Shown piece after piece: positions 1 through 64,000 of a stretch of DNA of 64,000 nt. The notes beneath the pieces are model-generated. The model did no database searches and was not told the DNA's origin. It saw only the letters and a program-made list of their open reading frames with translations. A program made the position numbers and the translations under genes. Source of the DNA: Eubacterium sp. (GTDB lineage: Bacteria; Bacillota; Clostridia; Lachnospirales; Lachnospiraceae); NCBI GenBank assembly GCA_022791495.1, contig JAAVZE010000032.1, positions 1 through 64,000 on the forward strand. Direction: 5' to 3'. Every line of letters starts with the position of its first letter. Positions within the stretch are counted from its first letter, which is position 1.

Positions 1-186
1 ACTTCCCTGAAGCTCGGCAAACCTGTAAACAGTGCCCTTCACTGCGGTATCTGTGGTGAGCACGGTGGAGATCCATCTTCTGTAGAGTTCTGCAACAAGA
101 TCGGTCTTGACTATGTATCCTGTTCACCGTTCCGTGTGCCGATTGCAAGACTTGCGGCGGCACAGGCAGCGATTGCACAGAAGTGA
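1..186 (+). CDS. ppdK: Pyruvate phosphate dikinase, C-terminal end (partial)
   Basis: Frame 1 is open from the window edge to TGA at 184-186 and encodes the last 61 residues of pyruvate phosphate dikinase, which interconverts pyruvate and phosphoenolpyruvate using ATP/AMP and phosphate. The piece contains [14 protein letters not shown] and the terminal block [20 protein letters not shown]. These form the end of the PEP/pyruvate-binding barrel, including the conserved catalytic cysteine region of the PEP-utiliser family. The N-terminal part lies outside the window. The last 27 bases are repeated exactly at 18619-18645, so this 3' end looks like the integration point of the element that follows. 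The coding sequence is kept intact on the left copy. Family assignment is secure; only the start is missing. Confidence 0.95.
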
Positions 187-345
187 GCAATTCCTCTTGA
201 AAAGAGGAATCCTGAAAAAGCACCAATTTACGGGACTTTGAGGAGTGTCTGATTTCGAGGAATCGCTGATTCCTTAAAGTCAGTATAAGAAAGCATAGAA
301 AACAGTCCATTCAGAGAATAAATCTCTGGGTGGACTGTTTTTGAA
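160..345 (+). repeat. Left direct repeat (att-like) at the ppdK 3' end
   Basis: Bases 160-186 (GCACAGGCAGCGATTGCACA and the next 7 bases) are identical to 18619-18645. The similarity continues with scattered changes to about 345, against about 18800. It covers two small hairpins (190-210 and 258-274) and a terminator. Upstream of 160 and 18619 the sequences differ, so the repeat has a sharp left edge inside the last codons of ppdK. This is the arrangement expected for an element inserted at the 3' end of a gene. The exact crossover cannot be fixed from one sequence. Confidence 0.75.
301..342. terminator. Bidirectional terminator between ppdK and the methylase
   Basis: AACAGTCCA (301-309) pairs with TGGACTGTT (331-339) and is followed by a T-run. 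On the other strand the preceding A-rich stretch gives a U-run, so the hairpin can serve both convergent genes. The second copy at about 18761-18802 has AACAGCC pairing with GGCTGTT, that is, changes on both arms that keep the stem. Confidence 0.8.
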
Positions 346-367
346 TGTGGATTTTTAGAGGAAGGGG

Positions 368-1774
368 TTATTTTTCCTGCCAAGGTTGTTCCGTGTCATA
401 ATGATAACAACCCTTAAAAGGGAAGTTGGTAATGACACGCTCTATGGCGACACCGCCTATGTTATAGGGGTAGTCGCGATAATATAGACCATGCCCCAAG
501 AATGAGTTGTCGATAATGTGTTTGATATGGAGGTCATCCATGTTATAAGCATCTTCCTGAGAAAAGATTTTTTCTTTTTTGTTTGTTATTCTGCAGCAGA
601 AGATTAAAGAACCATTATAATGAATCACATCTTCTGCGAGGGTTTCAAAATCTTCTATTGTAAATTCTGTCTCATACCCTTTTGTTTTGGGGTATGGTGG
701 GTCTACGAAGAGAAGGTTCTTTTTGCGGTTGTGCTTTTTGATGATATGTAGAGCATCTTCATTATGTATAATAACTTTTTGTGCAGAGCGATAAGTGTTC
801 CATAGGCAGTCCAGATAATTCCTGTATTTGCATATGGCGTTTTCATTGTTTTCAATCAGGTTATTAGGATTCAATCCACCTCGTGAGTTATTACAATAAT
901 GACAAAAGAGATATTTTGCGGCAATGTCAGGAAGGATTTCATCGGTGGAAGAACTGCGGAATTTCTCAATTATTTCCTTTGCCTCATTGTAGGTTTTCTG
1001 GTCAGGACTCAAGGAAAGGCAGGCAGCTTTTAGCTCATCTGATTTAAAGATGAATGAGCGAAGGTAGTTTGCTTTGTGCCAGTAGATATCATTTGTGATA
1101 ATGCGTTTGAAACATTTTTTCTGACAAGCAGTTAAAGTAATGATACCGCTTCCCATGCAAGGCTCAACGAAGGTATCTATGTCATCAGAAAGTGATTGTA
1201 ATATTTCGTTAAAATTGTTCAGAAACCATTTTTTATTGCCATGAACCTTAAGACCAGTATCTGCGGAGGTTTTATTCTCGGATGATGTATTTGATGTATA
1301 GCAAGAATCGGTGTGAGCAGATTCTTTGTTTGCTTTGCAGATAAGCAGATTACAGTAGGTGGTTGCACTGATGTTCACTTTTGCCATGTCGCTTTTTTTG
1401 GCATAATCCAAAAGCAATAAACGAAAGAATCCTTTTGTAAGGGTTTCTTCCCCAGACAGCTTGAGAATAGCCAATTTTTGCTCTGGAGTTAAATGAAGCG
1501 AAACTTTTTCACGTTTCATTTTGTCAGGTGCTTTTGGAAATAAAAGCGAAAAAATCTCATCAAAATATCTCTGATTTTCCCAGAGATTTTTAGTACCCCT
1601 TTCAACAGTTATCTTATATTTCTTAAACAGGGTGCGTAGGGCAGAATCTTTGAAATCTGCTGGTCGGATTGCTAAGACACTTTTTTTCATTTTTTTTGCT
1701 GTTCCACCATAGGCAGATATAAGACCTAGGGGAAGGTTTACAGATGTTTTCGGGCAGGTCTTTTGTTTTGACAT
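368..1774 (-). CDS. D12-class DNA adenine N6-methyltransferase (orphan)
   Basis: A 468-residue protein with the hallmarks of D12/Dam-type adenine methyltransferases. The S-adenosylmethionine-binding motif I is EPCMGSG (about 204-210) and the catalytic motif IV is DPPY (about 358-361). Both are in the order usual for this class. The first ~175 residues are an extra N-terminal part with a LHLTPEQKLAIL stretch that I do not recognise. The start at 1774 has AAAGGAG upstream at good spacing. No restriction endonuclease lies beside it, so it is an orphan methylase. It may protect the element from host restriction, mark its DNA or control its genes; these roles are inference. It lies at the left edge of the integrated element, and a deleted copy lies at 18841-19125. 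Confidence 0.9.
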   Translation of the reverse strand: MSKQKTCPKTSVNLPLGLISAYGGTAKKMKKSVLAIRPADFKDSALRTLFKKYKITVERGTKNLWENQRYFDEIFSLLFPKAPDKMKREKVSLHLTPEQKLAILKLSGEETLTKGFFRLLLLDYAKKSDMAKVNISATTYCNLLICKANKESAHTDSCYTSNTSSENKTSADTGLKVHGNKKWFLNNFNEILQSLSDDIDTFVEPCMGSGIITLTACQKKCFKRIITNDIYWHKANYLRSFIFKSDELKAACLSLSPDQKTYNEAKEIIEKFRSSSTDEILPDIAAKYLFCHYCNNSRGGLNPNNLIENNENAICKYRNYLDCLWNTYRSAQKVIIHNEDALHIIKKHNRKKNLLFVDPPYPKTKGYETEFTIEDFETLAEDVIHYNGSLIFCCRITNKKEKIFSQEDAYNMDDLHIKHIIDNSFLGHGLYYRDYPYNIGGVAIERVITNFPFKGCYHYDTEQPWQEK

Positions 1775-1889
1775 AATATTCGTCTCCTTTGCAATTTAAT
1801 AAAATTTGTTTTTGGATTCCGCACATATAGCGAAAAAGTAAAAACATGTCTTTTATTAACTGCATCTGGTGCTACCTTACTCAGGAACA

Positions 1890-2066
1890 ATGTCTGAGGG
1901 TAAAATGCCTTGCCTTAAGGGATGAATTTTTGCACCTTATGGTGTAAGAAGTCTGCCTTGGGTACAATTATTTTCTGCTTGATTAATCACAAATCCTGTC
2001 TGAGGGAAACTGTTTTCTGCCTGAGGGTGTGAAAAATCTGCACGAGTCAAAAATCTTGCCACATCA
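1890..2066. repeat. Cluster of degenerate ~20-bp repeats around TCTGCCTGAGGG
   Basis: In the gene-free stretch 1775-2469, nine degenerate units share a core close to TTTTCTGCCTGAGGGTGTGA. Their TG positions are near 1895, 1911, 1931, 1954, 1976, 2001, 2018, 2039 and 2057, giving irregular 16-25 bp steps. The rest of 1775-2469 holds the 33-bp iterons and the upstream region of the next operon. A minus-strand ORF at 2157-2402 has no convincing protein features and was not called. The cluster could be protein-binding sites of an origin or control region; function is inference. Confidence 0.5.
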
Positions 2067-2126
2067 GAAATAAAAAGCAGATACTAATTCTCCAAAATTT
2101 TTATCTTGCAATGGAAACTTCATGTT

Positions 2127-2206
2127 AAAAAGGTGGTATGGAACTGTTAGAGTTTTTCATAAAAGGTAGTATAAATTGCCTGATGTTTGACAGAAAAAGT
2201 AGTATG
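2127..2206 (+). repeat. Three iteron-like copies of AAAAAGGTAGTATG spaced 33 bp
   Basis: AAAAAGGTGGTATG (GGT at 2132), AAAAGGTAGTATA (GGT at 2165) and AAAAAGTAGTATG (aligned at 2198) are exactly 33 bp apart, about three helical turns. Two further copies with the same spacing lie at 14720-14765. Such phased direct repeats are typical of binding sites for replication initiators or regulators. Which protein binds is unknown. Confidence 0.65.
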
Positions 2207-2469
2207 GTAATTTCCTATTTTGCAATCTTTCGTTCGTAATTATGGATAGGGTATTTTCTTGGGGTTTTTGGGCTATGTTTCTCGTAACCCCCTTATTTTG
2301 GTGCTTTTTGCTATCATGGAAAAAATTATATAGAAAACACAGCAAATAGTTCTTGACTTTTTGTCTGATGAGAGTGATAGATGGTAGGACGAAAAACCGC
2401 ATTTTCTATTATTTACGGTTTTTCTGTATCAAACAAACCAACTAAACTATAAGAATGGAGGAATGTGCT

Positions 2470-2892
2470 ATGGTAAGAGTTGTATTGCCGACAGGCGAAA
2501 TCAGGGAGTTCATGCAGTTAGAGTGTTTCAAGGAAAAGATGGTATCTTTTCGTGAAAGAACAAAAAGAGTCGTCATTAAGGCAGAGCAGATGGACAACGA
2601 AGTAACAGGCATCCGAGTAAGTCAAATGCTGGGACACATCTGCTGGGGTAACCTGACTTCAGACAAAGTGAGAGAAATTCTCGCAGAAATGGCAGAAAAA
2701 GGTTCTTATAACTTCTTGGATAAGGGGTATGAGATTATCAAGGATGCCAAGGAGATTCCAAAGCTGGGTGGCAGACCTTATTACCTTGAGGAAAATCCAA
2801 GACCTTTCGGCAGTATGAGTATGGGATGCGGCATGATGAATTGTTTCGAGAATGATGAGGACTGCTTCCTTGATGAGGATGACGAAGAATAA
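2470..2892 (+). CDS. Hypothetical acidic-tailed small protein
   Basis: A 140-residue protein of unknown function. I chose ATG 2470 over the ORF-track start at 2455 because GGAGG at 2457-2461 sits 8 bases before 2470 and would overlap the earlier ATG. The start gives MVRVVLPTGEIREF. The middle is helical and rich in charged residues. The C-terminus has Met-, Cys- and Gly-rich MSMGCGMMNC followed by an acidic tail FLDEDDEE. It is the first gene of a tight plus-strand run with the DUF262 gene (12 bp gap), DUF3846 and DUF4314 genes, which suggests an accessory role in element maintenance. No catalytic motif was seen. Confidence 0.7.
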   Translation: MVRVVLPTGEIREFMQLECFKEKMVSFRERTKRVVIKAEQMDNEVTGIRVSQMLGHICWGNLTSDKVREILAEMAEKGSYNFLDKGYEIIKDAKEIPKLGGRPYYLEENPRPFGSMSMGCGMMNCFENDEDCFLDEDDEE

Positions 2893-2904
2893 GGGGGCAT
2901 ACAT

Positions 2905-4185
2905 ATGCAAAGAAGTACACTGCCGACGGGAGTCAGAACACTGCGGAAATGGTATGAGAAAGGAACTTTGACCTTTGACAATCCAGTACAGCGGTCAGGC
3001 TCCCAGTGGAGCCTGATGCAGAAGAGCCTGCTGATACACTCACTGCTTGCCCAGATGCCAGTTCCGCCAGTCTATCTTTTGAAGGATAAGACTGGCGGAG
3101 AAACTATATATGATGCTTTGGACGGCAAGCAGAGAATGCAGAGCGTCTTTGAATTTATTGATGGGGCATATGCACTCCATATAAGTACGCCAGAAGTAGT
3201 GATGGATGGTGTAATATTTGACCTTGCCAATCTATCCTTTGAGGAATTGAGCGAGGAGTGTCAGGATGAAATTCTTGGATACAGATTTAGCATTACCTGC
3301 TTGGAGGATGCAACGGATGAGGAAGTCGAGGAAATCTTTAAGAGGCTCAATAACAGCACACCGCTCAGTCCTATTCAAAAATGCAGGAGTGAGTTGGGGC
3401 TGGAATTATCCGCATGGGCAAAAGAAGTGTGCCAGAAAGATTTCTTCCAGCATTCTATATCGCTGACAGTGGCACAGTTGCGGAGGGAGGCTGACCTTGA
3501 GGTACTGCTCCAGACAATGCTGTTGCTGGATGCAAGGCATGAGGGGTACGACTATAAGGCGATCAGTACAAGAGAAGTTACAAAGTACTGTAAGACAATC
3601 CGAGGGAAGTATGATGCCGGGAAACGCAGGATGATGGAGGAAATCATAGACTTTGTATCCGATGCATTCCCTGAGAAGCACAGATTCCTCAAGAAGTCTA
3701 ACATCCCCATGATACTTGTAACGGCAAAGCTGGCATTGGAAAATGGTATCTCCGAGGCAGATTTCAAGACCTTTACAGACAGCTTCAGCAACAGCGTCAA
3801 TCTTGCATATGAAGAAAACATGGGATCGGGAAACGTCAAAAGGATAAAGACAGAAGGTCGCCTTACTGCCATAGCAGAAGCATTTGCTTCTTATTTCCAA
3901 CTCAGGGGTATTCAGTCTCTTACGCTGGAGGCTCATGCTGAAGTGAGCGGCGAGGCTGACGCAGGGGACTCTCTTTTGCTGGAAGGCGGAGTGGGTTCTG
4001 ATGCAGTGGAAGAAGGGGCGGAGGCTCCCAAGCCTGAGGAAGAAGCCAGTGAAAATCCTGATGAAACAGAAGGAGCGGAAGTGCTTGATGTGGAAGAGGC
4101 GGTGGCAGAAGAGATTATGCCTGCTGACGCTGATGCAGAGCCAGTCTCCGATGGGGAGAAGGGGGAGGAACAAGGCAATGGATAA
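2905..4185 (+). CDS. DUF262 (ParB/GmrSD-like) protein with acidic tail
   Basis: A 426-residue protein. Residues about 20-200 match the DUF262 fold, a ParB/sulfiredoxin-like domain with nucleotide-binding or nuclease activity in some members (for example GmrSD). The visible signature is YDALDGKQRMQS, the family's DGQQR-type motif, followed by the EEIFKRLNNSTPLSPIQ block. GmrSD also needs a DUF1607 HNH domain; here the C-terminal ~80 residues are instead an acidic Glu/Asp/Ala tail, so it is not a typical GmrSD nuclease. RBS AAGGGGG lies upstream. The stop overlaps the next gene by 8 bases. A slice of a second copy survives at 19157-19372. A role in partition, regulation or defence is possible. 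Confidence 0.8.
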   Translation: MQRSTLPTGVRTLRKWYEKGTLTFDNPVQRSGSQWSLMQKSLLIHSLLAQMPVPPVYLLKDKTGGETIYDALDGKQRMQSVFEFIDGAYALHISTPEVVMDGVIFDLANLSFEELSEECQDEILGYRFSITCLEDATDEEVEEIFKRLNNSTPLSPIQKCRSELGLELSAWAKEVCQKDFFQHSISLTVAQLRREADLEVLLQTMLLLDARHEGYDYKAISTREVTKYCKTIRGKYDAGKRRMMEEIIDFVSDAFPEKHRFLKKSNIPMILVTAKLALENGISEADFKTFTDSFSNSVNLAYEENMGSGNVKRIKTEGRLTAIAEAFASYFQLRGIQSLTLEAHAEVSGEADAGDSLLLEGGVGSDAVEEGAEAPKPEEEASENPDETEGAEVLDVEEAVAEEIMPADADAEPVSDGEKGEEQGNG

Positions 4186-4591
4186 GATTCTGGCGTATTT
4201 TCTCCGTGTATCAGATAAGGGGGTACAGTACCGGGGGTATCTCGGTGAGGCAGACAATTCCCTGAAAGCAGAGCAGGAGTATGTCGGGGGATTGATTGCT
4301 GTCATGCCGTTGACGGATGAGATTGTCCTTATTGTGAACGATGAAGGCAAAATAGCTGGTCTGCCATATAACAGGGTGATGCTTGTGGATGGCAGACCAG
4401 TTGATGTTCTAGCCGGGAATATCATGGAGGTACGCCATGAGGGGGAGGAGTTTACCAGCATACAGCCAGAGGATGTTCCTTTTGTGGAAGAACATCTGCC
4501 ACCATTCAGGGGTATTATAGGTGGAAATATTCTTATAGGGAGTCAGGACAGCCTGCCGCAATACGAGGGGGTGATGAAGGATGGGGACTGA
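4178..4591 (+). CDS. DUF3846 domain protein
   Basis: A 137-residue protein. The ORF track starts at 4001, but the true start is ATG 4178, just after GGGGGAGG at 4161-4168 and overlapping the DUF262 stop by 8 bases. It contains EYVGGLIAVMPLTDEIVLIVNDEGKIAGLPYNR-like sequence, characteristic of DUF3846, a small family on conjugative and plasmid-like elements of Clostridia whose biochemical role is not known. The family is often found beside DUF4314 genes, as here. The tight coupling suggests one operon from 2470 to at least 4802. Confidence 0.85.
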   Translation: MDKILAYFLRVSDKGVQYRGYLGEADNSLKAEQEYVGGLIAVMPLTDEIVLIVNDEGKIAGLPYNRVMLVDGRPVDVLAGNIMEVRHEGEEFTSIQPEDVPFVEEHLPPFRGIIGGNILIGSQDSLPQYEGVMKDGD

Positions 4592-4802
4592 TGTGGAAAG
4601 AATCAGGGAACAGTACCCACAGGGGACAAAACTCAGGCTCCTAAAGGATTTGGATGACCCCTATGCCCCGAAGAGGGCTGGCGATGTGATGACAGTCTCC
4701 CATGTAGACGATGCAGGGCAGGTACATGGGACTTGGAAAAGTGGCGGCAGTCTTGCCTTGCTGTATGGGGTGGATGCCTTTGATGTAATAAGCCGCCCTT
4801 AA
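4581..4802 (+). CDS. DUF4314 domain protein
   Basis: A 73-residue protein overlapping the end of the DUF3846 gene by 11 bases. The sequence VERIREQYPQGTKLRLLKDL, then DDPYAPKRAGD and GQVHGTWKSGGSLALLYGVD, matches DUF4314, a small SH3-like fold predicted from family features and common on integrative elements. Start ATG 4581 follows GGGGGTGATGAAGG. Function is unknown; association with DUF3846 on mobile elements is established. Confidence 0.85.
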   Translation: MGTDVERIREQYPQGTKLRLLKDLDDPYAPKRAGDVMTVSHVDDAGQVHGTWKSGGSLALLYGVDAFDVISRP

Positions 4803-4831
4803 AATATGGAGATTGAGAGGAGGTGGTGCGG

Positions 4832-5095
4832 TTGCGGAGATTTATGCTTATGCCGAAGTTTTTGAGAAAAGATGCCTATGTGCTTTGTGAAGTCAGGCGG
4901 AAGAATGGTTTTACAGTTAGTGGTTACAGGCGTATTGCAGAAGGAACGAGGCTGGAAATGGAGAGGGTGCAGACAGGATTGGAACTGGACACGGTGATAC
5001 TGCCGCCTTTCCAGAAACAGGAAGATGGAACGATGCTCTGTGGAGAACCCTCGGATGCCGCCCTGTTCTTTCGGGGCTATTATGGCATGAAATGA
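4832..5095 (+). CDS. Hypothetical protein, probable TTG start
   Basis: The ORF track uses a GTG at 4823, which overlaps the ribosome-binding site GAGAGGAGG (4814-4822). A TTG at 4832 has good spacing and is preferred, giving about 87 residues: LRRFMLMPKFLRKDAYVLCEVRRK. ATG 4844 is a second option. The protein is basic at the N-terminus with a beta-rich middle. I recognise no family. It follows the DUF4314 gene by 29 bases and probably belongs to the same transcript. Confidence 0.6.
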   Translation: MRRFMLMPKFLRKDAYVLCEVRRKNGFTVSGYRRIAEGTRLEMERVQTGLELDTVILPPFQKQEDGTMLCGEPSDAALFFRGYYGMK

Positions 5096-5825
5096 GAAGG
5101 AAGTGCGATGGTTAGGTTCATTTTTATAATCTGAGATACGTTTACAATACTACATAGAGGCTGATAGAGTGGATGGATGGGATAATGGATGTGAATGATG
5201 ACAGATAACACAAGAGATGGAGGCAGGTCAGGGGAAAGATTTCAGTATGCGATCCCTGCCTGAGAAATGTTTCCAGTGAAGGTAAGGGGTAAGATAATTT
5301 ATAGGGAATGAGGCGGTGGAATGAAGCCAGCCCCATGACAGACGGCAGATGGATATGGTTTGGTTTGGATGCATGGATAGAGAGCAGTCCAGACAGCAAA
5401 ATCTGTAATTTACGTAGCAAGGAGCCCAGCCAGACAGTCTGGGCAGTCTAGGCAGCTTAGGCAGTTCTGGCAGTACAGGCAGTCAGGGCATCTCCAGCAG
5501 TTCTGCATGACAGGCATATCTGTTTCCAGCACGATTTTCAGAGGTATCAGGTAATTTTTTATTTTGAGGTGCTGGATTCATTTCCATACACCGCAGGACG
5601 GCAGAATGCAGGGTGCTGTGGAACGAAATCAAACACTTGTTCTCTGCTCCCGAATTCGCCCCACACAGCCATTTTTGCCTTCTCCCCCTACTCACTCCCA
5701 CCCCCTGCCTAAAATGCCCGACAGGGGGCGACAGCGTGTCCACACGGTGCAACGAAATCCCAGCCCCCTGCTGGCAACGGAAAAAACGGAAAATCCCCTG
5801 CGGATTATGGATTGGAGGAAGTGAA
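5096..5825. other. 730-bp non-coding stretch with inverted repeat and strand-biased GC
   Basis: No supported gene is seen here; ORFs 5142-5420, 5483-5986 and 5564-5824 look like shadows. The left half is purine-rich and contains the 9-bp tandem repeat listed separately. The right half (5640-5800) is C-rich on the plus strand, with CCCCCTG (5701-5707) paired to CAGGGGG (5722-5728) across a 14-base loop and two copies of AACGAAATC (about 5622 and 5750). Strand-biased, hairpin-bearing stretches of this kind occur at transfer or replication origins, but no relaxase gene is visible in the window. Confidence 0.45.
5433..5504. repeat. 9-bp tandem repeat, consensus GGCAGTNNN, about 8 units
   Basis: Units gacagtctg, ggcagtcta, ggcagctta, ggcagttct, ggcagtaca, ggcagtcag, ggcatctcc and agcagttct follow each other without gaps. 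In one plus-strand frame they read G-S-L, G-S-L, G-S-S, G-S-T, G-S-Q, a collagen-like Gly-X-Y pattern. That frame has a stop at 5415 and no start codon, so it is at most a relic of coding sequence. Confidence 0.75.
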
Positions 5826-6215
5826 ATGTTAATAAATGGAAAACCAAGATATGTTATCAAGGAAAAGGAACTGAGGAAGCTGTACACTGTTTTGACGGAT
5901 GTAGGCGTTCCGATGAATGTCAAAAGAGCCAGTGTTGTGGAATATGAGGAACATCTTTTGGATAGGGACAGAAGTGTATGTCTCAATTTCCTGACTGAGT
6001 TAATCTGGATGCTTTGCAGAAATGATATGCAGGAAATTGAAAAAGCATTCGAGGAGCGGCAGATTGCAGCGGATATGGAGATGGATGTGTCATCTTTAAT
6101 AAAAGCTGGTGCTTTCCTGATGGAGACGATAAGTGATGAAGAGGTGGGTGCTATGATGAAGAAACTGGAGTATTACATGAAAAGGTACCATGATGGGGAA
6201 CTCCCCTTTATGTAG
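5826..6215 (+). CDS. Hypothetical helical protein
   Basis: A 129-residue protein. The long track ORF (5613) reads through the C-rich intergenic stretch; the supported start is ATG 5826 with GGAGG at 5814-5818. It begins MLINGKPRYVIKEKELRKLY and is mostly predicted helix with acidic character. It contains RDRSVCLNFLTELIWMLC and ends YMKRYHDGELPFM. No family recognised. It is followed after 35 bases by the DUF6809-like gene, so the two are probably co-transcribed. Confidence 0.7.
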   Translation: MLINGKPRYVIKEKELRKLYTVLTDVGVPMNVKRASVVEYEEHLLDRDRSVCLNFLTELIWMLCRNDMQEIEKAFEERQIAADMEMDVSSLIKAGAFLMETISDEEVGAMMKKLEYYMKRYHDGELPFM

Positions 6216-6250
6216 GGGGTGCGTCATATACTTTGGAATGGAGGCAGTCG

Positions 6251-6514
6251 ATGGAGGATAAGGAGTTATTGCGTGATATCAGGGAAGGAAGGACTGACGC
6301 TATTGAGTCTATCATGGTAAAGGATGAGGAATATAGAAAACTTATACGAAAACAGGAAAAAATCTGGGATGAGCTTCAGGCAATGGGGCTTCCAGACGGG
6401 ACAATGGATAAGGTGGAAGAGTATTCCAGCCTGACATCAAAAAGTAGTGGCAGGTATCTGCAGATGATATATGAACAGGGTTTTCTGGATGGTCTGCATA
6501 TCGGGAAGATGTAG
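6251..6514 (+). CDS. DUF6809-like small protein
   Basis: An 87-residue protein. ATG 6251 is chosen over the TTG at 6233 because GGAGG (6240-6244) lies 6 bases before it. The pattern EYRKLIRKQEKIWDELQA followed by EEYSSLTS and the end YEQGFLDGLHIG resembles DUF6809, a small helical family of Clostridia, though I cannot run a profile. Residues 25-50 may form a coiled coil. A hairpin GGCTTC/GAAGCC follows at about 6533-6566. Function is unknown. Confidence 0.6.
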   Translation: MEDKELLRDIREGRTDAIESIMVKDEEYRKLIRKQEKIWDELQAMGLPDGTMDKVEEYSSLTSKSSGRYLQMIYEQGFLDGLHIGKM

Positions 6515-6598
6515 TGGGTATGGTATGGGAACAGGCTTCGGCTCAGGAGTATTTCTGGGTATGAAGCCTTCCCTGCGTTTATGGGGTGCATATTGGCA

Positions 6599-6627
6599 TT
6601 GAATTCTGTCAGGTGTCATGTTATACT
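6599..6627 (+). promoter_or_regulatory. Promoter of the toxin-antitoxin pair
   Basis: TTGAAT (6599-6604) and TATACT (6622-6627) are separated by 17 bp, a near-consensus sigma-A promoter. GAGGAGG and ATG 6652 follow about 25 bases later. Confidence 0.75.
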
Positions 6628-6651
6628 TTTCTTATCGAGGAGGCGGGGCGT

Positions 6652-6915
6652 ATGTCGCAGATAATTCCGATTAAGGATTTAGAAAATACAAATGCAATTT
6701 CAGACAAATGCCATATGGAGCAGGAACCGGTGTTTGTCACAAAGAATGGGCGTGGCGATCTGGTTGTTATGAGTATTGAGACTTATGAAAAATTGATTGA
6801 TAATGCACAGGTGGATTTGGCGATTGCCGAATCAGAGGATGAGATTGCCAAAGGTGGGGAACTGCTGGATGCCAAGGAAGTACTTATGACACTGAGGAGG
6901 AAGCACTTTGGATGA
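6652..6915 (+). CDS. Phd/YefM-type antitoxin
   Basis: An 87-residue antitoxin. The start ATG 6652 follows GAGGAGGCGG. The N-terminus (IIPIKDLENTNAISDKC) and the segment EPVFVTKNGRGDLVVMSIETYEKL are characteristic of the Phd/YefM fold, which binds its own operator and neutralises the partner toxin through its C-terminal part. The gene overlaps the RelE-type gene downstream by 8 bases, the usual antitoxin-first order. It is expected to repress the promoter at 6599. The pair may help keep the element in the population; that is inference. Confidence 0.9.
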   Translation: MSQIIPIKDLENTNAISDKCHMEQEPVFVTKNGRGDLVVMSIETYEKLIDNAQVDLAIAESEDEIAKGGELLDAKEVLMTLRRKHFG

Positions 6916-7210
6916 ATATGAGGTGAAAATTTCTCCCAGGGCTACCAGAGATATTGATGGGATATATTCCTATCTTGCAGAGGAATTAAAAGTGCAGGGT
7001 ACTGCGGAAGGACTGGCTGACAGTCTGGCAGATGCCATAGACAGCCTGAACCAGATGCCATACAGGGGTGCGGAGAGAAAAACAGGGGCTTTTGCCAACA
7101 GAGGCTACCGTCAGTTATTTGTTAAAAATTTTACAGTGGTATACCGCATAGATGAAACAAGAAAAATGGTAATTATTGTTACTGTCAGGTATACACCAAG
7201 CAGTTTTTAA
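6908..7210 (+). CDS. RelE/ParE-family toxin
   Basis: A 100-residue toxin overlapping its antitoxin. It begins at TTG 6908 (translated MDEYEVKISPRATRDIDGIYSYL). The core PRATRDIDGIYSYLAEEL, the MPYRGAER loop and the C-terminal RQLFVKNFTVVYRIDE, then IVTVRYTPSSF, match RelE/ParE toxins. Whether it cuts mRNA at the ribosome (RelE) or inhibits gyrase (ParE) cannot be decided from sequence. Length is normal and no lesion is seen. Confidence 0.9.
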   Translation: MDEYEVKISPRATRDIDGIYSYLAEELKVQGTAEGLADSLADAIDSLNQMPYRGAERKTGAFANRGYRQLFVKNFTVVYRIDETRKMVIIVTVRYTPSSF

Positions 7211-7234
7211 GGACAGACGGGGGAGGCAGTAAAG

Positions 7235-7429
7235 ATGATGGAAGAAGTTCAGGCAAAGAAAAACAAAAAGGTCATCATTTCAGTATTGGATGAATTTATA
7301 GAAGAACCTGCTGTCAGGAAATTGCATTCTGCAAGGGGTGCGCTTTCGGAATATGCAGACCCAGCGTTATGGGGAGAGGAGAAGTCAGCATGGGAAAAGG
7401 CGGTAAAGGAAAAACAGGGAGATGACTGA
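7235..7429 (+). CDS. Small antitoxin-like protein without visible partner
   Basis: A 64-residue protein after GGGGGAGG. The segment KLHSARGALSEYADPALWGEEKSAWEKAVKEK resembles short RelB-like antitoxins that normally precede PIN-domain toxins. This resemblance is from memory and tentative. No PIN gene follows; instead a terminator begins 58 bases after the stop. It may be the third gene of the toxin-antitoxin operon or an orphan antitoxin. Confidence 0.55.
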   Translation: MMEEVQAKKNKKVIISVLDEFIEEPAVRKLHSARGALSEYADPALWGEEKSAWEKAVKEKQGDD

Positions 7430-7486
7430 CAAGGCAGCTAGTAACTGGTTTGTGGGGTATTTATGAATAATAACAGAAAATGAAAA

Positions 7487-7524
7487 CTCTGACTCAGGAG
7501 TATCTGGGTCAGGGTATTTTTTTT
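7487..7524 (+). terminator. Rho-independent terminator of the toxin-antitoxin operon
   Basis: CTCTGACTCAG (7487-7497) pairs with CTGGGTCAGGG (7504-7514) with G-U allowance, followed by eight T residues at 7517-7524. Confidence 0.85.
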
Positions 7525-7715
7525 GCGGAAATTTTATGATGCAGGAAGAAAAAGGTACATTTTTCTTCCTGTGGACTGTCAGATACCAGTTTTCATGTCC
7601 TGACGGCTTCACAGGGGTATTTAAGAAAGAAAATATATTCTTTATCGACCTAAGTGTTGGTGCATTTCAAGTTAATGAGGTATATGTTTTGTTATGGGGT
7701 ACTGAGGCGTAGGCT

Positions 7716-8012
7716 TCATTTCTTATTTGCTTTCATAATGTCAATAATCTCTGCGAGTGAATTGATTTCCCTTTCAGACAAGCCATTTACATTCAAAGTC
7801 CTCATTTTATCTTTTCCAATCAGGTAGTCGCAGGAAACGTCATATAAGGTGGCGAGTTTCAGCAATATATGGTATGAAGGGTGTCTGTCCTCAACCTCAT
7901 ACGCTGACAGAACCGACACAGATACACCAACCAGTTCTGATACTTGTTTTAGTGTAAGGCGTCTCGCCTGCCTGAGGCTTTTCAACCGCTCGCCCATATT
8001 TATGTTTACCAT
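7716..8012 (-). CDS. XRE-family transcriptional regulator
   Basis: A 98-residue protein. The supported start is ATG 8012 with GGAGGTG upstream, not 8141. Residues about 5-60 form a Cro/CI-type helix-turn-helix: RLKSLRQARRLTLKQVSELVGVSVSVLSAYEVEDRHPS, then LLKLATLYDVSCDYLIG. The C-terminal ~30 residues (LSEREINSLAEIIDIM) may dimerise. It is divergent from the gene for a secreted protein at 8322 and may regulate it and itself. It does not resemble CI-type repressors with a protease domain. Confidence 0.9.
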   Translation of the reverse strand: MVNINMGERLKSLRQARRLTLKQVSELVGVSVSVLSAYEVEDRHPSYHILLKLATLYDVSCDYLIGKDKMRTLNVNGLSEREINSLAEIIDIMKANKK

Positions 8013-8321
8013 ATGAGTACACCTCCATTCTACTAAGAGTGTAATGGAGAGGTTTCCATTTGAGGTGTAAAATATTCCAATATCAGAAGAAAAAGTTATT
8101 GAATTAGTGGAAGAAAAATGGTAATATAGTAGGTGGGTCATTCAGAATATCTGGCATTCATATATGGGGTACAGTTAATTCTTACATAAGGGGTGTTAAT
8201 AATTACATTCCCCTCAAATAGGAATTTTTTTGTGCTACAATGTCTGGAGAGTTAGGTGGAATGACTCAGAAAAAATATAATATGGCTGGAATATAAGATT
8301 TCAGCAGAAATGGAGGAACAT
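8013..8321. promoter_or_regulatory. Divergent control region, XRE gene / secreted protein gene
   Basis: This 309-bp region has no gene. It holds the inverted repeat AATGGA/TCCATT (8043-8060), a possible operator, and TACAAT (8234-8239) as a candidate -10 for the rightward gene. No clear -35 was found for it. Confidence 0.4.
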
Positions 8322-9017
8322 ATGAAAAATATGTTGAAAAGAGTAGTTGGAATGCTGATGATTACTGCTCTGTTAGCAAGCATTTTGGCGAATTCAGGAC
8401 AGACAGCGCAGGCAGCAACATCTAATCTAAGTGATTTGGGGCTTAAATGGGATTTGAAGAAAAACAAGTCTGTAATCTGTAAGACAACTTGGGGTAAAAA
8501 TATCAGATTGAAGATGAGTGCAAAACTTACAAAGTATAAAGTTACGGATGCTAATAAAGCAGGATATAAAAAACTGACCTTTACAGTTAAGTTCAAGCAT
8601 ATGGAAAAACTAACAAAGAGTCAGGTAAATAAAATATTGAGATACTATTTAAAAACGGGTAACACTGGAGGGAGCCTTTACTACGTTGTTGCAGATTATG
8701 ATAGTGGAATGTGTCTGGAAGAAAAAAACGATAAAAATGTTACAGTAAAGTCAAAGTGGAAATGGGGAAAAAAGCAGAATTTTTATGGAAGCGGTAAGTA
8801 TAGATCATCATATGTTCATTATCGCAATGGCAGGTGTGAGGTTTCCGTTGTTTATCCAGAAGATTACAGCGGACTGTGTATCGGATTTGGTGCGTATAAT
8901 GGTTCAGCGGCTACAAAGGCTGATGAAGCGTTTGAAGAGGGGAAAAAGTCTTTTGGAAAGACAAGTCATTATAAAAAAGGAAAGACAAATTCGCATTGGA
9001 TGAAGGTTTCGCAATAA
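8322..9017 (+). CDS. Secreted Lys-rich hypothetical protein
   Basis: A 231-residue protein. ATG 8322 is preferred because the earlier ATG 8310 overlaps the ribosome-binding site. Residues 1-30 (MKNMLKRVVGMLMITALLAS, then ILANSGQTAQAA) form a clear signal peptide with an AQA-like cleavage site. The mature part is Lys- and Tyr-rich, with LTFTVKFKHMEKLTKSQVNK and a beta-rich middle ending KTNSHWMKVSQ. No family recognised. It begins a run of three secreted-protein genes, and the 18 bases before its start recur before the next gene. Confidence 0.8.
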   Translation: MKNMLKRVVGMLMITALLASILANSGQTAQAATSNLSDLGLKWDLKKNKSVICKTTWGKNIRLKMSAKLTKYKVTDANKAGYKKLTFTVKFKHMEKLTKSQVNKILRYYLKTGNTGGSLYYVVADYDSGMCLEEKNDKNVTVKSKWKWGKKQNFYGSGKYRSSYVHYRNGRCEVSVVYPEDYSGLCIGFGAYNGSAATKADEAFEEGKKSFGKTSHYKKGKTNSHWMKVSQ

Positions 9018-9057
9018 TATATAGCTGAATAGATCTTTCAGCAGAAATGGAGGAATC

Positions 9058-10245
9058 ATGAAAAAGACACGGAGAAAACTTATGAGTGCATTGCTGGTAT
9101 TGGCAATACTTGCTGGGGTACTGGCAGTTCCAGCACAGAAGGTAGAGGGCAAAATTTCACCAGAATCCTTATCTGAGGTATCAACAAAAAAAGATTGGAA
9201 GGATGCATGTAAAGAAGTTAATAAACAATACAAAAAATTTATAAAAAACAAAAAGTTCCATACTAATTTTACCAATAAAATAGATTATGGTTATAAGGCA
9301 CGTAGGCTGTTTGATAAAAAGGTGGCGAAAAAATATAAGATATCCCCCCAATATTCATTTTGCTACGGAATAACAAGCAAGTATTATGAAATGGATTCTA
9401 AGAAGGAAATTAAGAAGATGCATAAGGAACTGCGTTATCTCTCGAAACTTTGTGCTAAGCTTAAGAACGAGCATAAGCAGTATGTCAATCAGCATGGAGA
9501 TTATTACCGACTGATGAAATACAGCTCCTCTGAAATAAAAGCGGAAACATTGGGTGCCTCCTTGAGGAAGCGGATTAGTTATAAAAGAACTGAAAAACTT
9601 TCGGCTGCGAGAAATAAGGAACTTGATAAAAAAGGGGACTTTGAAATGATTTATAAAAAAAAGATGAATTATGATGTGTTTCTTTTATCTTTTGGTTTTA
9701 ACCCACATGCTTCCTGGATTGACACAGAGCAGGATATCATAAAGGCAATCGGATATAAAGCAGGGTGGGGGAGTCTTTTTGATAAAACGATTGATGCGTA
9801 TTCTGTCATGCTGGTCAAAGATGGCAGCAATCACAATAAAAAATATTGGAAATCAGTCTGGACATATAATGTTGGAAAGTCATGTCAATATGAAAAAGGC
9901 GGATATGTCGGGGAGAAACGTTATAGAAGGTTGGGGGTCAGTAGTAAAATGTATTGGGGCGGTATACTTGGAGAATGTTATCCTGGGCAATTTTCTGTAG
10001 AAGATGGCAGTGAGGATTGGGCAGTAACCACTGTAAAAAGTGGTACTGTGATTGAAATTCCAAAATCTTATTATGTGCCAGAAGAATATAATGACCATAT
10101 TTTTACGGCAGGAAATGGTGTGGCATGTTCTGAAACCAGTGATAAGATTTGCCTTCAATTCAGTCTTGAAAATCTGTCAGAAAATTCTGCCGAGGTAGAA
10201 ATTGATTTGATGGATAAGGCGTTGCATGTAACCGTGATACCGTAG
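9058..10245 (+). CDS. Secreted hypothetical protein
   Basis: A 395-residue protein with a signal peptide (KLMSALLVLAILAGVLAVPA, cleavage near AQKVEG). The N-terminal half of the mature part is very Lys-rich and helical (KDACKEVNKQYKKFIKNKKF); the C-terminal half has more aromatic and beta character, including AVTTVKSGTVIEIPKSYYVP. No catalytic motif or cell-wall anchor is visible. The leader TTTCAGCAGAAATGGAGGA is shared with the gene at 8322, suggesting duplicated expression signals. Function is unknown; an exported host- or cell-interaction protein of the element is possible. Confidence 0.8.
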   Translation: MKKTRRKLMSALLVLAILAGVLAVPAQKVEGKISPESLSEVSTKKDWKDACKEVNKQYKKFIKNKKFHTNFTNKIDYGYKARRLFDKKVAKKYKISPQYSFCYGITSKYYEMDSKKEIKKMHKELRYLSKLCAKLKNEHKQYVNQHGDYYRLMKYSSSEIKAETLGASLRKRISYKRTEKLSAARNKELDKKGDFEMIYKKKMNYDVFLLSFGFNPHASWIDTEQDIIKAIGYKAGWGSLFDKTIDAYSVMLVKDGSNHNKKYWKSVWTYNVGKSCQYEKGGYVGEKRYRRLGVSSKMYWGGILGECYPGQFSVEDGSEDWAVTTVKSGTVIEIPKSYYVPEEYNDHIFTAGNGVACSETSDKICLQFSLENLSENSAEVEIDLMDKALHVTVIP

Positions 10246-10355
10246 ACAGGTAAGTAGTAATGAAACGTTTTTTCTACATGAGGAGGTATTTCTTTTATTT
10301 AGACTAAGTTAAATTAAGTGTTTAAAATTTTTTTATCAAAAAGGAGGTTTAATTT

Positions 10356-10775
10356 ATGAGGTTTTTTAGGAAGAAATGTTTGGCTGTGGCATTGTGCTGT
10401 GCTGTCTGCCTGACTTCTGCTAATCCACAGGTTGTGAATGCGAAGTCGAAGGTAAAACGGAGTAAAAAGTATGTAACTATGAAAGAAGGTAAGACTGTAA
10501 AAGTTACATTCAAAGGTGTAAAAGGTAAGGTAAAATGGTTTGTGGAAGGTGGCAGAGCTGTTAAAGTAGTAAGTGGTAAGAGTAAGACTGTAAAGATTAA
10601 GGCAGTCAGGGTAGGAAGATCAGTTGTAAGGGGTAAGTATAAAAAGAATAGTTACAGAATATTTATAAATGTTAAGAAAGGTAAACGTGTGGTTAATAAA
10701 AATCCAGCGAATACCCCGGTTCCATCTGTAACAGATACTCCTGTGGTAAGTGAACCTCAGACTACTGCACCTTAG
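10356..10775 (+). CDS. Secreted Ig-like (Big_2-type) protein, cut by an in-frame amber codon
   Basis: A 139-residue protein with a signal peptide (CLAVALCCAVCLTSANPQVVNA). The mature part SKKYVTMKEGKTVKVTFKGV, then VKWFVEGG, is typical of a short bacterial Ig-like domain of the Big_2 type. A Pro/Thr-rich tail starts near residue 118. The frame stops at TAG 10773-10775 but then runs on for 28 codons of the same Pro/Thr composition (SPTSRTAAPPIGTPTPTK and so on) to TGA 10860-10862. Either the tail was shortened by a point mutation or the amber codon is read through. GGAGG lies before the start. Confidence 0.75.
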   Translation: MRFFRKKCLAVALCCAVCLTSANPQVVNAKSKVKRSKKYVTMKEGKTVKVTFKGVKGKVKWFVEGGRAVKVVSGKSKTVKIKAVRVGRSVVRGKYKKNSYRIFINVKKGKRVVNKNPANTPVPSVTDTPVVSEPQTTAP

Positions 10776-10958
10776 AGTCCTACGAGTAGAACTGCTGCTC
10801 CACCAATAGGTACTCCAACACCTACAAAGGTACCAGTAAAAACTACATCTACTCCATATTGACATTTATCTTACCAGTAAAATGCGGATGGCATCTGCAA
10901 TATATGTGGCACAGACAAAGATGATGATGAATAACAGAGTTTTATAAAAGATAGACAG

Positions 10959-10996
10959 GCATCCCGACAGGAGGAACTTCCCATCGGGATGCTTTT
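10959..10996 (+). terminator. Rho-independent terminator after the secreted-protein genes
   Basis: GCATCCCGA (10959-10967) pairs perfectly with TCGGGATGC (10984-10992) and is followed by TTTTCTTT. Confidence 0.9.
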
Positions 10997-11667
10997 CTTT
11001 CGTTCTCCTGCACTTTTACTTTGAAATAATGCTGTCTAAAATTGTTCTGATGAAATCTACCTCGAACTAATACCATCTAAAATCGAAAGAATGTATGCTG
11101 ATGTCGTTTGGATGAATTTGCGATTGAAGCATGTCTGTTAAATTTGAAAAGAGAAAAGATAAAATCGTTTGAATATTATCTATTATTGTTCTCAGGGGTA
11201 ATAGGTGCATTTTTTGAAATCTATAATCGTTTCAATGCCAGATTATCTGCCCAGAGGTGTATGGGTAAGAATTTTTTATTTGATTAAAATTATGGATTAT
11301 GCAGTCTGGGCATGACATAAAAGGATTATAAAAACACTGGTAAAAAAAAGATTATTTTTATCAAATTTTTTATCATTCAATATCTTTTTCCCTATTTCTG
11401 GGGTACATCCTACATTATATAAAAAATCAGCCTGACTATAAAAAGATTGCCATTCCCCCAATCTCCAGCTTTTCTTGAAAAATCCTCATTGTTAAGGGGG
11501 GGATGTTTTTCTTTCGCTTTTTTGGGTGTGTATTTCTGTATTTACAGCATAACCGACAAAGAACCACTTGAAATTTTAGCAGTATTAGCCACTGGAATTC
11601 AGGGGGTGTTCTAAGTTATAATCCCAACATTCCAAAAACCCATAGATTATTGGAGTATAACAGCGAT

Positions 11668-11751
11668 GTCCAAAAAGCCCGTATTTATATGTTTATAAAA
11701 CTATCAGTTGTGGTTTTTGGACATCCAAAATATGCTGGGGGTTTTTTGGAC
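11668..11751. promoter_or_regulatory. Candidate res site upstream of the resolvase
   Basis: GTCCAAAAA (11668-11676), TTTTTGGAC (11714-11722) and TTTTTGGAC (11743-11751) lie in the 110 bp before the resolvase start. The middle copy is part of the palindrome TTTTGGA-ca-TCCAAAA (11715-11730). A weaker CCAAAAACC is at about 11632. Small serine resolvases act at such clusters of inverted binding sites beside their own gene, and these also serve as operators. The subsite structure is inferred. Confidence 0.55.
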
Positions 11752-11781
11752 GCAAATTTATATTATGAAGGAGGAACCGCT

Positions 11782-12408
11782 ATGGAAGATGTGCATAAGG
11801 AATATGGATATGCCAGAGTTTCCAGCCAGAAACAACATGAAGACCGGCAGATTGATGCCCTGCTAAGCTATGGCATTGGAGAGCGGGATATCATAGTCGA
11901 TAAGTCATCAGGTAAGGACTTTGAACGGAAAGGATATGAACTCTTGAAATATAGCTTGCTAAGGACTGGCGATGTGTTGGTAATAAAAGAAATGGATCGC
12001 CTGGGCAGGTCAAAGCAGGGCGTGAAGGATGAATTAGAATATTTTAGGGGCAAGGGCATACGGGTTAAAATCCTAGATATTCCTACCACTTTAGTCGAGG
12101 CTGACGGGCAGGGCTGGATTATAGACATGGTCAGTAATATCATGATAGAAGTTCTGGCATCCATCGGAGAAGAGGAAAGGCACAAAATAAAAAGACGACA
12201 AAGAGAGGGGATTGATGCAGCAATTTCACGAGGCGTAAGATTTGGGCGACCAAGACTGGAGAAACCAGAAAAATATGAAGAAGTAATGTCTAAGGTGAGT
12301 TCTGGTGCTGTTAGTGCTACAGAGGCGATGCAGATGCTTGGGTTGAAGAGGGGTACTTATTATAATATGAGAAAGTTATATCAGATTGGAGTTAAGGGTT
12401 ATGAATGA
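11782..12408 (+). CDS. Small serine recombinase (resolvase/invertase family)
   Basis: A 208-residue protein. ATG 11782 with GGAGG at 11770-11774 is preferred to the track start. The catalytic domain (1-140) begins YGYARVSSQKQHEDRQIDAL with the nucleophile serine in ARVSS, and has VIKEMDRLGRS and the EEERHKIKRRQREGI helix. A C-terminal helix-turn-helix follows (SATEAMQMLGLKRGTYYNM). Such enzymes resolve dimers or cointegrates, or invert DNA. The candidate res site just upstream supports a resolvase role, keeping a circular form of the element monomeric. It overlaps the next gene by 8 bases. Confidence 0.9.
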   Translation: MEDVHKEYGYARVSSQKQHEDRQIDALLSYGIGERDIIVDKSSGKDFERKGYELLKYSLLRTGDVLVIKEMDRLGRSKQGVKDELEYFRGKGIRVKILDIPTTLVEADGQGWIIDMVSNIMIEVLASIGEEERHKIKRRQREGIDAAISRGVRFGRPRLEKPEKYEEVMSKVSSGAVSATEAMQMLGLKRGTYYNMRKLYQIGVKGYE

Positions 12409-12673
12409 GATGTTTGAGATAAATGAAATATTGATGCTTTTTGGAGAAACTTCCACGGAGTATACGCTCCGTGCAGATTATTCAGGTCGGGGTATGTTTG
12501 GTCGGGAGTGTATTGGCATAGTCTGTCAAGACGCCTTGTCAATGATGGTAGACTTGACAGAATATATCAGCACTTTTGACGTGATAAATATAAATCAAAA
12601 ACTTGGCAGAATATGCAGTGATTCAATGGGGATGGATACCATTGTGTATTTTCCAGATATAACAAAAAGTTAG
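12401..12673 (+). CDS. Hypothetical protein, coupled to the resolvase
   Basis: A 90-residue protein from ATG 12401, overlapping the resolvase stop. It begins MNEMFEINEILMLFGETSTE. It has an alternating hydrophobic pattern compatible with an alpha/beta fold but no motif I recognise. Its stop is 10 bases before the next gene, so it belongs to a resolvase-hypothetical-hypothetical operon. Confidence 0.65.
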   Translation: MNEMFEINEILMLFGETSTEYTLRADYSGRGMFGRECIGIVCQDALSMMVDLTEYISTFDVININQKLGRICSDSMGMDTIVYFPDITKS

Positions 12674-12683
12674 GAGGGTTTTT

Positions 12684-13841
12684 ATGATACAGTTAAAATT
12701 GATAACAGATGATATGGAAATCTATGACAGAAAGAATAAAATAGTTGAGTATTCAGAGAAGGCATTTCTTTGGAAATTAGGCGGAGTGCCGGGACAGGAA
12801 CATTCTATGCCGTTCAGAGATGAATCCAGTCTTAAGTTTATCCGTGAGATAGACCATGGGGAACTGGTAGAAGGGGACTGGTATTCTTATGTCAGCCCCC
12901 ATGGACGCACCTGCATGTCCGGCCTTTGTGGGGGTACGCAGTATGCCCTGACGTGCATTGATAATAGTAGGGCTGAGGTCTATACATTATATGAAGGCTA
13001 TGGGAGAGATATCTGGGGCAGGTTAGAGGAACTGGATGAAAAGATTCTAATTGCGTTCAATCCATGCAAAGATTCTTATGGTGTGCCGGCAATTCCTCAT
13101 AATATTGAGTATTGTGTGGTTGAGAATTGTATGTTTGAAGGTGCTGAACAGGAGTGCATAGCAGACAGAGGCAGCAGACTGCATGATCCCCAGATGGTTG
13201 ATGGCAGGCTGTGTATGTCCATTTTTTTAGGGAAAGAGTACCGTTGGAACTGGACAGAGCATCTGAAGGAGATATTTGAAGCATTTAAGAGCGAATTGCC
13301 GAGAGGGAGTTTTATATTTGATATTGCACCCACGGAAGTTACTGATTTGAAATGTCTGACTACAGAACGTGAAGTTGAAATTGTGGATGATGATTATAAG
13401 ACGATACAAACACCAAAAGGTCTTGGCAGAGAAAGGATATTTAACCATATGGCTGAATGTTTGACTGATTCGTATGATAAATACCCTAGGGAGCTGTATG
13501 TCAGAAGATTTTCAGATGGTCATTACGAAGTAGATGAACGATGCCCATGTAAGTATCCCACATTTCTTGAGTGTCTGCAGGATACCGTAGAATTTTGGAA
13601 TGACGAGTATGAAGAGGCATGGAATGTCGTTATCGATATGGGGTGCTTTTATGAGTTATCGCATTTTAAGTGTGATAAGATATGGTATCACAGGGACAAT
13701 GGAAAGGTGCTTGACCTATACTCAGGAGCGTTAGGCATGAAGAAATTTTTAGAATTTATTGGGGATGCAGTGGAAACTGGTAAATTGATTGGCATAGAAA
13801 GAGAATTATCTGTGACAGAGGTGAGAAAAGATGGCGATTGA
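12684..13841 (+). CDS. Hypothetical 385-residue protein
   Basis: A protein of unknown function with AGGAGG before the start. It contains several cysteine-bearing segments (SPHGRTCMSGLCGG, CMFEGAEQEC, ERCPCKYPTF, ELSHFKCDKIW), which might bind metal, and many acidic residues. There is no signal peptide or membrane segment, so it is probably cytoplasmic. It sits third in the resolvase operon and may act on the element's DNA or on host defence. No homology is claimed. Confidence 0.65.
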   Translation: MIQLKLITDDMEIYDRKNKIVEYSEKAFLWKLGGVPGQEHSMPFRDESSLKFIREIDHGELVEGDWYSYVSPHGRTCMSGLCGGTQYALTCIDNSRAEVYTLYEGYGRDIWGRLEELDEKILIAFNPCKDSYGVPAIPHNIEYCVVENCMFEGAEQECIADRGSRLHDPQMVDGRLCMSIFLGKEYRWNWTEHLKEIFEAFKSELPRGSFIFDIAPTEVTDLKCLTTEREVEIVDDDYKTIQTPKGLGRERIFNHMAECLTDSYDKYPRELYVRRFSDGHYEVDERCPCKYPTFLECLQDTVEFWNDEYEEAWNVVIDMGCFYELSHFKCDKIWYHRDNGKVLDLYSGALGMKKFLEFIGDAVETGKLIGIERELSVTEVRKDGD

Positions 13842-13935
13842 ATTATTTTATGAGGCTTTTTAATTTTATACTGAAATATTTTTCTTATTGTGTTATCATA
13901 ATAAGTAAGAAAAACCTTTGAGAGGCGGTGGTTTT

Positions 13936-14172
13936 ATGGCAGAGCGGTTGACATGGCAGGAGATTCAGGCGAAATATCCTGACCAGTGGGTTGGTCTGGT
14001 TGAAGTCAGGTATTTGAATGATGATGGTGTATCAATTGAATCGGCAGTTGTAAAATATACAGATTTATCAAAAGGGGAACTGACAAAACGAATGCTGGAT
14101 GGCGAGATTATTTCAAGATATACGACACCAGATAATGTTTTCCAAATGGGCATGGTGGAGGTACATGGATGA
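13936..14172 (+). CDS. Small partner of a retropepsin-like protease
   Basis: A 78-residue protein from ATG 13936. The sequence RLTWQEIQAKYPDQWVGLVEV, then AVVKYTDLSKGEL, matches a small family I recall seeing beside retropepsin-like genes in Clostridia. Its stop codon overlaps the ATG of the next gene (ATGA), so the two are translationally coupled. An AT-rich inverted repeat (TTTTCTTATT ... AATAAGTAAGAAAA, about 13879-13915) lies before it and could be a terminator for the upstream gene or an operator. Function is unknown. Confidence 0.7.
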   Translation: MAERLTWQEIQAKYPDQWVGLVEVRYLNDDGVSIESAVVKYTDLSKGELTKRMLDGEIISRYTTPDNVFQMGMVEVHG

Positions 14173-14624
14173 CGCAATTTACACTAAGATTGGATGCCAG
14201 ACAGCAAAGACCTGTCGTGGCTTTAAAGAATGGATTATCTGCACTGTTAGACACGGGGGCATATTTTCCAGTATGGACTGATTCAGAAGAGGTGCTGGTA
14301 TCAGGAATGGGAGGTACACTGGTAAGAAAGCATGTCCCTTTTACAGGCTTCGGGGGTACAACCTATGGCAATCTCTATCAGGTAACACTGGAAGTTGGTG
14401 GGCTGATATTTCCCAATATGCACATAATCGCTAATGATGAGCTGGAATTGTCCTATAATCTTATTTTGAGTGCTACCATGTTTCAGCATTTGATTTATGA
14501 AATTGATGACAGGAATCATAAGTTAAATATTACCCTGCCACAGGGGGAAAGCAATGTCAGGAATTTGAAAATAGAGGACAGGAATGGGCATTTGCATGTA
14601 CTATGCAATTCTGCAGGAAGGTAA
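14169..14624 (+). CDS. Retropepsin-like aspartic protease domain protein
   Basis: A 151-residue protein. The catalytic motif ALLDTGAYFPVW carries the Asp-Thr-Gly triad of single-domain, retroviral-type aspartic proteases. It is followed by the flap-like TGFGGTTYGNLYQVTLEVGG and the second hydrophobic element YNLILSATMF, the family's I-L-G-x-D-like part. Such proteins act as homodimers, each giving one Asp. There is no signal peptide, so the likely site is cytoplasmic. The substrate is unknown; the coupled 78-residue protein at 13936 is a candidate partner or substrate. Confidence 0.8.
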   Translation: MTQFTLRLDARQQRPVVALKNGLSALLDTGAYFPVWTDSEEVLVSGMGGTLVRKHVPFTGFGGTTYGNLYQVTLEVGGLIFPNMHIIANDELELSYNLILSATMFQHLIYEIDDRNHKLNITLPQGESNVRNLKIEDRNGHLHVLCNSAGR

Positions 14625-14669
14625 ATAAACGAACAGACAAGATGTATTTGTGAAGCAACGAAAATCAGA

Positions 14670-14702
14670 GAGCTGACTGTTATCTGGCAGTTGGCTCTTT
14701 TT
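14670..14702 (+). terminator. Terminator after the retropepsin gene
   Basis: GAGCTGACTG (14670-14679) pairs with CAGTTGGCTC (14688-14697) except for two central positions, followed by a run of T residues. Confidence 0.7.
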
Positions 14703-14719
14703 GCGTGCAGAAAATCAGA

Positions 14720-14765
14720 AAAAGGTAGTATATTTGGGGTGGAATAAAGGGAAAAAGGTAGTATG
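14720..14765 (+). repeat. Two iteron-like copies of AAAAAGGTAGTAT, 33 bp apart
   Basis: AAAAAGGTAGTATA (GGT at 14724) and AAAAAGGTAGTATG (GGT at 14757) are exactly 33 bp apart. This is the same motif and phase as the three copies at 2127-2206. They lie in the 392-bp gap 14625-15016, which otherwise has the terminator at 14670 and no supported gene. Confidence 0.7.
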
Positions 14766-15016
14766 AAAAAGGGGATTTTTTTGTCAGATAAAGCATAGTT
14801 GACAAAGACAAGGGTGTATTTTTGGCAGTTTAGACACTGTAAAGAATGCAGAAAAAGAGCTAAGATACAGGACAGCGAACGATTCGTTTGTCTGTTATGC
14901 CAAGGACGGTTATAGGGTGTGAGTTTTGCTCTCGGCATATAAATATAAAATGGTTTGAGACAGCAAATGAGTCTCTTTATAAGCGGTATCAAATTTTATT
15001 TGGAGGAGGTGCCGCA

Positions 15017-15172
15017 ATGAAGAAGGCTACGGTTGCTGTCGCAAAGAAACAAGTGCTAGATGCTGATTTATTAGTTGCTCATTTGCTGGAAAAGCTGATG
15101 AGGAAAGGAATTATTAATCAGGCAACGTATCATAAAGCGAAAGGTAAGGTGAGCATAGATGGTAGGAAATAA
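15017..15172 (+). CDS. Small protein preceding the recombinase
   Basis: A 51-residue protein from ATG 15017, with GGAGGAGG upstream; the longer track ORF is not supported. It is basic and helical (LLVAHLLEKLMRKGIINQAT) and ends with KVSIDGRK. Short genes of this type, with an SHOCT-like helical pattern, often stand directly before large serine recombinase genes, as here (14-base overlap). It may be an accessory or directionality factor; this is inference. Confidence 0.65.
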   Translation: MKKATVAVAKKQVLDADLLVAHLLEKLMRKGIINQATYHKAKGKVSIDGRK

Positions 15173-17054
15173 TGGTTATTTGGATGTTCATGATGCAAGA
15201 AATATCCTGAATGATATGAACAAAATAACGGGAAAAAGAAAAGTGGCGATTGACATCAGGGTAAGTACAGAACACGAGAAGCAGATAGATGCACTTGGCA
15301 ATCAGAAACAATGGGCATTGGAGTTGGCAAGACAATACAAAGACAAGTGGCAGTTTGACGAGACAAAAGATTTGTATGTAGAAGAAGGCATATCAGGTAC
15401 ATCGTTGAAGAAATGCCCGGCATTTGCTGATATGATTCATAAGGCAAAAAACGGAGTATACAATTTAATTGTTGTCCGTGAAGTAAGCCGATTTATGCGT
15501 AATGCAAAAATTGTTTTAGAACTGGTGGATGAGTTAAAAGAGTATGGGGTTGAGGTATACTTTGTAAATGACGGGATTTGGACGTATAATACGGATGATT
15601 ATTTTAAACTCACGATTATGGCTCAGTATGCGGAACAGGAATCACGAAAGATTTCAGAGCGGGTATTTTCTGGTCAGGCAACGGCACGGTCAAACGGAAT
15701 ACATTTTGGGAATGGTAATATTCTGGGGTATGATTTGGTAAAAGGCGAAAAGTCTTGTGATACAACATATAAAATTAATGAGGAAGAAGCTGCTACTGTT
15801 AGAAAAATATTTGAATTGTCCCTTAAAGGTTATGGCATGAAAAGGATACGGCAATATCTGGAAGATAATGGATATAAGACAGCACAGGGAAAAACCAAGT
15901 GGTACGAAAGTACTATTGAGAGGATACTTCGTAAGAGGACATATTTGGGAGAGTATGAATATTTGCAAAGTGTGACGAGTGACCCGTTAAAACATAGCAG
16001 AATTAATAATATTGAGAAGAGTAAGCATATTATTAAAAAAGGCGATTTCCCTGCAATCATAGACCCTGATACATGGTATGCTGTGCAGGATGCCATTAAC
16101 AGCAGAATTGGTTTTTCAAAGGGAGATAAGCAAGGGAAAAAGATAATGATGGGGTATGCAGGAAACAAGGATATTTACTGTAGAAAACTACGGTGCGGAT
16201 GTGGCAGGAGATTTCGTAAAGATATTCAAACAACCAACAATACGGCAACATACCGTTGCTATCAGCTTGTTGATGATAGGAATCAGGAGGAACGTGCAAG
16301 ACGGAGCAAGATACTTCAGGACAACTGTTCCGTATTTGGTATCCGGGACTGGAAGATAGACTTGTTTACACTCAGGGTATTTGACTACTTGGAATGTAAT
16401 ATTCGTGAAGTGAGAGAGCGGTTGCTCTCTGTCGTAGACGATGCTTTTGTTGCGACAGTAAATCAGGGGTATTCACAGACGGATATAAAGAAAATTGTGT
16501 CAGATATTGAAAAGCTGAATAGGAGAAATGAAAATCTTATTGACATGCGTGAAGGTGGGGAGATTACAAGAGAAACATATTTGCAAAGGAAGAAAAAGAA
16601 TGATGATGCAATTCAACGGATGATGGAACAGAAAAGCCATTTGGAATCCGAAGTGGTTACGGAAAATGAAAAGAAACAGGTAATGGCAAAGGTAAAGGCA
16701 TATGTAGATGAAGCACTTCGTTTTCCTGATATCATGGGGGATAAAATCAGTGTACCAGAAGAAATGATTGATACATATGTAAATAGCATTAAAGCGTGTG
16801 CTGATAATGTATATGAGTACAATAGAAAGATAAATCCAAATGCTAAAGTTCAGATACCTGTCGTACCAGATTCAGAGTTCAATCCCAAGATTCACTCTGC
16901 AAAAGTAATGATTGACAATTCAAAGGCGGTATTAATAGGCGAGTTTGTTATTGATTATGAAGAAGCAAAAAATTATGCAAATAGAAGGAGACGTAAGGTT
17001 AAGAGGGTTCATTGGGATAAACCTGCGGTAATTCGTATATATGCAGATTTGTAA
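15159..17054 (+). CDS. Large serine recombinase (site-specific integrase/transposase type)
   Basis: A 631-residue recombinase. The resolvase-type catalytic domain (about 27-175) has IRVSTEHEKQIDALGNQ, with the nucleophile serine in RVST, and VVREVSRFMRN. The recombinase domain follows (ILGYDLVKGE, KIFELSLKGYGMKRIRQYLEDNGYKT). A zinc-ribbon-like segment (RKLRCGCGRRFRKD ... YRCYQL) precedes a coiled coil near 440-540. Enzymes of this class move conjugative or mobilisable elements. It lies near the right end of the ppdK-bounded element and is the best candidate for its integrase. The long ppdK repeats are not the short core typical of these enzymes, so a lost tyrosine integrase is an alternative. 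Track start 15159 overlaps the upstream gene; a later start such as ATG 15216 is possible. Confidence 0.9.
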   Translation: MVGNNGYLDVHDARNILNDMNKITGKRKVAIDIRVSTEHEKQIDALGNQKQWALELARQYKDKWQFDETKDLYVEEGISGTSLKKCPAFADMIHKAKNGVYNLIVVREVSRFMRNAKIVLELVDELKEYGVEVYFVNDGIWTYNTDDYFKLTIMAQYAEQESRKISERVFSGQATARSNGIHFGNGNILGYDLVKGEKSCDTTYKINEEEAATVRKIFELSLKGYGMKRIRQYLEDNGYKTAQGKTKWYESTIERILRKRTYLGEYEYLQSVTSDPLKHSRINNIEKSKHIIKKGDFPAIIDPDTWYAVQDAINSRIGFSKGDKQGKKIMMGYAGNKDIYCRKLRCGCGRRFRKDIQTTNNTATYRCYQLVDDRNQEERARRSKILQDNCSVFGIRDWKIDLFTLRVFDYLECNIREVRERLLSVVDDAFVATVNQGYSQTDIKKIVSDIEKLNRRNENLIDMREGGEITRETYLQRKKKNDDAIQRMMEQKSHLESEVVTENEKKQVMAKVKAYVDEALRFPDIMGDKISVPEEMIDTYVNSIKACADNVYEYNRKINPNAKVQIPVVPDSEFNPKIHSAKVMIDNSKAVLIGEFVIDYEEAKNYANRRRRKVKRVHWDKPAVIRIYADL

Positions 17055-17080
17055 TTTAATAAAATTATCGAATTGATAAG

Positions 17081-17108
17081 GCAGAGTTAAAATGACTCTG
17101 CTTTTTTT
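17081..17108 (+). terminator. Terminator of the serine recombinase
   Basis: GCAGAGT (17081-17087) pairs with ACTCTGC (17095-17101) and is followed by seven T residues. Confidence 0.9.
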
Positions 17109-17203
17109 GTACATAGGGTTTTAATATAAATAAAGATACTTTCTATTTAGTGGAAATTGTGTATAATTGTATTAGGGGGGTATGAAGGAAAGAGGTGTAA
17201 GAA

Positions 17204-17845
17204 GTGGATATTGTTAAAAATGTTTTCAAAATAGAAGAACATTCAAATGGTAAAGAGGTCGATTTATACCAATATACACACATACGTGCATATCATGCTT
17301 GTCGCCCTTTGAATATACAGGATTACTTGATAAATGGGATACAAATTCTCAATGAGAAACAGGCATTGAGAGAGTCTTTACTAAGGATAAAATCAGATTA
17401 TGTTGATGAAGAGAAAATTATTAAGGAGTTTGGCAGGCAGTGGAGAGATTTTGATGATATGCATAAAAGAGTCTGGCTGGCAGTTAATAAAAAGATATTA
17501 TTGACTTTTTCTGGACACTATTTGATATATGGTAGCGAATTTATTAATACATTGGCAATGGAACTTGGATGCAGGTCATCTTTAAAGAAAGCAGGAATAC
17601 CAACAATTTTTCACTGTGATATTCCGCTTGAGAATATTAGTTCATCAACGGTTATGGATATTGAGACATTAGTTGCATCTGGATATATAGATGATATATC
17701 GATTGCAGTTGATGAAGTTTTTTCACAAGACATTGTAGATTATGAGCATCCCAAAGAGGTTCCAGACCCTTTTTATTATAATGCAAAGTATAGACCAAAT
17801 TACAAAGAACTAAAAGAAATGGGGTATATAAGTGAAAAATTGTGA
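17204..17845 (+). CDS. Hypothetical protein near the right end of the element
   Basis: A 213-residue protein starting at GTG 17204, after AAAGAGGTG. A TATAAT box lies at 17162-17167. The segment YTHIRAYHACRPLNIQDYLINGI and later FSGHYLIYGSEFINTLAMELG are the most distinctive. The His/Arg-rich first motif vaguely recalls NAD-dependent transferases, but I cannot support a family. A fragment of a second copy is present at 19663-19757, so the gene belonged to both related elements. Position at the element edge, behind the integrase, is typical of cargo genes such as defence genes. Confidence 0.6.
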   Translation: MDIVKNVFKIEEHSNGKEVDLYQYTHIRAYHACRPLNIQDYLINGIQILNEKQALRESLLRIKSDYVDEEKIIKEFGRQWRDFDDMHKRVWLAVNKKILLTFSGHYLIYGSEFINTLAMELGCRSSLKKAGIPTIFHCDIPLENISSSTVMDIETLVASGYIDDISIAVDEVFSQDIVDYEHPKEVPDPFYYNAKYRPNYKELKEMGYISEKL

Positions 17846-17951
17846 TTTACGTTTAGAATCTGCCAGAGACATATATAATCAGTTCGCCAATAGTAGGTTT
17901 TGTGCTTTTCAATATCTCCTTATAAATGATAAAACGAGAGGGGGCATGTAG
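17832..17951 (+). pseudogene. Short overlapping frame, probable gene fragment
   Basis: GTG 17832 opens a 39-codon frame overlapping the end of the 17204 gene (DLRLESARDIYNQFANSRFC). It ends inside the first copy of the ~100-bp direct repeat. It may be the truncated start of a partner gene. There is no strong ribosome-binding site. Confidence 0.25.
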
Positions 17952-18015
17952 AAGGTTTGATGGGATATTTAACTGATGCAAGGTATATTGAGTCAGAGCA
18001 TTAGAAAAGAGTTGC
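17911..18015 (+). repeat. ~100-bp imperfect direct repeat, copy 1
   Basis: Similar at roughly 80 percent, by eye, to 18383-18485. Shared blocks include AAATGATAA, GGCATGTAGAAG, ATTTAACTGAT, AGGTATATT and AGAGCATTAGAAAAG. The two copies flank the small gene at 18088. Confidence 0.75.
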
Positions 18016-18087
18016 GTAGTACAGTTTTTTTTGATATATTAAATTTGTAATATTTTTTATAACCGATTAGAAAAGGAGGGATGGATA

Positions 18088-18285
18088 ATGGGAGAGTTGG
18101 AAAAAAAGAGTAATATTTCTCCACTAATACCAACAACTGATCCTGATAAAGTGGAAACATATGCAGGAAAAGAAACAGCACGTGTTACAAAATCCTATAA
18201 AAATCCAGATGGTTCTGTTATTAAAGCAACAAGAAAGATCAATAAAGATGGCAGTATTTCTGATAAAATCGAACATAGACATTGA
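18088..18285 (+). CDS. Hypothetical 65-residue protein
   Basis: A 65-residue protein with AAAAGGAGGG before the start. It is hydrophilic: NISPLIPTTDPDKVETYAGK, then a beta-hairpin-like part (YKNPDGSVIKATRKINKDGS). No family recognised. It is flanked by the two ~100-bp direct repeats and is the last gene of the element before the right-hand repeat. Confidence 0.6.
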   Translation: MGELEKKSNISPLIPTTDPDKVETYAGKETARVTKSYKNPDGSVIKATRKINKDGSISDKIEHRH

Positions 18286-18618
18286 TTGTATATATAATAA
18301 GCTTTAGGTAAGTGATTATTACTAAAAACATAACAGTCAATTGCATGGCTTAAAAAGTATTTTTAAGAAAATTGCATTATTTGATATCTCAGTAAATGAT
18401 AATAATGAGAGGGGTATGTAGAAGTACTGATGAGGAATTTAACTGATACGAGGTATATTAAGTTAGAGCATTAGAAAAGTATTGCATGGCGTTGCCTTCT
18501 TATGATGCACTGAGATTGTTGCAAAATATTGATGTATTTTTTTGTTTTGTATAGGTTATCAAATCTATCCATTTACGAACGAAAAATCGGCGGTATGAGT
18601 CAGCTTTTAACCACTATT
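18286..18618. other. Right end of the element, gene-free
   Basis: This 333-bp stretch holds copy 2 of the ~100-bp direct repeat (18383-18485) and AT-rich sequence to the right junction at 18619. No gene was seen. Confidence 0.5.
18383..18485 (+). repeat. ~100-bp imperfect direct repeat, copy 2
   Basis: Second copy of the repeat at 17911-18015. Differences are scattered and change most codons of any frame, so no shared peptide appears to be under selection. Confidence 0.75.
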
Positions 18619-18802
18619 GCACAGGCAGCGATTGCACAGAAGTGAGCAATTCCTCTTGAAAAAAGGAATCCTAAAAAAACACCAATTTACGGGACTTTGA
18701 GGAGTGTCTGATTTCGAGGAATCGCTGATTCCTTGGAGTCAGTATAAGAAAGTATAGAAAACAGCCTATTCAGGGAACAAATCTCTGAATGGGCTGTTTT
18801 TA
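18619..18802 (+). repeat. Right direct repeat (att-like), also the left end of a decayed sibling element
   Basis: The first 27 bases equal the end of ppdK. The rest parallels 187-345 with scattered substitutions, including the hairpin near 18759-18802. Because a methylase remnant follows in the same order as on the left, this repeat is both the right boundary of the first element and the left end of a second one. Confidence 0.75.
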
Positions 18803-18840
18803 GATGGATGATTTATAAGGGGAGAGGGCTATTTTTGCCG

Positions 18841-19125
18841 CTAAGGTTCTTCGGTGTCATAATGACAACAACCCTCGAAGGGGAAATTGATAATAACACG
18901 CTCTATGGCGACACCGCCTTTCTTATATGGATAGTCGCGATAATATAGCCCATGCCCTAAGAAGGATTTGTCGATAATGTGTTTGAAGATATAAGACCGA
19001 TGGGAAGATTTACGGATGTTTTCTGGCAACTTTTTTGTTTTGGCATAATAATCGTCTCCTTTGCAATTTAATAGATTTTTTTTCAGATTCCGCACACATG
19101 GCGAAAAGTTGAAAAGTCATTTTTT
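18841..19125 (-). pseudogene. Internally deleted copy of the D12 methylase
   Basis: The 3' part parallels 379-528 and the 5' part parallels 1716-1830 of the methylase, joined directly. About 1.19 kb between two GATAT pentamers (524-528 and 1716-1720 in the intact copy) is missing. This removes both catalytic motifs and shifts the frame. The open frame 18841-19095 (SYIFKHIIDKSFLGHGLYYR) is therefore a fusion product and not a working enzyme. Confidence 0.85.
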
Positions 19126-19156
19126 ATTAGTTGCATTCGACGTTGTCTGAGCGACG

Positions 19157-19372
19157 GATGCGGAAGTCGAAGAAATCTTTAAGAGACTGAATAACAGTAC
19201 ACTGCTCAGTTCTATTCAGAAATGCAGGAATGAATTAGGGGTCGAGCTGTCAGCGTGGGCAAAAGAAATATATAAAAGGGATTTCTTCCAACACTCCATC
19301 TCCCTGACAGTGGCACGGTTGCGGAGGGAGACTGACCTTGAGGTACTGCTCCAGACAATGCTGTTGTTGGCA
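19157..19372 (+). pseudogene. Fragment of a DUF262 gene
   Basis: Bases parallel 3311-3527 of the DUF262 gene (GAAGTCGA-GAAATCTTTAAGAG and onward to CAGACAATGCTGTTG) with many silent-looking differences. Both ends of the gene are missing. This is the second gene of the sibling element, in the same order as in the intact one. Confidence 0.85.
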
Positions 19373-19439
19373 GACAGTTTACATGAGGGGAACCCCCTGA
19401 CGTAGGATGGATTTCCAGTTGCTTTTTTGGAAGAGAAGA

Positions 19440-19682
19440 CGGACTATGGTAACCAGATTTTTTTTCCATGTCAACAACATAAAAAGCAAGGTAGTTGTCT
19501 ATGACAATAAACCTTATGCCCCAGGAGGCGAGAATGGGATCGTCTACCAGTTTGAATTTTTCGGGGAAATTGCACAGGGAGTTCATCTGTTTTTCGGTAT
19601 GGTCTAAAAGATCATCGGCAGCCTTTGGGTTTTTCAGGACATAATCAATGTGGTCTGCGGCATGGATTTTGATGATATGCAT
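19440..19682 (-). pseudogene. RelE/ParE-type toxin remnant
   Basis: The minus-strand frame 19212-19682 begins MHIIKIHAADHIDYVLKNPK and continues DPILASWGIRFIVIDNYLAFYVVD, a RelE/ParE toxin pattern. The first helix start and the C-terminal active-site strand are absent, and after about residue 80 the frame runs into unrelated sequence. It differs from the intact toxin at 6908. No antitoxin is nearby. Confidence 0.65.
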
Positions 19683-19757
19683 AAAAGAGTCTGTCTGGCA
19701 GTTAATGAAAAGATATTATTGACTTTCTCTGGACACTATTTGATATATGGTAGCGAA
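19663..19757 (+). pseudogene. Fragment of the 17204-type gene
   Basis: Bases parallel 17447-17542 (TTTTGATGATATGCATAAAA through GATATATGGTAGCGAAT) at over 90 percent by eye. Only about 32 codons remain. It marks where the right part of the sibling element has collapsed onto its left part. Confidence 0.8.
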
Positions 19758-19804
19758 TGATATTGTCAATATTGGTTTACACTTTTTTCTCAAAGATGTT
19801 CGAC

Positions 19805-20189
19805 CTATGCTGCCTCCCGTAATGAATCATAGTATTGCTGCCTCTTAACCATCGGAGGCAAACCACCATTAGCAGAACAGATCCTTCGGTTATTCCAGTA
19901 ACTGATGAAATATCTCCAGATGAGGGTTTTTAACTCTTCTACTGTCATTGAAGTGGTATCGTAACGTCCATAAAGTAATAAGCTCATCGTTAAGGGATAA
20001 TGCCGCCTTAGGTGTATGGACAGCTTCATTTGCACTGAGGCGGCCTTCTTTGAAGGCTTTTATCCAGGTTGACATAGTACCTTTTGGAATCCCTAATTCT
20101 CTGGCCGCCTTATGCCCACCAGTTTCCTGGGCAAGTTTTACGGCTTGTGCTTTGAATTCGTTGTCATAAGATTTTTGGTTTTGTGCCAT
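19805..20189 (-). mobile_element. IS3-family insertion sequence remnant
   Basis: Frame 19890-20189 begins as an IS3-type OrfA (FKAQAVKLAQETGGHKAARE with the GIPKGTMSTWIKAFKEG helix-turn-helix). Frame 19805-20035 ends as an OrfB C-terminus (ELKTLIWRYFISYWNNRRIC, then GGLPPMVKRQQYY). The DDE catalytic core between them is gone, leaving about 390 bp. No terminal inverted repeats could be defined. It cannot transpose by itself. Confidence 0.75.
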
Positions 20190-20210
20190 ATGCTGTTTTC
20201 TCCTATTCCT

Positions 20211-20333
20211 GTATCAAAAGTAATTGCGATTGCCAACCAGAAGGGAGGAACCGTAAAGACCACATCAGCGGTTAATCTTGGTGCTCGGACTGGCAAATCA
20301 GGGGAAACGGGTACTTCTGGTAGTCTTGGATAG
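20211..20333 (+). pseudogene. ParA/Soj N-terminal stub
   Basis: The frame reads VSKVIAIANQKGGTVKTTSA followed by VNLGA, the start of a ParA partition ATPase. The Walker A KGGxGKTT has Val in place of the essential Gly before Lys, and the reading frame ends 40 codons in. It is a dead remnant, probably from the maintenance module of the sibling element. Confidence 0.75.
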
Positions 20334-20381
20334 TAGAAAAATTCATAAAGCTATGGTATAATAATGATATATCGGAAAAAT

Positions 20382-20609
20382 ATGACTTATTCAGAAGAAA
20401 TAAAGAGAATACGCCAGAAATGTTTTCTGTCACAGGAAGCTTTCGGCAGAGAACTTGGTGTTTCATTTTCCTCTGTCAATCGTTGGGAAAGTGGAAAAAG
20501 CAAACCTAATATGTCTGCCATGAAAAAGATTAAGGATTTTTGTGATGCCCACAATCTTGATTTCAACATATTAGAAGAAAAATGGATTCAAAGTGGAAAG
20601 GACAAATGA
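20382..20609 (+). CDS. XRE regulator of the type I R-M operon
   Basis: A 75-residue helix-turn-helix protein. ATG 20382 (MTYSEEIKRIRQKCFLSQEA) is preferred to 20364, although the ribosome-binding site is weak. The DNA-binding helices FLSQEAFGRELGVSFSSVNRWESGKSKPN are canonical. It ends 1 base before the start of hsdM, so it is translationally linked to the restriction-modification genes. Controller proteins of this kind set the level of methylase and nuclease; that role is inferred from position. Confidence 0.85.
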   Translation: MTYSEEIKRIRQKCFLSQEAFGRELGVSFSSVNRWESGKSKPNMSAMKKIKDFCDAHNLDFNILEEKWIQSGKDK

Positions 20610-20610
20610 T

Positions 20611-22218
20611 ATGGCAAAAAAGAAAACTGTGGAAAAAACATTAAATATAGACAATATTTTATTTAACTGTAGGGATATTTTGCGTGCTGCACGTAACTCA
20701 GGCTCTTTTTTTGAAAAGAGAGATATGATGCTTACGCTTGTGTTTTTGCGTTTTATTGGAGAAAAATATGAAGATGGAATCGAAAAACTTCGTCAGATTT
20801 TAATTGAGCAGGGACTTGACCCTGATGATGAAAATATTAGAATGGCTTTTTTTGATGATGCTACTTTTACAGACGGAACTTACAATTTGCCTGTTGAAGC
20901 GAGATGGTCAACAATCATCAACACACCTGCACCAGGGCTTAATGTTGCACTTGACACTGCTCTTCATAGTATTGCAACAGGTTCCAAAGATTTGAAAGGT
21001 TGTTTTATTGAAGGAACATTTACCACTCGTAATCTTGCTTCTAATGATATAAAAAAGCTGGTAGATGAAGTGAATAAAATTAGTCATAAAGCATTTGGAG
21101 AGGAAAAAGATCTTATTGGTCGTGTTTATGAATATTTTTTAAAAGAATTTGCGGTTAATGCAACAAAAGAAGAGGGAGAATTCTATACTCCTCACGATGT
21201 TGTACAATTGATTGCAACAATGATAGAACCTTATGATGGTACTTTATATGATCCTTGCTGCGGTTCGGGTGGTATGTTTATACAGAGTGCTGCTCTTGTA
21301 AAATCCAAGCAGGGTGATATTAACAAAATCAATATTTACGGACAGGAAAAAGACGCAGCTACTTATCGACTTGCAAAAATGAACCTTGCACTTCGTGGGC
21401 TTAGCCATAACCTTGGCGAAAGGAACGATTCTTCCTTTACTCATGATTTGCATAAGGGATTGCACTTCAATTATATTATGGCTAATCCGCCTTTTAATCT
21501 TAAAGGATGGTACGATGCCAATCTGAAAAATGATGCTCGTTGGTCAGACTATGTAACGCCACCGGCAAGCAATGCAAACTATGCTTGGATTTTGCACATG
21601 CTTTCTCATTTGAAAAAAACGGATGGTGTTGCAGGCTTCCTGCTTGCCAATGGTGCATTAAATGACAGCGATACTTTGGAAATCCGTAAAAAACTGATTC
21701 AAAATGATAAGGTTGAAGCTATTATTGTTCTGCCAAGAGAATTATTCATTACTACCGATATCAGCGTTACACTCTGGATTTTAAATCAGAATAAAAAAGG
21801 TGGTAACTACCATGGCAGAGATCTTCGTAATCGTGAATATGAAATTCTTTTTATGGATTTGCGTCAATGGAGACAAAATCCTGTTAAGGGTGAAAACAAA
21901 AAGAAAGTACGCTTGGTTACAGAACAGATTGAACGAGTAGCAGATATATACCACACATGGCAAGGGAAAAATATTTATGGTACAAACTATGAAGTGCCTG
22001 AACTTTATCGAAGTGTGGAAATTTCTGAAATTGAAGACAAAGGCTGGACACTTACACCAAGTAAATATATCGAGTTTATTGATCACGACTTAGAAATTGA
22101 CTATGAAAAGGAAATGGCTCGTATTCAGGCTGAAATGCGGGATGTTATAAAGCAGGAAAAGAAATCCCAGCAGATGCTGGAAGAAGCACTTAGGGGGATT
22201 GGTTATGGGATTGACTAA
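20611..22218 (+). CDS. hsdM: Type I restriction-modification methyltransferase subunit
   Basis: A 535-residue HsdM from ATG 20611. The N-terminal helical domain (residues ~1-150) contains FLRFIGEKYEDGIEKL. The S-adenosylmethionine motif I is DPCCGSGGMF and motif IV is ANPPFN, as required for N6-adenine methylation. With HsdS it forms the methyltransferase, and with HsdR the restriction complex. Its end overlaps the hsdS start by 14 bases. No frameshift or missing motif is seen. Confidence 0.95.
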   Translation: MAKKKTVEKTLNIDNILFNCRDILRAARNSGSFFEKRDMMLTLVFLRFIGEKYEDGIEKLRQILIEQGLDPDDENIRMAFFDDATFTDGTYNLPVEARWSTIINTPAPGLNVALDTALHSIATGSKDLKGCFIEGTFTTRNLASNDIKKLVDEVNKISHKAFGEEKDLIGRVYEYFLKEFAVNATKEEGEFYTPHDVVQLIATMIEPYDGTLYDPCCGSGGMFIQSAALVKSKQGDINKINIYGQEKDAATYRLAKMNLALRGLSHNLGERNDSSFTHDLHKGLHFNYIMANPPFNLKGWYDANLKNDARWSDYVTPPASNANYAWILHMLSHLKKTDGVAGFLLANGALNDSDTLEIRKKLIQNDKVEAIIVLPRELFITTDISVTLWILNQNKKGGNYHGRDLRNREYEILFMDLRQWRQNPVKGENKKKVRLVTEQIERVADIYHTWQGKNIYGTNYEVPELYRSVEISEIEDKGWTLTPSKYIEFIDHDLEIDYEKEMARIQAEMRDVIKQEKKSQQMLEEALRGIGYGID

Positions 22219-23344
22219 ATATAAAATAGGGGATTTAATTGAACCTGTTTTAAATATTAATTCCGATTTGAGATATGGTTCTGATGATGTAAGGGGAATG
22301 ACAATTACTAAAGAAATAATACCGACCAAAGCTAATGTAAGTGGTACGGATTTATCGAAATTTTTAGTGGTAAGTCCGGGGGAATTCATTTATAACCCTA
22401 GAACACATGGCAAAAGAATTGGCTTTGGCTACAATAATACAGACGACACCTTTATTATTAGCTGGAATAATATAGCATTCAGAGTGAAGTTATTTATGGA
22501 AGATATTGTATTATCCGATTATTTATTTTTACATTTTAAACGTGATGAATGGGATAGAGAGGCTTGTTTTCAATCATGGGGAAGTTCAACAGAAGTATTT
22601 TCTTGGGATACTTTATGTGAAATGGAAATTGACCTCCCACCACTTCCAATCCAGCAAAAGTATGTAGATGTCTACAATGCTATGCTCGCTAATCAGAAAA
22701 GCTATGAACGTGGGTTAGAAGATTTGAAATTTATCTGCGATGCTTACATTGAGGAATTAAGACATAAATTGCCTTGTGAGACTATTGGTAAGTACATTTT
22801 TGAATATAATGTAAAGAATGAAATTGGTATGCCACTTAATTCTGTTAGAGGTATTGCAACAAGTAAAGAATTTATCGATACAAAAGCAAATATGGATGGT
22901 GTTTCGTTAGATAATTATAAAATCGTAGAACCTGGAATGATTGCATTTATCTCAGACACATCTAGGCGTGGAGATAAAATGTCGCTTGCATTGAACCAAT
23001 CCAATGAATCTTATTTAGTTTCGTCAATTTCTACAGTGATTAGGACAGATAAGGACAAGCTTTTACCTAAGTATTTGTTTTTATTTTTCTTAAGAACTGA
23101 GTTTGATCGATATGCTCGTTTTAATTCATGGGGAAGCGCAAGGGAAACATTTGACTGGGAAGAAATGTGCGATGTCAGAATCCCTGTTCCCGATATTAAA
23201 ATACAGCGTGATATAGTAAATATTTATGAAGCTTATGATACACGCAAAGAAATTAACGAAAAGCTTAAAGGACAAATAAAGGATATTTGCCCGATTTTGA
23301 TAAAGGGTTCTATCGAAGAAGCAAGAAAAACGAAGGAGGCGTAG
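22205..23344 (+). CDS. hsdS: Type I R-M specificity subunit
   Basis: A 379-residue HsdS from ATG 22205. It has two target-recognition domains, each followed by a conserved helical spacer (LPPLPIQQKYVDVYNAM and VPDIKIQRDIVNIYEAY). The halves resemble each other: VRGMTITKEIIPTKANVSG against VRGIATSKEFIDTKANMDG, and SWGSSTEVFSWD against SWGSARETFDWE. Such internal duplication suggests two related half-site specificities. The subunit determines the DNA sequence recognised by the complex. There is no second hsdS or invertase beside it. Confidence 0.95.
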   Translation: MGLTKYKIGDLIEPVLNINSDLRYGSDDVRGMTITKEIIPTKANVSGTDLSKFLVVSPGEFIYNPRTHGKRIGFGYNNTDDTFIISWNNIAFRVKLFMEDIVLSDYLFLHFKRDEWDREACFQSWGSSTEVFSWDTLCEMEIDLPPLPIQQKYVDVYNAMLANQKSYERGLEDLKFICDAYIEELRHKLPCETIGKYIFEYNVKNEIGMPLNSVRGIATSKEFIDTKANMDGVSLDNYKIVEPGMIAFISDTSRRGDKMSLALNQSNESYLVSSISTVIRTDKDKLLPKYLFLFFLRTEFDRYARFNSWGSARETFDWEEMCDVRIPVPDIKIQRDIVNIYEAYDTRKEINEKLKGQIKDICPILIKGSIEEARKTKEA

Positions 23345-23347
23345 TTT

Positions 23348-26300
23348 ATGGCTAGGCTAAAAAATTACAATGGCTGTTATTGTGAATCAGAATATGAACA
23401 CGCCTTTATTGGATTTTTAGAAGCAGAAGATTGGAAGTATTCTGCCGGTAATCATGTCTCCCGTGTAACCAAAAGAGATGTGCTGATTATTGATGACTTC
23501 AAGAAGTTTATAACAGATACAAACCCGGATTTGACGGAAGATGAAGTTACTCAGATTTATGATAATATTCGTCTTGTCGGTTCTGAAAGTGACTTTGCCA
23601 CATTACATAAGTTATATGGCTGGATGGTTGATGGTGTTCAGTTTATCTCTCAGGATGGATTGGCTAAAATGATACCTCTCATTGATTTTGAAAATACGGC
23701 TAATAATATTTTCCGTGTTGTAAATCAGTTTACCGTGGAATATACAAACAATGGTCAAAAAGAAAATCGCAGACCGGATTTGCTTTTATTTGTGAATGGT
23801 ATGCCGTTATGTATTATTGAATTGAAAAATCCGGCAGATGCAAATGCTACGATTTATGATGCCTGGGAGCAAATTAATATTCGTTACTGGAGAGATATTC
23901 CACACCTTTTGCATTACTGTCCGTTAGCGTGTATTTCTGATGGGGTTAAAACAAGGCTTGGAACGGTTCGCACACCTTATGAGCATTTTTATGCTTGGAG
24001 GCGAGTAAATGACGGTGATGTGATATCCACTTTACCTTTTGCTGAAACAGAAACGATGATTAAAGGTGTTTATGCACCTAAACGTTTTTTGGAGATTTTT
24101 AGAGATTATATCTATTTTCAAGACAGTATTTACGACAGTGATGAGAGAGAAATCGTGTGTCGTTATCCACAATTTTTTGCGTCAAGATTACTTAAGCAAA
24201 GTATTATCAATTCTATTATTAAAAAAAGCGGTAAAGGTGGAACATACTTTGGTGCAACAGGATGTGGAAAAACATACACAATGGCTTTTCTCGCCCGACA
24301 GCTTGCACTCCGTTGTACAGATATACCGGAAATTGGCTCACCGACAATTATTTTGATTGTTGACAGAGAGGAACTTCAAAAACAAGGTGCAAAGCTTTTT
24401 ACAAAGAGTACAGAGTTCTTGAATCTTGGTGAAGTATCTGTTGTTAAAAACAGAACACAGTTAAGGCAGGAGCTTAGAGCAAGACAAAGTGGTGGGTTCT
24501 ATATATGCACCATTCAGAAGTTCTGTGACCGAGAAGATGATAAAATCGGTATTATTAATGACCGTCAGAATATTATATGTTTTTCCGATGAAGCACACAG
24601 AACCCAGCTTGAGCATTCTAAAAAAATTAAATTCAGCGAAGATGTTGATAAAAATATGAAAGCGATGGTTTCAAAGCCATATGCAAAAGTATTGAAAGAA
24701 GCATTTCCGCAGGCTACCTTTGTAGGTTTTACAGGTACTCCTATTGAGGAAACCTATCAGACTTTCGGGGAAGAAATTGACCGATATACAATGGATCAGG
24801 CAGTTGCAGATGGTTTGACTGTTTCTATTAAATATCATCCCCGTATTGCAAAGGTACTGCTTAATAAGGAAAAGGCAAAAGAGATAGAAGATTACTATAA
24901 AAAATGTGCCGATGACGGTGCAACATATGAAGATATCGAAGCAAGTAAAAAAGCAATGAGTTCTATGGAGGTGATTCTTGGAGAACCTTCACGATTAGAG
25001 CGTCTTGCTATAGATATCCATGACCATTATGTTTCTTCCTGCACTGGCAGTCCGGACAGAATACAAAAAGCAATGGTTGTTTGTTCAAACAGAAAGATTG
25101 CTTATGCTTTACTTCAAAAATTTAAGGATAAGTATCCTGAATGGTTTGATGAAAAGAAATCGCCTGACGATGTTTCTGTAACCGAAGAAGAATTGAAAGC
25201 GTTGAAACCGATGCCTTTCTTGGCTATGGTATCAAGTGTTGGTAAAGATGATGAAAAAGATATGTACAATTACCTTGGCGGGGTAAAAAATGACAAGCGT
25301 TCCGAAGAATTGGATGTAGCTTTCAAACAGGAAAAATCAAACTTTCATATTGTTATTGTTGTGGATATGTGGATTACAGGTTTTGATGTTCCCTGTCTTA
25401 CATATTTGTACAATGATAAGCCGCTAAAAAAGCATATGTTGATACAGACTATAAGCCGTGTAAACAGAAAATATCCCGGCAAAGATTTTGGTATGGTTAT
25501 TGACTATATAGGTATTCGTGACAACATGCGTGAAGCAATGAAGATTTATGGCGGAGATACTTCTGTTGCACCTACATCTGATGATGTTGAACAGGCAGAG
25601 ACAGCGTTCAGGGAAGAACTTGAAATCCTAAAAACATTGTTTGCCGATTACGATTTAACTCCTTTTTTAAATCCGGATTGCGACCCTGTAGAACGTTACA
25701 GACTTCTTGCTAAAGCTGCTGAATATGTATTTGTATCATCTCAGGAATTGCAAACCGAAGGAAATAAAGGAGTTCAGAAGGTTTCACTTAAAACTTATTT
25801 TTTAAAGACTGTAAAAAGAATGAGAACTGCTTTGGATATCTGTCAGCCTTCCGGTAACCTTGGTGAAGAAGAGGCTGCACTTGCCGGGTGTTTTATGGCT
25901 ATCGCTGGTTTTGTTCGCAAAATGAATGGAACAAGCGAAGTTGACACAGATACTATGAACCGTGCAGTTTCTAAGATGGTTGAGGAGGCGTTAAAATACA
26001 ATCAGGTAGAAAGCGTTCTTAAAAGTGGTGAGGAGGAGGATATATTCTCTCCGGAATACTTTGAAAAATTATCTGATGTGAAAATGCCTGCAACCAAGCT
26101 GGAACTTCTTGTAAAAATGCTTCGCAAGCAGATTAAGGAATATGGGGAAGTCAATAAATTAGCAGCAAAGACTTTTCAGGAAATGCTGGAAAAGACGATT
26201 GCAGAATACCATGAAAGACGTAAACATCTTACAGCAGAAGAAGCTGGTGAGGCGCAGGAACAAGCCTCTGAGGACATTATTCAGATTGCAACAGAACAGG

Positions 26301-26782
26301 CTTTATCTATTCTTCGTCAAATGAACGAAAATAGAGAAAGTTTCCGAAGGATTGGTTTGACCTTTGAAGAAAAAGCTTTTTATGATATTCTAATTGCTCT
26401 GCGTGACCAATATGATTTTGAATACGGAACAGATGAAGAAGTAGACGGCGTTGTTATCAATGACAAGTGCAAAGCCTTAGCTCAAAAGGTAAAGGAAATT
26501 ATTGATACAAAGTCTTCGTTTGCAGATTGGCTTAATAATCAGAATGTAAGAAATCAATTAAAATTGGACATTAAAATATGCCTGGTTAAGAATGGATATC
26601 CGCCTCAGTATAGTCCGGAAGTATTTAGTAAGGTTATGGAGCAGGTGGAGAATTTTGAGGAATATTCAGGAACAGGTGAGTTAAGAAATGAAGCATCTGC
26701 TTCTGCGAAGATTTATCAATATGAGACGGAGAGCAAAGTGATGATGGTTGCTGAGGACTCGATACCTTATGGTAAATTATAG
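23348..26782 (+). CDS. hsdR: Type I restriction endonuclease subunit
   Basis: An 1144-residue HsdR with GGAGG before ATG 23348. The N-terminal nuclease motif PD-ExK appears as RPDLLLFVNGMPLCIIELKN. The superfamily 2 helicase/translocase motor has Walker A GATGCGKTYTM, the DEAH box SDEAHRTQ, motif III GFTGTPIEE and later TISRVNRKYPGK. A long C-terminal helical part binds the methylase core. All motifs required for ATP-dependent translocation and cleavage are present, so the system looks functional. Confidence 0.95.
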   Translation: MARLKNYNGCYCESEYEHAFIGFLEAEDWKYSAGNHVSRVTKRDVLIIDDFKKFITDTNPDLTEDEVTQIYDNIRLVGSESDFATLHKLYGWMVDGVQFISQDGLAKMIPLIDFENTANNIFRVVNQFTVEYTNNGQKENRRPDLLLFVNGMPLCIIELKNPADANATIYDAWEQINIRYWRDIPHLLHYCPLACISDGVKTRLGTVRTPYEHFYAWRRVNDGDVISTLPFAETETMIKGVYAPKRFLEIFRDYIYFQDSIYDSDEREIVCRYPQFFASRLLKQSIINSIIKKSGKGGTYFGATGCGKTYTMAFLARQLALRCTDIPEIGSPTIILIVDREELQKQGAKLFTKSTEFLNLGEVSVVKNRTQLRQELRARQSGGFYICTIQKFCDREDDKIGIINDRQNIICFSDEAHRTQLEHSKKIKFSEDVDKNMKAMVSKPYAKVLKEAFPQATFVGFTGTPIEETYQTFGEEIDRYTMDQAVADGLTVSIKYHPRIAKVLLNKEKAKEIEDYYKKCADDGATYEDIEASKKAMSSMEVILGEPSRLERLAIDIHDHYVSSCTGSPDRIQKAMVVCSNRKIAYALLQKFKDKYPEWFDEKKSPDDVSVTEEELKALKPMPFLAMVSSVGKDDEKDMYNYLGGVKNDKRSEELDVAFKQEKSNFHIVIVVDMWITGFDVPCLTYLYNDKPLKKHMLIQTISRVNRKYPGKDFGMVIDYIGIRDNMREAMKIYGGDTSVAPTSDDVEQAETAFREELEILKTLFADYDLTPFLNPDCDPVERYRLLAKAAEYVFVSSQELQTEGNKGVQKVSLKTYFLKTVKRMRTALDICQPSGNLGEEEAALAGCFMAIAGFVRKMNGTSEVDTDTMNRAVSKMVEEALKYNQVESVLKSGEEEDIFSPEYFEKLSDVKMPATKLELLVKMLRKQIKEYGEVNKLAAKTFQEMLEKTIAEYHERRKHLTAEEAGEAQEQASEDIIQIATEQALSILRQMNENRESFRRIGLTFEEKAFYDILIALRDQYDFEYGTDEEVDGVVINDKCKALAQKVKEIIDTKSSFADWLNNQNVRNQLKLDIKICLVKNGYPPQYSPEVFSKVMEQVENFEEYSGTGELRNEASASAKIYQYETESKVMMVAEDSIPYGKL

Positions 26783-26830
26783 CATAGATGCCGGAGTTTT
26801 AAACGATATTTGCAGAGAGGAAGTGGTTTG

Positions 26831-27313
26831 ATGATTCAGAAAATCAGTAAAAATGAAATACCAGACTGTGTAGAAGTTATTTGCAAAGGTTTTATGACAG
26901 TGGCGGACGAGTTTGGATTTACAATAGAAAATGCGCCAAGATTTACAGCATTTGCCACAACAGAGGAGCGTCTCCTTTATCAATTGGAAAAGGAACCGAG
27001 ATTAATGTTTGCCTGCTACAAGAATGGTAAGATGGTAGGATATTATTCTTTGCTGAAACAAAACGAAGAGGAATGTGAACTGAATAATTTATGTGTGCTG
27101 GAGGAATACAGACATAAAAAAATAGGAGAACAGCTTTTGAAACATGCCGTTTCGGAAGCAAGGAAAATGGGATGTTCACAGATGAATATTGGAATTGTAG
27201 AGGAAAATGTGAAATTACGGAAATGGTATGAAGCACATGGAGCAGAGCATATTGGGACAGAAAAATATGATTTCTTTCCTTTTACCTGTGGGTATATGAA
27301 AAAGCCATTATAA
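26831..27313 (+). CDS. GNAT family N-acetyltransferase
   Basis: A 160-residue GNAT protein. ATG 26831 with GAGAGGAAG upstream is preferred to 26810. The acetyl-CoA-binding segment is LNNLCVLEEYRHKKIGEQLL (motif A, R/Q-x-x-G-x-G/A type), followed by INIGIVEENVKLRKWYEAHG-like motif B. It transfers acetyl from acetyl-CoA to an unknown amine. It follows hsdR but with 48 bases between, and is not an expected part of the R-M system. Confidence 0.9.
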   Translation: MIQKISKNEIPDCVEVICKGFMTVADEFGFTIENAPRFTAFATTEERLLYQLEKEPRLMFACYKNGKMVGYYSLLKQNEEECELNNLCVLEEYRHKKIGEQLLKHAVSEARKMGCSQMNIGIVEENVKLRKWYEAHGAEHIGTEKYDFFPFTCGYMKKPL

Positions 27314-27479
27314 ATGTTACGATGATAGGATAGGAAATATAAAATTGAAAAATATTCATGAGATTTATTTGAGTGATGCCAGAAGAGTTGCGCCTGAAAA
27401 ATTGAAGACGGTGATCAGACATCCTGTGAAAAAGAAAATTGGAAGGAAATAGAGAGGCTTTTATTAAGGAGGAAATATA

Positions 27480-28022
27480 ATGAAAGAATATGAAAAGCAC
27501 GACGGAGTTTCAGCAATTATTGTTACAGAAACGGAAGAAGACGCACAGTTTCAGCAGCTTTGGGATTATCTCGTTCCACCGTCAGGGCGTGCACAAACTG
27601 CACAGGGTGAGATTATACGTATTGCAGGGAGAATTCGCCATGAGATATTGGGGAACGGCTGTATAAATTGGGATGAAGATTTTCGTAAAATGCTACGTGT
27701 TTTCCCCCAATATGTTCAACTTGGAAATTCGTTTGACGAGGATGATATTAAAGCAGCTGAAATATTGACAAGTCTTTTGATTAAATGTGGTGACGAAGAG
27801 AACTGTAGCGATAATCTATGCGCGGCTTTATGTGCATGTGCGGTTGCCTGGGTACAGAAAAATCCGAATGTTCTTGCGCCGTTAGAAGCGGATTATAATC
27901 GCTAACTTCCAGTTTATGCCGGAGATTGGGGATTCCCAGCAATCAAAAACCATGGCGGCATTATGACAGTATACTACACAATAGATTTGGAGTTGGCAAG
28001 GAAACCTTATGAGGATGAGTGA
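27480..28022 (+). pseudogene. Hypothetical gene split by an in-frame TAA
   Basis: Frame 27480-27905 encodes 141 residues (LWDYLVPPSGRAQTAQGEII, IRHEILGNGCINWDEDF) of a hypothetical family common in Firmicutes. After TAA 27903-27905 the same frame stays open for 38 codons (LPVYAGDWGFPAIKNHGGIM) to TGA 28020-28022. The extension looks like natural protein, so the TAA may be a recent nonsense change in a ~180-residue protein. If not, the 141-residue form is a complete gene. Confidence 0.55.
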
Positions 28023-28029
28023 TATAATA

Positions 28030-28119
28030 ATGCAGTTTGAGTCCAGAAAAGAATTTAGGAAATGGCTTGATGAACATTGCCTGTTACAAAAACAGATGCC
28101 GGACGGGAAAAGAGAATAA
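28030..28119 (+). pseudogene. YdeI-like N-terminal fragment
   Basis: A 29-codon frame, MQFESRKEFRKWLDEHCLLQ, resembles the start of YdeI/OmpD-associated family proteins (SREEFRxWLEEN pattern), then stops. Only the first helix is present. Together with the next entry it marks 27906-28490 as a stretch of decayed genes. Confidence 0.35.
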
Positions 28120-28335
28120 CATGGATGATGGATCGGCTCTATAAAAATTTAAAACCTATGTAATGGTTATGTACATGATAGAATACAGTATTCAAATATA
28201 TTAGAAGAAGATGGTTATTTCATTTTAGTGTGTTTTGCTGCAGGGGAGGATGGAAATTTTGCAGGATATAAATAGAATGATTGAAAAACTGTCTTGCTTG
28301 GGTTTCCAGCAGCTGATATATATCAGCTTTTCTTT

Positions 28336-28464
28336 ATGGAAGTAATGCTGGCAAATGCATGGCTTTACGAAGACGGAGAAGACATATCGGAAAAGGATAT
28401 TAATTTTGCATGGTCTCTGGCTTCTGAGTATTCTTTTTGGAAAAATGTAAATACTATAAGATGA
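28336..28464 (+). pseudogene. Fragment of an unrecognised gene
   Basis: A 42-codon frame MEVMLANAWLYEDGEDISEK, then NFAWSLASEYSFWKN. In-frame sequence just upstream (GFPAADIYQLFF) extends it, but a stop and an apparent frameshift relative to IEKLSCLGFQQ disconnect it from any start. Probably a relic. Confidence 0.35.
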
Positions 28465-28490
28465 ATTCTTTGAAAAGGAGCAGACGGCAT

Positions 28491-28748
28491 ATGAAGAAAT
28501 GGGAGTATGTGATCCGGGATGAGATAGGTATTCATGCAAGACCAGCGGGTGAGCTGGTAAAGGAAGCAAAAAAATACAATAGCAGGATTACCATCAGTAA
28601 AGATGGCAAGAGCGTAGAAGCTACAAAGTTGATGGCTGTTATGGGACTTGGGGTAAAATGTGGGCAGACAGTAGAAATTACAGTAGAGGGTGAGGATGAA
28701 GAGAAAGCCTATGAGGGGATGAAAAATTTTTTTGAGAAAAATCTATAA
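28491..28748 (+). CDS. HPr-family phosphocarrier-like protein lacking the regulatory serine
   Basis: An 85-residue HPr-fold protein. ATG 28491 follows AAAAGGAG. The active-site histidine is present in GIHARPAGELV, as in HPr that passes phosphate from enzyme I to PTS permeases. In the second signature region, where HPr has K-S46-IMGVMSLG, this protein has TKLMAVMGLG, so the serine phosphorylated by HPr kinase is replaced by Lys. It could carry phosphate yet escape catabolite control through CcpA. It stands alone, without ptsI, between decayed genes and its own terminator. A main ptsH elsewhere in the genome is likely. Confidence 0.9.
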   Translation: MKKWEYVIRDEIGIHARPAGELVKEAKKYNSRITISKDGKSVEATKLMAVMGLGVKCGQTVEITVEGEDEEKAYEGMKNFFEKNL

Positions 28749-28751
28749 AAG

Positions 28752-28786
28752 AAACCACCGGAAATTGCACATTTTCCGGTGGTTTT
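28752..28786 (+). terminator. Terminator of the HPr-like gene
   Basis: AAACCACCGGAAA (28752-28764) pairs with TTTCCGGTGGTTT, a 13-bp stem, followed by further T residues. Confidence 0.95.
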
Positions 28787-28977
28787 TTACTACTTTGGAT
28801 GAGGACGGCGTGGTATAATATGCTGAATATGTCTCAAATCCTGTTAATTTTGTATGACACTGGCTTTCATTACGATTTTTCTTGAATATGCCTGCTGTGA
28901 TATGTATAATAGTAGAGGAAACGACCGGCTTACTTTTTATGCCGGCAGCGGCAAAAGAAAATTCGGGGGGACTTGTT

Positions 28978-30315
28978 ATGTCAGAGATTTGGGAATTCTA
29001 TGAGAACCTGAACGAGATCGTGTATGCTTCGGATATGGATACTCATGAAATCATATATATGAATCTGAAGGCGTGTGAGGTTTATGGAATCAAGGATCTA
29101 GAGGAAGTAAGAGGAAAAAAATGTTATGATGTGCTGCATCAGAATTCCGGGCCCTGTGAGTTCTGCACCAACAGTGTTTTAAAACCGGGATTTTTTCATG
29201 AGTGGGAAATTTTTAATCCGGTGGTTAAGAAGAGCTTTAAATTGAAGGATACGATGGTAGAGGCAGATGGACGGCGGTGTCGGATGGAGCTTGCTATCGA
29301 TATGAGTATTCAGGAGGAGCAGAAAAAGACGATTCAGAAATATACCAGCAATGAAAGTATGGTAAATGAGGGACTGCGGCTGGCACTGGCGGAGCCGAGG
29401 CCGGAACGGTCGCTGGAAGTTCTGCTTGCATATCTGGGCGAGCATTTAAAAAGTGAGCGGGTTTATATTTTTGAAGAAAGCGAGGATGGAACCTTAGACA
29501 ATACCTTTGAGTGGTGCGGCAGTGGTGTACTTCCACAGAAGGAGGTATTGCAGAAGGTTCCTTTCGAGGTGGTTTCTCTCTGGTATCATACATTTAAGAA
29601 AAATAAAAATGTAATTATACAGAATGTGGAGGCGATCCGGGAAGAGGATCCATTGGCATATGAATATCTAAAGCCACAGAAAATTCACACACTGGTGGTC
29701 AGCCCTCTTGTGGATAACGGAAAAATTATCGGTTTTTACGGAGTGGATAATCCGCCGGGGGAACTGCTGGATCATATTTCCATGCTGTTCTGGATTGTTG
29801 GGCATTTTATCGTGTCGATGCTGAAGCGCCGCATGCTGGTGAACCGCCTGGAAAGACTGAGTATGTATGACCAGCTTACCGGACTTGGGAACCGGCACGC
29901 AATGAAAGAATACCAGAGCAGTCTGTCAAATAAGGAAAGTCTCGGGGTGCTTTATTGTGATGTTATGGGGTTAAAATATGTCAATGACACCTTGGGCCAT
30001 CAGGAGGGGGACCAGCTTTTGATGCGAGTTTGTGAGTGCCTGAACAGACAATTTGGTGATTATGCCCTGTTCCGTATAGGAGGCGATGAGTTCCTGGGAC
30101 TGTGCCCTGGGATCGGCAGGAAAGAACTGGAGCACAGGATAACCTTATTGGATCAGGATATGGAAGAAAATGATGCGGGAATGGCATTGGGATATGTCTG
30201 GGAGCCGGAATACAGCGGAGGCTTTGAACATCTTCTGTTAGAGTCAGACCGTCGGATGTATGAGGATAAGAGAAGACGTAAAAATGCAAAAAAGAAGGAG
30301 AAAAATGAGCAATGA
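28978..30315 (+). CDS. Diguanylate cyclase with PAS and GAF-like domains
   Basis: A 445-residue protein from ATG 28978 (GGGGGGA upstream); the earlier track start lacks such a site. A PAS-like sensor domain occupies ~1-115, with CYDVLHQNSGPCEFCTN containing clustered cysteines. A GAF-like domain follows at ~135-290 (SERVYIFEESEDGTLDNTFEW). The GGDEF domain is at ~300-435, with MYDQLTGLGNRHAM and an intact FRIGGDEFLGL. The residues before GGDEF (NRQFGDYALFR) do not form the usual RxxD inhibitory site at canonical spacing, so product inhibition may be absent. It makes cyclic di-GMP, the ligand expected for the PelD-like protein at 41096. It overlaps the next gene by 4 bases. Confidence 0.92.
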   Translation: MSEIWEFYENLNEIVYASDMDTHEIIYMNLKACEVYGIKDLEEVRGKKCYDVLHQNSGPCEFCTNSVLKPGFFHEWEIFNPVVKKSFKLKDTMVEADGRRCRMELAIDMSIQEEQKKTIQKYTSNESMVNEGLRLALAEPRPERSLEVLLAYLGEHLKSERVYIFEESEDGTLDNTFEWCGSGVLPQKEVLQKVPFEVVSLWYHTFKKNKNVIIQNVEAIREEDPLAYEYLKPQKIHTLVVSPLVDNGKIIGFYGVDNPPGELLDHISMLFWIVGHFIVSMLKRRMLVNRLERLSMYDQLTGLGNRHAMKEYQSSLSNKESLGVLYCDVMGLKYVNDTLGHQEGDQLLMRVCECLNRQFGDYALFRIGGDEFLGLCPGIGRKELEHRITLLDQDMEENDAGMALGYVWEPEYSGGFEHLLLESDRRMYEDKRRRKNAKKKEKNEQ

Positions 30316-32006
30316 AACAGTCATCAGAATTGAATACTTTACTCAGACAGATTGATCATAAAGGGTATCCGGCATACAAGCAGCTGCGTGGAGAATATCA
30401 GTTTCCAGGGTATGTGCTGGGCATAGACCATGTACAGGGAGATCCCTTTGCCGCACCTTCCAGGGTCAGCATCCATGTGAAGGGTGCACAGGCGGCATTC
30501 CCACAGGAATTGTATCGTCTGGCATGTCAGAAGACAGCGCTGGAGGATGCTCTGCTGAGGGAAATGAGCAGACAGCTCCGGGGCGTATCTTTTCAGGCAA
30601 AGGGTTCAGGTAAGTCGGGTCTGATGTCAGTGAGCACACCGGGGCAGGAGGTACTATCCCGGAGTGGATGTCAGCTGGATGACAGGACGGGGGATATTGT
30701 TCTGCGTATGGAGATCGGATTCCCGGCAAATGGTCGGAGTATCAATGCCAGGGAATTAGAAAAAATCTTGTTTGATTTTTTGCCAAAATGTGTTAGTCAT
30801 AGTCTGTACTACCGGGCACTGGATGCCGGCAGACTAAAGAAGACAGCAGAGCTGGCAGAGGATCAGCTTGCCATCCGCCAGATGCTGGCCGACCGTGGTC
30901 TTGTGGCATTTGTGGCAAATGGTTCTGTGCTGCCGAGGGAATCCGGAGTCAGCAGCCGCCCGATGAAGCAGGCAGTACCCTTTCAGTCGCCGGCTTCTAT
31001 GGAAGTAGAGCTTACCCTTCCCAATAAAGGAGCTCTTCGTGGCATGGGGATTCCCAAGGGGATCACCTTGATCGTGGGAGGCGGGTATCACGGAAAATCC
31101 ACCCTGCTCAAAGCACTGGAACTTGGTGTTTACGATCATATTACTGGGGATGGGAGAGAATACGTCATTACCGATGGCACTGCGGTTAAACTTCGTGCGG
31201 AAGATGGCAGAAGTGTTAAAAATGTTGATATTTCATTTTTTATCAATAATCTTCCTAATGGAAAGGATACGGTGAAATTTTGTACGGAGGACGCCAGTGG
31301 AAGTACTTCCCAGGCGGCGAATGTGATCGAGGCGATGGAGGCGGGAAGCCAGGTATTCCTTATCGATGAGGACACCAGCGCCACGAATTTTATGATCCGG
31401 GATGAATTGATGCAGCGGGTGGTGCACCGCGAGCTGGAGCCCATCACCCCTTATATTGAAAGAGTCCGGGAGTTGTATGAAAGTTATGGCATATCTACGG
31501 TTCTGGTGGCGGGAAGCTCCGGCAGTTATTTTCATAAGGCGGACTGTATTCTGCAGATGAACCGGTATGTGCCTGCGGATATCACAGATTATGCAAAGGA
31601 AGAGGCAAAGGCATTTCCAGTGCTGGAGGAAATGCCGGCAGAGGTTCAGCCCTCTTTTGAGCGGGTATTCAGCCAGAATCGTAAACTGGCTGGCAGTGAC
31701 CGGGTCAAAATGAAGACCATGGGGATGGACGGTATCAGTATTGACAGAGAGACCATTGATCTTCGGTATTTGGAGCAGCTGGCGGATCCAGAGCAGCTGT
31801 CAATGCTCGCCCAGATTGTAAAGTATGCAGAATTGAATGTCCTGGACGGCAAGAAGACAATGGTACAGGTGGTAGATATTTTGGAGACACTGCTGACACA
31901 AAAGGGATTTGGTGGTATCTGTGGTGAAAGAAATGTAGTCTCCGGGCTGGCGCTGCCGAGAAGGCAGGAGATCTTTGCCTGCCTGAACCGCTACCGGAGA
32001 TTATAG
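30312..32006 (+). CDS. Predicted ATPase of the ABC class
   Basis: A 564-residue protein of the stand-alone ABC-class ATPase family (ABC_ATPase type). The visible nucleotide-binding elements are Walker A GGGYHGKSTLLKAL, the signature-like ASGSTSQAAN and Walker B QVFLIDEDTSATNFM. An N-terminal ~240-residue domain and a C-terminal helical domain are unique to this family. There is no membrane segment, so it is cytoplasmic and not a transporter on its own. It overlaps the diguanylate cyclase gene by 4 bases (ATGA), an unusual coupling. The biochemical role of the family is not established. Confidence 0.9.
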   Translation: MKQSSELNTLLRQIDHKGYPAYKQLRGEYQFPGYVLGIDHVQGDPFAAPSRVSIHVKGAQAAFPQELYRLACQKTALEDALLREMSRQLRGVSFQAKGSGKSGLMSVSTPGQEVLSRSGCQLDDRTGDIVLRMEIGFPANGRSINARELEKILFDFLPKCVSHSLYYRALDAGRLKKTAELAEDQLAIRQMLADRGLVAFVANGSVLPRESGVSSRPMKQAVPFQSPASMEVELTLPNKGALRGMGIPKGITLIVGGGYHGKSTLLKALELGVYDHITGDGREYVITDGTAVKLRAEDGRSVKNVDISFFINNLPNGKDTVKFCTEDASGSTSQAANVIEAMEAGSQVFLIDEDTSATNFMIRDELMQRVVHRELEPITPYIERVRELYESYGISTVLVAGSSGSYFHKADCILQMNRYVPADITDYAKEEAKAFPVLEEMPAEVQPSFERVFSQNRKLAGSDRVKMKTMGMDGISIDRETIDLRYLEQLADPEQLSMLAQIVKYAELNVLDGKKTMVQVVDILETLLTQKGFGGICGERNVVSGLALPRRQEIFACLNRYRRL

Positions 32007-32043
32007 GGAAAATAATAGGTATTTGGGAGAGGAGGAGAATACT

Positions 32044-33396
32044 TTGGAGCGAAGCAGGATGAAAGATATGACGGTGGGGTCGCCGATCCGGCTGATCCTT
32101 GGCTTTGCCATACCGCTGTTTTTTGGTATGCTGTTTCAGCAGTTTTACAGTTTGATGGATATGATCATTGTGGGGAAGTTTCTTGGTGCAAAGTCTCTGG
32201 CAGCAGTGGGTGCTACTGGTTCCATCAATTTTATGATCATAGGTTTTTGCATGGGAGTCTGCAATGGTTTTGCCATCCCGGTAGCCCAGCGCTTTGGGGC
32301 AAAGGATGAAAAAATGCTCCGGTGTTTTGTGGCAAATAGTGTCTGGCTTTCCATTCTATTTGCCTCCGTAATGACACTGTCTGTCTGTTTACTCTGTCGG
32401 AATATACTGGTCTGGATGGATACGCCTTCTGATATTTTTAATGAGGCATACCGATACATTTTTATAATTTTTATTGGTATCCCCGCTACCTATCTATACA
32501 ATCTTCTGTCGGGGATCATTCGTTCTCTGGGGGATTCTAAAAGTCCATTGATCTTTCTGGTGATTTCCTCTGTGCTGAATATCGGACTGGATATGCTGGC
32601 GATCGTAGTTTTTCATATGGGTGTGGCAGGGGCAGCAGGGGCGACGGTGTTGTCTCAGGCGATTTCGGGAGTGCTTTGCCTGTTTTATATCAAGAAAAAA
32701 TTTCCTATCCTGCGGATTCAGAAAAAGGAGTGGAAACTTCGGGGGAACTGTATTGGGCGTCTCTGTAGTATGGGAATTCCCATGGGACTGCAGTATTCCA
32801 TCACTGCTATTGGAAGCGTCATTCTGCAGACTGCCGTTAACGGACTTGGTTCTACTGCTGTAGCCTCTATGACTGCAGGGGGTAAGATTGCCATGTTTTT
32901 TTATTGTCCTTACGATGCCTTTGGCGCTACGATGGCTACCTACGCAGGCCAGAATGTGGGTGCCTGCCGGCTCGACCGTGTCACGAAAGGAATGGTGCAG
33001 TGCAGCTATCTGGCAGCTGCTTACTGTGTACTGGCAGGAGCATTTCTCATTGGCTTTGGAGACAAACTGGCGCTTTTATTTGTGGATTCTGCGGAGGTAG
33101 AAATTATCCGGAATGTGTCAGAGTTTCTGTTTTGGAATAGTATTTTCCTTATTCCACTGGCGCTGGTCAACATCATCCGTTTTTCCATCCAGGGACTTGG
33201 CTTTGGCAAACTGGCGATCTTTGCGGGGGTAGCAGAGATGGTTGGACGAAGTGTTGTGGGCTTTGGTTTTGTCCCTGTCTTTGGTTTTACGGCGGCATGC
33301 CTCGCCAGTCCGGTGGCCTGGATCCTGGCGGACCTGTTTCTCATACCGGCATATCGTCACTGTATCCGGAAATTAGAGAAGATCATAGAAAAATAA
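32044..33396 (+). CDS. MATE family efflux transporter
   Basis: A 450-residue membrane protein. I prefer TTG 32044, which has GAGGAGGAG at good spacing, over TTG 32023. Two MatE halves of six segments each are visible: SPIRLILGFAIPLFFGMLFQ and IGRLCSMGIPMGLQYSITAI open them. About twelve hydrophobic segments are present. The family exports drugs or metabolites by sodium or proton antiport. It is separated from the upstream ATPase gene by 37 bases and may share its transcript. Confidence 0.93.
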   Translation: MERSRMKDMTVGSPIRLILGFAIPLFFGMLFQQFYSLMDMIIVGKFLGAKSLAAVGATGSINFMIIGFCMGVCNGFAIPVAQRFGAKDEKMLRCFVANSVWLSILFASVMTLSVCLLCRNILVWMDTPSDIFNEAYRYIFIIFIGIPATYLYNLLSGIIRSLGDSKSPLIFLVISSVLNIGLDMLAIVVFHMGVAGAAGATVLSQAISGVLCLFYIKKKFPILRIQKKEWKLRGNCIGRLCSMGIPMGLQYSITAIGSVILQTAVNGLGSTAVASMTAGGKIAMFFYCPYDAFGATMATYAGQNVGACRLDRVTKGMVQCSYLAAAYCVLAGAFLIGFGDKLALLFVDSAEVEIIRNVSEFLFWNSIFLIPLALVNIIRFSIQGLGFGKLAIFAGVAEMVGRSVVGFGFVPVFGFTAACLASPVAWILADLFLIPAYRHCIRKLEKIIEK

Positions 33397-33492
33397 ATAT
33401 AGATGCCCTAGGTTGATTCATTTGAAAAATATCTGCACATGTGATAAGATGTAAGCGGTAATGTAAGAATTGATGAAATGGAGGAAAAGAAT

Positions 33493-34698
33493 ATGGATAA
33501 GATTAAGATGACGACGCCCCTTGTGGAGATGGACGGGGATGAGATGACAAGAATTTTATGGCAGATGATAAAAGATGAGCTCTTACTGCCATATATAGAT
33601 TTAAAGACAGAGTATTATGACCTCGGTCTGGAATACCGGAATGAGACCAATGACCAGGTGACAGTGGATTCCGCGGAGGCGACAAAAAAATATGGTGTGG
33701 CTGTAAAATGTGCCACCATTACCCCAAATGCGGCAAGAATGACAGAATACGATTTGAAAGAGATGTGGAAGAGCCCGAATGGTACGATCCGAGCAGCCCT
33801 GGATGGCACGGTGTTCCGTACCCCGATCCAGGTAAAGGGCATCGATCCCTGTGTGAAAAACTGGACGGCGCCGATCACTTTGGCCAGACATGCCTACGGT
33901 GATGTATATAAAAATACGGAGATCAAGGTGCCGGGAAAAGGTAAGGCAGAACTTGTATTTACAGCAGAGGATGGGACAGAGATCCGCGAGACCATTCATG
34001 AATTCGACGGTCCTGGTATCCTTCAGGGGATCCACAACACGGATCAGTCCATCGCCAGCTTTGCCAAAGCATGTTTTGGTTATGCACTGGATACAAAACA
34101 GGATCTGTGGTTTGCCACCAAGGATACGATTTCCAAAAAGTATGACCACAATTTTAAGGATATTTTCCAGGAGATTTACGACAAGGAGTACAAGGATAAA
34201 TTTGAGGCGGCAGGTATCGAGTATTTCTACACCCTGATCGATGATGCGGTAGCGCGTGTCATGAAAGCAGAGGGCGGATTTATCTGGGCGTGCAAAAATT
34301 ACGACGGTGATGTGATGAGTGATATGGTATCCTCTGCCTGCGGTTCCCTTGCCATGATGACCTCTGTGCTGGTATCCCCAAGCGGCGTGTACGAGTATGA
34401 GGCGGCTCACGGTACGGTGCAGAGACATTATTATAAACATCTGAAGGGGGAGGAAACTTCCACTAACTCTGTGGCTACCATCTTTGCCTGGACAGGAGCA
34501 CTTCGCAAGCGCGGTGAACTCGATGGAATCAATGAGCTTCAGGAGTTTGCAGACAAGCTGGAAAAAGCCACGTTGAAAACTATTGAAGATGGTAAGATGA
34601 CAAAGGATCTTGCGTTGATCACGAGTCTGGAAAATGTGAAAGTATTAAACAGCCAGGATTTTATCAAAGCGATCCGGGAGACCATGGAGACGCTGTAA
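33493..34698 (+). CDS. icd: NADP-dependent isocitrate dehydrogenase
   Basis: A 401-residue enzyme from ATG 33493 (GGAGG at 33480-33484 rules out 33478). It converts isocitrate to 2-oxoglutarate in the TCA branch that feeds glutamate. It is of the eukaryote-like homodimeric type. The isocitrate-binding [16 protein letters not shown], the metal-binding [12 protein letters not shown] with later [11 protein letters not shown], and the cofactor segment [10 protein letters not shown] are all present. It is monocistronic by position. A core-metabolism gene, it shows that this part of the window is chromosomal backbone. Confidence 0.97.
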
Positions 34699-34719
34699 GG
34701 TTTTGAATTGGGGGGTAAA

Positions 34720-34769
34720 TACCTTTTGCCCCCAGCATCAGTATATCAGGTGTGGGAGATCCACACCTG
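34720..34769 (+). terminator. Hairpins after icd
   Basis: CAGGTGTGG (34747-34755) pairs perfectly with CCACACCTG (34761-34769). A second G-run/C-run pair (GGGGGG ... CCCCC) lies just before. Neither has a strong T-run, so termination is probable but not certain. Confidence 0.45.
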
Positions 34770-34812
34770 ATTGCATCTATAGAAATGCTGTGCCGGAGGA
34801 TGGAGGGTGAAT

Positions 34813-35880
34813 ATGAATAAAAAAATATCGGTGATCGTCCCTGTGTACAATGCCGAGACATATCTGTCCCAGTGTATCGAGAGTATATTAAAGCAAGACT
34901 ATGAAAACCTGGAGCTGCTGCTGGTGGACGACGGATCCAGTGACAAAAGCATGCAGATTTGTGAGGAGTATGGGAACCGGTCTGGAAAAGTAAGGGTTTT
35001 GACGCAGAAAAACAGCGGTGTTTCCGCGGCCAGAAATAGGGGGATCGAGAAGGCGGAAGGGGGCTATATCGTATTTGTGGATGCGGATGATTATCTGCCG
35101 GAATCCTGTGTGCTGTCCCGTATGGCGGCAGGGATAGGCTCGGCGGATATCCTGGTGGGGGATTATATGCGGCTTTGGAATGACAAACTGCTTCCTGCCG
35201 GAAGCTGCAGCAGTTTTAGCGGATTTTCACCGGAGCAGGGGGCATTTCGTTTTCGGGGATTTTTTTCTGTGGGGACGCTGTCCTATGTGTGGTGCAAGAT
35301 GTACCGGCGTTCTTTTTTGCAGGAAAACCAGCTGCGTTTTGGAGATTATGCCTATGCAGAGGATAAGCTGTTTAATTTTTACTGTTATATCCGGGGGGCA
35401 AAGTATGCGTTTCTTACGGAACCAGTTTATGTTTACCGGAAAAACGATGCCTCTGCTTCCTATCAGTTCCGGCCGGATTCAGTCAAGGGATGGATGGCGA
35501 TCGCAGAGGAGCTGGAACACTCGATGTGTGAGGAAGCGGGAGATAAAGGATACGAGGATCTGGCGGCCTGTACGATTTTTTTTGCAGCATTTTTTGACGG
35601 GAAGATGAATTATGAGTATGGGGGAAAGACCCTTTCCGCAGTGAAAAAGGTGCTGAAGGAATATGCTTCATATCCTCAGGCCAAGAAGTATTTTTCAGAA
35701 CTTGCCAGGGGCAGACTGTTAAAAAATATATCGCCTTTTTTTTGGAAAGGGATGATCTGGGGATTTGCCTGGGGGATGTGGCTGCACTGTTATGGGATTC
35801 TTTCGCTGGGGATCAAGCTGCTGATCGACTGGCGCATCGATGAGAGGTTGTCAGATACAGGGTTGAGGGATGAGGAATAG
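34813..35880 (+). CDS. GT2 family glycosyltransferase
   Basis: A 355-residue protein from ATG 34813 (GGAGGG upstream). The GT-A fold is clear: SVIVPVYNAETYLSQCIESI, LVDDGSSD, the donor-binding SGVSAARNRGIEKAEG and the DxD motif FVDADDYLP. The C-terminal ~120 residues include a hydrophobic segment (WGFAWGMWLHCYGILSLGIK) that may attach it to the membrane. It transfers a sugar to a surface polymer or lipid acceptor; donor unknown. It lies 5 kb before the Pel-type locus, not in its operon. Confidence 0.93.
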   Translation: MNKKISVIVPVYNAETYLSQCIESILKQDYENLELLLVDDGSSDKSMQICEEYGNRSGKVRVLTQKNSGVSAARNRGIEKAEGGYIVFVDADDYLPESCVLSRMAAGIGSADILVGDYMRLWNDKLLPAGSCSSFSGFSPEQGAFRFRGFFSVGTLSYVWCKMYRRSFLQENQLRFGDYAYAEDKLFNFYCYIRGAKYAFLTEPVYVYRKNDASASYQFRPDSVKGWMAIAEELEHSMCEEAGDKGYEDLAACTIFFAAFFDGKMNYEYGGKTLSAVKKVLKEYASYPQAKKYFSELARGRLLKNISPFFWKGMIWGFAWGMWLHCYGILSLGIKLLIDWRIDERLSDTGLRDEE

Positions 35881-35937
35881 AAAGACAATGGCTTTGTTGA
35901 GCCCGGGATCTATAATTAGGATTTGGAGAATAGAGTT

Positions 35938-36738
35938 ATGAATAATAAACAGATTTTGGAAATTGCAATGAAACAATCTGCCATTGACAGCAGCTGCCGC
36001 TGGCAGGATTTTAAGGAAATGGAAAATAAGGTAGTCATATCCGAAAAGAATGAAAAGGCCAGAAAATATCTGGAGCTGCCTTTTCTCTGTGATCTGACTT
36101 CGTATGGAAATAATATTGTTGCCTCAGTTTGTGAAGAACTGGAGGAAATTGTAACAGAGTACATAAACAAATATGCGGCAGAACATTGTTTTGAAACGCC
36201 GGATCTGCACGATTTGATGAATCGTATCCGTCCCATGGGGTATGATGTTTGTTTTATGGCAGAGTATTCACTTCCGGATATGGATATTTTACTTGGAGAC
36301 GGGCTGGCGGAGAGACTGCAGAAGGGCTGTCCTTACGAGATGCGGTTGTTAGAACCGGAAGATTTTCGTGAACGATATACTGATCAGTGGAGCAATGCTC
36401 TTTGTGAGAAACGAAAAGAACTGGATGTGATCGCTGTAGGTGCTTATGACAAGAATAAGCTGATCGGACTGGCAGGGGCTTCCGCAGATTGTGAGTGCAT
36501 GTGGCAGATCGGGATTGATGTCCTTCCAGAATACCGCAGAAGAGGCATTGCGGCGGCGCTGACCAGTAAGTTAGCTGTGGAAATCCTGGACCGCGGCATT
36601 GTACCTTTTTATTGTTGTGCCTGGTCAAATATCGCTTCCATACGGAACGCGTTTGCCAGTGGTTTTCGTCCTGCCTGGGTGCAGCTTACGGTGAAGAAAC
36701 TGGAAGAGATTGAAGAATTTTTGCTCATTGAGCCTTAA
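35938..36738 (+). CDS. GNAT family N-acetyltransferase with N-terminal extension
   Basis: A 266-residue protein from ATG 35938. The C-terminal ~150 residues form a GNAT domain with the acetyl-CoA loop IGIDVLPEYRRRGIAAALTS and the following CCAWSNIASIRNAFASGF. The N-terminal ~110 residues are an uncharacterised helical part. The acetyl acceptor is unknown. It precedes the large NTPase gene by 26 bases but differs clearly in base composition from it. Confidence 0.88.
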   Translation: MNNKQILEIAMKQSAIDSSCRWQDFKEMENKVVISEKNEKARKYLELPFLCDLTSYGNNIVASVCEELEEIVTEYINKYAAEHCFETPDLHDLMNRIRPMGYDVCFMAEYSLPDMDILLGDGLAERLQKGCPYEMRLLEPEDFRERYTDQWSNALCEKRKELDVIAVGAYDKNKLIGLAGASADCECMWQIGIDVLPEYRRRGIAAALTSKLAVEILDRGIVPFYCCAWSNIASIRNAFASGFRPAWVQLTVKKLEEIEEFLLIEP

Positions 36739-36764
36739 GTCTTCTGCTTTTGGAGTGAAAAACT

Positions 36765-39700
36765 ATGAATGATAGAAAAAGAAACAGTAAAATAAGATTA
36801 ATAAAGGATAATATTCAGCAATTTCTTTATAAAGGCATTGAGAATATTAAACAAAAAAATAACAAATGGATTGATGCTCTATGTAGAGCCTTGGTATATA
36901 GTGGGAAATCGGAATATAAGGATTTTACACCAGAGAAAGAAATTAAAAATGGGGAGGAATATCTGAATGCTTTAGATTGGGCATTGAGGAACCCGGATAT
37001 TAAAAATATTGCGTTATCTGGGCCATATGGCTCTGGGAAAAGCAGTATTATTCAATCTTATAAGGAGAAACACCCAAGTGTCAAAGCTCTTAATATTTCT
37101 TTGGCAACCTTTGATGTGGAAAATTGTCGGGATGAGGAAAATATAATTGAGGAAGGGATATTAAAGCAATTATTTTATAAAGTGGACGCGCATAAGATAC
37201 CACAGAGTCGGTATAGAAAATTGAAAAAAATAAGTATTATTTCTTATGCTCGTAATATAAGTGTTTTCTCTATATTATTGATTTTCATTTGTGGTTTTTT
37301 CTTGACGGATAAAACTTGTACGTTATTTAATAAGGTTTTGTCTATTGGTGCGTATTGGGGATTGGGAGATTTGTATACAGTATTTTTTGTTATATGCGTT
37401 TGGATGGCAAGTGTATTGTTTTTGGCCTATCTTTTTAGGTGGATTACTAAAAAGTTTTCTCTGAAGGAAATTAATTTAGCTGATAAAGCAATTATTTCAG
37501 AAGGTTTGGAAGAAGATGAGTCTATTTTTAACAAAAATATGGATGAGATTGTTTATTTTTTTGAAGAAACTAAGTATGATACGGTATTTATTGAGGATTT
37601 GGATAGATTTAAAAGTACAGAGATTTTCATAAAACTGCGGGAATTAAATACCATACTGAATAATTATGAACAAATAAAAAATCGGATTGCATTTATATAT
37701 GCAATTAGAGACGATATCTTCGTGAGGGATGAGAGAACGAAGTTTTTTGATTTTATCATACCAGTTATTCCAATTATAAACTCAACCAACTCTGGGGAAA
37801 TTCTGCGAGAAAAATTGAATGTTATTGAAATGGAAGATGGTACATATGCCAGTTCAAAGTATGACATATCATCACGCTTTATTACGTTAATATCGCCATT
37901 CATTGAAGATATGCGTGTGTTGACTAGTATTTGCAACGAGTTTGTTATATATAAAAAGACTCTAAGAGATAGACAGAATCTCTCACTAAAAGATGAATTG
38001 ATGTTTTCCATGATGATTTTTAAAAATTTGTATCCAAAAGATTTTGCGGATTTAGAAGCAGAAAAGGGGATTGTCAAAAAGGCATTCAATGCAAAGAAGA
38101 ATTTTATAAATAATAAGATTTTAGAGTTAGAAAAAGAAATTGAGCTAAAGCAAATTCTTTTAGATAAAATTGATTCAGATGTATTGCGAGACTTGAGGGA
38201 AGTAAAAATTGCTTTCATAAATTATCTAGTTGGAGGCAATGAAAAATTAGATTATGTGGAAAATGCTAATGGGAAATTTACATATTCCGATATTATGAAA
38301 AGTGATTTTGATATTAAGAAGTTGGATGGTCAAAGGGTTAATATTTATTATGTAACAGGGTATGATTACTATAGCATGCCTAAAACAGATAGTAGAACTT
38401 TACAGAATTTAAGTGCGGAATTAAAAGATATGGGTAACGACTATTTTAAACGGTGCGAAGTTATGAAAAATAGCACAAAAGATAGGAAAGACTCAATTAA
38501 AAAAAATATTGAAAATTGTAAAAAAGAAATTTCTTATTTACGTTCCTATACGTTACCAGCATTAATTAAAAAGTATTCCTCTGAGGTGATTTTTCCTGAT
38601 GAAATAAGAGAAAACAAACTATTAGTTTTTCTTATCCGTCATGGTTATATAGATGAGAATTATGCAGAGTATATAAACTATTTTCATCCGAAGAGCATTA
38701 CAAAGGATGAAATGAATTTCATTTTGGGAATAAGAAATTTTGAGCCTGTTGGTGACTTTTCCTATACATTGAAACATTGTGGCCGAATTATGGAACTCAT
38801 AGAGGATTATGAGTTTAGTCAACCAGAGACACTTAATTTCAATTTGCTGGATTATATGATTCTTCAGGAGAAAAAGGACCACAAGTATGATATTATGCTG
38901 CAACAGATTGTGAACCATTCTGCAAAAGGCAAGGGATTTATTAAAGCATATTTGGATAGAGGACTCAACCTAGAGAGGTTTGTTCATGATATATGTCGTG
39001 AAAGTGAATGGATTTGGTATGAATTTTTGACAGATAATTCTCTTTCCGAGGACACAAAGTATAAATATTTGGAATTTATACTTTGCTATGCGGATATAAC
39101 AGATATTAAGAATAACAATGGCTATTTTGACGATAAAGATAATGGGTATAACATATGTAAACCGATTTGTTCGTTTATGAAGGAGCGTAAAGACACACTG
39201 CAAAGGTTTAAAAATATACCAGTAGATAGAATGATGCAGGTAATTGAAACATTGGGCATATATTTTAAGGAGTTAGATATTGAGGGAGTGGATAAAACGC
39301 TGCTGGAATATGTTTTTGACAATCAGTTCTTTGAGCTGACCCATTCAATGCTTGGAAATTTGTTTAAGATGAAAAAACCGGAATGTATTCCTGATTTGCG
39401 TAGGGCAAATTATAAAATGGTACGCAGTCTGGGATATGAGCCTTTGAATGAAAATATAAATTCAAATTTTCCTCAGTATGTACAAACTTTTATTTTGGAT
39501 ACAGAAACCAATACGGAAGAGGATTTTGAATCTGTAAATGATATCATTGAAAACTTATTTAAGCAAGACGATTCAGATAGGTGTTTACAGGTTATTGACA
39601 AAGAACCTGTTATTTGGGAGAACCTGGAGAATTGTTGTGCTGATGGACTGAATGATGAAGAGAGAAAACCAGTTGTGTTAGAACTTTGGAACTATATTTT

Positions 39701-40577
39701 GATGCAGAATCGTACAAGTCCATCATGGTACAATTATAGTAAATATAGAGATGAATTTGGAGTTACAGAGGAATTGGTAGAATATTTGGATACTCATATG
39801 GATAATTTTATTATGGCATCCGATTGTTCTATGGTAAATGACAGTATTATGAAAGAAATAATAGTAAAAAATATATCACTACAGTCATTTGTTAAATTGA
39901 TGCAAAAATTTCAAATAGAGGATTTTACAAATGATTTGAATGAGTTTACCGAGGAAAAGGTGAAAGCAATGATTGCTGAGCAGTATTTTCCGTTTTCGGC
40001 TGAGCGCTATGTGGAACTGCGTGAGGCGCATCCAAATTTGTGCATAGAGTTTATATGCAAAAATAAGGAAGATTTTATGGAGTGCATAGACGATTGCGGA
40101 CTGATGCAAGATGAAATTGTAGAATTGCTCAAAAATAATTCCTTTTCTGATGATGAAAAGATCAAAATTCTTAATCAAATTGAAAGTGCAGAAATTAACG
40201 AAAGAATTGCTTGGATAATTAGACAATTCAGATTTAGAATTAGCAAGGAATATGTTGAAGCGGCTTGGAGACAACTTTCAAAGGATGATAAATATGAATT
40301 GTTGCTTAACCATATAGGAGTTTACAGCAAGGATGAATTAGCTGTTAAATTTCAGGAGTTAGGTGGCGTGTATCAGCAATTAGCGAGCAGGACACGTCAT
40401 AAGGTGAGTTTTCACGATGATTCGGCTGGATACAATAAAAGGTTGCTGGATTATTTGAATAAAATAGATTATTTGTCAAGCGTAAAAGAAGAGGATGTGG
40501 TTGTTGGAGAAGATATTGAATCACATAAGAAAATTATTGAACATATAATTATAGGAATGGTAAAGCAGGCGAAATAA
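36765..40577 (+). CDS. Membrane-anchored KAP/YobI-type P-loop NTPase
   Basis: A 1270-residue protein. Walker A is GPYGSGKSSII (about 86-96). Two membrane segments follow (about 166-182 and 203-224), inserted inside the NTPase domain. Walker B is TVFIEDLDRF (about 273-282), with an INSTNSGEIL sensor-like block. This arrangement is that of KAP-family NTPases, closest in layout to Bacillus YobI. The remaining ~900 residues are helical and Asp/Glu/Lys-rich, as in large scaffold NTPases. The coding sequence is conspicuously AT-rich compared with both neighbours, a sign of transfer. Related KAP-type and STAND-like NTPases often act in phage defence; for this one that is a hypothesis. Confidence 0.8.
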   Translation: MNDRKRNSKIRLIKDNIQQFLYKGIENIKQKNNKWIDALCRALVYSGKSEYKDFTPEKEIKNGEEYLNALDWALRNPDIKNIALSGPYGSGKSSIIQSYKEKHPSVKALNISLATFDVENCRDEENIIEEGILKQLFYKVDAHKIPQSRYRKLKKISIISYARNISVFSILLIFICGFFLTDKTCTLFNKVLSIGAYWGLGDLYTVFFVICVWMASVLFLAYLFRWITKKFSLKEINLADKAIISEGLEEDESIFNKNMDEIVYFFEETKYDTVFIEDLDRFKSTEIFIKLRELNTILNNYEQIKNRIAFIYAIRDDIFVRDERTKFFDFIIPVIPIINSTNSGEILREKLNVIEMEDGTYASSKYDISSRFITLISPFIEDMRVLTSICNEFVIYKKTLRDRQNLSLKDELMFSMMIFKNLYPKDFADLEAEKGIVKKAFNAKKNFINNKILELEKEIELKQILLDKIDSDVLRDLREVKIAFINYLVGGNEKLDYVENANGKFTYSDIMKSDFDIKKLDGQRVNIYYVTGYDYYSMPKTDSRTLQNLSAELKDMGNDYFKRCEVMKNSTKDRKDSIKKNIENCKKEISYLRSYTLPALIKKYSSEVIFPDEIRENKLLVFLIRHGYIDENYAEYINYFHPKSITKDEMNFILGIRNFEPVGDFSYTLKHCGRIMELIEDYEFSQPETLNFNLLDYMILQEKKDHKYDIMLQQIVNHSAKGKGFIKAYLDRGLNLERFVHDICRESEWIWYEFLTDNSLSEDTKYKYLEFILCYADITDIKNNNGYFDDKDNGYNICKPICSFMKERKDTLQRFKNIPVDRMMQVIETLGIYFKELDIEGVDKTLLEYVFDNQFFELTHSMLGNLFKMKKPECIPDLRRANYKMVRSLGYEPLNENINSNFPQYVQTFILDTETNTEEDFESVNDIIENLFKQDDSDRCLQVIDKEPVIWENLENCCADGLNDEERKPVVLELWNYILMQNRTSPSWYNYSKYRDEFGVTEELVEYLDTHMDNFIMASDCSMVNDSIMKEIIVKNISLQSFVKLMQKFQIEDFTNDLNEFTEEKVKAMIAEQYFPFSAERYVELREAHPNLCIEFICKNKEDFMECIDDCGLMQDEIVELLKNNSFSDDEKIKILNQIESAEINERIAWIIRQFRFRISKEYVEAAWRQLSKDDKYELLLNHIGVYSKDELAVKFQELGGVYQQLASRTRHKVSFHDDSAGYNKRLLDYLNKIDYLSSVKEEDVVVGEDIESHKKIIEHIIIGMVKQAK

Positions 40578-40684
40578 ATTTTTTCTTTCATTGAGTAATA
40601 CTATACACAAAAAAACTTGCTGATTTTCATTTCTGTAGCTCTTGGCTGTATTTTAGGACATCCCCCACATCCCCCTCTCCAGGG

Positions 40685-40713
40685 TTTACAACCCCTTACT
40701 TATGTAGTATAAT
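40685..40713 (+). promoter_or_regulatory. Promoter of the Pel-type locus
   Basis: TTTACA (40685-40690), 17 bp, then TATAAT (40708-40713): a near-consensus sigma-A promoter 46 bases before the PqqD-like gene. The remaining gap 40578-40684 holds no gene. Confidence 0.8.
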
Positions 40714-40758
40714 AAAAAGATATATAGAGGATGTATAAAATAAAGGAGAATCAGAAAC

Positions 40759-41043
40759 ATGCCGTTAGAATCGGAATCTGGCAAAACTTTGTACCAGCTG
40801 CGGTACGCTGCCGGGATTTACTGGCTGCTTGATATGAGCCAGCCGGGACATCCCTACAGAAAGCCGCTGCCTCTGAATGAGATGGGAGCTTCGATCTGGA
40901 GAATGATGGAGAAGGGGATGGGACAGGAAGAGATTTCGGCAGATCTGGCAGCGGAATATGGGATTTCCCAGGATGAGGTGGAGAAGGATGTCCGGGAATT
41001 TTGTCAGCAGCTGAAACGGCAGGGAATCAAAGCGCGTAGCTGA
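40759..41043 (+). CDS. PqqD-like peptide-recognition protein
   Basis: A 94-residue protein with AAAGGAG before ATG 40759. Residues ~25-92 match the PqqD fold: the PLNEMGASIWRMMEKGMGQE segment and the EEISADLAAEYGISQDEVEK, DVREFCQQL helices. PqqD proteins and their relatives (RRE domains) bind leader peptides of ribosomally made precursors and present them to modifying enzymes. Here no radical-SAM or cyclodehydratase enzyme is nearby. It is the first gene of the polysaccharide operon. The only leader-like substrate in the region is the small protein at 59475. Confidence 0.85.
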   Translation: MPLESESGKTLYQLRYAAGIYWLLDMSQPGHPYRKPLPLNEMGASIWRMMEKGMGQEEISADLAAEYGISQDEVEKDVREFCQQLKRQGIKARS

Positions 41044-41095
41044 AAGATACAGGAGAAAATGAATTGCATCTGAACGGGACGGCGTGGAGGCGGTA

Positions 41096-43273
41096 ATGAA
41101 TATTTTACTTATTGGAGGCACGGGAAGTTTGATGAACCAGATGATCATCAAACTGAGAAAAGAAGGGCACAGGGTGTATCTGCTGACAGGAGAGCAATTC
41201 GGTACAAGTTCCTATGCAAAAGTATTTGAACGTTATGATTTTTCTTATGATAATAGTAGCCTGAATGAGATATTTGAAAGTGTCAGCCCGGATGTGACAT
41301 TGTTTTTGGGGGCATATGATTCCAATTTTTCCTGGCAGGAGAAGGAGCGGGATTCCGTGCAGTATATTTCGTCGCTTATGAACCTGCTGACTGCTTATGC
41401 CAGTGTGAGACAGGGGCGGTTCGTCTACCTTTCGTCGGAAGAGGTGTACCGGGGAAATTATGAGGAAGATATCACAGAGGATGTAACTGCCTGTGGGGAG
41501 GGATTCCGGGGAATGGCACTGGTACAGGCAGAGTATCTCTGTAATAATTTCAGGGAAATACAGGAACTGGACATAGTGGTGCTGAGACTGGATCATCTGT
41601 ACGGTATTCCGAAAGACCGGAGCCAGCTGGATGGGCTCTGTGGATCTATGTGTGTAAAGGCTTTGGAGCAGGGATATCTTCTGGCGAATCCGAACATCAC
41701 ACATTCCCTCTTATATGAGTCGGATGCTGTAGAGTTTATTTATCAGTTTATGAATAACAGGGAGACAGGATATTCCCTGTATCACATCTCGTCTTCTACT
41801 CCGGTGACTGAACTGCAGATCGGTAAGATTCTGTGCCGAATGATAGGAAACAATACGGAGCTCGTAGAAGCGAATGAATTGGGGGAGTACCGCAAAGTGC
41901 TTTCCAATCAGCGGTTTATCAGTGAATTCGGAGCTGCTGTCTGTCATCCTCCGGAGGATGGGATTCAGAGAGTGGCATCCTATATCCTGAAACATAAAGA
42001 GGCATTTATCCAGGAGGAAGAAAAGAAGAGATTTGGCGGGCGCCTCATCCACAGATTTGGCTGGTTTTTTAAGGCATGTGTCCCGTTTATAGAAAATATG
42101 GCTTGTTTTATTCCGTTTTTTATGTTAAATAACAGAACGGTTGACAGCCGGTATTTTTCGAGGCTGGATTTTTATCTGCTATATGTATTGCTTTTTGCTG
42201 TGGTCTATGGGCAGCATCAGGCAATTTTTTCCGCTGTGCTGGCAGTCTGTGGATATCTGTTCCGCCAAATGTACACCCGCAGCGGATTTGAAGTGATGCT
42301 GGATTACACCACCTATGTCTGGATGGCACAGTTATTCATACTTGGTCTGGTGGTGGGCTATATGCGGGATCAGATACGGGCGATCCGGACCGAGGGTGCA
42401 GAGGTCCAGAAGAATCTGGGACGCCAGCTGAGGGACATCAAAGATATCAACAGCAGCAACGTCCGGGTGAAGGATGTGCTGGAGCGGCAGGTAATCGATC
42501 AGAAGGACAGCATCGGAAAGCTGTACAGTATTACCTCTACCCTGGATCAGTATACGCCGGAAGAGGTCCTCTTTTATGCAGTAGAAATTTTATCCAAGAT
42601 CCTGCGCAGTCCGGATGTGGCGATTTATACTGTGTACAATTCAGATTACGCCAGACTGTTTTCCTCCAGCTCGGATGTGGCGCGCAAGCTGGGAAATTCC
42701 ATCCGTTATCCAGAGATGGGAGAGCTTTATGAGTGTCTGAAAGAGCGTAAGGTTTACATCAACCGCCAGATGGATGAACGATACCCTCTGATGGCAAATG
42801 CCATTTATGACAAAGAGGAAATGAATATGATCGTTATGGTATGGGGGATCCCATGGGAACGGATGACATTGGGACAGGCGAATCTGCTTGTTGTCATCAG
42901 TTACCTGATCCAGAATGCCATGCTGCGGGCAAGCCGTTACATGGCGGCTCTCGAAGAACAGAGATATGTGGAGGATACCCAGATTCTGGAACCTGAGGCG
43001 TTCAGCGCCCTTGTGACTGCCTACCAAAAGGCAAAAAGAAAAAACCTTACCGTATGTACGTTACTCCAGATACAGACAGAATCCGAAGATTATGAACAGA
43101 TTGGAAAAGTGTTGATGAAGAATCTTCGTCAGACCGACTACCTGGGTACCATGAGGGATGGTAAAATGTACGTGCTGCTGGCTAATACTCTTCGGAATGA
43201 GGCAGATATCGTCATCAGCAGATTTGCAGGAGCAGGGATACAAAGCAGGATCGTGGAAAGAATCGAGGAATGA
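41096..43273 (+). CDS. pelD: Epimerase-like/PelD fusion, candidate c-di-GMP receptor
   Basis: A 725-residue protein from ATG 41096 (GGAGG 41085-41089). Residues 1-300 have an NAD-dependent epimerase fold beginning ILLIGGTGSLM, but the catalytic YxxxK position reads MALVQ, so epimerase activity is doubtful. Residues ~330-440 hold four membrane segments. A GAF-like domain (~490-620) and a degenerate GGDEF domain follow (~640-725). In that domain NLRQTDYLG gives an RxxD (Arg678/Asp681), the inhibitory site PelD uses to bind cyclic di-GMP, while the GGDEF signature is replaced by RDGKMYV. PelD activates Pel polymer synthesis at the membrane. Epimerase-PelD fusions occur in Gram-positive pel clusters. 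Confidence 0.82.
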   Translation: MNILLIGGTGSLMNQMIIKLRKEGHRVYLLTGEQFGTSSYAKVFERYDFSYDNSSLNEIFESVSPDVTLFLGAYDSNFSWQEKERDSVQYISSLMNLLTAYASVRQGRFVYLSSEEVYRGNYEEDITEDVTACGEGFRGMALVQAEYLCNNFREIQELDIVVLRLDHLYGIPKDRSQLDGLCGSMCVKALEQGYLLANPNITHSLLYESDAVEFIYQFMNNRETGYSLYHISSSTPVTELQIGKILCRMIGNNTELVEANELGEYRKVLSNQRFISEFGAAVCHPPEDGIQRVASYILKHKEAFIQEEEKKRFGGRLIHRFGWFFKACVPFIENMACFIPFFMLNNRTVDSRYFSRLDFYLLYVLLFAVVYGQHQAIFSAVLAVCGYLFRQMYTRSGFEVMLDYTTYVWMAQLFILGLVVGYMRDQIRAIRTEGAEVQKNLGRQLRDIKDINSSNVRVKDVLERQVIDQKDSIGKLYSITSTLDQYTPEEVLFYAVEILSKILRSPDVAIYTVYNSDYARLFSSSSDVARKLGNSIRYPEMGELYECLKERKVYINRQMDERYPLMANAIYDKEEMNMIVMVWGIPWERMTLGQANLLVVISYLIQNAMLRASRYMAALEEQRYVEDTQILEPEAFSALVTAYQKAKRKNLTVCTLLQIQTESEDYEQIGKVLMKNLRQTDYLGTMRDGKMYVLLANTLRNEADIVISRFAGAGIQSRIVERIEE

Positions 43274-44181
43274 GTTCAGATATGGAGAGATTCATTATTG
43301 TGGTCCTTATCAATACTCTGGTGGCAGTGGGGTATCTGATCTGGAACCGGGTTCAAAATAAAGAGCGGCCTCTCAGTTATATTTCCAAAGGCATGGTGAT
43401 GATATTATGCCCTGTTCTCGGTGTTCTTTATGTCTTTTTTGGCTATATCATTTACCGTTGTTTTTTCTTCCAGGGGGTGGATCTGGAAGATGTGATCTTT
43501 AAAAAGGACCGGGTGAAGACCTTTACCCATGCCGATGAGGAACGTGGACGTACCGTTGTGTCCATGGAGGAGGCGTTAGCCGTTACGGATAAAGATAATC
43601 TGCGTACCCTGATGTTGAATGTGGTGAGGGGAGATATCCGGGAGTCGCTGGCCTCAATCTCACTGGCATTAAATAGTGAGGATTCGGAAACTTCCCACTA
43701 TGCGGCTTCGGTTCTCCAGGATGCGCTGAACGACTTTCGGACCACGGTGCAGAAGTGCTATAACGAGATTCAGAAACGGGAAGAAAATCAGGCGGAATAC
43801 ATTCGACTCCTCATTGATTATATGGACCAGGTACTGCGGCAGCAGGTATTTACAGATATGGAACAGAGATCCTTTGTGGAACAGATGGATTCTGTCTGTG
43901 AATTATTATATTGGGAACACCCGGATCAGGTGACAAGCCGTCACTTCCAGGCGGTCAGTATGCGTCTGCTTGAGATCCAGGATTTTGACCGGTGCAGGAT
44001 CTGGTGTGAGCGGGCAGCGGAACATTATCCAGATACGCTGGCTACCTATACATGCCAGCTGAAATTGTTTTTTTCCATTGGGGACAGGGAGCGGTTTTTT
44101 GAGGTCCTCTCGCAGCTGCGAAACTCCAAAGTGGTCATCGACAATGAGACGCTGGAGCTCATCCGGGTATTTCAGCAATAA
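43270..44181 (+). CDS. pelE: PelE-like membrane protein with helical repeats
   Basis: A 303-residue protein overlapping pelD by 4 bases (ATGA). Two membrane segments lie at ~8-24 and ~43-65. The remainder is a cytoplasmic helical region with TPR-like repeats (MRLLEIQDFDRCRIWCERAA, then HYPDTLATYTCQLKLFFSIG). PelE in known systems has the same layout, two helices then TPRs, and bridges PelD, PelF and PelG. The assignment rests on layout and gene order rather than strong sequence motifs. Confidence 0.7.
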   Translation: MSSDMERFIIVVLINTLVAVGYLIWNRVQNKERPLSYISKGMVMILCPVLGVLYVFFGYIIYRCFFFQGVDLEDVIFKKDRVKTFTHADEERGRTVVSMEEALAVTDKDNLRTLMLNVVRGDIRESLASISLALNSEDSETSHYAASVLQDALNDFRTTVQKCYNEIQKREENQAEYIRLLIDYMDQVLRQQVFTDMEQRSFVEQMDSVCELLYWEHPDQVTSRHFQAVSMRLLEIQDFDRCRIWCERAAEHYPDTLATYTCQLKLFFSIGDRERFFEVLSQLRNSKVVIDNETLELIRVFQQ

Positions 44182-44202
44182 GGAAGATAGAAGGTGCTGC
44201 CA

Positions 44203-46506
44203 ATGTCAATGAGGCTTTACACAATATTACAGTTTACCGAGATTTTAGGCGTATATATGATCATGACAGTACTGCTGCCTGCTTTCGTTCTGCATAACAG
44301 GATCCGGGAGCGCAGGTTTGCCCAGAAGTTTTTTATCTGTTTGCTGTCGGGAAATTTTTATATCATGAATCTCGTTTTTTTGTTGCAGCTTCTTCATATT
44401 TCCAATCGTTTTACGCTGGTCATCGCTACTTTTGTTCCGGCTCTTGTCCTGTGGCAGCGGTGGAATAATATAGGTCTTGTGTCCTTTTTTCGCAGCCTTT
44501 GGAATAATCTGCACCGTATTACGGAGGGAAAGCTGGGGGGAAAGACTGTTGTATTTCGTATCCTGGATCATCTGCGGCATGGCGTGGCAGCGGTGGGGCG
44601 TGGGTTTTTGTATAGTTTTAAAAAGAGGTGGCTGGAGTGGATACTGGTGGCGGCAGTTTTAGTACTGCTGGCAGCCTTCTACGGTATACAGCTGCTTCGG
44701 GGATATGGGTATACTGCTTCTGATACTCCGGTACATCTATACTGGATCAACGGAATGAGCAGAAACAATATTTTCATCGACGGGGTGTATCCCTTTGGTT
44801 ATCATTGTGTGATTTACTATCTTCATACAGTATTTGGTATAGACAGTTATGTCTTTATGCGGCTTTTTTCTTTTGTACAGACACTGATGCTCCATATGGT
44901 TCTGCTGGGATTCATCCGTCTGTGCTGCCGGAGCAGATACATCGGTTACGGAATCATGGGAATCTACGTAATTGGTAATTTTTTGCAGCCCAGCACATAT
45001 CTGCGTTTTTTTTCGGTACTTCCCCAGGAGTACGGAATGATCTTTATTCTTCCCTCGATTTATTTTGCTTTTTATTTTTTCCAGGAGAGAAGACAGGAAG
45101 TGAAAAAATGGCTGCCACCCAAAGAGTCCCGGTTTGCGCTGGTATTTTTTGCCATGAGCTTTTCCATGACTCTCGCGGTACATTTTTATGATACGATGAT
45201 CGCGGGGCTGTTTTGTGCGGGGGTGGCAGCAGGGTATCTGTTTTGGTTCCTGCGCAAACAGTATTTTTGGAGTGTGCTGCTCACTGGATTTATCAGTGTG
45301 ATGATCGCCGTTCTGCCGATGGCGGCAGCCTATGCCATGGGAACGCCGCTGCAGGGATCCCTGGGATGGGGGATGAGCGTCATCAACGGTTCTGATGAAA
45401 AGCAGGACAGCACAGAAGAGGACGACATTGGTGCCACGGTTATCTACTATGATGAAAGGGGGAACCAGGTGGCAGAACTGACCGTCCCAGAGTCTGGTGT
45501 AACCACAGGCGGTGGTGAACCGGCAGAGGGAATCCGGAAAAAGCTGGAGGGGGTATGGGATAGGCTCTGCTCTGCGATCAACGGTGCGGTGCTGCATGAG
45601 CCACAGTCCTGGTACTATCTTGTAGTTCTGGCTGCCATGGAGCTGCTCTTTTTGCTGGGGATTCTCTTTTTGGTGTTCCGAAGACCGTGTTATGGCGCCA
45701 TGCTTCTGTCCACAGGTGTCTTTATGGTACTGCTGCTGGTTCTTCAGACCGCGAAGGATTTAGGTCTGCCGGAGCTGATGGATGGCAGCCGGTGCCGGAT
45801 TTATTTTGGCTATATGCTGCCAGTGGCATTTGCCTTTGCGGCAGACGGGGTGATTCGTCTTATATTATGGAAGGAAAACTGGAGTAAAGGACGGAATTTT
45901 TGTTCTCTGGTCTGCGTGGCAGCTTCGGTCTGCCTGCTGTGGAACGGGGATTACCGCAAGGAACCCGTGGAGAATACAACCCTTGTCACCAATGAAGCCA
46001 TCACTTGTCTGACCAATATTATACGGGAAGAAAAGGATTTTACCTGGACAATCTGCTCTGCCAATGACGAGACGCAGATGGGACTGGATCATGGCTATCA
46101 TTATGAGCTGATCACCTTTTTGAAGGATATGGAATTAAATAACATGGAGCCAGGAGCGGAGCCATTGATCCGTATTCCTACCGACAGCGTATATGTCTTT
46201 ATCGAAAAAGTTCCCATTGACTATACAGAACATTATTCGGAAAGTGGTCAGCAGGTATCGAGACAGGGGGCGGTACGTGAGCTTCCCAGTGTGGGGGGCA
46301 TCGATATGTACAAAGGAGAGAACCGCTGGATTCTTATGTCCCGGATCTATTACTGGGCGCAGGAATTTAAGCAGCTGTATCCTTATGATGTGAGGACTTA
46401 TTGTGAGACGGACCAGTTCATATGTTATAAGATCAAACAGAACCCGTACCACTTACTAAATTTTGCTATCGACTACGGTTATAATTCCCGTAAAATAGAG
46501 GAGTGA
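44203..46506 (+). CDS. Large polytopic membrane protein, possible GT-C glycosyltransferase
   Basis: A 767-residue protein from ATG 44203 (AGAAGG upstream). I count about twelve to fourteen hydrophobic segments. After an early one, the loop YTASDTPVHLYWINGMSR, then YPFGYHCVIYYLHT, carries an acidic residue in the place where GT-C enzymes have their first catalytic Asp. A large extracellular domain follows near 400-450 and at the C-terminus. It has no counterpart in the classical Pel set. It could add a lipid-linked sugar or be a structural part of the exporter. Gap to the next gene is 4 bases. Confidence 0.6.
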   Translation: MSMRLYTILQFTEILGVYMIMTVLLPAFVLHNRIRERRFAQKFFICLLSGNFYIMNLVFLLQLLHISNRFTLVIATFVPALVLWQRWNNIGLVSFFRSLWNNLHRITEGKLGGKTVVFRILDHLRHGVAAVGRGFLYSFKKRWLEWILVAAVLVLLAAFYGIQLLRGYGYTASDTPVHLYWINGMSRNNIFIDGVYPFGYHCVIYYLHTVFGIDSYVFMRLFSFVQTLMLHMVLLGFIRLCCRSRYIGYGIMGIYVIGNFLQPSTYLRFFSVLPQEYGMIFILPSIYFAFYFFQERRQEVKKWLPPKESRFALVFFAMSFSMTLAVHFYDTMIAGLFCAGVAAGYLFWFLRKQYFWSVLLTGFISVMIAVLPMAAAYAMGTPLQGSLGWGMSVINGSDEKQDSTEEDDIGATVIYYDERGNQVAELTVPESGVTTGGGEPAEGIRKKLEGVWDRLCSAINGAVLHEPQSWYYLVVLAAMELLFLLGILFLVFRRPCYGAMLLSTGVFMVLLLVLQTAKDLGLPELMDGSRCRIYFGYMLPVAFAFAADGVIRLILWKENWSKGRNFCSLVCVAASVCLLWNGDYRKEPVENTTLVTNEAITCLTNIIREEKDFTWTICSANDETQMGLDHGYHYELITFLKDMELNNMEPGAEPLIRIPTDSVYVFIEKVPIDYTEHYSESGQQVSRQGAVRELPSVGGIDMYKGENRWILMSRIYYWAQEFKQLYPYDVRTYCETDQFICYKIKQNPYHLLNFAIDYGYNSRKIEE

Positions 46507-46510
46507 GAGT

Positions 46511-48331
46511 ATGATAACAAGGAAAAATTTTCTGATCATGGGAGTGACCATGTTCGTGCTGTTATTTCTGTTTCAGTTCTCACAGATCATGAAAGAGTCG
46601 GGAAATGAATATGACGTCAATCATTATGCAGTGGATGCCGGTCTGGAGGGAGAGGATGCCTGGCAGAAAAGCCCTCCGAAGGATGTGCTGAAAAAGGGAG
46701 ATTATGTGCTGTTTGTGGGAAACGGGAAGAGCGATATCGGAAAGACGGTCTCCTGGTGGTGTACGTATACAAAACGGGAACTGATGGTATGCCAGAGTGT
46801 GGAGGAATGTCCGGAAGATGTCTCCCAGAAGGCAGAGGTGCTTCTCCTGGAGTCGTCCTATGTCAGAGAAAAAAAGGATATTGAGGCATTGACGGAAATG
46901 GTACGGAGGGGAGGCACGCTGGTTTTCTGTGATCTGCCGGATGTCCCAGAGATAAAAGCCTCCCGCCAGTGGAAAGAGCTGCTGGGGATCCGTCAGGTGA
47001 AGGAACTGCGGCAGGAGATCAAGGGCGTAAATCTGTTTTCCGGATTTTTGCTGGGGGGGCAGGCGATCTATCTTCCAGCGGATGCCAAAGAGAAACAGGA
47101 GCGGCAGGATCTGGAGCATAGCATACCCTGGTATGAGACAACTAACGGCTGCAAAACTTATATGACAGGCATAGTTTCTGATCCTTCGGTGAAAAATGAG
47201 GAGCTGCCGCCATTGATCTGGCGTGTCGGTCTGGGAAAGGGCAAGGTGTTTGCTGTAAATGGCGATTATATGAAAGACTGCACCGGAATTGGCATGTTGA
47301 GCGCCATTCTGGCAGAGATTAAGCCCTATGATCTGTATCCGGTGGTAAATGCCCAGTGTATGGGAGTGGCAAATTTTCCGGGGCTGGCGGCAGAAAATTC
47401 GGAGAGAATGAAAGAACTCTACAGCAGGGAACTGCCCGCCGTATTCCGGGATATCATCTGGCCAGGCCTTTGTTCCGCAGTTGATAAAAGCGGTGCCCAT
47501 CTGACCTGTTATCTGGCTCCACAGTTTGATTACGGGGATGACAAGGAACCCCGGAAGGATCAGCTGGTCTTTTATCTGCGGCAGTTAAAGGAGAGGGAAG
47601 CGGAGGCAGGACTTACACTGGAGTATGTCTCTGCCGGTGATCTGACCCGGAAGATGAATGCAGATCAGTCCTTCTTCCAAAATTCTGGTAGCCAGTATCG
47701 GTATGGAGCAGCCTATATTCCCCCAGGAGGAGCGGCGTACAGTATAGAGAAGCTGAAGGACTATGCCTTTTTTGAACATATTCAGACCGTAGCAAGCATC
47801 TATTCGGCGGAGCGCCCGGTGGTTTCATATCTGGATGACAAAACGACGCTTCAAAGTATAACGAGTACGGGAATTTCCCATACCTATAAGGAAGATATCC
47901 GGATGAAAAGCCTCCAGACAGCGTTGGGTTATTCAAATATCGTTTTGGACATGAATCAGATCACCTGGCCGGAGGAAGAAGAGGACCGTTGGGAGATCGT
48001 GTCTGAGAAATTTTCCAGCCAGATCAATACCTACTGGAAGGCTTTTGAGATGTTTGATCAGACTTCGGCTTCCGAATGCGATACTAGAATACGGAATTTT
48101 CTTGCGATGGATTATGAGGATTCCAGAGAAGGTGACGAGATTCATGTCAGCATAAAGGAGCGGAACGGGGACCTGTGGTTTATTTTCCGAGCCCATGGAG
48201 AGAAGGTGGTGTCTGTACAGGGGGGAGATTTCACAAAGATTGAGACGGACGCTTATCTGATCCGTGCCGGCCAGGACGAGTTGACGATCCGGTGCCAACC
48301 GGAGGATTCCTTATATTATTATCTGCCCTGA
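46511..48331 (+). CDS. DUF2194-like membrane-anchored protein, PelA-deacetylase position
   Basis: A 606-residue protein with one N-terminal membrane anchor (FLIMGVTMFVLLFLFQFSQI) and a large extracellular part. Residues ~50-190 look flavodoxin/glutamine-amidotransferase-like (YVLFVGNGKSDIGKTVSWWC). The central part has HLTCYLAPQFDYGDDKEP, and later GISHTYKEDIRM. The order resembles DUF2194 proteins, which take the place of the PelA deacetylase in Gram-positive pel clusters and deacetylate the GalNAc polymer. I see candidate metal ligands (Asp in FDYGDD, His in ISHTY) but cannot confirm them. Confidence 0.65.
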   Translation: MITRKNFLIMGVTMFVLLFLFQFSQIMKESGNEYDVNHYAVDAGLEGEDAWQKSPPKDVLKKGDYVLFVGNGKSDIGKTVSWWCTYTKRELMVCQSVEECPEDVSQKAEVLLLESSYVREKKDIEALTEMVRRGGTLVFCDLPDVPEIKASRQWKELLGIRQVKELRQEIKGVNLFSGFLLGGQAIYLPADAKEKQERQDLEHSIPWYETTNGCKTYMTGIVSDPSVKNEELPPLIWRVGLGKGKVFAVNGDYMKDCTGIGMLSAILAEIKPYDLYPVVNAQCMGVANFPGLAAENSERMKELYSRELPAVFRDIIWPGLCSAVDKSGAHLTCYLAPQFDYGDDKEPRKDQLVFYLRQLKEREAEAGLTLEYVSAGDLTRKMNADQSFFQNSGSQYRYGAAYIPPGGAAYSIEKLKDYAFFEHIQTVASIYSAERPVVSYLDDKTTLQSITSTGISHTYKEDIRMKSLQTALGYSNIVLDMNQITWPEEEEDRWEIVSEKFSSQINTYWKAFEMFDQTSASECDTRIRNFLAMDYEDSREGDEIHVSIKERNGDLWFIFRAHGEKVVSVQGGDFTKIETDAYLIRAGQDELTIRCQPEDSLYYYLP

Positions 48332-48406
48332 TGTGTACATTGTCCCATTTCAGGAATGTTTCAGATGAAATCAGGCAGGGTTAGACAGAGAAAAGAGGTG
48401 AGAGAG

Positions 48407-49864
48407 GTGAAGATCTGTATTGTGGCAGAAGGGTGTTATCCCTATGTTGTAGGCGGAGTATCCGGCTGGATTCACAGCATGATCCGCAATTTTCCGAATA
48501 TTGAATTTATCCTGCTGGCCATCGTGGCGAACCGTTCCCAGCGGGGCAGATTTGCCTATGAACTGCCAGAAAATCTCACGGAGGTTCACGAGGTATACTT
48601 AGAGGACCGCGACTGGCAGAACCGGGAGATGAAAAGAAATAAATTCAAATTAAATAAAAAGGAATACCAGGCGCTGAGAAGTATGGTGCTCAATGAAAAG
48701 ATAGACTGGGACATTATCTTTGACCTCTTTTATTTTAAAAAGTTTTCCATCGATGAATTATTGATGGGACCGGATTTTTTTCATATTGCCAGGGAATGTT
48801 ATAAGATCCGCTACTCCCAGATCGTATTCTCGGACTTTTTGTGGACCCTTAGATCCATCTATCTTCCCCTTTTTTTTGTTTTAAAGACCAGGGTTCCTCT
48901 GGCAGACCTGTATCATTGTGTCTCCACTGGTTACGCCGGAATACTGGGAAGTATGGCAAAGCATTTTTACGGCTGCGGCCTGCTGGTCTCAGAGCACGGG
49001 ATCTATACCAGGGAAAGGGAAGAAGAGCTGATCAAAGCAGACTGGGTGGATGGGATCTATAAAAATATATGGATCGAACAGTTTAAAAAGATGTCTCTGG
49101 CAGCCTATGACCGGGCGGATCTGGTTACCAGCCTGTACGAACACGCCAGAGGCCTCCAGATCGAGCTGGGATGCCCTGCCGAAAAAACCAGGGTAACCCC
49201 CAACGGCATCGATACGGGAAGACTGGAAGAAATTCCCTATAAGAAGGGGGAAGAGCGAAATATGATCCAGATCGGGGCGGTACTCCGGGTGACCCCCATC
49301 AAGGATGTGAAGACGATGATCCAGGCATTTTCTTTTGCCAAAAAGAAGGTACCAGCCCTTCGTCTGTTTATCATGGGACCTTGTGACGAGGATGAGGAAT
49401 ATGCAGGGGAGTGTTTTGAACTGGTAGAAACACTGGGGGTATCCGATGTGGTATTCACCGGGCGGGTGGACGTCAGGGAATACCTGGGGCGTATGGATAT
49501 GACCATTCTCACCAGTATCAGTGAAGGGCAGCCGCTGACGATATTAGAGAGCTTTGCGGCGCATAAGCCGGTGATCGCCACTGATGTGGGGAACTGCCGG
49601 GGGCTGATCTATGGTGAGGAGGACGATTTTGGGACAGCGGGGATTCTCACCCACATTATGAATCTGGAAGAGATTACCGATGCCATGGTGGAGCTGGCAC
49701 AGAATCAGGAACAGAGAGAACGGATGGGGGAAAACGGATACCGCCGGGTAATGAGCAAATATAAGATCGAGGACATGCGGAAGACCTATCGTGAAATTTA
49801 TTACGATTTTTGTGGACATTTTGGCGGGATCTGGAGTGAAGAAGCATTTTCTGTTACCGGATAG
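48407..49864 (+). CDS. pelF: PelF glycosyltransferase (GT4)
   Basis: A 485-residue cytoplasmic glycosyltransferase. I choose GTG 48407, preceded by GAGGTGAGAG, because it gives VKICIVAEGCYPYVVGGVSG, the exact start expected of PelF. The GT4 C-terminal domain has RVTPIKDVKTMIQAF and the nucleotide-sugar E-x7-E motif SEGQPLTILESFAAHKPVIA. PelF polymerises the Pel backbone (GalNAc-rich in Pseudomonas) from UDP-sugars together with PelG. This is the strongest marker for the identity of the locus. Confidence 0.93.
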   Translation: MKICIVAEGCYPYVVGGVSGWIHSMIRNFPNIEFILLAIVANRSQRGRFAYELPENLTEVHEVYLEDRDWQNREMKRNKFKLNKKEYQALRSMVLNEKIDWDIIFDLFYFKKFSIDELLMGPDFFHIARECYKIRYSQIVFSDFLWTLRSIYLPLFFVLKTRVPLADLYHCVSTGYAGILGSMAKHFYGCGLLVSEHGIYTREREEELIKADWVDGIYKNIWIEQFKKMSLAAYDRADLVTSLYEHARGLQIELGCPAEKTRVTPNGIDTGRLEEIPYKKGEERNMIQIGAVLRVTPIKDVKTMIQAFSFAKKKVPALRLFIMGPCDEDEEYAGECFELVETLGVSDVVFTGRVDVREYLGRMDMTILTSISEGQPLTILESFAAHKPVIATDVGNCRGLIYGEEDDFGTAGILTHIMNLEEITDAMVELAQNQEQRERMGENGYRRVMSKYKIEDMRKTYREIYYDFCGHFGGIWSEEAFSVTG

Positions 49865-49879
49865 AGGGGAGAGGTGATT

Positions 49880-51355
49880 ATGGCTGGAATCGGCGTAAAA
49901 CTGAATAAAATATACAATAAGAATACGCTGACTACCAATCTGGTCGGTATGGGATACAGTACGGTGATCACCATCGCTCCTATGATCATGGTGATTTTTG
50001 CTATTGTTGCGATGCAGCTAATATTGGAGATTTCAAAAACCGGTTATGCAGCCAGGGAGTTGTTTGCCTGCACTGTCCTTTATATCTTTGTTTTTTCCCT
50101 GCTGACAGCGGCCCCCTTTAATTCTGTTTTGTCAAGATATATGTCCGATGTGATCTATGATGAGACTTACGATGACGTTCTTCCCTGTTTTTATATGGGG
50201 ATGGTTATAAATGTTGGATTCAGCTGCCTGTTTGGCATCCCCTTCTGTATCAGGGAGTATATGGTGGCGCAGGTGTCTGGTGCTTTTGTCGCAGTCGGCT
50301 ACTGCGGATATGTTTTGCTGGTTCTGGTATTCTATGAGATGCTGTATCTGTCTATCTGTAAAGATTATAAGAAGATCTCCTTCTTTTTCTTTCTGGGGAT
50401 GGTGCTGACCGTAGGCTTATCTGCTGCACTTGTCTATTGGTTCCATTTGGAAAAGACCTTTTCTATGCTGGTTTCTCTGGATGTTGGGTTCCTTTTGATC
50501 GCCAGCCTGGAGATCGCCGTGATACGAAATTATTTCCGGGGAAACAGTGGGGAATATAAAAGGGTACTACACTATTTTAAGCGGTACTGGAAGCTTATCG
50601 TGACGAATTTTCTCTATATCCTTGGATTGTTTATCCACAATTTTGTATTCTGGACCACAGAACTTCAGATGGTGGTGGCGGACACCTTCGTGAGTGCTCC
50701 TTCCTACGATCTGGCGACCTGCCTTGCCATGTTTACCAATATTTCTACTTCGATTATTTTTATTTCCCGGATAGAAATGCATTTTCACGAGAGATATAAG
50801 GCCTACTCGGAGGCGGTGATCGGCGGCAGGGAGATGGACATTGATCTGGCGAAAAAACGGATGTTCCGTCAGGTTTCCGAGGAATTAATGAATCTCGCCA
50901 GAATCCAGTTTATTATTTCTGCGGTCCTGTTCTTTCTGTGTATTATCCTGCTTCCCAGGTTTGGTTTTGGGGGAATGGTGATGAAGATTTATCCATGTCT
51001 GGCAGCAGGTTATTTTATATTATTTATCATGTATGCAGCGATTATTTTCCTGTATTATTTTAATGATCTCACGGGCTCTCTTCTGACTGCACTGATTTTT
51101 TGCCTGTCAACTCTTGGTGGAAGCATTGTAGCGGTGAACCTGTCGGAGATCTGGTATGGGATCGGTGTGTTCACAGGAGCTTTTCTGGGTTGGTGCAGTG
51201 CCTACTACCGCCTGAACTGGCTGGAAGACCATCTCGATGAGCATGTGTTCTGCCGGGGAAGCATCTTGGAGGCTGGGCATGGTAAACAGCCGGATTCCAA
51301 AGTGTTTGACCGGTATTCGCTGGTGTTACAGCAAAAAGAGAATGAGGAGGCGTGA
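49880..51355 (+). CDS. pelG: PelG membrane transporter
   Basis: A 491-residue membrane protein from ATG 49880 (GAGAGGTG upstream). The N-terminus AGIGVKLNKIYNKNTLTTNL is typical of PelG, a Wzx-like member of the MOP superfamily. About twelve membrane segments follow. PelG exports the polymer made by PelF across the membrane. It begins 15 bases after pelF, and its end overlaps the next frame if GTG 51352 is used. Confidence 0.92.
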   Translation: MAGIGVKLNKIYNKNTLTTNLVGMGYSTVITIAPMIMVIFAIVAMQLILEISKTGYAARELFACTVLYIFVFSLLTAAPFNSVLSRYMSDVIYDETYDDVLPCFYMGMVINVGFSCLFGIPFCIREYMVAQVSGAFVAVGYCGYVLLVLVFYEMLYLSICKDYKKISFFFFLGMVLTVGLSAALVYWFHLEKTFSMLVSLDVGFLLIASLEIAVIRNYFRGNSGEYKRVLHYFKRYWKLIVTNFLYILGLFIHNFVFWTTELQMVVADTFVSAPSYDLATCLAMFTNISTSIIFISRIEMHFHERYKAYSEAVIGGREMDIDLAKKRMFRQVSEELMNLARIQFIISAVLFFLCIILLPRFGFGGMVMKIYPCLAAGYFILFIMYAAIIFLYYFNDLTGSLLTALIFCLSTLGGSIVAVNLSEIWYGIGVFTGAFLGWCSAYYRLNWLEDHLDEHVFCRGSILEAGHGKQPDSKVFDRYSLVLQQKENEEA

Positions 51356-51360
51356 AGTCC

Positions 51361-51732
51361 ATGCATACAGGGGAGATATTACGGATTGTAATGATCACAG
51401 CGGGTGTATTAATTTTTATGCAGACTATTTTATCTTTGGCAAAACGTCGGTTAAAGGAGCAGTTCTGCCTGCTCTGGGGGGTGATATCTTTTCTGCTGGT
51501 TCTGGCGGGGATCCTCCTCCGGCCGGTCGCGCTGAGCCAGTATGTCAGCGGAATGGGTATGCTGCTTATCATAGTGGCGGGTAGTTGTGTGGTGTGCTGT
51601 CTGTATTTTCTGAGCATCCAGCTGTCCGTCCTGGGACGCAAAAATCAGGAGCTTGCCATGCAGGTCTCTCTGCTGAATCAGGAAAATGAGCGGATCCTGG
51701 CAGAACTGGAGGAGCTCAAGAAGAAAAATTAG
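51361..51732 (+). CDS. DUF2304 small membrane protein
   Basis: A 123-residue protein from ATG 51361 (GAGGAGG at 51343-51349). Three membrane segments (RIVMITAGVLIFMQTILSLA, WGVISFLLVLAGILLRPVAL, LLIIVAGSCVVCCLYFLSIQ) are followed by a C-terminal coiled coil (NQENERILAELEELKKK). The pattern matches DUF2304, a small membrane family regularly found beside glycosyltransferases of surface polysaccharides. It probably recruits or stabilises the neighbouring GT2 enzyme at the membrane. Confidence 0.85.
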   Translation: MHTGEILRIVMITAGVLIFMQTILSLAKRRLKEQFCLLWGVISFLLVLAGILLRPVALSQYVSGMGMLLIIVAGSCVVCCLYFLSIQLSVLGRKNQELAMQVSLLNQENERILAELEELKKKN

Positions 51733-51784
51733 TATTTCTATATTCATTAGCTCGATGGAGTCGGGTCAGGCGGGAGGTGTGTGA

Positions 51785-52993
51785 ATGAAGAAGATATTAT
51801 TTGTCATCAATACGCTGGGAGGAGCCGGGGCGGAGACAGCGATGCTGGAACTTTTGCGCAGTCTTTCCCCCAGGGAATATGAGATCTCACTTTTTGTTCT
51901 GCTGAATCAGGGGGAGATGGTGGATCAGCTGCCCTCCCATGTCAGGCTTCTCAATGCAGATTTCTGCCGGGAATCGGTGCTGAGCAGGGAGGGGAAAAAG
52001 AGGCTGAACCGTCATGTGTTCCGAACATTATTCCGGCGGGGTAGTGTGTTTCGCAATCTTCCCTATCTGATAAAAAATCTGGTTTCCATGATCAGGAAGG
52101 GGAAGCTGCTGCCGGATAAACTATTGTGGCGGGTGATGTCTGACGGGGCGCCGGCGCCGGAAGAAACTTATGATCTGGCGGTGGCTTATCTGGAGGGCGG
52201 TTCCGCTTACTTCGTGGCAGATCACGTAAAGGCAGCGAAAAAGGCAGGGTTTATCCACATTGATTATGGGAAAGCCGGGTATACCAGATCTTTGGACCGA
52301 GACTGTTATGCCAGATTTGACCGGATCTACACGGTGTCAGATGAGGTGCGCCGGCATTTTCTGGAGACCTATCCGGAATACGGGGAAAAGACGGAGATCT
52401 TTCATAATATGATCGATCCGGGAAGGATCCGGGAGCGGGCGGCGCTCCCTGGCGGGTTTGAGGATGATTTTGATGGGGTCCGTATCCTTACTGTGGGGAG
52501 GCTTACTGCCCAGAAAGCCTATGGAACAGCGGTAGATGCGATGAAACTTCTGAAGGAAATGGGACAAAATGTGAGATGGTATGTATTGGGAGAGGGCGAG
52601 GAACGCAGGCTATTGGAGAAGAAGATCCAGCAGTATGGTCTGGAAAAAGATTTTCTTCTGCTGGGAGCCAAAGAAAACCCATATCCTTATTATGCCCAGA
52701 CAGACCTCTACGTTCACTGCACCCGCTACGAGGGGAAAAGCATCGCCATACAGGAAGCACAGACGCTGGGATGTACGATCCTGGTTTCTGACTGCAGCGG
52801 CAACAGGGAGCAGGTCAGAGACGGCATTGACGGCAGAATGTGTGAGCTGTCTGCAGAAGGGATTCGAGACGGAATCTGTGAATTGCTCCGGGATCCGGGA
52901 GCATGCCGGCGTTACGGAGAGGAAGCGGCAAAAAAGGATCTTGTGGAGAGAGAGCAGCTGGAACGGCTGCTGGGCCTGATCACGGAAGGATAG
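51785..52993 (+). CDS. GT4 family glycosyltransferase
   Basis: A 402-residue GT-B enzyme with GGGAGG before ATG 51785. It starts KKILFVINTLGGAGAETAML, the usual acceptor-side motif. The C-terminal donor-binding domain has TVGRLTAQKAYGTAVDA and the E-x7-E segment YEGKSIAIQEAQTLGCTILV. It adds a sugar to a lipid-linked or polymeric acceptor; the donor cannot be predicted. It is part of the downstream half of the operon, which is not present in the minimal pel set. Confidence 0.93.
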   Translation: MKKILFVINTLGGAGAETAMLELLRSLSPREYEISLFVLLNQGEMVDQLPSHVRLLNADFCRESVLSREGKKRLNRHVFRTLFRRGSVFRNLPYLIKNLVSMIRKGKLLPDKLLWRVMSDGAPAPEETYDLAVAYLEGGSAYFVADHVKAAKKAGFIHIDYGKAGYTRSLDRDCYARFDRIYTVSDEVRRHFLETYPEYGEKTEIFHNMIDPGRIRERAALPGGFEDDFDGVRILTVGRLTAQKAYGTAVDAMKLLKEMGQNVRWYVLGEGEERRLLEKKIQQYGLEKDFLLLGAKENPYPYYAQTDLYVHCTRYEGKSIAIQEAQTLGCTILVSDCSGNREQVRDGIDGRMCELSAEGIRDGICELLRDPGACRRYGEEAAKKDLVEREQLERLLGLITEG

Positions 52994-53005
52994 GGAGGTG
53001 ACGAT

Positions 53006-53782
53006 ATGGAAGAGACGAAGGAATTACTGATTATAATTCCCGCGTATAATGAAGAAAAAAATATAGAGAAGCTGCTGGACCAGCTGGAACAGCCGGACAT
53101 TGCCGCCATCGCTGATGTGTTGATCATGAATGATGCATCTTCCGACGCTACAAACTGGATCGTAAAGGGACGGAAGTACCAGATCGTTACCCATGTATTT
53201 AATCTTGGCTATGGAAGTGCCCTGCAGCTGGGATACAAGTATGCGATCCGCAGAGGATATGAGTATGTGATCCAGATGGATGCGGACGGTCAGCATGATG
53301 TGTGCAATATACCTGTGATCTATAAGAAATTAAAAACAGCGGATGAACAGGGAAAGAAGCCGGATATCGTGCTGGGATCGAGATTTATGGAGGGAAGCAC
53401 TCCCTTTCCTGTCTCCCTGGCGAAAAAACTTGCCTGGTCACTGTTCCGCACCCTGATCTTTCTTGGAACCAAACGGAAGATCGCGGATCCCACCACAGGG
53501 CTGCAGGGGCTCAGCCGCCGGGTGGTTATCTTTTATTCCCGCTACAATCATTTTGACGACCGGTATCCCGATGCCAATATCATCATGCAGATGCTGCTTC
53601 TGGGCTTCCGGCTGGTGGAGGTTCCGGCGGTGATGCACCCGCGGACCGAGGGAGTCAGTATGCACTCGGGGTTAAAGCCACTGTTTTATATGTGCCGGAT
53701 GCTGTTTTCTATCCTTGCCGTCTGGGTAGGAATACGAATATTCAAGCTGGATGCGGGGGCTGCCGATGAAAAGGATGCATAG
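53006..53782 (+). CDS. GT2 glycosyltransferase, dolichyl-phosphate mannosyltransferase-like
   Basis: A 258-residue GT-A enzyme with GGGAGGTGAC before ATG 53006. It has IIIPAYNEEKNIEKLLDQLE, MNDASSD, the DxD motif in YVIQMDADGQHD and the acceptor-side DPTTGLQGLSRR. These are typical of enzymes that load a sugar onto polyprenyl phosphate. The C-terminus has one hydrophobic segment. It and the DUF2304 protein form a combination seen in many surface-polysaccharide loci. It overlaps the next gene by 17 bases. Confidence 0.92.
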   Translation: MEETKELLIIIPAYNEEKNIEKLLDQLEQPDIAAIADVLIMNDASSDATNWIVKGRKYQIVTHVFNLGYGSALQLGYKYAIRRGYEYVIQMDADGQHDVCNIPVIYKKLKTADEQGKKPDIVLGSRFMEGSTPFPVSLAKKLAWSLFRTLIFLGTKRKIADPTTGLQGLSRRVVIFYSRYNHFDDRYPDANIIMQMLLLGFRLVEVPAVMHPRTEGVSMHSGLKPLFYMCRMLFSILAVWVGIRIFKLDAGAADEKDA

Positions 53783-55052
53783 ATGGAGGTTTGAGCCCTT
53801 TGAACTCATAGAGTCTGCCGAAGAGTTGTACAATCCGGGGCGGGGTTGGTATCAGATCCATACCTTTGAAACCGGAACCTGCAGGACGCCGGAGGAAATG
53901 AGGAGCAGTCTCCATGAAACCGATTCCCTTGTGCTTCTCTTGATCCGCATACCCGCCAGCGGTGACTTTATAAAACGGGAGGAACTGGATTGGATCCGCA
54001 GCATTCTAAAGACTTTTTTTGAGGCTGGGAAGGATATCCTGCTACGATTTGTCTACGATCTGGAGGGAAAAGGACTGGAAAATGAACCAGACTGTTTTGC
54101 TATAGTGGAGGGGCATTTTCAGCAGCTGGCGAAATTGATGGGAGCAAAGGCACAGCATATTTTTGTGTATCAGGGGATACTTGTGGGGAGCTGGGGAGAG
54201 ATGCACACCTCAAGATATCTGTCTTCCAGATATATGTGCCGTCTGGCATCGATCTTTCGGGAAGGCACGGAAGGCAGGATCTATCATTCTGTGCGAAAAC
54301 CTGTCCAGTGGAGACAGATCTTTGACCGGGAGGAATGGGAGAGAGCGGCGAAGACTGCTAAGACCGGGCTGTACAACGATGGTATTCTTGCCTCGGAGAC
54401 AGATCTGGGTACCTTTGGGTACCAGCCCAGGGAAGAGACTGGCTGGGAACAGCCCTGGCTCCCCCAGGAAGAACTGGATTTTGAGGAGCACTTATGCCGG
54501 TATGCGCCCCAGGGCGGTGAGGTGGTCTATGGGGAGATGACAGAAAAGATGTCGCTGGAACAGATCGCCGGACGGCTGTCCCGGATGAATCTCTCCTATC
54601 TCAACCGGGACCATGATAAAAGAGTATTTGAGATCTGGCGAAAGCTGAAATGGCAGAAAGAGGATGTCTGGCAGGGGATGAATGGCTTTGATTATATTGG
54701 CCGTCATCTGGGATACCGGTTTGTGGTACGCAAAGTATTACTAAAACCGGGAAAGAAAGAAATGAAGCTGCAGCTGGAGATCGAAAACATCGGTTTTGCC
54801 AGGATGTATGAAGAGGCAGAACTGTTGCTGGAATATGAGGATCTGGATGGAAATACCGAGATCCAAAAGATCGAAACAGATGTACGAAATTGGAACCCCG
54901 GTGGGAGGGTTTGTCTGTCGCAGAACCTGATATCAAGAGAGGGTAAATATTTTCTCTCGATGCGCAGATGCCTTGACAGCAGGGCGGTATATTTTGCCAA
55001 CCGCCAGGGAGAGAAGGGGCGTCTGCTGTTAGGAAAGGTTATTTTATACTGA
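53766..55052 (+). CDS. DUF4874/DUF4832 protein, cytoplasmic form
   Basis: A 428-residue protein, start ATG 53766 (GCGGGGG upstream), with 53751 as alternative. The N-terminal DUF4874 part has YNPGRGWYQIHTFE and GILVGSWGEMHTSRY, reminiscent of TIM-barrel glycoside hydrolases. The C-terminal DUF4832 part is a beta domain (LQLEIENIGFARMYEEAELL). No signal peptide is present, unlike its paralogue at 55039. The family is uncharacterised and usually sits in polysaccharide loci. Its stop overlaps the convergent paralogue by 14 bases. Confidence 0.85.
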   Translation: MKRMHRWRFEPFELIESAEELYNPGRGWYQIHTFETGTCRTPEEMRSSLHETDSLVLLLIRIPASGDFIKREELDWIRSILKTFFEAGKDILLRFVYDLEGKGLENEPDCFAIVEGHFQQLAKLMGAKAQHIFVYQGILVGSWGEMHTSRYLSSRYMCRLASIFREGTEGRIYHSVRKPVQWRQIFDREEWERAAKTAKTGLYNDGILASETDLGTFGYQPREETGWEQPWLPQEELDFEEHLCRYAPQGGEVVYGEMTEKMSLEQIAGRLSRMNLSYLNRDHDKRVFEIWRKLKWQKEDVWQGMNGFDYIGRHLGYRFVVRKVLLKPGKKEMKLQLEIENIGFARMYEEAELLLEYEDLDGNTEIQKIETDVRNWNPGGRVCLSQNLISREGKYFLSMRRCLDSRAVYFANRQGEKGRLLLGKVILY

Positions 55053-56469
55053 GCTGCCCGCAGACCACATCTTCTTCTGAACTCTGCCCGCCATTGGCAA
55101 ACTGGATGGAAATGCCGGTGGATTGGTCAGTCATGGACAGAGAGAGCTGCCAGGTTCCCGCCGGGATGGATTTTATATCCATGGACACGGACAGGGTCTG
55201 CGGTTTGTCTGGCAGCAGGGTCCGGTTATCAAAAGCGACTGGAAGGGATATTTTTTCTCCGCTGGAAGTATTGTGGAGAAGGATCTCTGTGTCAAAAGAG
55301 CGGTAGGCTGGCGAGAATCCAGTGTTTTCCACAGTTATGTGCAGGGCAGGCCGGGGACGAAATCCTTCTGTGCCTGTCACCCAGGAATTCCGCACCACAT
55401 ACCGGTAGCCCAGATGGGCGGCGATATAGTCATAGCCGTCTGCCCCGTCAAAAGGATCACCGGGGGTTCCCTGAAACTGGGAAGCTTTCCATTTGTCCAG
55501 CACAGAAGAATCATGGTCGGCGCTGAGATAGGACACATGCATCTGTCTCAGATCCGGGACTGCACGGTTCAGGTCATTGTAAGGATTATCCAGGACAGCT
55601 TCGCCTCCATTGGGCACATAAAGACAGAGCTGGTTCTGAAACCGGATCTCTTCTGACCGGGTTCCCTTTTCGGCGGGATCACTGGTTCCGGCAAAGGGAG
55701 TGTCATCGTAGGTGCCACAGTCGTACACATCACCGAGCATACCGTCATTGTAGAGACCGAGGCGCGCCGGAAGGCCTCCGGTATATGCCTGGCTGCTGTC
55801 CAAAGGTGTTCTGGTACCTGTGATGATCCGCAGATGCTGTGGCGTCCGAACGGATAAAAATATATCCGGGGAAGTCACAGAGGCAAGGGTTTCCATAAAC
55901 AGAGTGAGATGTTCCCTGTCTCCATAATGGGTCTGGTTCATCTCCCCGCAGTTGCCGGTAAATATTCCCTGCAGGAGGAAGACATGGCTGGAGAAGCGGT
56001 TCACCACCGGTGCCACCTGTTTCATATGGGACAGGATCCGCTCCTGGCTGGCTGGCTCTGTCTGGAGGGCATTCCCCTCCCAGTCGTAGAGGAAGCGGAC
56101 AATAAGCTGTCTGTCTGCGCCGGAAAATGTAGAAAGTATCGTATCCAGCTGATCCAGGGCAGAGTTGCTGATGGGGCTGCCAGAATAATTCTTGAGGTTG
56201 ATCTGCAGCAGAAGGATGGACTGGGAGTCGTTGGCCAGCATATTTTCACACCACTGCTGAGCGGGTTCCCTGCCTTCCTCTGACAGAAGATAGCCATAGA
56301 GGTGATAGAACCCACAATAGGGATTATTCAGTATCTCACTGTTCTCTTCCATGGCTGCAGCCTCATACTGGATGCGGGGAACAGTGAAGTAAAACAGGGC
56401 ACACAGCCCGCATACCAGAACCAGGCTGCCCAACAGAATATATCGTTTTTTTAAGATAAAATGGGACAT
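55039..56469 (-). CDS. DUF4874/DUF4832 protein, membrane-anchored form
   Basis: A 476-residue paralogue of the previous gene on the opposite strand. It has an N-terminal anchor (YILLGSLVLVCGLCALFYFT), so the DUF4874 (NNPYCGFYHLYGYL, GIFTGNCGEMNQTHYG) and DUF4832 (LHITVENTGFSPAYRSFDTE) domains lie outside the cell. AGGAAGG precedes the start. The putative acidic residue in GEM is conserved in both paralogues. It interrupts an otherwise plus-strand locus, so it must have its own promoter in the divergent gap at 56470-56618. A role in trimming or binding the polymer outside is plausible. Confidence 0.85.
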   Translation of the reverse strand: MSHFILKKRYILLGSLVLVCGLCALFYFTVPRIQYEAAAMEENSEILNNPYCGFYHLYGYLLSEEGREPAQQWCENMLANDSQSILLLQINLKNYSGSPISNSALDQLDTILSTFSGADRQLIVRFLYDWEGNALQTEPASQERILSHMKQVAPVVNRFSSHVFLLQGIFTGNCGEMNQTHYGDREHLTLFMETLASVTSPDIFLSVRTPQHLRIITGTRTPLDSSQAYTGGLPARLGLYNDGMLGDVYDCGTYDDTPFAGTSDPAEKGTRSEEIRFQNQLCLYVPNGGEAVLDNPYNDLNRAVPDLRQMHVSYLSADHDSSVLDKWKASQFQGTPGDPFDGADGYDYIAAHLGYRYVVRNSWVTGTEGFRPRPALHITVENTGFSPAYRSFDTEILLHNTSSGEKISLPVAFDNRTLLPDKPQTLSVSMDIKSIPAGTWQLSLSMTDQSTGISIQFANGGQSSEEDVVCGQLSIK

Positions 56470-56618
56470 AGAGAATTTTCCTTCCTATATGGTGGCGCCG
56501 CCAGGACGGCATGTCTGATCAGCGGTATAGGGCAGGCTCAGATCAGCGCTATTGAGCTAAGTATAACATAGAAGCAGAAAGAATACGATAAAAAAGTAAA
56601 AGGGGGCGAAAGAAAGTG
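56470..56618. promoter_or_regulatory. Divergent region, DUF4832 gene / flippase gene
   Basis: This 149-bp gap must hold promoters for both directions. GATCAGCG occurs at 56517-56524 and again at 56541-56548 in direct orientation, a possible regulator site. TATAAC near 56562 is a weak -10 candidate for the rightward gene. Confidence 0.35.
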
Positions 56619-58160
56619 ATGGAGAGAAGCAGGACGGAGCACTCGGTCCGCAATACCACTGCGGCGATGGTATCGAAGATCGTCGCGATCCTTATGGGGT
56701 TTGCCACAAGAGTGGTGTTCACCCATTGCCTCAGTGAGAGCTATGTCGGGGTAAATGGTCTCTTTTCGGATGTGCTGAATGTGCTGGCGCTGTCTGAACT
56801 GGGGGTGGGTACTGCTATTACCTATGCCCTTTATAAGCCGATCGCGGAAGGGGATTTTGAGCGGCAGAAATCCCTTATGAAGATGTACTGCCGGTTTTAT
56901 CGAATTGTGGCGGGGATCGTCTTAGCAGGGGGGCTGGCGGTCATCCCATTTATGGATGTACTCATCCGGCATCAGCCGGAAGTGGATCATCTGATATTGA
57001 TCTATCTGATGTATCTGACAAATTCGGTGCTGTCCTATCTGCTGATCTACAAAAAGACACTGATCGATGCCCATCAGCTCAGCTATATCGGAGAGATCTA
57101 CCAGATGATATTTCTTCTGATCCAGGATACGCTGCAAATCATACTTCTTCTGGCGACCCATAATTTTATACTGTTTCTCGTCATATATATTTTGTGTACT
57201 CTGGGAAATAATATCAGCATATCCAGGAAGGCGAACCGCCTCTATCCCTATCTGAGAGAGAAGAACATCCAGCCCCTGGATCCCGAGGAGAGAAAGGGAA
57301 TATTTAAAAACATCCGCGCCATGCTTATGCACAAGATCGGGGACGTAGTGGTAAATAATACCGACAATCTAATGTTGTCCTCCATCGTGGGGATCATCAG
57401 CGTGGGCTGTTATTCCAACTACTATCTGGTGATCGGTTCCATCCATCAGCTGGTGAGCCAGGTGTTCCGTGGGATCACAGCCAGCGTGGGAAATCTGGGT
57501 GTGACTGAGGACAGCGGCCGGGTGAGACGGATCTTCGAGAGTTCTTTTTTTGTGGGACAGTGGATGTATGGTTTTGCGGTGATCTGTCTCTATGAACTGT
57601 TAAATCCCTTTGTGGAGATCAGCTTTGGATACCAGTATGTATTTCCGATGGAGGTGGTTCTGGTTTTATGCCTCAATTTTTTCGTCACAGGAATGCGGCA
57701 GGCGGCGCTGGTATTTCGGGATTCACTGGGATTGTTCTGGTTTGACCGGTACAAATCCCTGGCAGGGGCGCTTTTGAATCTGGTGATCTCTATCGTTCTG
57801 GCAAGGCAGTACGGTACGGTGGGCGTATTTGCCGGGACGCTGATCAGTACGCTCCTGACCTCCTTCTGGGTAGAACCGTGGATTCTGTACCGGCATAGTT
57901 TAAAGAGCAGGGCCGCCTCTTATTTCCTGCGTTATGGATTTTATACGGCAGTGGTGGCAGGAGCGGGGTTTGTGACAAATCTGCTCTGTCTCAGAGTGGG
58001 GGGCGGAACGTGGAGAATTTTAGGCATCCGTTTACTGATTTGTATCACGATTCCGAATCTTATTTTTCTTCTCTGCTATTTCCGAACGAAGGAATTCCGG
58101 TTTTTGTGTAAGAAGTTTATCAGTGTGACGGATAAATGGAGGGAAAGGGCCAATGAATAA
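56619..58160 (+). CDS. Wzx-type polysaccharide flippase
   Basis: A 513-residue membrane protein of the polysaccharide transporter (PST/MOP) family, from ATG 56619. The start MERSRTEHSVRNTTAAMVSK and GFATRVVFTHCLSESYVGVN are typical, followed by about twelve to fourteen membrane segments. It would flip a lipid-linked glycan, distinct from PelG, which handles the Pel polymer. Two exporters in one locus suggest two glycan products or a decorated polymer. It overlaps the next gene by 8 bases. Confidence 0.9.
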   Translation: MERSRTEHSVRNTTAAMVSKIVAILMGFATRVVFTHCLSESYVGVNGLFSDVLNVLALSELGVGTAITYALYKPIAEGDFERQKSLMKMYCRFYRIVAGIVLAGGLAVIPFMDVLIRHQPEVDHLILIYLMYLTNSVLSYLLIYKKTLIDAHQLSYIGEIYQMIFLLIQDTLQIILLLATHNFILFLVIYILCTLGNNISISRKANRLYPYLREKNIQPLDPEERKGIFKNIRAMLMHKIGDVVVNNTDNLMLSSIVGIISVGCYSNYYLVIGSIHQLVSQVFRGITASVGNLGVTEDSGRVRRIFESSFFVGQWMYGFAVICLYELLNPFVEISFGYQYVFPMEVVLVLCLNFFVTGMRQAALVFRDSLGLFWFDRYKSLAGALLNLVISIVLARQYGTVGVFAGTLISTLLTSFWVEPWILYRHSLKSRAASYFLRYGFYTAVVAGAGFVTNLLCLRVGGGTWRILGIRLLICITIPNLIFLLCYFRTKEFRFLCKKFISVTDKWRERANE

Positions 58161-59385
58161 CAGCACAATGGTGACATTTTCCCAGAGCGAAAGAAAGCTG
58201 TTTGGCTATCTGGCTGCCACGCTTTGCGGGGAAGAGGCGAAGGTTCCAGATCAGCCGCTTTCCGATGAATGCTGGGAGGAAATACTGGGGTTGGCGCAGG
58301 CCCATGTGGTGCTGCCGCTGCTGTATCCTCTCGTGGAACAGGGATATCCGTTTCCAGAATCATTTCGGCTCCGCCTGGAAAATGAAAGCCGGCGCACGGT
58401 TCAGCAGAGTTATCATCTGATGTTTCTTACCCACTATGTGGTAAATGCTCTGGAAGAGGCGGGAATTCCTTCTGCTGTTCTCAAAGGGGCTGCTGCCGCG
58501 GGGGATTATCCGGTACCCGAACTGCGTAAATCCGGAGATGTGGATGTGCTCTTGATGAAGCCGGAACAGCTTGGAAAGGCAGAACGACTTTTCCTGGAAA
58601 TGGGATTTAACAGCAAACCCGGTGAAAATGGAAATCATCATGAGGTATGGCGGACCAGTGAGGGGATCGATGTGGAGCTTCATGTGATGATGGCAGAACC
58701 CTTCGACAGCGAAAAGATTAACAGTTTTTTGAGTAACCAGATGGATCAGCTGCGACGGCGGACCCAGGTAGTCAATGTGATGGGACTGGACTTCCCGGTG
58801 CTGGAAAAGGGAGACCATGCCTTTCAGCTGCTTCTTCATATGCTGCAGCATTTCCTGCGTGCAGGGTTTGGTCTTAAACTTCTCTGCGACTGGGTGGCGT
58901 TGTGGAACGGGGCGGTGCCTCAGACAGAACGGGAAAGGTATCTCATGTGGATCCGGCAGACCGGCCTGAGGGGATTTTCTGATATGATCACTTCTCTTTG
59001 TACTGAATATCTCGGACTGGACAGAGGGCGGGCAGAGGGGATCCTGACAGGAACTTTTCAGGGCTCTGCGGAGGTATTCATGAGGGAGATTCTCGATGCT
59101 GAGGAGTTTGGCCTTCATGAAAAAAGCCGGATGGTGGTGCTTCGGGGAAATAGCTTTATGGATTATGTCCGGGAATTTCACCATCAGATGCGGCTGGGGT
59201 ATCCCAGCGCAAGCCGTATCCTGCTGCTCTGGCCGGTATTGTGGGTGATGGCCTTTGTAAAGTTCTGCCGGAATAACCAGAAGATCCGGGGGATTTCTTT
59301 CCTGGAGGTGATCCAGAGAACGAGAGAGCGGAGCCGGTATACGAAGGAGCTGCATTTGTTCAAAAATTTTGAAAGGGATAAATAA
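58153..59385 (+). CDS. Nucleotidyltransferase-family protein (NTP_transf_5-like)
   Basis: A 410-residue protein. The segment SAVLKGAAAAGDYPVPELRK, then SGDVDVLLMK, contains the GD-x-D active-site pattern of minimal nucleotidyltransferases in the NTP_transf_5 family. The rest is helical. I recall this family together with PqqD-like proteins and polysaccharide genes in Firmicutes loci, and a PqqD-like gene opens this one. Its target is unknown. It overlaps the flippase gene by 8 bases, so both are translated together. Confidence 0.8.
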   Translation: MNNSTMVTFSQSERKLFGYLAATLCGEEAKVPDQPLSDECWEEILGLAQAHVVLPLLYPLVEQGYPFPESFRLRLENESRRTVQQSYHLMFLTHYVVNALEEAGIPSAVLKGAAAAGDYPVPELRKSGDVDVLLMKPEQLGKAERLFLEMGFNSKPGENGNHHEVWRTSEGIDVELHVMMAEPFDSEKINSFLSNQMDQLRRRTQVVNVMGLDFPVLEKGDHAFQLLLHMLQHFLRAGFGLKLLCDWVALWNGAVPQTERERYLMWIRQTGLRGFSDMITSLCTEYLGLDRGRAEGILTGTFQGSAEVFMREILDAEEFGLHEKSRMVVLRGNSFMDYVREFHHQMRLGYPSASRILLLWPVLWVMAFVKFCRNNQKIRGISFLEVIQRTRERSRYTKELHLFKNFERDK

Positions 59386-59397
59386 AGATACGAATCA

Positions 59398-59427
59398 TTG
59401 ACAAAGCATAATGAAATGTTATATAAT
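59398..59427 (+). promoter_or_regulatory. Consensus promoter of the 59475 gene
   Basis: TTGACA (59398-59403), 18 bp, TATAAT (59422-59427). Both boxes match the sigma-A consensus exactly, suggesting strong separate transcription of the small protein gene. It begins 12 bases after the stop of the nucleotidyltransferase gene, with no terminator between. Confidence 0.85.
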
Positions 59428-59474
59428 ACGGATATAGATGCATAGTGAATCGCTTTTTTATGGAGGATGAACGT

Positions 59475-59849
59475 ATGAAAGAGTATAGCAAACCGACCAT
59501 CTTGATCAATGAAGAGCTGAGTGAGGGTGTGTATGCAGCCAGTGGATGTTATACCATCACGACGCAGGTTCATCAAGAGATGCAGACTGGCCGCGGTGAT
59601 TACCGGATTCAGATTGATGGCAAACATCAGGCGGACCACACAAAAGACAAACAGACGATGACGATATCCTTTAATCTGCCTGTTGAATATAAGCACAGCA
59701 ATGGAACTCTTGTTGGTCTCGGTACAGGAACAACTCTTGTGATTGATTACTTTTATCACCAGAATCCGACGGATAATATTGGGCTTGGGGATCTAATTGT
59801 TACAGCGGATACAGGCCTTCAGGTGACCAGTGTGAAACTGACGGATTAA
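59475..59849 (+). CDS. Small protein with leader-like N-terminus and beta-rich core
   Basis: A 124-residue protein. ATG 59475 has GGAGG at 59462-59466 with 8-base spacing; the longer frame from 59445 includes the ribosome-binding site. Residues 1-25 (KEYSKPTILINEELSEGVYA, then ASGC) look like a leader ending at a small-residue stretch, and do not form a classical signal peptide. The core (RGDYRIQIDGKHQADHTKDK, NLPVEYKHSNGTLVGLGTGT, DNIGLGDLIVTADTG) looks like a beta-sandwich. I believe similar EGVYAASG proteins occur in other Lachnospiraceae. It may be a target of the PqqD-like protein or a component bound to the polymer; both are hypotheses. Confidence 0.75.
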   Translation: MKEYSKPTILINEELSEGVYAASGCYTITTQVHQEMQTGRGDYRIQIDGKHQADHTKDKQTMTISFNLPVEYKHSNGTLVGLGTGTTLVIDYFYHQNPTDNIGLGDLIVTADTGLQVTSVKLTD

Positions 59850-59862
59850 TAGATGAGATAAT

Positions 59863-60762
59863 TTATTTTTCAGAGTGAAGGAAGTGTTTCCGGTAAGAAG
59901 AGGGAGTTTCCTTCATGATTCGTAAAAAGATACGATTATAATAGCTGATGTTGTTGTAACCACATAATACGGCAACTTCAGCTATTTTTTTGTTGGTTTT
60001 TGACAAATATTCACAACTTTTGGTGATGCGTTTTCGGTTGATATACTGAAAGGGAGTAAATCCGGTAAACTCCTTAAAGAGACGGCAGAAATGTCCTTCG
60101 CTCAGTCCGGCATCCCGGGCAAGGGTTTTCAGAGAAATCGAATCCGTAAAGTGGCTGGATATGAAATCGACGCTTTTTATAAGCTGTGGAAACATAGGGG
60201 AGCTGGAATACTGGCTGCTTATCTGAGATAGATGTTCATTGTAAAGGAGCTGCCAGATAATAAGCAGGTTGCCCCGCAGCAAAAGCTCACAGTCTTCTAT
60301 CTTTGTTTCAAATTGAGAAAATACCTCCTTTAACCGTGTAAGAATGCCTCGTTTCCATTCTACATCGGGCTTGATGGAAAGTGAGCAGTTCGCGGCGCTG
60401 TAAAAAATCGGCTCAAAATAGTGTTCACAATAGGACGGCGTACAATCCATAATCATTTCCCTGGAGAAAACAACGGCATAGAAGGAACACTCATCCAGCA
60501 GGCCGCAGGCGCGCCAGGAGCTGTGGAGCAGATTTGGCGGGATAAAGACAGCGTCGCCTTCCTGCAAAAAATAATCCTTCTCCTCCACCTGCAGTGTTAC
60601 CTTTCCTTTTTCCAAATAAAAAAATTCCATTTCGGAATGGCAATGAAGGTATAAGGCACACGGTTCATTCGGATGTACGATCGTGTGGTGCAGCGAAAAG
60701 GGACGGTGCTGTGTCTGATGGGTTATCTTCTCAATATAACTGGTGGTGCCCGATGCTGCCAT
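59863..60762 (-). CDS. AraC-family transcriptional regulator with cupin sensor
   Basis: A 299-residue regulator. ATG 60762 with AAAGGAGGGG is preferred to 60798. The N-terminal cupin-like domain (LYLHCHSEMEFFYLEKGKVT, QEGDAVFIPPNLLHSSWRA) probably binds a sugar. The C-terminal pair of helix-turn-helix motifs is clear (LARDAGLSEGHFCRLFKEFT, GFTPFQYINRKRI, AEVAVLCGYNNISYYNRIF). It is divergent from the secreted glycoside-hydrolase-like gene at 60925 and probably activates it when a specific glycan is sensed. Confidence 0.93.
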   Translation of the reverse strand: MAASGTTSYIEKITHQTQHRPFSLHHTIVHPNEPCALYLHCHSEMEFFYLEKGKVTLQVEEKDYFLQEGDAVFIPPNLLHSSWRACGLLDECSFYAVVFSREMIMDCTPSYCEHYFEPIFYSAANCSLSIKPDVEWKRGILTRLKEVFSQFETKIEDCELLLRGNLLIIWQLLYNEHLSQISSQYSSSPMFPQLIKSVDFISSHFTDSISLKTLARDAGLSEGHFCRLFKEFTGFTPFQYINRKRITKSCEYLSKTNKKIAEVAVLCGYNNISYYNRIFLRIMKETPSSYRKHFLHSEK

Positions 60763-60924
60763 AGAGTCCCCTCCTTTCTTTTCTTTCAATGATATCATAT
60801 TCCGTGTCTTGGTTCAATCCGATCCGATCAAAATCGTATTAGTTTTAAGTAAAATAGTTCAAGAAAAACAGGAAAAAATAAAATATAATGTTATATAACA
60901 AAAAATAGCAGAGGAGGCAATGGT
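60763..60924. promoter_or_regulatory. Divergent region, AraC gene / glycoside-hydrolase-like gene
   Basis: A 162-bp AT-rich gap. TATAAT near 60891 followed by TTATATAAC lies 30 bases before the start of the rightward gene and is a good -10 candidate. The AraC regulator probably binds here. Confidence 0.45.
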
Positions 60925-63900
60925 ATGAAAGCAAAAAGGAAAAGTTTTTTTGCAGGTATTTTATTTCTGCTGCTGTTAATGGGATTTGGCCTTGTAAATC
61001 CCAGCAGCATTTACGTCCAGGCAGAAGAAACACCGGCAATTACAGCGGACTGTTCCGATGTACAGCGGGAAGTGGACCCGTGCATGTTCGGTTATATTCT
61101 TACTCCCAACTATGATGTGCCGGACAGCCGTCTGACGTTGTTGGGGTCGCTCCTGAATCGTGAAACCCTTCCTGTCCAAAATTTTCAGGCAATTGGTGAT
61201 TTGGATGGAAGCTATTATGCGTATGAGGGAAGTGTAAAGGAACGGCATCTGGAAGCATTCCGGCGTGCCAAATCCTGTGGTTTTGAATGGTACATGCTTA
61301 TGGGAATGAATCCTTCATGGGCGACGGCCAGTGGAAGTCCGATGGATACAACCAAAAATGAGCCAATGAAGACAGAAGAGCAGCTGGCGAACTTTAAGCA
61401 GTATGTAAAGGATATCCTTCAATTTATGAAAGACAATGGAGCCAAGCCGGATTATGCAGATCTGACAAATGAGTATTGGACCGGTACGGAAGAGACCTAT
61501 CGTGTTGTTTGGGAGGCACTGCGGGAAGTCTATCCCGATGATATTCCGGCGGTGGGTCCAGGAGGAGTTGGCTTTGGCGGGATACCGGATTTTTATATCC
61601 CATATGCCAGTGACAATGATATTACGGTGGAGGGGCCTTCGTGGCATGCTTTTTGGAAAGACGATAAATTTGCCACGTTTCCACAGCTGACCAAGTGGAC
61701 AGATACCATTCGCAGCCTGCAGCAGCAGTATCCGAAAGCCAATGGAAAATACATTATCTGGGAAGAGAACAATGCGGGCAGCACCAATCCTACCGATTGG
61801 GCAAGGAGTATGTCCAACGTAATAAGAACAGGTGTTGACAAAAATATAAAAGGCTGTATGGAGTCGAAAAACTGGAATGGCATGAGTGATCTGATGACCA
61901 CAAATGTAAAACAGCAGAATCCTGCGGCGCGCCGTCCGATCTGGTGGGTATATTACATGTTCTCCCAGATGTCAGGAGATTATGTTCAAGTTACAACCAC
62001 AGGAGATACGAATTTTACCGGTGCCGTTTCGGTGGACAGGGAAAATAAAACAGCGAAACTTATAGTGGCAAATGATAAAACAGATGGAGAAGTAGCTGTA
62101 TCATTGACCAATGTACCTTTTGAGTTGAAAAACGTATCCATTGATCTCTACCGTATAACGGATGTGGAAAATGATGGTCTGCAGTTCGAGACGAGCATTC
62201 AGCCACAGCCGATAGAAGGGCAGGATCTTTCCTTCTTCATCCCGGAGGCAGCAGCCGATCAGACGTATTTTGCCATCGTCAAAACGGATGAGGCAAAGCC
62301 TGGTTTCTTTGCGCAGATGACTCCGGATGACGGAGAGGCCGTGACAGATATGCCCTTATTCTCCTGGTCAGATTCTGCCGGTGCGAATACTTATACACTC
62401 ACGATCTCCCAAAACAAGGATTTATCCAGTCCTGTCGTTGTAAAGGAAGGTCTGACAGAGACGACATACACATTATCTGAGCCACTGGAAAAGGGCACGG
62501 TTTATTATTGGGGAGTAACGGCCACGAATAAAAACGGCAGCGTGCCGGTTTCACATAACGCAGTCTATTCTTTTTTGACAGGTGACAGTGAACATGTACC
62601 AGGGCAGTTTGGTCCTTATATGCCGTCAGTTGGTGCGAAAAATGAGGATTTGAAACCGGAATTGAAGTGGTCCACCGCTTACAAGGCCAAATCTTACCAT
62701 GTAATCGTATCCCCAAATGAAGATTTATCTGATCCAGTTGTCGATAAACGGGGAATTACTACGGTGCGCAGCACCGGGCAATTTGGTGACGCTTCCCAGG
62801 GTTATTACAAAATCAGAGAGGGACTGGAGCCAAAGACTACCTATTACTGGACCGTATATGCTGAGAATTCTGAAGGTGAACGACCGATGAACGGGGTACT
62901 ACATTACTTTACAACCAAAGGAGAGGGAACGTCGCCGGAAGGATTTCAACTCACCTACCCGGAAGATGGCATGTCCGATGTATCAGGGAGAACGGAGCTG
63001 ATATGGGAAGAGTCCACGAATGCATTTTTCTACCAACTGGAAATATCTGATCAGGAAGATATGTCAAACATTATTCTTCAGCGGGATTATATGATCTACA
63101 ATAAATATACCGTTGAACAAAACGTTTTGGAGCCCGGAAAAACGTATTACTGGAGAGTGACAGCATATACAAAGGACAGGAAGAAGTTTACAGAATGTGA
63201 GGATGATGTGTGGTCCTTCACCGTAGAAAAAACGCCAAACTCCCCTCTGCTCTACGCGGAACAGCCGGGAGAAGATGAGGGTACGGTTACTCTGTGGTTC
63301 CGCCCCAGCAACATGGCTGATTCTTATACGGTATACTATGGAAAGGAAGAGGGCATCTATACAAGAAAAATAAGTGGTATAAAAGACAGGACGTATACGA
63401 TATCCGGTCTGAAGGGTGGCCAGACCTATTATTTTGCAGTAAAAGCGGTGAATTCTTCCGGTGAGAGTTCCATCTGGAATGTGCGAAAAGCAGTGCCGAA
63501 GGGAAATGGCGAAAATTGGACAGAGGCCAATGAGGAAGGGGAGTACCTTCCACCTCCGCCAGTGGAGACACCGACACCGTCACAGACCCCGGCGCCACAA
63601 GGTCCAAATTTCGTACAAAACACAGTACCAGCTACTGCCCGGCCGGACCAGACGACCCAGTCTACAGTGAAAAAACCCACCAAAGTAGTAATTAAAAAAC
63701 TTCTGAGCAAAAAGAAATGCAGGCTGAAAATTACATGGAAAAAGGTAGATTCCAGCGGTTATCAGATTATGATCGCCAATAACAGGAAGATGAAAAAAGG
63801 GAAGAAAACCTATGTCGTGGGTTCAATGAAAAAGACGACATTGACCATTAACAAGTTGAAAAGCCGACGTAAATATTATGTGAAAGTACGGGCATACCGT

Positions 63901-63963
63901 ACCGCAGGCAGCAAAAAAGTATATGGAAAATGGAGCCAGGTGAAAAAGATCCGTATCAAGTAG
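60925..63963 (+). CDS. Secreted glycoside-hydrolase-like protein with FN3 domains
   Basis: A 1012-residue exported protein with GAGGAGG before ATG 60925. The signal peptide is GILFLLLLMGFGLVNPSSIY with cleavage near VQAEE. Residues ~40-430 form a TIM-barrel domain of clan GH-A character: Asn182-Glu183 in DLTNEYWTG fits the acid/base, and Glu280 in YIIWEENNAG fits the nucleophile. GH39 or GH30-like families are possible. Four FN3-like domains (from ~455, 560, 670, 768) with the repeated TYYW(G/T/R)V motif follow, then a Pro/Thr linker and a Lys-rich C-terminal FN3 domain (~918-1012). No sortase signal is present. It may act on the polymer made by the adjacent locus or on dietary or host glycans. 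Confidence 0.88.
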   Translation: MKAKRKSFFAGILFLLLLMGFGLVNPSSIYVQAEETPAITADCSDVQREVDPCMFGYILTPNYDVPDSRLTLLGSLLNRETLPVQNFQAIGDLDGSYYAYEGSVKERHLEAFRRAKSCGFEWYMLMGMNPSWATASGSPMDTTKNEPMKTEEQLANFKQYVKDILQFMKDNGAKPDYADLTNEYWTGTEETYRVVWEALREVYPDDIPAVGPGGVGFGGIPDFYIPYASDNDITVEGPSWHAFWKDDKFATFPQLTKWTDTIRSLQQQYPKANGKYIIWEENNAGSTNPTDWARSMSNVIRTGVDKNIKGCMESKNWNGMSDLMTTNVKQQNPAARRPIWWVYYMFSQMSGDYVQVTTTGDTNFTGAVSVDRENKTAKLIVANDKTDGEVAVSLTNVPFELKNVSIDLYRITDVENDGLQFETSIQPQPIEGQDLSFFIPEAAADQTYFAIVKTDEAKPGFFAQMTPDDGEAVTDMPLFSWSDSAGANTYTLTISQNKDLSSPVVVKEGLTETTYTLSEPLEKGTVYYWGVTATNKNGSVPVSHNAVYSFLTGDSEHVPGQFGPYMPSVGAKNEDLKPELKWSTAYKAKSYHVIVSPNEDLSDPVVDKRGITTVRSTGQFGDASQGYYKIREGLEPKTTYYWTVYAENSEGERPMNGVLHYFTTKGEGTSPEGFQLTYPEDGMSDVSGRTELIWEESTNAFFYQLEISDQEDMSNIILQRDYMIYNKYTVEQNVLEPGKTYYWRVTAYTKDRKKFTECEDDVWSFTVEKTPNSPLLYAEQPGEDEGTVTLWFRPSNMADSYTVYYGKEEGIYTRKISGIKDRTYTISGLKGGQTYYFAVKAVNSSGESSIWNVRKAVPKGNGENWTEANEEGEYLPPPPVETPTPSQTPAPQGPNFVQNTVPATARPDQTTQSTVKKPTKVVIKKLLSKKKCRLKITWKKVDSSGYQIMIANNRKMKKGKKTYVVGSMKKTTLTINKLKSRRKYYVKVRAYRTAGSKKVYGKWSQVKKIRIK

Positions 63964-64000
63964 CACAGTTAAGATACAGTACACTGGTACAATATGATAA

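Follow-up and report, generated by a model that had tools for sequence, protein, structure and literature searches.

The window analysed here, a stretch of 64,000 nucleotides from a contig of a gut Lachnospiraceae bacterium, contains a Pel locus that lies between the gene for a stand-alone PqqD-like protein on its left and the genes for a nucleotidyltransferase-family (NTP_transf_5) protein and a small protein on its right, as described in a first-pass annotation (Table 1). PelF and PelG are encoded together with PelD- and PelE-like genes, the gene content by which a Gram-positive Pel locus is recognised, and both the extended form of PelD and the DUF4832 accessory genes, which are present in the window according to Pfam, are known from Gram-positive pel loci (PMC7112168). 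The flippase gene adjoins the NTP_transf_5 gene in many of the related loci that encode leader-bearing proteins. Immediately to the left of the locus, in AT-rich DNA of 31–36% GC compared to about 48% in the pel region, is the gene for a P-loop protein of 1270 residues in which membrane segments are predicted (36765–40577). Directly past the small protein and an AraC regulator is a secreted protein of 1012 residues with fibronectin type III domains (60925–63963); a different protein of 1254 residues is found instead in loci L007 and L011, and the 1012-residue protein is absent in L010.

Table 1. Features of the Pel locus, the small-protein gene and the adjoining contig
Feature	Position	Strand	Evidence
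Stand-alone PqqD-like (RRE) protein, first pel-operon gene	40759..41043	+	PF05402, 54.9 bits, E 1e-14
PelD with N-terminal epimerase-like domain	41084..43273	+	PF01370, E 2e-12
PelE-like protein	43270..44181	+	Position after PelD, syntenic in most pel loci compared; no Pfam match
Large pel-operon membrane protein	44194..46506	+	Syntenic in related loci; no Pfam match
DUF2194 protein at PelA-deacetylase position	46511..48331	+	PF09960, E 9e-22
PelF glycosyltransferase	48356..49864	+	NF038011, 367.9 bits, above cut-off; PF11997
PelG exporter	49874..51355	+	PF16933, 508.9 bits
Wzx/MATE-like flippase	56616..58160	+	ORF content and synteny (L036, L041, L043, L045, L083); no Pfam match <1e-3
NTP_transf_5 nucleotidyltransferase-family protein	58153..59385	+	PF14907, 142 bits, E 2.6e-41
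Sigma-70 promoter of small-protein gene, TTGACA-18-TATAAT	59398..59427	+	12/12 consensus match
24-residue leader MKEYSKPTILINEELSEGVYAASG	59475..59546	+	Common to 26 proteins in 18 loci
Mature part of small protein	59547..59849	+	AF2, predicted beta-sandwich
ABC exporter	about 64072-65844 (contig continuing window numbering)	-	Pfam ABC_membrane and ABC_tran
PqqD-kinase fusion, 387 residues	about 65961-67124	-	N-terminal PqqD, PF05402, 36.6 bits; C-terminal Walker A domain
S26-type (S24/S26) peptidase, small	about 67198-67704	+	S24/S26-type profile matches below cut-offs

The small protein and its leader

The gene at the right end of the Pel locus encodes a protein of 124 amino acids with the N-terminal segment PTILINEELSEGVYAASG. 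Its start is the ATG at 59475 behind a Shine-Dalgarno site, a position on which this site and the homologues, among which the start is conserved, agree, and the ORF beginning at GTG 59445 is an over-long version of the same gene. The suggestion that the protein is strongly expressed is supported by its perfect consensus promoter, and promoters matching the consensus at 11 or more of 12 positions are located upstream of 8/26 leader genes compared to 3/500 random 90-mers.

The mature part is predicted by AF2 to be beta-rich, as previously proposed, with a mean pLDDT of 73 for the whole protein and 10-residue block means of 66–93 over residues 41–124, and leader residues 1–17 (pLDDT <50) are predicted to be disordered. 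The best PDB matches of the predicted mature fold in Foldseek are CBM2/chitin-binding domains (E 0.003–0.03, TM about 0.5–0.65). A Pfam search gave no support for CBM2, and hhalign comparison with a CBM2 profile gave no homology, using a small and poor CBM2 alignment with at least one apparently misframed row; the PDB sequence search returned no useful match, the best being a capsid protein at E 0.06. The predicted beta-sandwich is weakly reminiscent of cellulose- or chitin-binding modules, and this CBM-like predicted fold, the co-occurrence with Pel and the consensus promoters together suggest that the small protein may be a matrix component, present in abundance, with an affinity for polysaccharide. 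The host genome (G000) has 12 CBM2 matches, suggestive of a plant-polysaccharide user.

The leader follows the pattern M-x-x-Y-x-K-P-V-V-(x)5-E-L-A-E-G-V-Y-A-A-S-G. Counting from its right end, E-8, G-7, S-2 and G-1 are present in 26/26 proteins and V-6 and Y-5 each in 24/26, in a collection made with a regular expression that fixes the E and the last G and admits only S or C ahead of that G; at positions that this expression does not demand, K-19 is found in 18/26 and P-18 in 22/26. When the pattern was searched as DNA against 299 genomes there were 13 matches, compared to one for the reversed pattern; the match in G211 is antisense to housekeeping genes and was rejected as a chance occurrence. 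The mature parts, which are diverse and about 55–137 residues long, fall into seven sequence clusters (phmmer/BLASTP, E<1e-3). The largest is the family of the window's protein, whose 16 members include one doubtful case (L084) and a distant CW-type subgroup tied to the others by hhalign (probability 93); the remainder are two Cys-rich families of four and two members and four singletons (L013, L014, L037 and L047). These are at least six unrelated groups, a count that applies at the sequence level because several of the singletons look rich in beta-strands on inspection and may be distantly related. BLASTP alignments between members of different clusters extend over only about 24 leader residues (for example, 62.5% over 24 residues, E 7e-7). 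The segment noted at first as conserved-looking is conserved well beyond chance. That it heads proteins whose mature parts are unrelated argues most strongly for its acting as a leader or recognition tag.

None of the 26 proteins has a Sec-like hydrophobic segment, the maximum 11-residue KD being 1.10 compared to 3.03 in a Sec control. The low KD of the leader rules out its reading as a Sec signal peptide, and Sec export is unlikely because the leader is not hydrophobic. No paper in the library searched contains the motif, and EGVYAASG would, if this reading is correct, provide a simple sequence handle for finding all substrates. Four members of one Cys-rich family (L041 8732–9106, L046 10362–10877, L048 10404–10769 and L083 12908–13252) share the pattern C-(D/E)-S-x-Y-(M/V)-x-G...GC-x-GC...CGL, and the one member scanned has no Pfam match.

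Exporter, PqqD-kinase fusion and peptidase to the right of the window

The next 10 kb rightward on the window's contig contain the genes for an ABC exporter, a PqqD-kinase fusion and an S26-type peptidase, which were missed initially because they are outside the window; the first-pass statement that no known RiPP enzyme is present holds within the window but fails 4–8 kb further right, where these three are encoded. The fusion, the leader-peptidase-like S26 protein and the exporter are the most consistent partners of the leader proteins. PqqD domains are RiPP recognition elements (RREs), either discrete or fused (PMC7470986), and a PqqD/RRE domain is encoded here near precursors with a conserved leader and a variable mature part, the arrangement by which an RRE system is recognised; the fused PqqD is more likely to be the leader reader than is the stand-alone protein.

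The Walker A sequence SG-x-GKSTH and an NGD motif are invariant in 12 aligned fusions. Against true HprK, hhalign yields an alignment of just 17 columns, confined to the P-loop, and the Pfam scan of the fusion finds neither PF07475 nor any kinase family; identity with HprK was rejected as the profile comparison fails beyond the P-loop, and for these reasons catalysis by the putative kinase is unproven. Profile searches also gave weak hits to models for SynChlorMet ScmC and for HprK-related kinases. The AF2 model of the fusion (pLDDT 40) was set aside, and its profile matched PqqD proteins in the PDB through the PqqD domain, with the remainder giving chance-level chains; PDB sequence searches returned nothing useful for the NTP_transf_5 or S26 proteins. 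In the peptidase, Ser42, His82 and Asp97 (the Ser, His and VGD box) are invariant in all 11 sequences, which is consistent with a role in cutting the leader. The exporter has ABC_membrane and ABC_tran alone at cut-off with no C39 domain, and the leader ends in SG in 26/26 proteins and never in GG, which together rule out an exporter of the C39 type (PCAT).

Relatives of the small protein are present on eight further contigs and in eight further genera within our sample of 299 Lachnospiraceae genomes (one per genus, except for one genus with two), and the exporter, the fusion and the S26 peptidase recur around the leader proteins, in most cases alongside NTP_transf_5 and pel genes. A full-length fusion is encoded by 16/299 genomes, with a bimodal distribution of scores (374 bits or more, the next being 212). 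PelG is found in 15/16 fusion genomes compared to 37/283 others (p=9e-12), NTP_transf_5 in 16/16 compared to 82/283 (p=7e-9), and the fusion in 12/12 of the genomes recovered by the leader-pattern or small-protein search with G211 set aside (p=2e-18), noting that the fusion-profile rows come from these same loci and that the genera are not fully independent. The leader proteins are statistically associated with PqqD and NTP_transf_5 genes, so the first-pass proposal passes the check that it had set itself, by which a lack of association would have refuted it.

Leader proteins are encoded by 15/16 fusion genomes, including three (G076, G094 and G096) added by reading the loci, and an S26-type peptidase is near the core in 12/16. 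G135 has the fusion, with neither a leader protein nor an exporter in the sequence read there, and G096 has the leader system without PelG. Locus L047 has a leader protein, fusion and exporter with no pel genes nearby, the pel locus of that genome being on another contig, and because all three are present without adjacent pel genes we regard them as the core unit. Two of the PelG genomes counted as lacking the fusion carry related sets: G213 has a divergent version of the whole system (a fusion of 397 residues and a leader ending ...EAVYAESG), and in G035 the genes are unfused and the related leader-like peptide is MREWKKPEVKVFDVKMDENIAASG. In locus L120 (7717–11033 and 13645–13899), genes for PqqD, S26, kinase-like and ABC proteins, again unfused, are located beside a Pel locus, together with an 84-residue leader-like peptide beginning MREWKKPEVKVFDVKMDENIAASG. 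Across 291 genomes sampled from the class, two Lachnospiraceae members alone give strong fusion matches.

A proposed leader-directed export route and its alternatives

We consider it likely that these genes constitute a cassette in which the leader directs the maturation and export of small, highly expressed proteins that are secreted and act together with Pel. We infer that the cytosolic precursor, carrying a non-hydrophobic 24-residue leader, is bound by the fusion through its PqqD (RRE) domain and perhaps also by the stand-alone PqqD of the pel operon. The S26-type Ser/His peptidase would cleave the leader at ...AASG or close to it, A-x-S-G being the natural site, and the dedicated ABC exporter would carry the beta-sandwich protein out of the cell. 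More speculatively, the kinase-like domain and the NTP_transf_5 protein would probably modify the bound protein, by phosphorylation followed by nucleotidyl or sugar transfer on the analogy of pseudomycoidin, and outside the cell the protein would be expected to bind or cross-link Pel or another polysaccharide. The first-pass proposal, of a leader-marked protein recognised by PqqD, modified or nucleotidylated, and exported with or attached to the polysaccharide, is supported in part, as to the leader and as to the association with Pel (15/16), with an incomplete list of partners. A stronger version is quite unlikely, namely a new class of protein secretion pathway in gut Firmicutes in which the PqqD-kinase fusion reads the 24-residue leader of beta-sandwich proteins that are already folded domains, a linkage group is installed by the kinase and a nucleotidyltransferase, and the exported proteins become covalently joined to Pel.

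The cassette could instead be of the RiPP type, the small proteins being large precursors in which phosphorylation of the core is followed by its glycosylation or nucleotidylation, with modification rather than folded-domain export as its purpose. PqqD, a kinase-like protein and NTP_transf_5 are the enzyme set that tailors some lasso peptides (PMC9266682), the weak matches to ScmC and HprK-related kinase models point the same way, and unfused relatives of the kinase, PqqD, S26 and ABC genes, together with NTP_transf_5, occur with radical SAM enzymes in loci L123 (4335–10573) and L124 (3720–10011) of other Lachnospiraceae. These two sets, one of which adjoins a small ORF beginning MKKEFMEPEMRRIELNLKERIATSYT, are probably a radical-SAM RiPP branch of the leader system. 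However, the mature parts are long and diverse and that of the window is predicted to be folded, no modifiable residue is common to all of them, and only 2/26 have the C-terminal Ser on which lasso kinases act, such that we regard this explanation as unlikely.

It is very unlikely that the role of PqqD and NTP_transf_5 is in Pel assembly itself, with no relation to the leader proteins. The PqqD gene does come first in the pel operon, directly before pelD, and it adjoins pelD in most genomes with the leader system; a nucleotidyltransferase is also drawn beside the pel genes in Roseburia (PMC7112168). However, a stand-alone PqqD is within 15 kb of PelG in 11/15 fusion genomes compared to 3/37 PelG genomes without the fusion (p=6e-6), and NTP_transf_5 in 12/15 compared to 2/37 (p=2e-7), and the exceptions G213 and G035 carry related kinase, S26 and ABC sets. 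That the products are antimicrobials or signals with their own exporter, near Pel merely as part of a joint cell-surface gene island, is highly improbable, for although an ABC exporter, leader and protease are the usual bacteriocin layout and several of the proteins are Cys-rich (L041, L046, L048, L050 and L083), the Pel association holds across genera at the genome level (15/16 versus 37/283), the window's protein is predicted to be beta-sandwich-like, there is neither a GG leader nor a C39 domain, and no immunity gene was noted.

The leader-directed export system beside the Pel genes looks to be previously undescribed, and a literature search for the PqqD/S26/HprK combination returned nothing. 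If correct, it would give the Lachnospiraceae, which are major gut bacteria, a route by which abundant proteins of the surface or matrix are delivered without a signal peptide, and would extend leader recognition by PqqD from short peptides to folded domains. The route would be tied to a biofilm polysaccharide whose function in Lachnospiraceae is uncertain, the Roseburia pel loci having been called unclear (PMC7112168), and is of relevance to secretion, RiPP and gut-biofilm research.

Comparison with known systems

The lasso tailoring cassettes (paeninodin PadeK, pseudomycoidin PsmK/PsmN) are similar in having a PqqD-fold leader reader, an HprK-like kinase, an NTP_transf_5-type nucleotidyltransferase and an ABC exporter, but the system here has a cargo of about 100 residues that is predicted to be folded, a PqqD fused to the kinase, and an S26-type peptidase. 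Neither a lasso cyclase (Asn-synthetase-like) nor a B2 protease was seen among the neighbours that recur, for which flanking ORFs were profile-scanned in part, and a lasso peptide cluster was rejected from the length of the mature parts, the predicted beta-sandwich of the window's protein and the lack of a short core peptide. In pseudomycoidin the phosphorylation is carried out by PsmK and the addition of a hexose requires PsmN (PMC9266682), making it, by analogy, the nearest functional precedent for a kinase acting with an NTP_transf_5-type protein. The SynChlorMet and HPr-rel-A cassettes (TIGR04249, TIGR04352 and TIGR04353) also have a PqqD relative with an HprK-like protein and give weak profile matches, although all are far below the family cut-offs and no radical SAM enzyme is seen in the window's system.

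The double-glycine (PCAT/C39) ABC exporters share a short N-terminal leader and a dedicated ABC exporter, but the present system has no C39 domain, a leader ending in SG, and a separate Ser/His peptidase. The nickel superoxide dismutase maturation protease (TIGR02754), which acts on a non-Sec N-terminal leader, is likewise a small S26-like protease, with a profile match below cut-off (E 2.6e-5), but the substrates and neighbours here are different. The Gram-positive pelDEADAFG locus shares PelD, PelE, PelF and PelG and the accessory DUF4832 genes; in its published description PqqD is absent from the main text and a nucleotidyltransferase appears only in the legend of a supplementary Roseburia figure (PMC7112168), and we did not find the kinase fusion or leader proteins described for such loci in the literature. 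We regard the system as a variant of the RRE-dependent, leader-directed kind, distinguished by cargo predicted to be folded and by its link to Pel.
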